In this document: in pieces, positions 1 to 35,538 of the stretch | How the letters are laid out: each line of letters opens with the position of its first letter | Position numbering within the stretch: position 1 is the first letter of the stretch | DNA from: Caldifarciminota bacterium | Lineage (GTDB): Bacteria > Hydrothermota > Hydrothermia > B15-G9 | Direction of reading: 5' to 3' | DNA: 35,538 nt | NCBI GenBank assembly: GCA_027037615.1 | Contig: JALVZN010000061.1 | Coordinates: 1 to 35,538 of the forward strand | The notes under the pieces: generated by a model | What the model was told of the DNA's origin: nothing | Databases searched by the model: none | The model's input: the letters and a program-made list of their open reading frames with translations, nothing else | Made by a program: the position numbers and the translations under genes

Positions 1-2
1 GC

Positions 3-1058
3 CCCTATGTGCTTGACATAATTCCCGACAACCTGATGGGCTCCATGTCGTTGATAGCCGACACCGTGCTGAGCATGGTTGCGTTCTCTCTCGGTCAGGT
101 TTTCGAGATAAAATCGTTGTCCCGAGTGGGCAAACGCGTGTTCCTGATCTCGTGGGGCGAGGTGATCGGTGCGTTCATACTTGTCACAGTGGTCATGTAT
201 GCGATCGGCGTGCCGCTTTACGAGGCGCTTCTTTTCGGCGGCATAGCACCGGCGACCGCACCTGCTGCAACGGTCATGGTCATCAGGGAGCTCAGGGCGA
301 GCGGCCCGTTCACGGAGACCCTGCTGGGAGTTGTGGCCATCGACGATGCGTGGGGCATCATGGTCTTTGCGCTTGCAGAATCGGTGGCGAAGATGCTGCT
401 GCGGCATGGTGGTGGCCAGTCCGAGGTGCTGGTTTCGCTCATGCACGCAACGGTGGCTGTGATCGCAGCGCTTGCGCTCGGCTCTGCCATCGCTGTTCTG
501 TTCAAATGGCTCTCAAAGTTCTTCCGTTCGGACACCGACATCCTGGTGGCCGTCTTCGGCGCGATTCTCGTAACATCGGACATAGCATCCTACTTCAACC
601 TTTCTAACCTGCTGGCGAACATGGCGTTCGGCGCCGTGCTCGCAAACATCACCAAATCGCCCAACAAGTATTTCGACATCCTGAAACGGTTTGACTGGCT
701 TTTCTACCTGTTCTTCTTCGTCCTGAGTGGCGCATCGCTCGAACTCGAAAAACTCAAAGAGCTCGGCTTCTGGGGCATAGTCTATACCGTTACAAGGCCG
801 TTTGGCGAATATGTTGGCGCTTTCGTGGGCGCCGCAATCGGCAAAATGGAAAAAACGGTCAGGAATTACATCGGACTTGGGCTCGTCCCACAGGCTGGTG
901 TCGCGCTCGGACTTGCAATCCTTGTAAGGCATGAATTCAGCGACACGATCGGTCCCGGCTTCCTGACCGTCATCATCGCATCGACGGTCATATCGGAAAT
1001 AATCGGCCCCGTGTTCACACGGATGGCGCTTCGCAAGGCAGGTGAGATAAGAGCTTGA
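3..1058 (+). CDS. Cation:proton antiporter (CPA/Kef-like), C-terminal part; 5' end beyond window
   Basis: Open reading frame continues upstream of the GTG at 9 to the window edge; many TM segments; motif VVAIDDAWGIMVFA and GLVPQAGVALGLAILV typical of Na+/H+ exchangers; stop TGA 1056-1058 overlaps the mfd ATG. Confidence 0.8.
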   Translation, partial: PYVLDIIPDNLMGSMSLIADTVLSMVAFSLGQVFEIKSLSRVGKRVFLISWGEVIGAFILVTVVMYAIGVPLYEALLFGGIAPATAPAATVMVIRELRASGPFTETLLGVVAIDDAWGIMVFALAESVAKMLLRHGGGQSEVLVSLMHATVAVIAALALGSAIAVLFKWLSKFFRSDTDILVAVFGAILVTSDIASYFNLSNLLANMAFGAVLANITKSPNKYFDILKRFDWLFYLFFFVLSGASLELEKLKELGFWGIVYTVTRPFGEYVGAFVGAAIGKMEKTVRNYIGLGLVPQAGVALGLAILVRHEFSDTIGPGFLTVIIASTVISEIIGPVFTRMALRKAGEIRA

Positions 1059-3886
1059 TGGAGCTGCCCGTAGTTCTTGAAAAACTCAAGCCTATTGCCG
1101 AAAAGATCGAAAGCGAGAGGGGAATCAGCTCCAGCTGGCCAAGCGGGTTTATCTCTCTTATCCTCACTGACATCGCCCTGTCACACAAATTTGTGGCTTA
1201 CAGGCTCACCGACCCGGAACTCGGCGCCGCAATCGCCGAGGAGATAGGCGGCATAGCGGATGCCTTCGCCCTCCCGGTCAACGCCGTGCTGGCGGACGCA
1301 GAGGGATGGGACCTCGCGATAAAGTCCGATCTGTCGAACATCATCATCGCGCCGCCCGACCTCAAGCTTGTGACATCGGCCATCTTCTACGAGTTCGTGA
1401 CGGGCGACGAGCTGCCGCTCGAGGAGCTCATCGATGCGCTGATAGACAGCGGCTATCGGCGCGTTGGCTCGGTCGCCGAGCCGGGCGAGTTCGCATTGAG
1501 GGGGGGAATTCTGGACATATTCCCCATCGGTGACACAACGCCCAAAAGGGTTGAATTCTTCGGCGACACAATAGAATCTATCCGCATATTCGACCCGTTT
1601 ACACAGAGGTCAACTGCCATCCTGAAAAACGGGCGTTTCACGGTCTCGCTTCGAGATAACAGCTCCAACAGGCTGGACGCCATCGAGTTCCATGATAAAC
1701 CGGTTTCGGGCATCGAGGTCGTGCCAAACAGCCGTTATGCCGGCCAGTTTGAGCTCTTCAAATCCGATATAAAACGCTTGTTATCAACTGGTTATGAGGT
1801 TTATCTGCTGTCGAACGATGAGAGGAGGGGCAGGAGATTGGCATCGCTTGTTGGGGCGAAGTTTCACAGGGGCAGCGTGTTTCAGGGGTTCCAGATGCCG
1901 GCCATTAAATTCGCAGTCTTCTCGGATAGGGAGCTCACGGGCGCACAGCCGAAAAAACGCCGCATCTCGGTGCTTTTCGGCGAACGGATTGAGGATTTGA
2001 CGGCGCTCCAGCCCGGCGACATCGTCGTCCACATCGACTACGGGATAGCGCGCTACGAAGGACTTGCGACCATCGAAGTCGAGCGCACGGTCTATGACTG
2101 CCTCAAATTGAAGTTCAAGGACGGCTATGTCTATGTGCCAACTTACAACCTTGAGGTGGTGCAGAAGTTCACATCATCGTCCGAGAGTCAGGTTGAGCCT
2201 GAGATAACGGAAATCGGCTCTCCGAAATGGCTGAAAAGGCGTGCCAGAGCGATGTCGGCGTCCTTTGAGATAGCCAGCGACCTTTTGAGAATTCACGCCC
2301 TGAGGAAAGCGCGCAAAGGGTTTGCGTTCTCGAAAGATAACGAGCTTATGATGGCGCTCGAAGCATCTTTCCCGTATGAGGAGACCGAGGATCAGAAACG
2401 GGTCATCGAAGAGGTCAAACGGGACATGGAATCCGAGCGCGTCATGGACAGGCTTGTGGCGGGCGAAGTCGGCTTCGGCAAGACTGAAGTCGCCATAAGG
2501 GCATCGTTTAAGGCGGTTTTGGACGGCAAACAGGTCGCCATCGTCGTGCCGACCACATTGCTTGCCCTGCAACATTACCGTTCGTTCACGGAACGGCTGA
2601 AAAACTTCCCGGTCAGGATTGCGATGGTCTCGCGCCTCGTCAAGTCCTCGAAAATCAAGGAGATACTTCAGGAGCTCAGGGAGGGCAAGATCGACATCGT
2701 CATCGGCACACACAGGCTTTTGAGGGACGATGTCGAGTTCAGAGATCTCGGCCTGCTGATAATCGATGAGGAGCACAGGTTTGGCGTGGCTCAAAAGGAG
2801 AAGCTGCGGAAAAAATACCCGCTGGTCGATACCCTGCGACTCACGGCAACGCCGATCCCGAGAACGCTTTACGCAGCGCTCGGCAAAATCTACGACCTGT
2901 CGCTCATAACGACGCCTCCGATCGGGCGGCAATCGGTTGAGACGATCGTCGCCGAATACAGCGATTCGATTGTGATAGAAGCGATCGAGCGGGAGATGAA
3001 AAGACACGGACAGGTGTTTTATGTGTTCAACAGGATAGAGGGCATCGAAAAGGTCGCAGAACGGCTGAGGCGGTTCTTCCCGGAACTCAACATCACAGTC
3101 GCACATGGCAGGATGAAGAAGTCGGAGTTGGAGGACATCTTCATCGATTTCTATGAGGGCAGGATCGATGTCCTCGTATCGACCTCGATAATCGAGGCAG
3201 GCGTGGATTTCCCGAGAGCGAACACGCTGATCATAGAGAACGCAGATAGGTTTGGCCTCGCAGAGCTCCATCAGCTCAGGGGGCGCGTCGGCAGGTCGAT
3301 AGTGAAGGCATACGCCTATTTTCTCGTGCCGAAAACGATAAGCGAGAAGGCGAAGCGGCGGCTTCGTGCGCTTGCGACTTACCACCAGCTGGGCTCAGGG
3401 ATAAAGATTGCGCTTGCCGACATGGAGATCAGGGGCGCCGGCAATCTGCTTGGCAGAGAACAACATGGGCACATAAACGCCGTGGGCGTTGAGATGTTCT
3501 TCTCCATGCTGGAGGAGGCCGTCCGCGAGCTGTCGGGTCAGGAGCCGCTCAGGGAGCCGTCCGTCACCATCAAAGGCATCTCCGCACTCATCCCCGAATC
3601 CTACATCCCCGAACCTGATGTGCGGGTGTCGTTCTACCGCCGCATTAGCAATGCACGCAACCAAAAGCAGCTCAATGAGATACGCGAGGAGCTGCTGGAC
3701 AGGTTTGGCAGGCTCCCTGTTGAGGTCGAAAACCTGCTCCAGATAACATCTTACAAGTTGCTGGCGATGGAAAAGGGATACGACGAAATTCGGGTGTCGG
3801 AGAAGACGGTCGAGTTCATCAAAGGCAAAGAGGCCAAAAGCATCAAACGCAGCCTGCCGCTCAAGACCGTAAAGAACCTGCTCTGA
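1058..3886 (+). CDS. mfd: Transcription-repair coupling factor Mfd (compact, ~942 aa)
   Basis: UvrB-like N-terminal block ([18 protein letters not shown]), CarD/RID-like [20 protein letters not shown], Walker [16 protein letters not shown] box, [18 protein letters not shown]-terminal TRCF domain. ATG 1058 preferred over TTG 1055. Confidence 0.95.
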
Positions 3887-3912
3887 GACGCCATCCGCCC
3901 CAAAACGAAAAA

Positions 3913-3934
3913 GGGGCGGAAATCAACCCGCCCC
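3913..3934 (-). terminator. Rho-independent terminator for the por operon (minus strand)
   Basis: GGGGCGG...CCGCCCC stem; read on the minus strand it is followed by TTTTT (3912-3908), just after the porB stop. Confidence 0.75.
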
Positions 3935-3964
3935 CCTTCACTTTCCGTTGAACGATTTGACCGC

Positions 3965-4912
3965 TCACTCCTTGAGAGGGAACGCCTCCTCAAGTTTGAG
4001 CAGTCTCTCCCAGCGTTTCTCGACTTCCTGCTGGATTTCCTCTATCAGTTCGGGCCTGTTGAGGATGTGCTTGTAGCGGCGCTGTGGCTTGAGGAATTCG
4101 ATAACCGGCAGCGGTTTCCTCGGCTTGTAGTTGACCTTCCAACCTCCGTTTTTGTATTCGTAGAGCGGCCAGTATTTCGTTTCCACAGCGAGTTTGGTTA
4201 GATCGATGGAGAGGTCAGGCGGATAGTTCCATCCGGGCTGGCATGGGCTTATGACATTTATGAAGCTTGGGCCGTCAGCCTCAAGGGCTTTCTGCACTTT
4301 TCTGATTAGATCGCTCCAGAAGGCCGGGCTTGCCTGTGCCGCATAAGCCGGATTGTGGGCGATGATGATGTCGGTTATCTCTTTGCGCCACTGCAACTTG
4401 CCCGGTATGACCTTTCCAGCAGGCGATGTTGTTGTGGATGCGTATTTCGGGGTAGCGCTTGACCTCTGGATTCCCGTGTTCATGTAACCTTCGTTGTTAT
4501 AGAGGATGTAGAGGAAATTGTGGCCGCGCTCAAGTGCGCCGGACAGGGCCTGAAGTCCGATGTCGTAAGTTCCACCGTCACCGCCGAACGCCACAAACTT
4601 GATCTCCTTGTCTGCCGGGATTTTGCCTTTGCGTTTCAATGCCTTGTAAGCTGCCTCGACGCCTGAAATTGTGGCAGCGGCGTTCTCAAAAGCGTTGTGT
4701 ATCCAGTTAACAGGCCATGCGGTATAGGGGAAGATGGTTGTTGTCACTTCCATACAGCCGGTGGCGTTTGCTACGACAAGCGGGTAATCGGTTGCGCTCA
4801 TCACAAGTTTGACTATGACAGGGAACGGGCAACCTGCACATGCCCTGTGGCCTGGCGCCAATGCCCTTTTCATGCGGGCAAGATCTCTCAAAGTTTTTGC
4901 TTTCTGAGCCAT
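3965..4912 (-). CDS. porB: Pyruvate:ferredoxin oxidoreductase, beta subunit
   Basis: TPP-binding GDGGTYDIGLQALSGALERGHNFLYILYNNEGYMNTGIQRSSATP; Cys motif HRACAGCPFP; SD AGGAGGAAAATC-ATG. Confidence 0.93.
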   Translation of the reverse strand: MAQKAKTLRDLARMKRALAPGHRACAGCPFPVIVKLVMSATDYPLVVANATGCMEVTTTIFPYTAWPVNWIHNAFENAAATISGVEAAYKALKRKGKIPADKEIKFVAFGGDGGTYDIGLQALSGALERGHNFLYILYNNEGYMNTGIQRSSATPKYASTTTSPAGKVIPGKLQWRKEITDIIIAHNPAYAAQASPAFWSDLIRKVQKALEADGPSFINVISPCQPGWNYPPDLSIDLTKLAVETKYWPLYEYKNGGWKVNYKPRKPLPVIEFLKPQRRYKHILNRPELIEEIQQEVEKRWERLLKLEEAFPLKE

Positions 4913-4922
4913 GATTTTCCTC

Positions 4923-6116
4923 CTATTCCCTCACGCCAACATAGGTTACCATGCGGTCAGGCGTGTTGCCGGCTGCAATCCACTGCATCTTCTCGATGAC
5001 CTCGTAGAAGTTCTCAGGTGGCACATCGCGTCCGCCCAGTCCGTAAACGAAGCTGTGGATGATCGGTCTTTCGGAAAAATGGTAGAGTGCGCGGGCGATC
5101 TCTGTTGCCACAGGGCCGCCCATTGTGTTGAGCGAGTCAGCGCGATCCATCACGGCGAGGTATTTCACCTTTCCAAGAACCTGCTGGAGCTCCTCGTAAG
5201 GGAACGGTCTGAAGATTCTCAGTCTGAGAAGTCCGACCTTCATGCCCTTTTCATCGCGAAGGTCATCGACAACTTCCTTGCCTGTGCCTGCTGAGGAACC
5301 GAGCACGACAATTGCGTATTCCGCATCGTCGAGCCTGTAAGGCTCCATGAACACGGGCAGCTCAACGCCGAAGAACTCGGCAAATTCGCGATGGGCATCG
5401 TAGATGTGCTTTTTCGCCTCGAACATGGCCTCAATCTGGCCACGCTTGTGCTCGAAGAAGTAATCCTGAAGGTCGAGCGGGCCGACGGTTATCGGGTTAT
5501 CCACATCGAGCACATTGTAGAGCGGCTTCCTCTGCCCGAGGAATTCCCTGACATCCTCATCGTCAAACACATCAAGGGATTCCATGCCGTGAGAGAGGAC
5601 GAAGCCGTCCGTGGTGACCATAACCGGCAGGTTGGCCTTTTCTGCCGTCCTGACGCCGACGATGGTAGATGCATAGGCCTCCTGCACATTTTCGGTGTAG
5701 ATCTGGATCCAGCCAGCATCGCGCGAACCCATCGTGTCGGAATGGTCGCAGTGGATGTTGATCGGTGCGGACAGCGTTCTGTTGACGACGCACATCGTGA
5801 TCGGGAGCCTCAACGCACTTGCGATGTAGAGGATTTCGTGCATCAGGGCCAGGCCCTGAGAGGCGGTGCCCGTCATCACGCGTGCGCCGGCCGCCGATGC
5901 GCCAACGCATGCCGACATTGCGGAATGCTCGGATTCCACAGGCACGAACTCGGTATCGACTTCGCCGTCTGCAACATATTTCGAGAACAGCTCGACGATC
6001 TGCGTTGCGGGCGTGATGGGGTAAGCGGCGACGACATCAGGGTTTATTTGCTTCATGGCGAAAGCCATGGCCTCGTTACCGGTAAGCGCCATCCTTGTTG
6101 TTTTCCTCTTCGCCAT
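4923..6116 (-). CDS. porA: Pyruvate:ferredoxin oxidoreductase, alpha subunit
   Basis: GNEAMAFAMKQINPDVVAAYPITPATQIVE...VESEHSAMSACVGASAAGARVMTGTASQGLALMHE; SD GGAGGTATAGCC-ATG. Confidence 0.93.
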   Translation of the reverse strand: MAKRKTTRMALTGNEAMAFAMKQINPDVVAAYPITPATQIVELFSKYVADGEVDTEFVPVESEHSAMSACVGASAAGARVMTGTASQGLALMHEILYIASALRLPITMCVVNRTLSAPINIHCDHSDTMGSRDAGWIQIYTENVQEAYASTIVGVRTAEKANLPVMVTTDGFVLSHGMESLDVFDDEDVREFLGQRKPLYNVLDVDNPITVGPLDLQDYFFEHKRGQIEAMFEAKKHIYDAHREFAEFFGVELPVFMEPYRLDDAEYAIVVLGSSAGTGKEVVDDLRDEKGMKVGLLRLRIFRPFPYEELQQVLGKVKYLAVMDRADSLNTMGGPVATEIARALYHFSERPIIHSFVYGLGGRDVPPENFYEVIEKMQWIAAGNTPDRMVTYVGVRE

Positions 6117-6118
6117 GG

Positions 6119-6463
6119 CTATACCTCCTCCGGTGCCATTTCAAGGGCATGTATCTTGGGCGGGCACGCACGAACGCAAATGCCGCATCCCTTGCAGTAA
6201 TCGTAGTCTATGCCGATCATCTTAACCACTTTTCCGTCTTCGGATATGTTCAGCATGATGGCATCTTCGGGACAGAAGACCCAGCAGAGCAGGCAATGCG
6301 TGCACTTGTCCTCGTCCCAGATGGGGCGCTCTACACGCCAATCGCCTGTCAAATATTCGGGTGAAGTGGGGACTCCCGGCACTATTGCGCCAGGCGAGAT
6401 CTCCGCAAGCTCCTTCCACCCTTTCAATTCGTCCCATTTCCTCTCTTTGGGGGCAGGCATCAT
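6119..6463 (-). CDS. porD: Pyruvate:ferredoxin oxidoreductase, delta subunit (2x[4Fe-4S])
   Basis: Two ferredoxin motifs: CTHCLLCWVFCP and CKGCGICVRACPPK; located between gamma and alpha genes. Confidence 0.9.
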   Translation of the reverse strand: MMPAPKERKWDELKGWKELAEISPGAIVPGVPTSPEYLTGDWRVERPIWDEDKCTHCLLCWVFCPEDAIMLNISEDGKVVKMIGIDYDYCKGCGICVRACPPKIHALEMAPEEV

Positions 6464-7029
6464 TCAACCTCCTCGTAGGCCCTTTTCACGGCCTCTATGT
6501 TTTTCTCCACGATGTCGGTCGAGAATTTGTGAGAAAGCCTTTCCTCGATGGCCTTGAGAAAATCGTCGAAAGGCAGAAGAGGAAGGACTTTTATCAAAGC
6601 GCCGAGCATTGGCGTGTTCGGGATGTTCCTGCCGAGTATGTCAAGTGCGATCTTCGTTGCATCGACCGTGTGAACCTCGAAAGGCTCTAACTGCGGGAAC
6701 TTCTTCTTGAGATCCTCAGGCGATAGGGAACTGTTGGCGAGGAATTTGTTGCCGGGTTTAAGTCCTTCCACCACAGCTTTGGTTCCGAGCAGCGTTGGGT
6801 CTATGACGACAACCACATCAGGCTCCTTAATTCCGCTGTGAATCCTTATCGGCTTGTCCGATATGCGGTTGTATGACTTAACCGGAGCGCCACGACGCTC
6901 TGGCCCGTATTCAGGGAAGGCCTGGATGTATTTGCCGGTCTTGGCGAGCGCCTCCCCAAGCAGCAGGGCCGCGGTCTTGGCACCCAGTCCTCCGCGCCCG
7001 TGCCATCTTATCTCAAAGGGCTTTTCCAT
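6460..7029 (-). CDS. porC: Pyruvate:ferredoxin oxidoreductase, gamma subunit
   Basis: IRWHGRGGLGAKTAALLLGEALAKTGKYIQAFPEYGPERRGAPVKSYNRISDKPIR; 4-nt overlap with porD. Confidence 0.92.
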   Translation of the reverse strand: MEKPFEIRWHGRGGLGAKTAALLLGEALAKTGKYIQAFPEYGPERRGAPVKSYNRISDKPIRIHSGIKEPDVVVVIDPTLLGTKAVVEGLKPGNKFLANSSLSPEDLKKKFPQLEPFEVHTVDATKIALDILGRNIPNTPMLGALIKVLPLLPFDDFLKAIEERLSHKFSTDIVEKNIEAVKRAYEEVE

Positions 7030-7213
7030 TGTTCATCGCTCCGTTTGTTTTTATTCACCCTTTTACATTTAATCCTTAACAAAATTGCTTTTTACCCCCT
7101 ACGGGTGAATATCGATCACCGCCCAGGGGAAAAGTAATCAGTTGTATCTCTATTTTATTGCGTAGATGTGAGGGGCGTCAATCGCAAAAATCGCTCAAAT
7201 ACAAGTGAATTAG

Positions 7214-7243
7214 ACAAAGGGGGCGGCTTTCGCCACCCCCTTT
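7214..7243 (-). terminator. Rho-independent terminator-like hairpin of the 10291-7280 operon
   Basis: AAAGGGGG-(C/A mismatch)-GGC TTTC GCC-CCCCCTTT stem-loop downstream of the 7280 stop on the minus strand. Confidence 0.65.
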
Positions 7244-7279
7244 AACAAGGATGTAGATCAAGGGCATAGTGGTGTCAAA

Positions 7280-7531
7280 TTAAGGTTTCTTCTTTTTCTT
7301 CGGCTTCTGCTTGTGCTCTTTGATTATCTTGATAAACAGGCTGTTGCGGCGTCTTGATCTCAGGTCGTTGACCCCATCTTTGTCACGGTCAACGAATGTG
7401 TCACGCTTGACCGTCTCACGATGGGTTTTTTTGACCGGGTTCACTGCCGTTGAATCGGCAGCCCCGAGAACGGCCGACGCATGAAGGAAACTGATGGCCA
7501 GAATGGCGACCCCAATCTTTGTGGCCTTCAT
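7280..7531 (-). CDS. Small predicted secreted protein with DxDxDG-like motif and Lys-rich C-terminus
   Basis: Signal-peptide-like N-terminus MKATKIGVAILAISFLHASAVLGA; VDRDKDGVND; tail KQKPKKKKKP; ATGA overlap with the upstream CDS stop. Confidence 0.7.
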   Translation of the reverse strand: MKATKIGVAILAISFLHASAVLGAADSTAVNPVKKTHRETVKRDTFVDRDKDGVNDLRSRRRNSLFIKIIKEHKQKPKKKKKP

Positions 7532-9492
7532 TTTCCCACCTCCTCATTGATGCCATTCCTGAAAATGGTTCTGTGCTTTTTCTTGTCGTCAGTCTTTCTC
7601 ACCGATGTCCTGCGGTGGACGCGGTCGCTGCTCCTGCTCGTGGAGCGCCTGATCGTCCGCCTATCCTTCTTTTTGTCGTCGGTTGAACGGATCTTCGATC
7701 CCGTGTCTTCTTTATCCGTTTTGCTCTTTGAATTTCTGGATGGGGTGCTGCGCCTGAAGATGACGCGCTGGTTGGTTCTCCTGTCGGACTGCTTCTTATC
7801 CGTATGATCAGCTTTATTCCTGACGACTGGCACCGAAACCCTGCGCTGTGGTATGTCGCTCCTGTCGTTCCCGACATTGACCTCGCCTGTGATGTTCCGC
7901 CATCTGCGGGTCCTCGAAATGCGTTTCGCGTCCCTGTCCGTTGCGTCATCTGACGGTTTCGGCGTCTCGATAGGGCTAACGCCTGAGGTCGATGGCCTTT
8001 TGATGCGTGGTCTGCGCGGCACGACAGTCCGCCTGTCCGCTGCATCTGTCGGAGTTTGGGGCTCGATCGGGCTAATCCTTGAAGTGGATGGCTTCTTGAC
8101 GCGGGGGTTACGCGGAGCGGGCGTTTCCCTGTCAATTGCGCCTGTCGGAACAGTGACCTTCGACTTCAGAGCGGGGTTCAGCTTCGTCTCCCTCTCGATT
8201 TTGGCGCTGACGATCGAGGGTTTGAGTCTGCTGATCGGCGATCTTTCAAGGACTTCGATGGTCTTCACGCGCTCGGAAACGAGCTGAGTTTTGACTTTGG
8301 GCGGTGGAGGCGTCGGTTTGGCGTAGTCGATCGGCGGCTTTGTTGTCCAGCGAGATTTCTTCGTGAAATCGCCAGTGTTGACCTTGACAGATGAAGTGCG
8401 ATACGGCTTGGTGTATCTTCCCTTCACAGGCGGTCGATACCTGTAAATCGGGTCGCAGAACGACCTCCGATCGACGATGTTGATGATCGTTATGTTGTTG
8501 ATGACGATGATGGGATTGCCCCACGGGTCGAGCGGTGCCCATGCTATCCAGTCGGGGCCATACGACCACGCCACCCATGCAGGTGCAAAATCGTAGCCCG
8601 GCACCCAGATCCAGCCGACACCTGCCACAAACGCCCATCTCCCGTAATGAAACGGCACCCAGCCCCAGGGCTCATAGGGCACCCAGACCCAGCCCCAGCG
8701 CGAACTCCAGACCCAATGTCCATTTGCATAGGGCCGCCACGATGCGTCAACATAGGGCACCCAGACGAGGCCGTAGCCCGGCACCCTGCGCCAGCGCCCA
8801 TACATGTCCAGTTCGGAGAGCCCAACATGGATGTAGAGGCCAAGCCGCACCTCGCCGTAGTAATCAGAGCTCGGCCGCCTCAAAACATCCCTGTCGCGCA
8901 TATCGCACCACCTATCGAACGCATCCCTGTCGTAATACCTGTCCGTCCAGACGAGATCACCGTCTGCGTTGATGTAGGCAATTCGGTGCGTCCTCAAAAC
9001 CCTGCGCCCATCGGCATAATGCAGGATTGCGCCCTCCTTCCTCACTATCACATAGGAATCCCCGTTGTCATCGACCTCAACACGCACCTTGCTGCCGCGA
9101 TACGGCTCAACATCGCCGCCTGTGAAAGCGATATGCAGATACCTCATCCTGGTCCAGTAGGGGACGCTGGCTGCAACGATGCCGTAAACAGTGGTGACGA
9201 GCGTCGTGCCGTCTTCTTCCATAACGGTGAATTCAGCCTCCGAAAGCTCATCGAGCCTGACCACCGTGCCGTCGGACAGCTGAACCTCGACCCTGCTGCC
9301 CGCTTCCGTCCTTATAATGTCTCCTTCCTCGACGATCGTGTTGATCGTGGCATACCCCCATCTGTCATCGTCAACGCCGATGATGAAAACATCGCCATCG
9401 ATGAAGCTTATCCTGCCCCATCCTGCCCCGTTCGCAGACACAAACGGGGTCAAAAGCCCGATAGCTAACAGACAATTACGCAATAGCTTCAT
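7528..9492 (-). CDS. FecR-like / Trp-rich (DUF6600-like) exported protein with basic RS-rich C-terminus
   Basis: Start chosen at MKLLRNCLLAIGLLTPFVSANGA (SD GGGAGGTG); FecR-like segment GDVFIIGVDDDRWGYATINTIVEEGDIIRTEAGSRVEVQLSDGTVVRL; repeated WVP/WxP motifs (VWVPYVDASWRPYANGHWVW...WGWVPFHYGRW). Confidence 0.8.
   Translation of the reverse strand: MKLLRNCLLAIGLLTPFVSANGAGWGRISFIDGDVFIIGVDDDRWGYATINTIVEEGDIIRTEAGSRVEVQLSDGTVVRLDELSEAEFTVMEEDGTTLVTTVYGIVAASVPYWTRMRYLHIAFTGGDVEPYRGSKVRVEVDDNGDSYVIVRKEGAILHYADGRRVLRTHRIAYINADGDLVWTDRYYDRDAFDRWCDMRDRDVLRRPSSDYYGEVRLGLYIHVGLSELDMYGRWRRVPGYGLVWVPYVDASWRPYANGHWVWSSRWGWVWVPYEPWGWVPFHYGRWAFVAGVGWIWVPGYDFAPAWVAWSYGPDWIAWAPLDPWGNPIIVINNITIINIVDRRSFCDPIYRYRPPVKGRYTKPYRTSSVKVNTGDFTKKSRWTTKPPIDYAKPTPPPPKVKTQLVSERVKTIEVLERSPISRLKPSIVSAKIERETKLNPALKSKVTVPTGAIDRETPAPRNPRVKKPSTSRISPIEPQTPTDAADRRTVVPRRPRIKRPSTSGVSPIETPKPSDDATDRDAKRISRTRRWRNITGEVNVGNDRSDIPQRRVSVPVVRNKADHTDKKQSDRRTNQRVIFRRSTPSRNSKSKTDKEDTGSKIRSTDDKKKDRRTIRRSTSRSSDRVHRRTSVRKTDDKKKHRTIFRNGINEEVGK
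7968..8160 (-). repeat. Degenerate 96-bp (32-aa) in-gene tandem repeat, ~2 units
   Basis: Protein units PTGAIDRETPAPRNPRVKKPSTSRISPIEPQT and PTDAADRRTVVPRRPRIKRPSTSGVSPIETPK; DNA anchors CGATAGGGCTAA (7968) and CGATCGGGCTAA (8064) 96 bp apart. Confidence 0.8.
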
Positions 9493-9496
9493 GTTT

Positions 9497-10291
9497 TCAC
9501 CTCCCCTCGACTTCCGCTGTTTTGACATCTTTGATTGCCAGCTCACGGTTGCCCTGATCGACCTGATAAGCCCAATCGAACTGGCAATATCCGGGGCCAA
9601 GTGCTGTGACCCTGAATTTGGCATAGTGCATGTCGGCAGTCCTGACTATGTAAGAGTGTCCGCGAATGAGCTCCACCCATCCGAGCCGCGACCAGCCCTC
9701 CTCAGGCGCGTAATCGATATCGTCAAGCGATTCGGTGTAACCGAAATCCTGAATCTCGGTGCCGTTCGTCGTGTTCATGAAATGCAGGCCGTAAGTTGTG
9801 TCGTATTCGTAGAAGATGTCACAAAGGACATCGTTGTAACTGACCACCTGAGCGGTCGAAAAGTCCCATCCGGCGTTATTCGGATGTGTGTGGTAATCCC
9901 TGAGTATCACATTCTCGCCGGACGGACGGGGCGTATCGAAAACGAGCTCATCCGAAAGGTCGCTCTCATTGCCGTGAATGTCAAAAGCGCTTATGGCGTA
10001 GTAATATGTGCGCCCGTTTTCAACATCACGATCGATGTAAAATGTGTCGCTTGTTGTCCCAATGCGTTCAAAATAGCCTGAGGGCTGGTCGTTTCGATAA
10101 ACATGGTAGCCCGCAAGGTCGTTCTCCTGATTGGCGAGCCAGACCAGAGTTACCTCACCATCTCCCGTAATCGATCTGACGCCACGAGGTTTGAACGGCG
10201 GCGTGGTGTCCTCAACATACTCATCGCACCCCGTCATCGCCGTTCCCAAAAGGAGCAGAGCTGCAAGGCCAACCATCGACAACCTGTTCAT
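9497..10291 (-). CDS. Lipoprotein with fibronectin type III domain
   Basis: MNRLSMVGLAALLLLGTAMTGCDEYVED lipobox; FN3-like block PRGVRSITGDGEVTLVWLANQENDLAGYHVYRND...YYYAISAFDIHGNES; SD AGGAGG 6 nt before ATG 10291. Confidence 0.82.
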   Translation of the reverse strand: MNRLSMVGLAALLLLGTAMTGCDEYVEDTTPPFKPRGVRSITGDGEVTLVWLANQENDLAGYHVYRNDQPSGYFERIGTTSDTFYIDRDVENGRTYYYAISAFDIHGNESDLSDELVFDTPRPSGENVILRDYHTHPNNAGWDFSTAQVVSYNDVLCDIFYEYDTTYGLHFMNTTNGTEIQDFGYTESLDDIDYAPEEGWSRLGWVELIRGHSYIVRTADMHYAKFRVTALGPGYCQFDWAYQVDQGNRELAIKDVKTAEVEGR

Positions 10292-10401
10292 GTTCATCCT
10301 CCTTTCTTCAGTTTTTGAGTTTGCAAATTTTATGCCATTAAACAAATTTGGCTCTATGACAGCGAAATTCGGTCGGTTACTGAAATCAAGCCGCACTGTT
10401 C

Positions 10402-10440
10402 CTGTGCATAAGCGGCGTCCTACTGCACAGATTTTGTGCA
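10402..10440. promoter_or_regulatory. Triple alternating TGTGCA/TGCACA inverted repeats in a divergent intergenic region
   Basis: CTGTGCA 10402-10408, TGCACAG 10424-10430 and TGTGCA 10435-10440 between dnaB and the lipoprotein gene. Confidence 0.4.
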
Positions 10441-10522
10441 AATATGGTCGAAATCGGCAGAGTAGGGGAGTGAAAACGGGAAATCGGGCACGAAAAACAT
10501 AACCTTTATACTTTTGACCGTC

Positions 10523-11902
10523 ATGAACGGAACGGGAAACGAAAGCGGAAGGGTTCCTCCCCATTCGATAGAGGCCGAGATAGTCGTTCTCGGAGCGATG
10601 CTTCTCGACGATAATGCGCTTTTGAAAGGCATGGAGCAGCTGCGGGAGGAGGATTTTTACTTTCCGCATCACAAAAAGATCTTCAGGGTCATCCATGATC
10701 TTTTCGAGCGAAACACCGTTGTCGATGCCATAACCGTCAAGGACGAACTGGCTCGTCGGGGCCAGCTTGAGGAGATAGGCGGCGCCAAATACATTGCGGA
10801 GCTCGTCTCGATGGCCTCATCGCCCGCAATCTTCGACCGACATCTCGACCTGTTGATAGAGAAATCGCTCTATCGCAAGGCGATAGAGGTGGCTTCCCGA
10901 ATACTCGAAGACGCATACATGCAGAAATACGAGGACGCAGATGACCTGCTCGACCACGCTGAGCAGATGATTCTGGACATCAGGGCCAAGAGGATGAGGA
11001 CGGGGTTCCAGTATGTGCCGTCGATGATCAACGAGGTGTTCAACCAGATAAACGCCCTCATCCAGCATCGAGGCGAGGTAAGCGGCATCCCGACGGGCTT
11101 CGACGATCTGGATCATCTGACCACCGGCTTTCATCCCGGTGAATACATCGTCATTGCTTCCCGTCCGTCGATGGGAAAAACGAGCTTCGCACTCAGCATA
11201 ATGCGGCATCTCAGCGTGGACGAAGGCATACCGACCGCCATCTTCAGCATCGAGATGTCTGCCGACCAGCTCGTGCAGAGGCTGTTGTGCATGCAGGGGA
11301 AAATCGATGCCAACATGTTGAGAAAAGGCGAGTTGCGGCCTGAAGACATCCGTAAACTGACGAAGGCTGCTGAGGATCTGAGACGCGCTCCCATCTACAT
11401 AGACGACACCCCGTCCATCTCGTTGATGGAGCTCAGGGCGAAAGCCCGCAGGATAGTCAAGGAGGAGCATGTCAAGATAATCTTCATCGACTACCTTCAG
11501 CTAATTCAGGGGCCGAGGACGGAAAACAGGCAGCAGGAGATCTCGGCGATATCCAGATCCCTGAAATCGCTTGCAAAGGAGATCGATGTGCCGGTAATAG
11601 CGCTTTCTCAGCTCTCAAGGGCGGTGGAGATGCGGCAAAACAAACGGCCTCAGCTCTCGGACCTGAGGGAATCGGGAGCAATCGAACAGGATGCCGATGC
11701 CGTCATGTTCATCTACCGCGATGAGGTTTACAATCCGAACGCAAAGCCCGGCATTGCCGAGATACTGCTGAGCAAGCAGAGGAACGGCCCGACCGGCAAG
11801 GTCACGCTTTACTTCCACAAGGAATACACATTGTTTGTGCCTTACACTGAAGACGAGTATCTGGGCGAAGACGAACTTGACATAGGCGATATGCCGTTCT
11901 GA
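10523..11902 (+). CDS. dnaB: Replicative DNA helicase DnaB
   Basis: PPHSIEAEIVVLGAMLLD; Walker A ASRPSMGKTSFALSI; IIFIDYLQLIQGP; LSQLSRAVEMRQNKRPQLSDLRESGAIEQDADAV. ATG 10523 preferred to TTG 10514. Confidence 0.95.
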   Translation: MNGTGNESGRVPPHSIEAEIVVLGAMLLDDNALLKGMEQLREEDFYFPHHKKIFRVIHDLFERNTVVDAITVKDELARRGQLEEIGGAKYIAELVSMASSPAIFDRHLDLLIEKSLYRKAIEVASRILEDAYMQKYEDADDLLDHAEQMILDIRAKRMRTGFQYVPSMINEVFNQINALIQHRGEVSGIPTGFDDLDHLTTGFHPGEYIVIASRPSMGKTSFALSIMRHLSVDEGIPTAIFSIEMSADQLVQRLLCMQGKIDANMLRKGELRPEDIRKLTKAAEDLRRAPIYIDDTPSISLMELRAKARRIVKEEHVKIIFIDYLQLIQGPRTENRQQEISAISRSLKSLAKEIDVPVIALSQLSRAVEMRQNKRPQLSDLRESGAIEQDADAVMFIYRDEVYNPNAKPGIAEILLSKQRNGPTGKVTLYFHKEYTLFVPYTEDEYLGEDELDIGDMPF

Positions 11903-11914
11903 CAGGATTGGAAA

Positions 11915-12667
11915 ATGAAAAGTTTACTGCTGTTTTTTGAGCATCTCGGGATGGGCACGCTTTTGCTCCTGCGCACGCTGAAGTCGTTGCGGGAGATCGG
12001 CAAAGTGCTCAAGCATCCCTTCTGGGAGCAGATGGATGTCATGTTCTTCGGCTCCGTGCCGCTCGTCATACTGACCGCCGTGTTCTCAGGACTGGTCACC
12101 ACCGTCCAGATAGGCTATTACGGAAGAGGTTACGCGCCACTCGATTATGTCGGAGTGGCGGTCGCCAAGATGGTGATGATCGAGCTCGGACCCGTATTGA
12201 CCGCTCTCATAGTTGCGGGTCGCATAGGCGCAGGCATAGCCGCGGAGATAGGCACGATGCGGGTCACGGAACAGATCGATTCGCTCGAATGCATGGGCAT
12301 CGACCCCGTGCGGTTCCTCGTCCTGCCGCGCGTCCTCGCCGGCATGGTGATCCTGCCAGCACTGACCATCGTCGCAGACCTCACAGCTATCCTCACAAGC
12401 AGCATAGCGGCGGATTTCTACATCGGGGTGCCGACATACATCTACTTTCACGGGATCAGGCTGTTTTTCGCGCCCAAGGACCTGTGGGGCGGGCTGATCA
12501 AATCCCTGTTTTTCGGGATCATCATCACCATGGTCGGCTCCCATTGGGGCTTTGCGACGGAGAAAGGGGCGACGGGCGTGGGTAAAGCTACGACAAGCGC
12601 CGTGGTCACATCGTCCCTGTTCATAATTTTCGCAGATTACATCCTCACGGTGATGATTTACAGGTAG
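11915..12667 (+). CDS. mlaE: MlaE-family ABC transporter permease
   Basis: FFGSVPLVILTAVFSGLVTTVQIGYY...ELGPVLTALIVAGRIGAGIAAEIGTMRVTEQIDSLECMGIDPVRFLVLPRVLAG is the canonical MlaE family block. Confidence 0.9.
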   Translation: MKSLLLFFEHLGMGTLLLLRTLKSLREIGKVLKHPFWEQMDVMFFGSVPLVILTAVFSGLVTTVQIGYYGRGYAPLDYVGVAVAKMVMIELGPVLTALIVAGRIGAGIAAEIGTMRVTEQIDSLECMGIDPVRFLVLPRVLAGMVILPALTIVADLTAILTSSIAADFYIGVPTYIYFHGIRLFFAPKDLWGGLIKSLFFGIIITMVGSHWGFATEKGATGVGKATTSAVVTSSLFIIFADYILTVMIYR

Positions 12668-12671
12668 CGAG

Positions 12672-13415
12672 ATGATAGAGCTCATTGATGTGCACAAATC
12701 ATTTGGCAAAAAAGAAGTTTTGAGGGGCGTCAACCTGAAAGTGGTAAGCGGCGAGTGCCTCGTCATTCTCGGGAGAAGTGGGACAGGCAAGTCAGTGTTG
12801 TTAAAGCACATAGTCGGGTTGATCCAGCCGAATAGGGGTAAGGTTATCGTCGATGGAGTTGACATAAATCGGATTTCGGAGGCCAGATTGTATGAAATTC
12901 GGCGAAACATCGGCTTCGTTTTTCAGGGAGGCGCACTTTTCGACTCGATGGATGTCTTCACGAATGTCGCAATGCCACTCATTGAAAACGAGAAATTCAG
13001 CGACAAGGAGATAGAGGAGAGGGTCATGCATGTGCTCGGCCTCGTTGACCTTCAGGATGCCGCATTTCTGATGCCTTCCGAGCTGTCAGGGGGCATGCGG
13101 AAAAGGGTGGCTATTGCCCGCGCACTTGTGGCTGAGCCGGGTTACATACTTTACGACGAACCCACGACAGGCCTCGATCCGATAATCTCTGACAGGATTA
13201 ACGACCTCATGATAGAGCTCAACTCGCAGCTCGGCGTCACCAGCGTCGTGGTCACTCACGACATCCACAGCGCCCTGAGGATAGCAGACAGGATCGTGCT
13301 CCTGTCAAACGGGGTCATAAAGGTCAACACGAAGCGAAGCGATGTCTGGAATGTGGATGACCCCGAATTTCGAGATTTTCTCCGTGTTTTCAAAGCCTTG
13401 AAGGAAATCGAATGA
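12672..13415 (+). CDS. mlaF: MlaF-family ABC transporter ATP-binding protein
   Basis: Walker A LGRSGTGKSVLLK, signature LSGGMRKRVAIARAL, Walker B YILYDEPTTGLDP. Confidence 0.9.
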   Translation: MIELIDVHKSFGKKEVLRGVNLKVVSGECLVILGRSGTGKSVLLKHIVGLIQPNRGKVIVDGVDINRISEARLYEIRRNIGFVFQGGALFDSMDVFTNVAMPLIENEKFSDKEIEERVMHVLGLVDLQDAAFLMPSELSGGMRKRVAIARALVAEPGYILYDEPTTGLDPIISDRINDLMIELNSQLGVTSVVVTHDIHSALRIADRIVLLSNGVIKVNTKRSDVWNVDDPEFRDFLRVFKALKEIE

Positions 13416-13447
13416 GCGGATGGAGATCCGCTAAAGGAGGTTTTGCC

Positions 13448-14077
13448 ATGAAAAAGCTGGCTGCAATGTTTGTGGTAGTGGCCCTTTTGGGGGTCGCAGG
13501 CTGCGGAAAGACCGAAGGTGGAGGCGGCGGAGGCGGTAGTTCTACCACCTTCAACAACCCGCTTCCGCTGTCGGTAGGCAACTGGTGGGCCTATGTGGAA
13601 AGTGACTCAACTCGCGACACACTGTTTATCAGAGGCACAACTAACATGAACGGGAAAGAGGTGTTTGTAGGAGTGTCTATGCCGGAAGGAGATACATCAT
13701 ACTTTTACCTCGAAAACGGCTACATCCACGAAATACACGACATAGAAAATGTGGGGATGGTCGATATGAAGTTCCTAAAGGTGCCGCTTTCGGTGGGCGA
13801 TCAATGGTCAGTTTATGCAAGTTCGGATACCTCATGGTCGTTCACGATGACCGCCGAAGCCGATGGGACAGAGGACATACATGTGCCTGCGGGCGATTTC
13901 AGCACGATCAGGGTGGTTTACACCACGATCACAACCATGACATTTAACGGCCAGACCTTCGCAGATACAACTTACGACTATGCCTATTACGCTGATAATG
14001 TAGGAGTTGTGAAGACTCGCGATGTAGGCCGTGCTGAGACGAATGTCAGCGAGCTCGAAAACTATCACACGGAATGA
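13448..14077 (+). CDS. Lipoprotein of unknown function with poly-Gly linker
   Basis: MKKLAAMFVVVALLGVAGCGKTEGGGGGGGSS lipobox; SD AAAGGAGG 7 nt upstream of ATG 13448. Confidence 0.75.
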   Translation: MKKLAAMFVVVALLGVAGCGKTEGGGGGGGSSTTFNNPLPLSVGNWWAYVESDSTRDTLFIRGTTNMNGKEVFVGVSMPEGDTSYFYLENGYIHEIHDIENVGMVDMKFLKVPLSVGDQWSVYASSDTSWSFTMTAEADGTEDIHVPAGDFSTIRVVYTTITTMTFNGQTFADTTYDYAYYADNVGVVKTRDVGRAETNVSELENYHTE

Positions 14078-14112
14078 CCTAATCCAATCACAGGATCAAG
14101 CTTTTCTGGAGC

Positions 14113-14130
14113 GGGGGGCTTCGGCCCCCC
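14113..14130 (+). terminator. Rho-independent terminator (UUCG tetraloop)
   Basis: GGGGGGC-TTCG-GCCCCCC followed by TTTAATTT after the lipoprotein stop. Confidence 0.85.
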
Positions 14131-14247
14131 TTTAATTTGCTGCCATGCGGACATTTGGAATTAGAAATCCATCGAGCCTGTGAGAAGTGGCTCAACGGGA
14201 GCGTTTCGCCGTCCAACCGACCGATTTGATGGGTTATACTCAAAGGC

Positions 14248-15078
14248 ATGAAAAGGGTTTTCATATCCATCGACATGGAGGGCATATCCGGGCTCGCAAA
14301 CTGGAAGGAGCCCCGCGATGTGATGTCAAAGATGATGCTCGGCGACTTGATGGCGGCCATCGAGGGCGCATTTGACGGCGGCGCTGACAGGATACTGGTG
14401 GCAGATTCCCATTCCTACGGCATGAACATCCCGCCACATGAACTGCCGCGCAATGTCGAGCTCGTTCGCGGCTATCCGCGCAAGTATTACATGATGGCAG
14501 GGCTTGATGGCGATTTCGATGTCGTTTTCTTCATCGGGTATCATGCCCCTGCGGGATACCTTCACGGCCAGATGGACCACACATACTCCTCATTTTCGAT
14601 CTTCAGGGTCAGGGTGAACGGCGAAGTGTTCGGTGAGGCCGAATTGAATGCGCTCTATGCGGCCGAGCTGGGCGTGCCAGTGGGGTTGATTACAGGCGAC
14701 AGCGCACTCATGGAGTTCTCAAAGCCCAATTTCCCCGAAACTGTCAGATTCGTTGTCACGAAGGAGGGGATGTCAAGGTTTTCTGCAAGGCTTTACCCTG
14801 TCGAAGAAGTGCACGAGAAGATACGGGAACAGGCCAGAGAGACCGTGAATGCGAGCAAGTCGCTGAAGCTGTTCGACAAACTGGATCCTGATGGTGGCTA
14901 CGAACTTGAGATCGAACTGAACGACACCTTAAAGGCTGATCTGATAGAGGTTATGCCAGGGTTTGAGCGGATCGACGGGCGGAGGCTGATGTATCGCGCA
15001 TCGACTGCGGCTGATGTGCTGCGCGTCGTCCACGCATCTGCCATAATGGGAGCTTATGCGAGGTTACTCAGCGGCTGA
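14248..15078 (+). CDS. M55 family metallopeptidase (DppA-like D-aminopeptidase)
   Basis: MKRVFISIDMEGISGLANW; DSHSYGMNI; HAPAGYLHGQMDHTYSS; GEAELNALYAAELGVPVGLITGDSAL. Confidence 0.92.
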   Translation: MKRVFISIDMEGISGLANWKEPRDVMSKMMLGDLMAAIEGAFDGGADRILVADSHSYGMNIPPHELPRNVELVRGYPRKYYMMAGLDGDFDVVFFIGYHAPAGYLHGQMDHTYSSFSIFRVRVNGEVFGEAELNALYAAELGVPVGLITGDSALMEFSKPNFPETVRFVVTKEGMSRFSARLYPVEEVHEKIREQARETVNASKSLKLFDKLDPDGGYELEIELNDTLKADLIEVMPGFERIDGRRLMYRASTAADVLRVVHASAIMGAYARLLSG

Positions 15079-15346
15079 CATCGTCTTCGGCATCTGAACC
15101 TTCGGCATCCGAACTTTTTTCGGCTTCAGCTGGGGCTTTCTCGCTCGATTTGTCGCCTCTGTAAACTATGATGCTATACCTTTTTGATGCTAACCCACTG
15201 ATCACGAGATAAATCCCTAAAAGTATCACGAATATCGGCCAGTCCCGTTCCAGATCGAACTTGAAATAGCCGAATTTGTTCAACCATATCAAGATCCCAA
15301 TAGCCACAAATGTTATGCCCCAGAAAACTCTGCTTCTCATGGCCAC
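15068..15346 (-). CDS. Small membrane protein, DUF5668/LiaF-TM-like
   Basis: RSRVFWGITFVAIGILIWLNKFGYF...WPIFVILLGIYLVISGL; two TM helices then an acidic tail; overlaps the convergent M55 gene by 11 bp. Confidence 0.65.
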   Translation of the reverse strand: MAMRSRVFWGITFVAIGILIWLNKFGYFKFDLERDWPIFVILLGIYLVISGLASKRYSIIVYRGDKSSEKAPAEAEKSSDAEGSDAEDDVSR

Positions 15347-15456
15347 CTCCTGTTTGCAGCTGCGGTTCTTATTTTTATGTCATCCATTGGCCAAGTCAAA
15401 AATGAGTGGTCCCCTTAGCGTCCCTTAAAAATGCGCGGTGATGCATATCAGTAAAA

Positions 15457-15485
15457 TTGAAAAACCTATGTGCCAGCGATAAAAT
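15457..15485 (+). promoter_or_regulatory. Predicted sigma70-like promoter of the wzz-like gene
   Basis: TTGAAA (15457-15462), 17-bp spacer, TAAAAT (15480-15485); ATG only 8 nt downstream. Confidence 0.6.
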
Positions 15486-15493
15486 TTTAGCCC

Positions 15494-16639
15494 ATGAAAC
15501 ACGGAACTCTTGAGATAATTATCAAGTGGAGGAGATTTATTTACCTAAATGTCATAGCGGTGACATTATTTTCCATTATCCTCGTTTTTGTTGTAAAGCC
15601 GAAATACACCGCACATACCTCATTCCAGCCTGTAATCGAACTGCAGGAAGGTCAGGCAGGCGCTTCCCTCGCCCTTTCGATGATGCTCGGACAGGGTTTC
15701 ATGTCTCCGGGCGACATGTATATCGACATAATGAAAAGCAGGCTCGTTCAGGATTCGATAATCAAAAAATTCAATCTCATGAAGAAATTCAAGACGAAGA
15801 ACATGGACAAGGCGAGGAAGCGGTTTAACGATGTGGTCGAGTTTAAGTCCAGACTCACAGGGATGGTGGATGTCTCCGTCACGCTCGACGACCCTGTGTT
15901 GGCGGCGGAGGTTGCAAACAGCATAGTCGAACGGCTTGATGAAGTTAATCGTGAGATCATAATGACCAAAGGCAAAGAGATGCGGATATTCCTGGAGAAA
16001 AGGCTGGAGGAGGCCAGGGCCGATCTTGATAGCACCCAGAAAAAACTTGAGGAGTTCCAGAAAAAACACAAAGTTCTTGACATTTCGGACGAATTGAAAG
16101 CGGCCATAACCGCATATTCCAACCTGAAAGCGCAGGAATTGAGCAAAGAAATTCACCTGCAAACGCTTTTGAAGGTGTTATCGCCCGACAATCCTCAGGT
16201 GCACAAGGTGCAGATAGAGCTGAATTCCATCAAGCAGAAGTTGAAACAGTATGAAACCAAAGGGATAGGCGGGTTCGGTGCAGGCATAAATGTGCCACTC
16301 GATAGCATGCCATCCGTTGCAGTCCAGTTCGCCAACCTCAAGATGGACCTGGAGATAAAGACCAAAGTCTATGGTTACATCGTCGAGCAATACGAGAAGG
16401 CACGGGTGATGGAGGCCAAGGATACGCCGACACTTCAGGTGATAGATGTTGCCATCCCACCTGAGCTTAAGTCGTGGCCGAAACGCAAGGTCTTTGTGAT
16501 AGCGTCGTTCGTCATAAGCCTCATATTTTCCATATTGCTCGCTTTTGTGCTCGAATTCATCGACAGGATCTACGCTGATCCTGCTTTTGACACATTCAGG
16601 AAGGCAATTGAAAAAATAAAAGGAGATTTGAAGCTGTGA
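15494..16639 (+). CDS. Wzz-family polysaccharide chain length determinant (no kinase domain)
   Basis: N- and C-terminal TM helices, coiled-coil periplasmic domain; VVKPKYTAHTSFQPV and VIDVAIPPELKSWPKRKVFVIASFVISLIFSILLAFVLEF. Confidence 0.85.
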   Translation: MKHGTLEIIIKWRRFIYLNVIAVTLFSIILVFVVKPKYTAHTSFQPVIELQEGQAGASLALSMMLGQGFMSPGDMYIDIMKSRLVQDSIIKKFNLMKKFKTKNMDKARKRFNDVVEFKSRLTGMVDVSVTLDDPVLAAEVANSIVERLDEVNREIIMTKGKEMRIFLEKRLEEARADLDSTQKKLEEFQKKHKVLDISDELKAAITAYSNLKAQELSKEIHLQTLLKVLSPDNPQVHKVQIELNSIKQKLKQYETKGIGGFGAGINVPLDSMPSVAVQFANLKMDLEIKTKVYGYIVEQYEKARVMEAKDTPTLQVIDVAIPPELKSWPKRKVFVIASFVISLIFSILLAFVLEFIDRIYADPAFDTFRKAIEKIKGDLKL

Positions 16640-17598
16640 TAGATCCAGTATTCAATGAGATCAAAGATCTGCTCACTGAACAGAGGAACCCTGTGAGCAA
16701 AGATATCGATATAATGAGCATAGAAGACGCATTGAGGGTGATCAATTCCGAGGATCAGAAGGTTGCGAAAGCGGTTGAGAAGGAGATCCCTCACATAGCG
16801 AAAGTGGTTGAGATCTATGTGGATACGATAAAGAGGGGCGGTAGGATTTTCTACATAGGTGCGGGCACATCCGGCAGGCTTGGAGTTCTTGATGCAGCTG
16901 AGCTTCCTCCGACATACGGGACGCCGTTCTGGCTTGTGCAGGGCCTGATAGCCGGCGGTTACGGAGCTGTCTTTCGGGCTCAGGAAGGGGCAGAGGACGA
17001 TCCAAAGAACGCAATCGGTGACCTGAAGGAGCGCGGCCTCACGGCTAACGACTTTGTCATAGGCATAGCCGCATCCAAGAGGACGCCTTATGTCGTTGCC
17101 GGCCTTAAGTATGCCCGCGAGGTAGGCGCAAAGACAGCGATGATAACGGTCATACCCCGTGAACAGGTCGATCTGGATGTCGATGTTAAGATCTGCCCCG
17201 TCGTTGGGCCAGAAGTGGTTATGGGCTCAACAAGGATGAAGGCCGGCACAGCGCAGAAGCTTGTCCTGAACATGATCTCGACGGTCGCGATGATTCGCCT
17301 CGGCAAGGTCTATCAGAACATGATGGTCGATCTGTGGGCCACATCCAAGAAGCTTGTTGAGCGCTCGAAGCGGGTCATCATGATCGCCACCGGTGTGGAT
17401 TATGATACTGCGGCTCATTACCTTGACCTCGCAGGCGGTAGCGTTAAAATTGCTATCGTCATGATATTGTCCGGTGCCGATTACGAGGAGGCTAAGAAGA
17501 AACTCGAAGAGGCTGACGGATTTGTGAGGTTTGCCATCGAAAACATTAAAGGGAAGGTGGCGATCGACAATGCTCAGACCGTTAAAGAGGATACTTGA
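16636..17598 (+). CDS. murQ: N-acetylmuramic acid 6-phosphate etherase-like (MurQ family SIS protein)
   Basis: GGRIFYIGAGTSGRLGVLDAAELPPTYGTP...GSTRMKAGTAQKLVLNMISTVAMIRLGKVYQNMMVDLWATSKKL; GTG start overlapping the wzz stop by 4 nt. Confidence 0.9.
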   Translation: MIDPVFNEIKDLLTEQRNPVSKDIDIMSIEDALRVINSEDQKVAKAVEKEIPHIAKVVEIYVDTIKRGGRIFYIGAGTSGRLGVLDAAELPPTYGTPFWLVQGLIAGGYGAVFRAQEGAEDDPKNAIGDLKERGLTANDFVIGIAASKRTPYVVAGLKYAREVGAKTAMITVIPREQVDLDVDVKICPVVGPEVVMGSTRMKAGTAQKLVLNMISTVAMIRLGKVYQNMMVDLWATSKKLVERSKRVIMIATGVDYDTAAHYLDLAGGSVKIAIVMILSGADYEEAKKKLEEADGFVRFAIENIKGKVAIDNAQTVKEDT

Positions 17599-18118
17599 CA
17601 GGAAAAAGCACAAAAAACTAATCGAAAATTACAAAATAGACGAGGATTTCGTCGAGGCAAAGTTAGAAGTAAAGGACCTTGATCTTTTCATCGAAAAATT
17701 CCGGAAATTCCTCAACCAGCAGGAGGTCAGGGATACATTTCGTTGTCATGAGCTTCTGCTCCAATTGGATCAAACTGATCGGCTTCCGATTAAATTCGAT
17801 GGCGTGGAAGGCGTGGGGTTTGTCGATAACTTCAAGATCTCATGTGGCAGCGAGCTCATGGGCCTGATCGTCGCCAAGTTCATCGACAGAAAGTTCTTCA
17901 TCCTCTCCCCTCAGCTCAGGAGAAAGGTCACGCCCGATGAGGTGAAACACCTCAAAGAGGACTGGAAAGCCCCAATAGAACCCATAAGGATATACCTGAA
18001 ACCTGTTGATATCCCGAAGTTTACCGAATTGTTCGAGAAGTTCGTCGCGGGTTATCGGGATGCCTATCCCAACCCGCTCTCGGAAAGGTTTGCGCCTCGC
18101 GTGAACGAAATCAGGTAG
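17570..18118 (+). CDS. Hypothetical protein
   Basis: Same-strand ORF overlapping the murQ 3' end by 29 bp; ATG 17570 (MLRPLKRILDRKKHKK); no family recognised. Confidence 0.6.
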   Translation: MLRPLKRILDRKKHKKLIENYKIDEDFVEAKLEVKDLDLFIEKFRKFLNQQEVRDTFRCHELLLQLDQTDRLPIKFDGVEGVGFVDNFKISCGSELMGLIVAKFIDRKFFILSPQLRRKVTPDEVKHLKEDWKAPIEPIRIYLKPVDIPKFTELFEKFVAGYRDAYPNPLSERFAPRVNEIR

Positions 18119-19030
18119 CTAAGCCGGGTTCAAAACGCTGGAGATCTCGTCTATCTTCTCAGTTGCGGCCTTTTCGCCCGCCTCGATCGCTATTTTGGCC
18201 TTGTGGAACTCGTGGAGTTTTATCGGGACATCCACATCGATAACGACATCGGGCTGACTTTTCATCAAATTCAGGTCGATTATGCCGGATTCCATCACGC
18301 TGATCGACATCATGCCGATCACAGCGGCGTTGACCGCCATCTTCCGTTTGATGTCCATCCTGAAATTGGACAGCGCCTTGAAGAAATTGCGCTTTTTGTC
18401 GTAGAAATCCTGATTTTTCAGCTTCGACAGGTAGAGATCCATATCATCGGTGCTGGCTTTTATGCCGTATCTTGGAAGCACATTGACGGCGATGATCTTA
18501 TCGGCTCCGAGCACTTGGGCCGCGGATACAGGGACAGGGTCGATCACGCCGCCGTCAACGAGTATGGAGTCGCCGAAATCCAGCGGAGGGAACACGCCCG
18601 GAATGGACATGCTCGCGCGAATCGCATAGGCGAGGTTGCCCGCCGTGAAGATGACCTCTTTCAGGTTCAGCAGGTCGTAAGCCACAGCTGCGTAAGGCGT
18701 TTTCAGATCCTGAATCTTCGTGTCGATGCCCAGCATCTGCTGGAAAAATTCCAGCGGGTGGTTGCCGTCGATAAAGCCCGTGAGCCCCGGCCTTGGCGTC
18801 AGGAGTGCGAGCGTCCTGCCGAGATCCATCTGGAGCGCAAGATGTTCCATCTCCTCGGTCGAATAGCCGTAGGCGTAAAATCCGCCCACGATCGAGCCCA
18901 TGCTGCAGCCGACGATGATGTCGGGCTTAAAGCCGAATTCCCTTTCAAGCACCTTGATTACGCCGATGTGGGCATAACCTTTCGCCGCTCCGCCGCCCAG
19001 AACCAGTGCGACCTTCTCTTTCTTCCCCAT
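18119..19030 (-). CDS. Patatin-like phospholipase (RssA-like)
   Basis: LVLGGGAAKGYAHIGVIKVLE oxyanion loop, GCSMGS nucleophile elbow, DGGVIDPVP catalytic Asp motif; SD AAAGGAG. Confidence 0.92.
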   Translation of the reverse strand: MGKKEKVALVLGGGAAKGYAHIGVIKVLEREFGFKPDIIVGCSMGSIVGGFYAYGYSTEEMEHLALQMDLGRTLALLTPRPGLTGFIDGNHPLEFFQQMLGIDTKIQDLKTPYAAVAYDLLNLKEVIFTAGNLAYAIRASMSIPGVFPPLDFGDSILVDGGVIDPVPVSAAQVLGADKIIAVNVLPRYGIKASTDDMDLYLSKLKNQDFYDKKRNFFKALSNFRMDIKRKMAVNAAVIGMMSISVMESGIIDLNLMKSQPDVVIDVDVPIKLHEFHKAKIAIEAGEKAATEKIDEISSVLNPA

Positions 19031-19092
19031 TGTAAAACTCCTTTGTGTCTTTGCGACCTCAGGTTGGGCTGAGATCGCGATTTTTGAACGAC

Positions 19093-20262
19093 TTAACCTT
19101 GAGCGTTTTCGCCCTCTTCCTCGAACCTCAGCAAAGCCGCTATATGGCCTACATCTTCAAGCAACGATTTTTCAATGACATGTTCGACGCTGGCGCCCTG
19201 TTCTATGGCCTCCTCGATGGCATCATCAACGATGTCAACGACATGGAGCGTCTCGGAGCCACACACCGGGCAGATGGCCTCGTCCGTGCCGAGAAAACCG
19301 CATTTCGGGCACCTGACGCCTGAGACCTCGTAACCCTCCTCGACGATCAGCGTCTGAACCTGATTGTGCATGAGCGCATCAAGCGTGTCCTTGAGTCCAC
19401 AGACGGCAAATTGACCCTCCGAAAGCCTGTCCTTCAGCTCCCTGACCAGCTTCATCTCCTCCTCCCGCTCGACGATCTCCTCGATCTTCCTCGCCCTCCT
19501 CAGGATGGCATCGATGCTGTCCGACGGTGAGGCCTCAAACCTGCCGGCAACCTTCTGCCTCAACCTGAACGGTAGATAAGCCATAAGCCGACCCGCCAGC
19601 TTCTTCGGCTCGCCGATTATCAGCAGATCGTAGTCTCTGAGCGACATGATCAGGTCTATCGATTCGGCGACATTCATGTAATGAGCCGCTATTGCGTAAT
19701 CGTATTTGCGTCTGAGCCTTGGAGGCGGCGATTTCAGCCTCGCCCTGAGGTTCAAATCGACAAGCTTCTCCGCATCCACTATGGAGCCCATGAACATCTC
19801 GTAAAATCTGGCCTTCTTATGGTCAACTACGACAACGAGATAGCGCTTGTATTCGTCCAGCAGAAGGGTCAGCGGCCTGATGTAAGGCGAAAAATCGAAC
19901 ACCACCCGCTCCCTCAACGGCCTCGGCATGTAGTAAACCTGGAAAAACCCGCGCGCGGATGAGGAAAAGACGGCCACCCCTTTGATCAGGAACGGATTTG
20001 CGTCCTTGACCTCGATCGGCAGCTTATCCCTGACGAATCCCGAAATCTTATCGAAGTCCGCAAGCACCGACTTCCTCTGCTCCTCGGAATAATCCGCTTC
20101 TTCCAGCCTTTTGCGTGCCTCGTCTATCAACTTTTGAGCCCGTTCGACGAAATCGCCTCGTGCTTCCACCATCGATAGATAGAAACTCGTTATAAGATGC
20201 TCTCCATCAAAGAATTCCCTTAATTTCCTGAGCATGTCGTAGGTGATCATCCTGTTCGCCAT
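19093..20262 (-). CDS. baeRF-type (bacterial/archaeal eRF1-like) protein with zinc ribbon in the eRF1 domain-3-like region
   Basis: Central YLVVVVDHKKARFYEMFMGSI; C-terminal L7Ae/eRF1-domain-3-like TLDALMHNQVQTLIVEEGYEVSGVRCPKCGFLGTDEAICPVCGSETLHVVDIVDDAIEEAIEQGASVEHV; SD AAGGAGG. Confidence 0.75.
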   Translation of the reverse strand: MANRMITYDMLRKLREFFDGEHLITSFYLSMVEARGDFVERAQKLIDEARKRLEEADYSEEQRKSVLADFDKISGFVRDKLPIEVKDANPFLIKGVAVFSSSARGFFQVYYMPRPLRERVVFDFSPYIRPLTLLLDEYKRYLVVVVDHKKARFYEMFMGSIVDAEKLVDLNLRARLKSPPPRLRRKYDYAIAAHYMNVAESIDLIMSLRDYDLLIIGEPKKLAGRLMAYLPFRLRQKVAGRFEASPSDSIDAILRRARKIEEIVEREEEMKLVRELKDRLSEGQFAVCGLKDTLDALMHNQVQTLIVEEGYEVSGVRCPKCGFLGTDEAICPVCGSETLHVVDIVDDAIEEAIEQGASVEHVIEKSLLEDVGHIAALLRFEEEGENAQG

Positions 20263-20324
20263 GTCCGACCTCCTTTTTGTGTGTTTTTAATAAAAATCGG
20301 TTGGGGCTGTGTCAAGTGGCGAGT

Positions 20325-20744
20325 TTATGGGCCGAAAAACTGCTTGTATTCAGGCAGACTGATGACAGCCCTGTTCAGCTCGGCGTCGCTGAGGGCGCCG
20401 TATCTCTCGATCACATCGTCCACCCTTTTGCGGATATCGTCGGGCAGGTTTATCGGCAGATCGGCTGTCAGCCGGAAGTATCCGCGAACGGGTTTGCCCT
20501 CATCGTCGTATTCCACGATCTTTTCGACGCCTTCCACCGTCTGGAGGAACTCAGGGAATCCCTCTATGTAAAAGGCTTCGGGATAGAGCTGATAGTAAAA
20601 CCGGGTGAGCTTATCGCCGTTCCGCCTGTAATACTCGATATCGATGAGGAACAGCAGGCGACTGAGGCGGAACGGATGCTGATCCGGCAATTTTGAAAGG
20701 ATATACCTGATGATCTCAGCCTCAAGGTTCATGTTGCCGTTCAT
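20325..20744 (-). CDS. Panacea/SocA-like domain protein (DUF4065-type)
   Basis: FRLSRLLFLIDIEYYRRNGDKLTRFYYQLYPEAFYIEGFPEFLQTVEGVEKIVE...RKRVDDVIERYGALSDAELNRAVISLPEYKQFFG resembles the Panacea fold signature (K/R-LL-L-D-YYRR-G...YG-S-EL...P.Y). Confidence 0.6.
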   Translation of the reverse strand: MNGNMNLEAEIIRYILSKLPDQHPFRLSRLLFLIDIEYYRRNGDKLTRFYYQLYPEAFYIEGFPEFLQTVEGVEKIVEYDDEGKPVRGYFRLTADLPINLPDDIRKRVDDVIERYGALSDAELNRAVISLPEYKQFFGP

Positions 20745-20848
20745 GCTTTTATCATAAAGCTCTCAAGAGCGCCCGAACAAGCGGCATCATGCCCAATTTG
20801 AGAATCGGTCTCTATCGGCGAGGCAGGGCGCAGCGCCGTTCGACGGAA

Positions 20849-20878
20849 TTGGCCTCCAGTTCCGCATTGATTTATAAT
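20849..20878 (+). promoter_or_regulatory. Predicted promoter of the prolyl oligopeptidase gene
   Basis: TTGGCC, 18-bp spacer, perfect TATAAT (20873-20878), then ATG 20885 after 6 nt. Confidence 0.55.
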
Positions 20879-20884
20879 CTGGCC

Positions 20885-22981
20885 ATGGAACTTGTAACCT
20901 TGTTGTTAATAATAACTTCAGGAGGTCTCAAAGTGGACATAAAGTATCCCGATACTCCGATGCAGGAGGTGGTCGATACCCTGCACGGGGTAGAAGTTCG
21001 AGATCCTTATAGGTGGCTCGAAAACCTTGACGATCCGAAGGTTAGAGCGTGGATAGAGCAGCAGAACCAGCTGACCCGTTCGATACTCGATTCTTTGCCT
21101 GAGAGGGACGCGATCGAAAAAGAGATAGCCCGTCTGTTCAAAAAGGAATCGCTTTCCATGCCCACCTATCGCAACGGCCGTTATTTCTTCTACCGCCGGG
21201 ATCCTGAGCAGAACCATTCCGTGCTCTACATGTCGGTCGGGAAGTTCGACCCCGATGACGCCAGAGTCGTGATCGATCCCAATACTTTCAGCGAGGACGG
21301 AACGGTCGCGCTGGATTTCGCTTATATCTCGCTGGACGGCAAGCTGATCGCCTACGGTAAATCGGAGAAGGGGAGCGAGAACAGCACCCTCTACATCCTC
21401 GATGTCGATACGGGGAGGCAACTTGAGGATACCATACCGAACACCAAATGGACATCGCTTGCGTGGCTGCCGGACAACTCAGGTTTTTACTACACCCGCA
21501 ACACGGGCGGCGACAAATTCATACCGCGCGTGTTTTTCCACAGGCTCGGCACGAGATGGGAAGACGCCCCGATGGCCTTCGGCGACGGCCTGCCTGAGAC
21601 CGATCTTCCGGGTGTAAGCATCTCTCGCGACGGCAGATACATGTTTTTGTATATCCACCGCGGATGGGACAGCAACGATCTGTTCATCAAAGACATGCGG
21701 GACGGCTACGGTTGGGATGGCTGGAAGAAGATTGCCGAAGGGATCGATGCGAAGACCTACGCAACGGTTTACAGGGACACGGTTTACATCCTGACCAACT
21801 ACGAAGCGCCGCGATACCGAATTTTGAAGGCTCCGCTTGAAGATCCCGATATCACGAATGCGAAGGAGATCTACCCTCAACAGGGGCCTCGCACGGTAAT
21901 TCGGGGCATCTTCCTCGCCGGTGGAAAGCTCCTGATCAGATTGAGCCACAACACATATCAGAAGATGATCGTGGCAGACACCGACGGCAATGAGGAGTAT
22001 GAGATTTCAACTCCAACAGAAGGAATAATTTACGCCACGAACGAAACGGAGGACAGGCCGAGAATTTATTACTCGTTCCAGTCCTTCTTTTACCCTCCTG
22101 AGATTCACAGCTACGACCTGAAAACGCATGAGGACAGCCTCATCTACCGCATGAAGACCAGCTATAACCCTAAGAATTTCGAGCAAAAGTTTGTGTTTTA
22201 CAGGTCGAAAGACGGCACCGAGATTCCGCTCTACATACTTTACCCTCGTGGAATTAAGTTAGATGGCACTCATCCGGCCCTCCTCACGGGCTACGGCGGA
22301 TTTGATGTGTCGATGTCGCCTTACTACAATGAGATAGCCATGTTCTGGCTAAGTCACGGCGGCGTTTACGCCCTGGCTGCGTTGCGTGGCGGCGGAGAAT
22401 TCGGGGAGGAATGGCATCGCGCAGGCATGAGGGAAAACAAGCAGAATGTCTTTGACGATTTCATCGCTGCCGCCGAATACCTGATTGATAACGGCTACAC
22501 ATCGTCGGAACGGCTTGGCATAATGGGCGGCTCGAACGGAGGACTTTTGATCGGGGCGGCGATAACGCAGAGACCTGATCTGTTTCGTGCGGCCGTGTGC
22601 TCCGTGCCGCTCCTGGACATGGTGCGATACCACAAGTTTGGCGTCGCAAAGATATGGGTTCCCGAATATGGAAATCCCGACGACCCCGATGATTTCAAAT
22701 ACCTGTATGCTTACTCGCCGTATCATCATGTCAGGGAAGGGGTTGTCTATCCATCGGTCCTTTTCTGGACGGCGGAATCGGACGGGCGAGTGCATCCCAT
22801 GCACGCAATGAAGATGGCAGCTCGAATGCAGACCGTGGCAAGGCCCGACAGGCCGGTTTTGCTCTATGTCGAGCCGAAAGCGGGGCACGGAGTGGGCAAA
22901 CCGGTTAAAAAACGGATAAAGTCAACGGCCGATGAGCTGATTTTCCTCATGTGGCAATTGGACATGCTCAGAGAGAATTGA
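20885..22981 (+). CDS. Prolyl oligopeptidase (S9A family)
   Basis: DPYRWLENLDDPKVRAWIEQQNQLT; GGSNGGLLIGAAITQRPDLFRAAVCSVPLLDMVRYH; GHGVG. Alternative start GTG 20933 with SD AGGAGG. Confidence 0.93.
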   Translation: MELVTLLLIITSGGLKVDIKYPDTPMQEVVDTLHGVEVRDPYRWLENLDDPKVRAWIEQQNQLTRSILDSLPERDAIEKEIARLFKKESLSMPTYRNGRYFFYRRDPEQNHSVLYMSVGKFDPDDARVVIDPNTFSEDGTVALDFAYISLDGKLIAYGKSEKGSENSTLYILDVDTGRQLEDTIPNTKWTSLAWLPDNSGFYYTRNTGGDKFIPRVFFHRLGTRWEDAPMAFGDGLPETDLPGVSISRDGRYMFLYIHRGWDSNDLFIKDMRDGYGWDGWKKIAEGIDAKTYATVYRDTVYILTNYEAPRYRILKAPLEDPDITNAKEIYPQQGPRTVIRGIFLAGGKLLIRLSHNTYQKMIVADTDGNEEYEISTPTEGIIYATNETEDRPRIYYSFQSFFYPPEIHSYDLKTHEDSLIYRMKTSYNPKNFEQKFVFYRSKDGTEIPLYILYPRGIKLDGTHPALLTGYGGFDVSMSPYYNEIAMFWLSHGGVYALAALRGGGEFGEEWHRAGMRENKQNVFDDFIAAAEYLIDNGYTSSERLGIMGGSNGGLLIGAAITQRPDLFRAAVCSVPLLDMVRYHKFGVAKIWVPEYGNPDDPDDFKYLYAYSPYHHVREGVVYPSVLFWTAESDGRVHPMHAMKMAARMQTVARPDRPVLLYVEPKAGHGVGKPVKKRIKSTADELIFLMWQLDMLREN

Positions 22982-23001
22982 AACAAAGAGAATTGAAACA
23001 A
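22972..23001. repeat. Perfect 15-bp tandem duplication across the stop codon
   Basis: AGAGAATTGAAACAA repeated exactly at 22972-22986 and 22987-23001. Confidence 0.9.
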
Positions 23002-23027
23002 ATCGCACCGTAGCGACGAAAAGAAAA

Positions 23028-23053
23028 AGCCTCACACAAATCCGTGTGAGGCT
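23028..23053. terminator. Bidirectional rho-independent terminator
   Basis: AGCCTCACAC-AAATCC-GTGTGAGGCT with a downstream T-tract on + (CATTTTTTT) and TTTTTCTT on -; between convergent genes. Confidence 0.9.
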
Positions 23054-23079
23054 CATTTTTTTGCAATCTCAGCGGGGAT

Positions 23080-24903
23080 TTATTCCTCAGCGTTTTCCTG
23101 TTCCCCTTTGAACCTCTGGACTATCCTGTCGATGTCCTCGCCCGTGATGGTCTCCTTTTGCAGGAGTTCTTCGACGATCGCATCTAAAATCTCGCGGTTA
23201 TTGCGAACTATCTCAATGGCAGTCTGATAAGCCTCGTTGACGAACCGTTTGATCTCCTCGTCGATTATCCTTGCGGTAGCCTCGGAGTAAGGCCTTTTGA
23301 CGCCGAGTTCCCTGCCGATGAAGACCTCTTCCTCGACCTTGCCGAGCGCAACAGGCCCTAACTTTTCGGACATGCCCCATTCTGAGACCATTTTTCGGGC
23401 GATCTCGGTCGCCTTCTCGATGTCGTTTGCGGCTCCAATCGTTTCGATGCCAAGCGCTTCCTTTTCTGCAGCGCGCCCGCCGAGCAGCACTGCAAGCTTT
23501 TTCATTATGTAATCCTTGGAGTAGTTGTGCCGATCGTCCAGCGGCAGCTGAGTTGTGGCTCCGAGCGCCGTTCCGCGCGGTATTATCGTGACCTTGTGGA
23601 TTGGGTCGGGGTCAGGCAGTATTTTTGCCACAAGTGCATGTCCCGCCTCATGATAGGCCGTGATACGCTTCTCCTCCTCGGACAGGATGAGGCTCTTCCT
23701 TGCAGCGCCCATGATCAGTTTGTCGCGCGCTTCCTCGAAGTCCTGCATCGTGACGATCTCGCGGTTGTTCCTTGCCGCATTGAGTGCCGCTTCGTTCACA
23801 AGGTTTTCGAGGTCAGCGCCTGAGAAGCCCGGCGTGCCTTTGGCTATGGCGGACAGGTCAACATCGTCGGCAAGCTTCAGTTTCTTCGCATGCAGCCTGA
23901 GGATCTGCTCTCTACCGCGCACATCGGGCAATCCGACGACGACCCGCTTGTCAAATCTGCCCGGGCGAAGGAGGGCTGGATCGAGGATGTCCGGCCTGTT
24001 TGTGGCCGCCATGACGATGATGCCCTCGGAGGGGTCAAACCCGTCCATTTCGACGAGCAGCTGGTTCAATGTCTGTTCCCGTTCATCGTGTCCGCCGCCT
24101 ATGCCTGCGCCCCTGAGCCTTCCGACTGCGTCCAGCTCGTCGATGAAGATGATGCACGGGCTGTTTTCGCGCGCCTGACGGAACAGGTCACGGACGCGCG
24201 CAGCGCCCACGCCGACAAAGAGTTCGACGAAGTCAGAGCCTGAGATGGAAAGGAACGGCACGCCAGCCTCGCCGGCGACCGCACGGGCGAGAAGCGTTTT
24301 TCCCGTGCCGGGCGGCCCGACCAGCAGCACGCCTTTGGGTATCCGCGCGCCGACACGCCTGAATTTGCCCGGATTTTTCAAAAATTCGACGACCTCTTTG
24401 AGCTCCTCTTTGGCCTCCTCTATGTCAGCCACATCGTCAAAGGTCACATCGGGCTTGTTCTCCTTGATGATCTTGACACGGCTTCGAGTGAAATCCATCA
24501 CACCGCCACCGCCGCCACGCATCTGCCGCATCATGAGGAACCAGATGAGGGCGAAGATCAAAATCCACGGCACGAATGTCACAATGAGGTCGATCCAGAT
24601 GCTTCGCGGTTTTGCCACCACCTTTACGCCAGCCTTCACAAGCCTGTCAACGGCGTTCGGGTCGTCGAACGGCATGTCGGTCTTGAATTCCGTATGCCCG
24701 CCGTAGGGATTGAGGAATGTGCCTGTTATCGTCCTATCCGTTATCTGAACCTCTTTTACATTTCCGAGCTTAACCTGTTCCCAGAACTCGGTATAGCTTA
24801 TTTTGATAGGACGCGTTTTGTTCCCAAGTTGTTCTGAGATAAGCAGAACAATTGCTATCAGAATGCCCCACGCGATAAGCGTTTTCCAGAAGGAATTTTT
24901 CAT
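23080..24903 (-). CDS. ftsH: ATP-dependent zinc metalloprotease FtsH
   Basis: [61 protein letters not shown]-terminal TM segments. Confidence 0.97.
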
Positions 24904-24928
24904 GTTCTTGCTCCAGATGGCTTAAATT

Positions 24929-25459
24929 TTACAGCTCTTCAGGCCGAATCTCCCTGACATAAGGGAGATTGCGGAATTTTTCGGCGTAGTCGAGGCCGTA
25001 TCCCACGATAAACTTGTCGGGAATTTCAAACCCAACATAGTCGGCCTCTATCTCGACCTTACGCCTCTCTTTCTTGTCGAGGAACACACAAATTTTAATG
25101 GATGCAGGTTTCTTGGCCTGCAGATGTTCAACGATATTCTTGAGGGTGAGGCCTGTATCGAGAATGTCCTCGACGATTATGACATCCCTGCCCTCAATAT
25201 CTTCAACTATGTCCTTCAAAATCATGACCACACCGGATGATTCGGTCGATTTGCCGTAGCTTGAAACGGCAAGGAAATCGATTTTAACGGGCAGGTCGAT
25301 ATGACGCATGAGATCGGCAAGGAACACGAAAGCGCCTTTCAGAATGCCGATAAGGATGGGCTCCTTGCCCTGATAATCTCTGGTTATCTCTGCCCCAAGT
25401 TCGGCCACCCGACGGGCAATTGTTTCCTGATCAATCATAAATCCAGAATTCCCGCTCAT
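24929..25459 (-). CDS. hpt: Hypoxanthine phosphoribosyltransferase
   Basis: ILIGILKGAFVFLADLMRHI; DVIIVEDILDTGLTLKNIVEHL PRPP motif; between tilS and ftsH. Confidence 0.93.
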   Translation of the reverse strand: MSGNSGFMIDQETIARRVAELGAEITRDYQGKEPILIGILKGAFVFLADLMRHIDLPVKIDFLAVSSYGKSTESSGVVMILKDIVEDIEGRDVIIVEDILDTGLTLKNIVEHLQAKKPASIKICVFLDKKERRKVEIEADYVGFEIPDKFIVGYGLDYAEKFRNLPYVREIRPEEL

Positions 25460-26804
25460 GATGCTTCTTTACCTCCATTTTTATCAATGAACCTGACTTA
25501 AAATTTCCTCTGAATGACTTTGCAATGCCCACGATCCAGAGGATGCCTTTTTGATCGGCCACGACAGGAATTAGTTCCCTGCGCCATCTGGGCACCTTGC
25601 TGTCGATGAACAACTTTTTTAACGACTTCCAGCCTGATTTCAGCCTGATTTTATCCCCTCTGGCCCTTTTCCTCAGAATGAAAGGCGGCTGAACGGCCGA
25701 TTTCGGGAAACACGCCGTAAACTTGTTCCGACAACCGAGCCCATCATCGACTTCAAAAGCGCTCAGTTCGAGGTTGATGGGGGCATCGAGTGTCACCGTC
25801 GCCCCAACCCCGAATTCAGAAACCGTTTCCAGCTGAAGCTCGTTTCGATAGAACCTGAAATCGCCTTCTGAAGATTCGAGTTTCCATCCATTTCCAAGGA
25901 AAACCCTGCCTCCATTTTCGAGCACATACTCCATGTCGTTGTATTTTGCGTAAGTGATTTCAAAGCCTAAACTTAAAGTCGAGTATACCCAGAAACGATG
26001 AGCCCTATGATAGACAAGGAGTTTGTATCTGTCAAGAATGACCTCACCTTCAGGCGCTGGCTTCCTCAACTCCCTGATGTCCTTCTGGGCCGTCTCCCTC
26101 ATGTAATCCGCCTGTTCCCTGAGGATAAATCCGAACTGAGCGACCTTTTCCTCGAACGCCGGAAACCGCGATTTCACAACGGGAATCACCTTGTGCCTCA
26201 AAAAATTGCGTGTAAACCTCGTGTCGTAGTTCGATCTGTCCAGAACATAGCGGATTTTTCTGGCTTCGAGATAGCTCAGCACCTCGTCCCTGCTTATCTC
26301 GATTATCGGGCGTATGAAAATGTCGTTTTTGGGCGGTATGCCGGCCACGCCGCTTATGCCGCTGCCCCTGAATAAGTTAAACATGATGGTTTCGGCAAGG
26401 TCGCTTCTGGTGTGTCCCAGCGCCACCAACTGGCCGCCCCACTGAGCCAGAGCCGACCTCAGAAAGCTGTATCGCGCCAATCGGGCGGCTTCCTCCAGCC
26501 CGATGGACCGCTCTTTCGCCATTGCGGCCACATCGACGCTGTCGGTGAAGAAATCTAATTTCAGGTCTGCCGCAACCTCCCTCACAAATTCCTGCTCCTC
26601 ATCGGCTTCAGGTCTGAGCCTGTGGTTTAAGTGCGCTACGGCAAGCTCGATGCGGAAAAGCGGCTGCAATTCCTTCAACACATTGAGCAGGAAGATGGAA
26701 TCCGGGCCGCCTGAGACCGCGACCATGACCTTTTCTCCACCTGAGAGCAGTCGGAACCTGCGGATGGTCTTTATGACCTTATTGAGAACGCTTTTTTCGC
26801 GCAC
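25431..26804 (-). CDS. tilS: tRNA(Ile)-lysidine synthase
   Basis: VMVAVSGGPDSIFLLNVL (SGGxDS); AHLNHRLRPEADEEQEFV; GHTRSDLAETIMFNLFRGSGISG; GTG start. Confidence 0.94.
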   Translation of the reverse strand: MREKSVLNKVIKTIRRFRLLSGGEKVMVAVSGGPDSIFLLNVLKELQPLFRIELAVAHLNHRLRPEADEEQEFVREVAADLKLDFFTDSVDVAAMAKERSIGLEEAARLARYSFLRSALAQWGGQLVALGHTRSDLAETIMFNLFRGSGISGVAGIPPKNDIFIRPIIEISRDEVLSYLEARKIRYVLDRSNYDTRFTRNFLRHKVIPVVKSRFPAFEEKVAQFGFILREQADYMRETAQKDIRELRKPAPEGEVILDRYKLLVYHRAHRFWVYSTLSLGFEITYAKYNDMEYVLENGGRVFLGNGWKLESSEGDFRFYRNELQLETVSEFGVGATVTLDAPINLELSAFEVDDGLGCRNKFTACFPKSAVQPPFILRKRARGDKIRLKSGWKSLKKLFIDSKVPRWRRELIPVVADQKGILWIVGIAKSFRGNFKSGSLIKMEVKKHHEREFWIYD

Positions 26805-27234
26805 CTAAAATGCGCCTCCCCTTGGGAATCTGGTTTTTGAGCTTGCCATCGCGATAGATAGCGGAACCGATGACATCGTCGCCCCATTTGACGATGACCT
26901 GTCCCTCCTGAACGGAATCCAGCTCGCCGATTTTGATGTCCTCGCCTCGCAACATCTTCTCAAGATGCTCTTCATCCTCAAGTTGAACCACATTTCGGGT
27001 GGCGAACTTGCCGAATATCTGCATGGCGGCCGTCGTGAATTTGATGCCCCGCGGGAAAATCCTTGCGAGCCTGATGCCCCGTCTCGAAAACGCCCTTATC
27101 TCAAACTCGCCACACTCCTTTGATGCGATCCAGACATCCTTCAGGGCGATGATGGAGTAATCGTCAAAGACCTTTCGGGGTATGCCAAATCGGCTTTCGA
27201 GGTAGTCGAGCACCCGTTTGACCGTTTGATTCAT
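26779..27234 (-). CDS. Stand-alone PUA-like RNA-binding domain protein (resembles the C-terminal domain of NOL1/NOP2/Sun/RsmF m5C methylases)
   Basis: RFGIPRKVFDDYSIIALKDVWIAS...FSRRGIRLARIFPRGIKFTTAAMQIFGKFATRNVVQL...EGQVIVKWGDDVIGSAIYRDGKLKNQIPKGRR; overlaps the tilS start by 26 bp; ATGA coupling with the upstream gene. Confidence 0.6.
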   Translation of the reverse strand: MNQTVKRVLDYLESRFGIPRKVFDDYSIIALKDVWIASKECGEFEIRAFSRRGIRLARIFPRGIKFTTAAMQIFGKFATRNVVQLEDEEHLEKMLRGEDIKIGELDSVQEGQVIVKWGDDVIGSAIYRDGKLKNQIPKGRRILGARKKRSQ

Positions 27235-28226
27235 CTCCTGATCTCCGCCTTGAGCCTGTAAAGTTTCTCGGTTTTGATGCTTTTCAAAGACAGGCCCTCT
27301 ATCTCGTCCAGTATCTCAAGCCTGTGCATGCCGTCGGATATTGCGGTTTTGAGTATCTCGGTGAACAGCACAGTGCCGGCCTGAACATTCATGGCGTTCG
27401 GATCCACATCTTCGATGAGGATCTGCGCAACACCGTTGAATTTCAGCACTATCGACGCTGCAACTGGCCAGCTATCGGCCTTCAGGTAAACGAATTCGAG
27501 CATCCCCCTGCCGGAGAGCACACGGGCACACTCCCTCAAAAATGTCTCCACGCCGATGTCAACCTGTTTGCCAAGCAATTTCATGATGTGGAACAACTTA
27601 TCCAGCTCGGGATCCATCTGCGACGGGTCAGTCACATGGACGATATCCATGTCGGCAAGTCGGCGCGAACGCTTGACCCATTTGGTGACCTTCTTCCTGT
27701 CGCCCTGCTTCAACATTATCACGAACTCATCGAGCGATTCAGGAAGGTCGAAGTAGCTAATTTCGCCCGCCAACTCCTTCTGGATACCGCCTCCCATGTC
27801 CGATATGACCTTCTCGAAAGCCCATATCGTTGGCGAATGCTCAGAGATCGGATGAAGGTCAAACCTGAGGGTAAGTTCGGGATAATCGGTCAACAGGTTG
27901 AACAGAGCCGTTCTGATAGCTTCGTTCCGATGTCTCTGGTCTATCGGGAAGTCGTAATGGCCAAATCCGTGCCCCGACGGGAACGAAAAGGCCACATGGT
28001 CGTCCCTGATGCGGGCGACGAGCGGGATTACACCGATAAGTTCGTTATTGTCCCTGATTTCGATGAGTGACAGCTCTTCATCGCGCGCAAAATAGTCGAA
28101 TGTCAGGCCGAGCCAGCACGGCGTCAGGAATGCGCTTTTGTATTGGAGAGATTTAAGGAGGGCCAACCACTCCTCCACAAGGTCCCAGAATTTATCAGGA
28201 TCACTCCACCGCTTTATCGACAGCAT
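27231..28226 (-). CDS. GNAT/BioF2-like (FemAB-like fold) acyltransferase
   Basis: Double-GNAT layout: PCWLGLTFDYFARDEELSLIEIRDNNELIGVIPLV and FLRECARVLSGRGMLEFVYLKADSWPVAASIVLKFNGVAQILIEDVDPNAMNVQAGTVLFTEILKTAISDGMHRLEILD. Confidence 0.7.
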   Translation of the reverse strand: MLSIKRWSDPDKFWDLVEEWLALLKSLQYKSAFLTPCWLGLTFDYFARDEELSLIEIRDNNELIGVIPLVARIRDDHVAFSFPSGHGFGHYDFPIDQRHRNEAIRTALFNLLTDYPELTLRFDLHPISEHSPTIWAFEKVISDMGGGIQKELAGEISYFDLPESLDEFVIMLKQGDRKKVTKWVKRSRRLADMDIVHVTDPSQMDPELDKLFHIMKLLGKQVDIGVETFLRECARVLSGRGMLEFVYLKADSWPVAASIVLKFNGVAQILIEDVDPNAMNVQAGTVLFTEILKTAISDGMHRLEILDEIEGLSLKSIKTEKLYRLKAEIRR

Positions 28227-28558
28227 ATTCTTGATTTATTATCGAGCATTCGGCTCCGATTGCGCAAGCGAACGAGGTGCATTATCACGCATTTTTAACT
28301 ATACATACTGCCATACAGGGCATTGCAGCATCCACAGGCCTTCCTCCAGCGGGAAGTGGTCATAGCCGCGGGATTGAGGTGTGAACATCGCCGTGACGGC
28401 CATTAAAAAGCTGTGTGGGTTGATAGAGCTGCGACACAACTGAACGGAAAAGAGGATGTTTGTCATGCAGCGTCATGAGTAATGCCTGTGCAGGTTAGTC
28501 GCTCGATCTCAAGAGGTCACTGACCCAATGGTTTCCACTCAGATCGATGTCTGAATCA

Positions 28559-28587
28559 TTGCCTATCCGGTGATTTGTCGATAAAAT
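28559..28587 (+). promoter_or_regulatory. Predicted promoter of asnS
   Basis: TTGCCT (28559-28564), 17-bp spacer, TAAAAT (28582-28587), ATG 10 nt downstream, no SD. Confidence 0.5.
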
Positions 28588-28597
28588 ATCCCGCACT

Positions 28598-29890
28598 ATG
28601 AAATGGATTTACATTGAAGATGCCGGTAAACATGTTGGGGAAGAGGTCGAGATAAGGGGATGGCTTTTCAACAAAAGGTCATCGGGCAAGATCCACTTCC
28701 TGATCGTCCGCGATGGGACCGGATTTATGCAGGCGGTCGTTGTCAAAAGCGAGGTTTCGGACGAGGTCTTTGATCTCTACGACGAGCTGACGCAGGAGTC
28801 CTCGATAATCGTTCAGGGCGTTGTCAGGGCGGACAAACGCGCTCCCGGCGGATATGAGCTCACGGTCCGAAATATCCAGCTTGTCCACCGCGCCATCGAC
28901 TATCCGATCACAAAGAAGGAGCATGGCATCGGATTCCTGCTCCCGAGGCGCCATCTCTGGCTCCGTTCGCGCAAACAGTGGGCGTTGATGCGGCTGAGGA
29001 ACGAGGTGGAGATGGCAATCGAGGATTTCTTTCAGAATGAGAAGTTTGTCCGTGTGGATGCGCCGATTTTGACGCCATCTGCATGTGAGGGAACCACAAC
29101 GCTTTTCAAAACGGATTACTTCGGCGAGCCGGCATACCTGTCGCAGTCAGGCCAGCTTTACATGGAAGCGGCGGCAATGGCGCTGGGCAAGGTGTATTGC
29201 TTTGGCCCGGCGTTCAGAGCTGAGAAATCGAAGACGCGCCGCCACCTGATGGAGTTCTGGCAGGCTGAGCCGGAGGTCGCATGGGCGACGCTCGACGACA
29301 TCATGGACCTCGCCGAAAACCTGATAGCTTACATCGTCGAACGGGTGCTTGAGACCAGACAGGAAGAGCTGAAGCTTCTGGAAAGGGATATCTCCAAACT
29401 TGAAGCTGTCAAAAAGCCTTTTTACCGCATAACTTACACGGAAGCGGTTGAGATAGTCAACAAGGCCGGCCTCAAGATGGAGTGGGGCGAGGATTTCGGC
29501 GGCGATGAGGAGACGGTTCTGGCTCAGCAGTTCGATAAACCCATACTCGTCCACCGTTATCCGGCGAAGGTCAAGCCGTTCTACATGAAGCGCGATCCTG
29601 AAAACCCTGACCTTGCGCTCTGCGTCGATGTGCTTGCGCCGGAAGGATATGGCGAGATAGTCGGCGGCGGACAGCGCGAGGACGATTACGAGACGCTCTA
29701 CAACCGCATGGTCGAGGAAAACATGCCTATCGAGGATTACGAATGGTATCTCGATCTCAGGAAATATGGGTCAGTGCCTCACTCCGGCTTTGGCATAGGG
29801 CTTGAGCGCACCCTGAGATGGATCGCAGGGATACACCACATCAGGGAAGCGATACCGTTTCCGAGATTGCTTGAGAAGATTTATCCGTAG
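28598..29890 (+). CDS. asnS: Asparaginyl-tRNA synthetase
   Basis: OB-fold GEEVEIRGWLFNKRSSGKIHFLIVRDGTGFMQAVV; class II motif 2 FGPAFRAEKSKTRRHLMEFWQAEPE; motif 3 HSGFGIGLERTLRWIAGIHHIREAIPFPR. Confidence 0.93.
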   Translation: MKWIYIEDAGKHVGEEVEIRGWLFNKRSSGKIHFLIVRDGTGFMQAVVVKSEVSDEVFDLYDELTQESSIIVQGVVRADKRAPGGYELTVRNIQLVHRAIDYPITKKEHGIGFLLPRRHLWLRSRKQWALMRLRNEVEMAIEDFFQNEKFVRVDAPILTPSACEGTTTLFKTDYFGEPAYLSQSGQLYMEAAAMALGKVYCFGPAFRAEKSKTRRHLMEFWQAEPEVAWATLDDIMDLAENLIAYIVERVLETRQEELKLLERDISKLEAVKKPFYRITYTEAVEIVNKAGLKMEWGEDFGGDEETVLAQQFDKPILVHRYPAKVKPFYMKRDPENPDLALCVDVLAPEGYGEIVGGGQREDDYETLYNRMVEENMPIEDYEWYLDLRKYGSVPHSGFGIGLERTLRWIAGIHHIREAIPFPRLLEKIYP

Positions 29891-29920
29891 TGCGGATTTG
29901 TTGAGGCTGGAAAACGAAAA

Positions 29921-29943
29921 GGGGCGGCGCTTCGCGCCGCCCC
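29921..29943. terminator. Bidirectional rho-independent terminator
   Basis: GGGGCGGCGC-TTC-GCGCCGCCCC perfect stem; GAATTTTT on +, TTTTCGTTTT on -; between convergent asnS and the porin-like gene. Confidence 0.9.
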
Positions 29944-29967
29944 GAATTTTTATCACACTCAAAACGC

Positions 29968-30900
29968 TTAGAACATGACCTGCATGAGTGTCGAGATGTA
30001 AGAATCAGGCGAGAGGGTCGTATCGGCATAAGTGGTTTTGCCGTAGAACAGCTGGAATTTGAATGGGCCTTTGTAGAGGTTGAGACCAATCTCCATGTTG
30101 CTCATCTCATCATTTTGGACGCTTTTGTCATCGTCCAGATGGCTGAACTTGAGCACGGGCTGGAAGTCCATGCCAGCGATGCCACTGACTTTGTATGCCG
30201 CTGTGACCTGGAACCCGCCACCTTTGATGGTGGTTGTCGAATTCACTTTGTTGGAACCCATCAGGTATTCGGCAATTATGCTGGCGCCCAGGAAATTGCC
30301 TATCAGGCCGAGATTGATGTCCTGGACATCGTTATCGCCAATGTAAAAGCTCGGCACAAAGGTCAAATTCCCAATCGGCAGAGGCGGCGTGAGCTCCAAC
30401 CTGCCCACCATCGAGTAGCCCTTCTCATTTGTGGAGCCGTTGTAGATGCCGAACGCATATCTGAAAAACGGCAGTTTGCCGTTGATAGAAGCTCCGATGT
30501 CTATGCCGTTGATCTGATAATTTCCAGAGAAGGTGGCAAGGGACACAAGCGAGTAGTTCGGGGTTAGGAGGTTGAACGGCGGTGTGTAGGCCTCTATGCC
30601 GAACGGGACAACCATCTTTCCGTAGCTCAGGTTGAAGACATCGGATAACTTGATGTTCATCAACGCCCATGTGAGGAAATTCGTGCTGAGATCGGTCTCG
30701 ACGAACACGGAGAACATGTCGTTTATGTTGCCCATGAAATCGATGGCCACATTCTTGAAGTAGAAGTTGGACACATAGGTGCTGTCCGACAGGTTGATAT
30801 CATACGCACCCCTCAGATACCCGCTGACTGTGATATTTTGTTGCGCATACACACTGCCGCTCAGTATGGCAGCAATCACCATCATCTTGATATACCTCAT
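29968..30900 (-). CDS. Porin-like outer membrane beta-barrel protein
   Basis: Signal peptide MRYIKMMVIAAILSGSVYAQ; alternating beta strands; DMFSVFVETDLSTNFLTWALMNIKLSDVFNLSYGKMVVPFGIEAYTPPF typical of phosphate-selective-porin-like barrels; C-terminal aromatic residue (QVMF); SD AAAGGAGG. Confidence 0.75.
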   Translation of the reverse strand: MRYIKMMVIAAILSGSVYAQQNITVSGYLRGAYDINLSDSTYVSNFYFKNVAIDFMGNINDMFSVFVETDLSTNFLTWALMNIKLSDVFNLSYGKMVVPFGIEAYTPPFNLLTPNYSLVSLATFSGNYQINGIDIGASINGKLPFFRYAFGIYNGSTNEKGYSMVGRLELTPPLPIGNLTFVPSFYIGDNDVQDINLGLIGNFLGASIIAEYLMGSNKVNSTTTIKGGGFQVTAAYKVSGIAGMDFQPVLKFSHLDDDKSVQNDEMSNMEIGLNLYKGPFKFQLFYGKTTYADTTLSPDSYISTLMQVMF

Positions 30901-31053
30901 GACACAATCCTCCTTTTAAGGTTTTGGATTTCAAAGGGGAGCGCATCACAAATGCGGAAGGCCGAGTTTTGAGCCGTCATATCGAGCTCCATTTTCACGG
31001 TGAATATTTAAAAGGTGTAAATTTTTAATGTCAATGCGGCCTATCACCAATTG

Positions 31054-31082
31054 TTGCAGGTATTTATGAAAACGCATAAAAT
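31054..31082 (+). promoter_or_regulatory. Predicted leaderless promoter of cas2
   Basis: TTGCAG, 17-bp spacer, TAAAAT (31077-31082), ATG exactly 6 nt after the hexamer; no SD. Confidence 0.45.
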
Positions 31083-31088
31083 AAGGCC

Positions 31089-31352
31089 ATGTTTATCATA
31101 ATGGTTTACGATGTCAAAGAGGAACGAGTGGCCAAAGCGCTCAAGGTATCGAGAAAATACCTCAACTGGGTTCAAAACTCGGTTTTTGAGGGCGAACTCA
31201 CGGTCTCGCAGCTCGAACGGCTCAAGGCAGAGCTGCACGATGTGTTAAATCCCGAGGAGGATTCGGTCATTTTCTACAAGTTTAGGACCCGTGCATATTT
31301 CGAGCGTGAGGTTCTGGGCATCGAGAAGGGCGGTCAGGAGATGTTTCTGTGA
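31089..31352 (+). CDS. cas2: CRISPR-associated endoribonuclease/integration protein Cas2
   Basis: MFIIMVYDVKEERVAKALKVSRKYLNWVQNSVFEGELTVSQLERLKAEL...DSVIFYKFRTRAYFEREVLG: Cas2 N-terminal YDV active-site strand, RKYLNWVQNSVFEGELT signature, length 87 aa. Confidence 0.92.
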   Translation: MFIIMVYDVKEERVAKALKVSRKYLNWVQNSVFEGELTVSQLERLKAELHDVLNPEEDSVIFYKFRTRAYFEREVLGIEKGGQEMFL

Positions 31353-31368
31353 TTTTGCCGTCGTTTGA

Positions 31369-31390
31369 TGGCTAATTTCGGTCTTAGCCA
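31369..31390. promoter_or_regulatory. Perfect 7-bp inverted repeat overlapping the GH57 promoter region
   Basis: TGGCTAA-8-TTAGCCA immediately upstream of TAAAAT (31392-31397). Confidence 0.5.
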
Positions 31391-31421
31391 ATAAAATATA
31401 GGCTTAAAAGGAGTTTGTGGA

Positions 31422-33083
31422 ATGGATAAAAAGGCGTTTGGCCTGGTCCTTCACTCGCACCTCCCGTGGGTGCTATCTCATGGAGTGTGGCCGCACGGCG
31501 CAGAATGGCTGTTCGAGGCCGCTTCCGAGACCTACATCCCCCTGATAAGGGTTTTCAAAAGGCTTATGTCCGAAGGAATTAAGCCCAATGTCACAGTGGG
31601 ACTGACCCCTGTCCTCGTCGAACAGCTGAGCGATGACGAGTTCAAGGCCGAATTTCCGAATTATCTGGCATCCAAAGCCGAATCCGCGCGCGCCGATCTG
31701 CTCGAATTCGAGAGAGCTGGTCTGAACAACCGCGCTAAGGTCGCCAGAATGTGGATCGAATTTTACGAAGGCGTCATGGCCTATTTCGATGAGATAAATC
31801 GGGACATCGTCGGCGAATTCAAGCGGCTTCAGGACGAAGGCGCCATAGAAATCATCACATCTGCCGCAACTCATGGCTACCTGCCCCTGCTCGGTCTGGA
31901 CGAGGCGGTGAAGGCGCAGGTCGAGATCGGCGTCAGGAACTACATTCGGGTCTTCGGCAAACAACCGGCCGGTATATGGCCGCCTGAGCTCGCTTACAGG
32001 CCGGCTTACCGCTGGAAAGCCCCTGTTGGAGACTACCCTGAGATCGACAGGAGAGGCGTTGAGGAGTTCTACCACGACGCTGGCATCCGTTACTTCATTG
32101 TCGATAAGCACCTGTTGATGGGCGGCGAGGTCATCGGCACATATCTTTCCCTGTTTGAAGGGCTTAAGGCTTTGTGGGAGAGGTCGCGCGAGGCCTCTCA
32201 ATTCCGTTCGAGGGAGCTGAGCCCTCACAAACCTTATTACGCTGCTTCGGGGAATTCGTCCAAACCGGTGGCATTCTTCACACGCGACCCCGAAACCGCC
32301 TCAAGGGTCTGGTCGCGCGATCTCGGCTATCCCGGCGATCCGGCTTATCTTGAGTTTCACAAGCGCCATTTCCCCGGCGGCCACAAATACTGGAGGGTAA
32401 CGGACTCAAAACTCGACCTTGCGGACAAGGGGGAATACATACCGGAGATGGTCGAGGCGCCGCTCGAAGCGCAATCCTCCCATTTCGTGCAGCTCGTAAA
32501 CGAGATCGCCGTTCGCGAAGATGGCATCGTTGTGGCGCCGTTCGACACGGAACTTTTTGGTCACTGGTGGTTTGAAGGCCCGGAATGGCTCTACCGTGTG
32601 ATCAAAAAGCTTTACGCCGATGACTCCGCTGTCAGGCCTGTGAAGCTCGGCGAATACCTCGACGCATTCCCGCCCGATGAAGTCGTCAATCTGCCCGAAG
32701 GCTCATGGGGCGAAGGCGGATTCCACTGGGTGTGGCTTAACGATTGGACCAGATGGACATGGGAAAAGATTTACGAGATGGAACACAGGGTCGTCGCGCT
32801 TTTGAAGTCAGACAAGCAGATTAACCCCTTGCTGATGCAGCAGATACTCAAACAGCTTCTGCTCCTTGAGTCCTCCGACTGGCAGTTCCTGATAACAACA
32901 TGGAGCGCAAGGGATTACGCCGAAAACCGATTCTCCGAACACTACGAGGTTCTGAAAAAGTTGCTTGATCTGGCTGAGACTGAGCTCACAGAGGAGGGCA
33001 TGGCGTTCGTCAGAACCGTTGCGTCGAAGGACAGGCTGTTCAACTCCATCGTGTCGCCTGAGTTCTGGAAACTCAAGGGCTAA
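31422..33083 (+). CDS. Glycoside hydrolase family 57 protein, 1,4-alpha-glucan branching enzyme-like
   Basis: LVLHSHLPWVLSHGVWPHGAEWLFEAASETYIPLI; GIWPPELAYRP (GH57 nucleophile region); PFDTELFGHWWFEGPEWL (catalytic Asp region); C-terminal DUF1957-like helices; SD AAAGGAG. Confidence 0.9.
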   Translation: MDKKAFGLVLHSHLPWVLSHGVWPHGAEWLFEAASETYIPLIRVFKRLMSEGIKPNVTVGLTPVLVEQLSDDEFKAEFPNYLASKAESARADLLEFERAGLNNRAKVARMWIEFYEGVMAYFDEINRDIVGEFKRLQDEGAIEIITSAATHGYLPLLGLDEAVKAQVEIGVRNYIRVFGKQPAGIWPPELAYRPAYRWKAPVGDYPEIDRRGVEEFYHDAGIRYFIVDKHLLMGGEVIGTYLSLFEGLKALWERSREASQFRSRELSPHKPYYAASGNSSKPVAFFTRDPETASRVWSRDLGYPGDPAYLEFHKRHFPGGHKYWRVTDSKLDLADKGEYIPEMVEAPLEAQSSHFVQLVNEIAVREDGIVVAPFDTELFGHWWFEGPEWLYRVIKKLYADDSAVRPVKLGEYLDAFPPDEVVNLPEGSWGEGGFHWVWLNDWTRWTWEKIYEMEHRVVALLKSDKQINPLLMQQILKQLLLLESSDWQFLITTWSARDYAENRFSEHYEVLKKLLDLAETELTEEGMAFVRTVASKDRLFNSIVSPEFWKLKG

Positions 33084-33350
33084 GCTTGATGACAATTCTA
33101 CTTTGACGGCTGCGCGCCGAGGGCGATACCTCACCGATTTTGGCATCTTGTAATTGAAATCCTCGCGGCTGTGCGAGTGCTTGAATTTCACATCGGACGC
33201 CATTGTAGCGCCTGAAATCCGTTATTAAAGCGTAACTTACGGGTTGACAGCATCTTGCGGCTCGAAAATTTATCACATCGGAGCAGCCCAGTTGTATCCC
33301 GTTTACTCCCGCGGGCACGCCCCGAAACCTCAGGACTTCCGCGCCGCCTG

Positions 33351-33391
33351 GCCAATATTTTCCCGTAATTGGCTAACTCTTTGCCAATTGG
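33351..33391. promoter_or_regulatory. Clustered GCCAAT/ATTGGC inverted repeats upstream of the M14 gene
   Basis: GCCAAT 33351-33356, ATTGGC 33368-33373, GCCAATTGG 33383-33391. Confidence 0.4.
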
Positions 33392-33508
33392 AAACATGGA
33401 TGGTTGATGTTTTATCACTCCGTGTTTCAGTGGCTTTGCAGATGTTTACTTTTCGGCCTTTTAAAGGTAACATTAGTGGCCTTTCAAAAAACCATCCAAG
33501 GAGGTATT

Positions 33509-35538
33509 ATGTGGCGTTACATTCCACTCCTCATGTCGCTCGTCGTGTCCCTTAGCGGCGAGTATCTCGTCGAAGTAAAAAATGTCCCCGCATCTGCGGT
33601 GCATCAGATGGAACTGACCGGCAAGGTCGATGTCGTAAACTACCAGAACGGCACATTGCAAGCGATAACCTACGATGGAGGCAAGACGATAGAGCAGATG
33701 GGCTTTAGCTATCGGGTGCTCAGGGACTTAGAGGTTGACAGGGCGCACTGGATGTCCATCAAGGGCAAAGACGGCTGGCATTCCTACGCCCAGTATCTCA
33801 CGCATTTTGACTCGCTCGCAACAGCTTATCCCAACATCGCAAAGCTGGACACGATCGGCTTCACATCCGACGCAAGCCACTGGCCGATACTGTGCCTCAA
33901 GGTATCCGATAACCCTCAGGAGCAGGAGTTCGAGCCTGAAATCAGGTATGTCGGCGTGCATCACGGCAACGAGCAGGTGTCCGGTGAGGTGCTTTACCGC
34001 TATGCGACCTACCTTCTGGAAAACTACGGCACGGATCCTGATGTCACATGGCTTGTGAACAACCGCGAGATTTACATAATCCCAGTCCTCAATCCCTATG
34101 GCTATGAACATGATACGAGGCGCAACGAAAACAGCGTCGATCTGAACCGCGATTATGGCTACATGTGGGATGGCTCTGGTAGCTCCAGTGAGCCGTATTC
34201 CCAACCCGAAACCCAATACATTTACGAACACTCACAGCTGCACAACTTCACCGTCTCCCTGACCTACCACAGCGGGGCATTTTATGTGAACTATCCGTGG
34301 AACTACACGCCTGTAAGGCTGCCCGATACGCCGTTCCTCTACGACATATCGGCTGCCTACGCCGATTCGACAGGTTACCCCCTGACAGAGGGATACGAGT
34401 GGTATCAGACGAGGGGCGACCTGAACGACTACTCTTACGGCATAGATTCGGATCTGGATGTCACAATTGAGCTTTACAACCCTTTCGATCCGCCTGCTAC
34501 CATGCTCGATTCCGTGTTCAACCTGAATCGCGGCGCAATGAACATGTGGGCGCTGAAAGGCGGTCAGGGCATCGGCGGGTTCGTCATAGATTCCGTCACA
34601 GGCGACACCATCAAAGAGGCCCGCATCTATGTTGAGGGCATAGACTGGCCGGTTTACACCGACAGGGTCATCGGGGACTACATAAAAGTCCTGCAGCCCG
34701 GCACATACACGCTTAAAGTTGAGGCGAACGGATACGAGACGAAGTATGTCCCCGACATTCAGGTTACAGAGGACTCGCTCACCCATGTCGATGTCTATCT
34801 GACACCCACGAACAGCAATACTTATGCCTTCAAACCTGTCGAAGTCGTCGTCAATGCGAGTAACTACTCGAGGATACCCGTTGACACATTTCTTGTCGGC
34901 AACATGCTCGGAGCGCCAGACGGAAGGTTCTACTATCTCGGTGTCGGCGGCCATGTCGTGCTCGATATGGGCGAGCGCACGCCGGCGGTTGGACAGGTGA
35001 TCGTCCACGAGGGCGATGACGGCGTGCCTGACGAGGGGTTCAGCCTCTACGGCTCCAACAACTGGCATGGGCCATGGTCGTTCATAGGTCAGGGGAACGG
35101 CACATCGACATTCAATCTGGCGACACCTTACCGCTACCTGAAGGTCGTCGATGACGGGGACGGCAGCGAATCCGCGCCAAATTGCGGCTATGACCTCGAC
35201 GCAATCGAGGTGTTCAGGGTTGAAGGCCCCTATCCTGTTGTCAGCGGATACGAGATCATAGACACCCTTGGAAACAACGATGGGCGCATGGACCCCGGCG
35301 AAAATGTCGATTTCATCACGGAGATCACAAACATCGGCAATCAGGATGCTTCAACGGTAACAGTTGAGCTCTCAACCACATCGGAATATCTCACGATTGA
35401 CAACCCTGTGGCCACGATAAGCGGACTTGCCGTGAATGACACCGCTGCGGTCGGATTTGGCATTGCGGTGAGCGAAAATGCGCCTCGCGGCACAGAAGCC
35501 GACATCGTTGTGACGGTCACGGATTCGGCAAGCGGCAA
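33509..35538 (+). CDS. Secreted M14 zinc carboxypeptidase with carboxypeptidase regulatory-like domain; 3' end beyond window
   Basis: Translated by eye from ATG 33509 (SD AAGGAGG); signal peptide MWRYIPLLMSLVVSLSG; VGVHHGNEQVSGE (HxxE), NPYGYEHDTRRNENSVDLNRDYG, LTYHSGAFYVNYPW (third zinc His), DVTIELYNP (catalytic Glu); no stop before the window end. Confidence 0.9.
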   Translation, partial: MWRYIPLLMSLVVSLSGEYLVEVKNVPASAVHQMELTGKVDVVNYQNGTLQAITYDGGKTIEQMGFSYRVLRDLEVDRAHWMSIKGKDGWHSYAQYLTHFDSLATAYPNIAKLDTIGFTSDASHWPILCLKVSDNPQEQEFEPEIRYVGVHHGNEQVSGEVLYRYATYLLENYGTDPDVTWLVNNREIYIIPVLNPYGYEHDTRRNENSVDLNRDYGYMWDGSGSSSEPYSQPETQYIYEHSQLHNFTVSLTYHSGAFYVNYPWNYTPVRLPDTPFLYDISAAYADSTGYPLTEGYEWYQTRGDLNDYSYGIDSDLDVTIELYNPFDPPATMLDSVFNLNRGAMNMWALKGGQGIGGFVIDSVTGDTIKEARIYVEGIDWPVYTDRVIGDYIKVLQPGTYTLKVEANGYETKYVPDIQVTEDSLTHVDVYLTPTNSNTYAFKPVEVVVNASNYSRIPVDTFLVGNMLGAPDGRFYYLGVGGHVVLDMGERTPAVGQVIVHEGDDGVPDEGFSLYGSNNWHGPWSFIGQGNGTSTFNLATPYRYLKVVDDGDGSESAPNCGYDLDAIEVFRVEGPYPVVSGYEIIDTLGNNDGRMDPGENVDFITEITNIGNQDASTVTVELSTTSEYLTIDNPVATISGLAVNDTAAVGFGIAVSENAPRGTEADIVVTVTDSASG

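Follow-up and report, generated by a model that had tools for sequence, protein, structure and literature searches.

Candidate leaderless expression of a minority of first genes from promoters placed at the ATG in a WOR-3/Hydrothermota bacterium

The window, that is, the whole stretch of 35,538 nucleotides that was analysed, is contig C61 of the 2.06 Mb, 185-contig draft genome of the window organism (G000). An initial annotation listed seven genes in it at which a -10-like hexamer lies within a few nucleotides of the ATG with no visible SD, and all seven hexamer coordinates and hexamer-to-ATG gaps proved correct to the base:

10507..10525, plus strand: dnaB; -10 TATACT 10507-10512, gap 10, ATG 10523; predicted near-leaderless
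14235..14250, plus strand: M55 D-aminopeptidase; -10 TATACT 14235-14240, gap 7, ATG 14248; predicted leaderless
15457..15496, plus strand: wzz; -35 TTGAAA 15457-15462, 17 bp, -10 TAAAAT 15480-15485, gap 8, ATG 15494; predicted leaderless or with a very short leader
20756 to 20744, minus strand: small SocA/Panacea-like gene; -10 TATGAT 20756-20751, gap 6, ATG 20744; predicted leaderless
20873..20935, plus strand: prolyl oligopeptidase; TATAAT 20873-20878, gap 6, ATG 20885; further start GTG 20933; probably SD-led
28559..28600, plus strand: asnS; -35 TTGCCT 28559-28564, 17 bp, -10 TAAAAT 28582-28587, gap 10, ATG 28598; mRNA predicted to be leaderless or to have a 1-4 nt leader
31077..31091, plus strand: cas2; -10 TAAAAT 31077-31082, gap 6, ATG 31089; predicted leaderless

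The products of cas2 and the M55 gene have Pfam matches to Cas2 and M55, and the SocA/Panacea-like product has a match below the cut-off. The cas2 gene (31089-31352, plus strand) has no cas1 neighbour and no adjoining CRISPR array; it lies between a Porin_O_P-like gene (29968-30900, minus strand) and a gene for a GH57 branching enzyme (31422-33083). Single examples of this kind prove little: TANNNT lies 6-10 nt ahead of 50 of the 1379 ATGs on both strands of the window and of 4.2% of the 41,081 ATGs in 1.05 Mb of G000.

The arrangement was therefore counted in ~1.05 Mb of G000, taken in stretches (L002-L101). Genes were called with a dicodon model in our own simple caller, and candidate starts were scored for SD alone, the first ATG being taken for SD-less genes, so that the -10 hexamer had no influence on the choice of start. 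First genes were those with a divergent neighbour or lying at least 150 nt behind a gene on the same strand, and internal genes were those less than 60 nt behind one. A gene was called leaderless-like when TANNNT ended 6-10 nt before its ATG and an SD (at least 4 nt) was absent at all in-frame candidate starts near the coding onset. Counts were compared with 300 shuffles, with G017, a genome of the same class as the window organism from outside its order, and with 300 kb of E. coli K-12 run through the identical pipeline.

An SD of at least 4 nt preceded 202 of the 282 first genes of G000 (150 had one of at least 5 nt), and 77 were SD-less at every candidate start. Of these 77, 30 (39%) carried TANNNT 6-10 nt ahead of the ATG, compared to 7.5 ± 2.5 in shuffles (maximum 17), with gaps peaking at 7 and 9 nt and none at 11. 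The same motif was found in 5 of 63 SD-less internal genes (null 4.6; Fisher P = 2e-5 relative to SD-less first genes) and in 1 of the 150 first genes whose SD was at least 5 nt long (Fisher P = 2e-15); relative to the all-ATG background, the enrichment at SD-less first genes had P = 2e-21. In G017, 33 of 49 SD-less first genes carried the motif in a sharp peak, with 20 at exactly 6 nt, a gap present in only 2 of the 30 G000 genes (P = 5e-6 for 2/30 versus 20/33). No peak appeared in 300 kb of E. coli K-12, in which 2 of 22 SD-less first genes had the motif against a null of 2.5. Overall, leaderless-like genes made up ~11% of first genes and ~4% of all genes in G000, and 32% and 10%, respectively, in G017. 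The remaining 47 of the 77 SD-less first genes of G000, which lack TANNNT at 6-10 nt, may have wrongly called starts, depend on other sigma factors or use leaders of a non-SD type. The genome-wide count of first versus internal genes that the initial annotation had proposed thus gave a positional peak at SD-less first genes only. Its wider statement, that two initiation modes are split by gene position, fails: leaderless-like starts are confined to first genes, yet most first genes are SD-led.

One of the seven window genes probably belongs to the SD-led majority. A perfect AGGAGG lies 7 nt before the in-frame GTG 20933 of the prolyl oligopeptidase gene, homologues align from this GTG, 16 codons past ATG 20885, and an SD near the GTG start is kept in five of six other close orthologues. 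Most likely, TATAAT here is the promoter of an mRNA with a ~48 nt leader whose main start is the SD-led GTG 20933. The upstream ATG adds 16 in-frame residues (20885-20932, plus strand) that are hydrophobic, MELVTLLLIITSGGLK, and the orthologue in G002 has an N-terminal extension of similar character, MVEIFVVTVMTFVPGGVT, that also adjoins a TATAAT; ATG 20885 is thus a possible second, leaderless start, or the start of a possible signal-like peptide. The absence of a visible SD therefore does not hold for this gene and stands for the other six.

Misplaced starts would be a rival explanation: the hexamers would then be ordinary promoters giving mRNAs with leaders, and translation would truly begin at SD-led codons downstream of the called ATGs. 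The prolyl oligopeptidase gene, with its AGGAGG-GTG 48 nt downstream, fits this. SD-led first genes do carry TANNNT further upstream, with a hump at 22-34 nt in G000. As a general account this explanation is improbable: in none of the 30 counted genes does an in-frame candidate near the coding onset have an SD of 4 nt or longer, and the asnS, M55, cas2 and most wzz orthologues align from residue 1-9. The two hexamer positions predict a bimodal leader length, either about zero or just enough for an SD. Among the six remaining window examples dnaB is the weakest, because alignment with homologues does not settle where it starts.

The hexamers have the character of promoters. A -35 element with at least 4 of 6 matches to TTGACA preceded 15 of the 30 leaderless-like genes of G000 (null 6.0 ± 2.0), and in 9 of these 15 the spacer was exactly 17 bp. 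A pyrimidine occupied position -1 in 25 of the 30, compared to 84 of 150 SD-led genes (P = 0.007), and in all 11 G000 leaderless-like genes with a gap of 7, in keeping with +1 at the A of the ATG; in G017 this preference was weaker and not significant (21/33 versus 20/39, P = 0.34). The second codon AAA was also enriched (10/30 leaderless-like versus 17/150 SD-led genes, P = 0.005). Leaderless mRNAs need a 5' AUG or, at times, GUG. The start codon was ATG in 30 of 30 leaderless-like genes in G000 and 30 of 33 in G017, and among unbiased start candidates in G000 the motif accompanied 36 of 100 ATG, 4 of 41 TTG and 1 of 32 GTG codons.

An alternative is that the AT-rich hexamer serves translation and is no promoter, acting for example as an S1-type or unstructured-leader non-SD site within a longer leader. 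According to Nakagawa et al. (PMC5397173), S1 sites can be the source of an AT-rich bias around -20 to -10, and some SD-less internal genes do exist. A translation signal would be expected at SD-less internal genes too, however, where the hexamer stayed at its null level (5 of 63 versus 4.6), and the combination of a -35 at 17 bp with fixed spacing is promoter-like, which makes this explanation very improbable.

The arrangement was also followed through orthologues. At asnS, M55 and wzz, TAAAAT or TATAAT next to the ATG has been kept while the flanking sequence has diverged. The window asnS is 99% and 96% identical to candidate division WOR-3 records and 87% identical to Candidatus Hydrothermota, and TAAAAT lies 6-10 nt before its ATG in 18 relatives of the class; in G027, G011, G021 and G016 the promoter is gone and an upstream ORF of ~290-310 codons ends within a few bases of the gene. 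M55 has TATACT-7 or TATAAT-6 in seven genomes of four genera, including G000, with looser matches elsewhere, and is operon-internal with AGGAGG in G008. The wzz gene has TAAAAT-8 or -10 in the genus and family and TATAAT-6 in G017, G012 and G016, and the SocA/Panacea-like gene has TATGAT-6 in G001, TAAAAT-7 in G002 and TAAAAT-9 in G003. Only in G000 and G001, in both of which it stands alone, is cas2 leaderless-like, with the same TAAAAT-6-ATG; in eleven relatives it lies directly behind a 300-370 codon ORF that is probably cas1, and has either an SD or no visible signal, the latter probably reflecting a coupled start behind the abutting ORF. The dnaB site is kept in G001, TATAAT lies nearby in G002, and the gene has an SD or coupled start where it is operon-internal. 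Across orthologues, the motif without SD was present at 33 of 48 first copies and 9 of 40 internal copies (P = 2e-5), counts that are not phylogenetically independent, with some internal labels that rest on short ORFs and are doubtful.

Outside the phylum, the close relatives of the AsnRS-type synthetase (28598-29890, plus strand) are from Aminicenantes (~60%) and Micrarchaeota (30-48%). TATAAT also adjoins the asnS ATG at all three Aminicenantes loci examined.

A chance origin of AT-rich hexamers picked by eye beside ATGs, for which the background frequency at all ATGs speaks, is hardly credible and was rejected on the basis of the shuffles (never above 17/77), the -35 co-occurrence at 17 bp, the E. 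coli control and the exact tests, given also 39% at SD-less first genes compared to 4-8% elsewhere and conservation of the promoter-ATG arrangement at protein identities down to 30-60%.

The mode of initiation is labile for individual genes, as judged from few pairs: of the orthologues that are first in both G000 and G017, one was leaderless-like in both, four were SD-led in G000 and leaderless-like in G017, and nine were SD-led in both. The single gene that was leaderless-like in both samples encodes a TGS-domain GTPase (MMR_HSR1 + TGS):

L079:17147 in G000 and L155:8282, minus strand, in G017: TGS-domain GTPase; leaderless-like

Pfam matches for leaderless-like genes (25 from G000 outside the window and 20 from G017), taken as a descriptive listing, gave a mixed set with no single functional class; families included AsnRS (in the window), ProRS, GlyRS alpha, RecG, histidine kinases, transporters, LolA-like, LpxB, RF-1 and MiaB-like proteins.

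We consider it very likely, on sequence grounds, that a minority of first genes in this organism is expressed leaderless from promoters placed at the ATG, alongside an SD-led rest. The leaderless reading of the initial annotation gains from the positional peak, the -35 elements, the conservation within the class and the absence of a peak in E. coli, and loses one of its seven examples. In the proposed mechanism, a sigma-70-type promoter (TTGaaa-17-TAAAAT/TATAAT) would be set against the start codon, such that RNA polymerase would start at, or a few nucleotides from, the A of the ATG and make an mRNA without an SD leader, on whose 5'-terminal AUG the ribosome would initiate as it does on leaderless mRNAs in other bacteria. 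Most other genes, both first and internal, would rely on ordinary SD initiation through the intact 16S anti-SD. The anti-SD tail of the 16S rRNA of the window organism is indeed intact (GGATCACCTCC), which leaves both modes available. We infer the exact transcript 5' ends and initiation on a 5'-terminal AUG from this arrangement; gaps of 8-10 nt, which are common in G000, could correspond to leaders of 1-4 nt. In the window lineage the spacing has drifted to 7-10 nt. It is conceivable, though rather unlikely, that start-site choice has changed specifically in this lineage, with these genes giving near-leaderless mRNAs whose leaders measure 1-4 nt, or with the polymerase starting further downstream of the -10 than usual.

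Comparable systems are known. TA-led leaderless genes, with a TANNNT/TATAAT-like signal ~10 bp upstream and no SD, were described in 207 of 953 bacterial genomes, the motif being TATAAT-like in medium-GC genomes (Zheng et al. 2011, PMC3160421). The window organism resembles these in its TATAAT-like motif and absence of SD; the groups listed in that study do not include WOR-3/Hydrothermota, and the leaderless share in G000 and G017 is modest. In Deinococcus, nearly one third of genes have an ORF-adjacent -10, with the hexamer ~6-7 bp before the ORF, beside GGAG-type sites and without functional bias (PMC12340547), whereas in G000 leaderless-like genes are only a minority, spacing is spread over 6-10 nt and -35 elements are clear. 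Mycobacterium tuberculosis uses a TANNNT promoter, and its leaderless class, defined by a 5' UTR of -5 to +5 nt (Cortes et al. 2013, PMC3898074), covers the G000 gaps of 6-10; starts in that organism were measured and lack a conserved -35 (PMC3898074), whereas those in G000 are predicted and about half have a TTGACA-like -35. More broadly, leaderless genes are predicted for ~21.6% of bacterial species, as quoted in PMC9581028, citing Lomsadze 2018. Our search found no report using the term 'leaderless' for WOR-3/Hydrothermota or Hydrothermae, which is weak evidence given that subscription papers and preprints lay outside the search. The case thus extends a mechanism known elsewhere to a further lineage.

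Through this finding, an uncultured phylum-level lineage would join the bacteria in which SD-led and leaderless initiation occur side by side. It also suggests a practical rule for choosing start codons in genomes of this lineage, namely to use the -10 hexamer as well as the SD. Finally, cas2, asnS and dnaB, which are SD-led or coupled inside operons and have the promoter at the ATG when they stand first, may serve as natural switch experiments.
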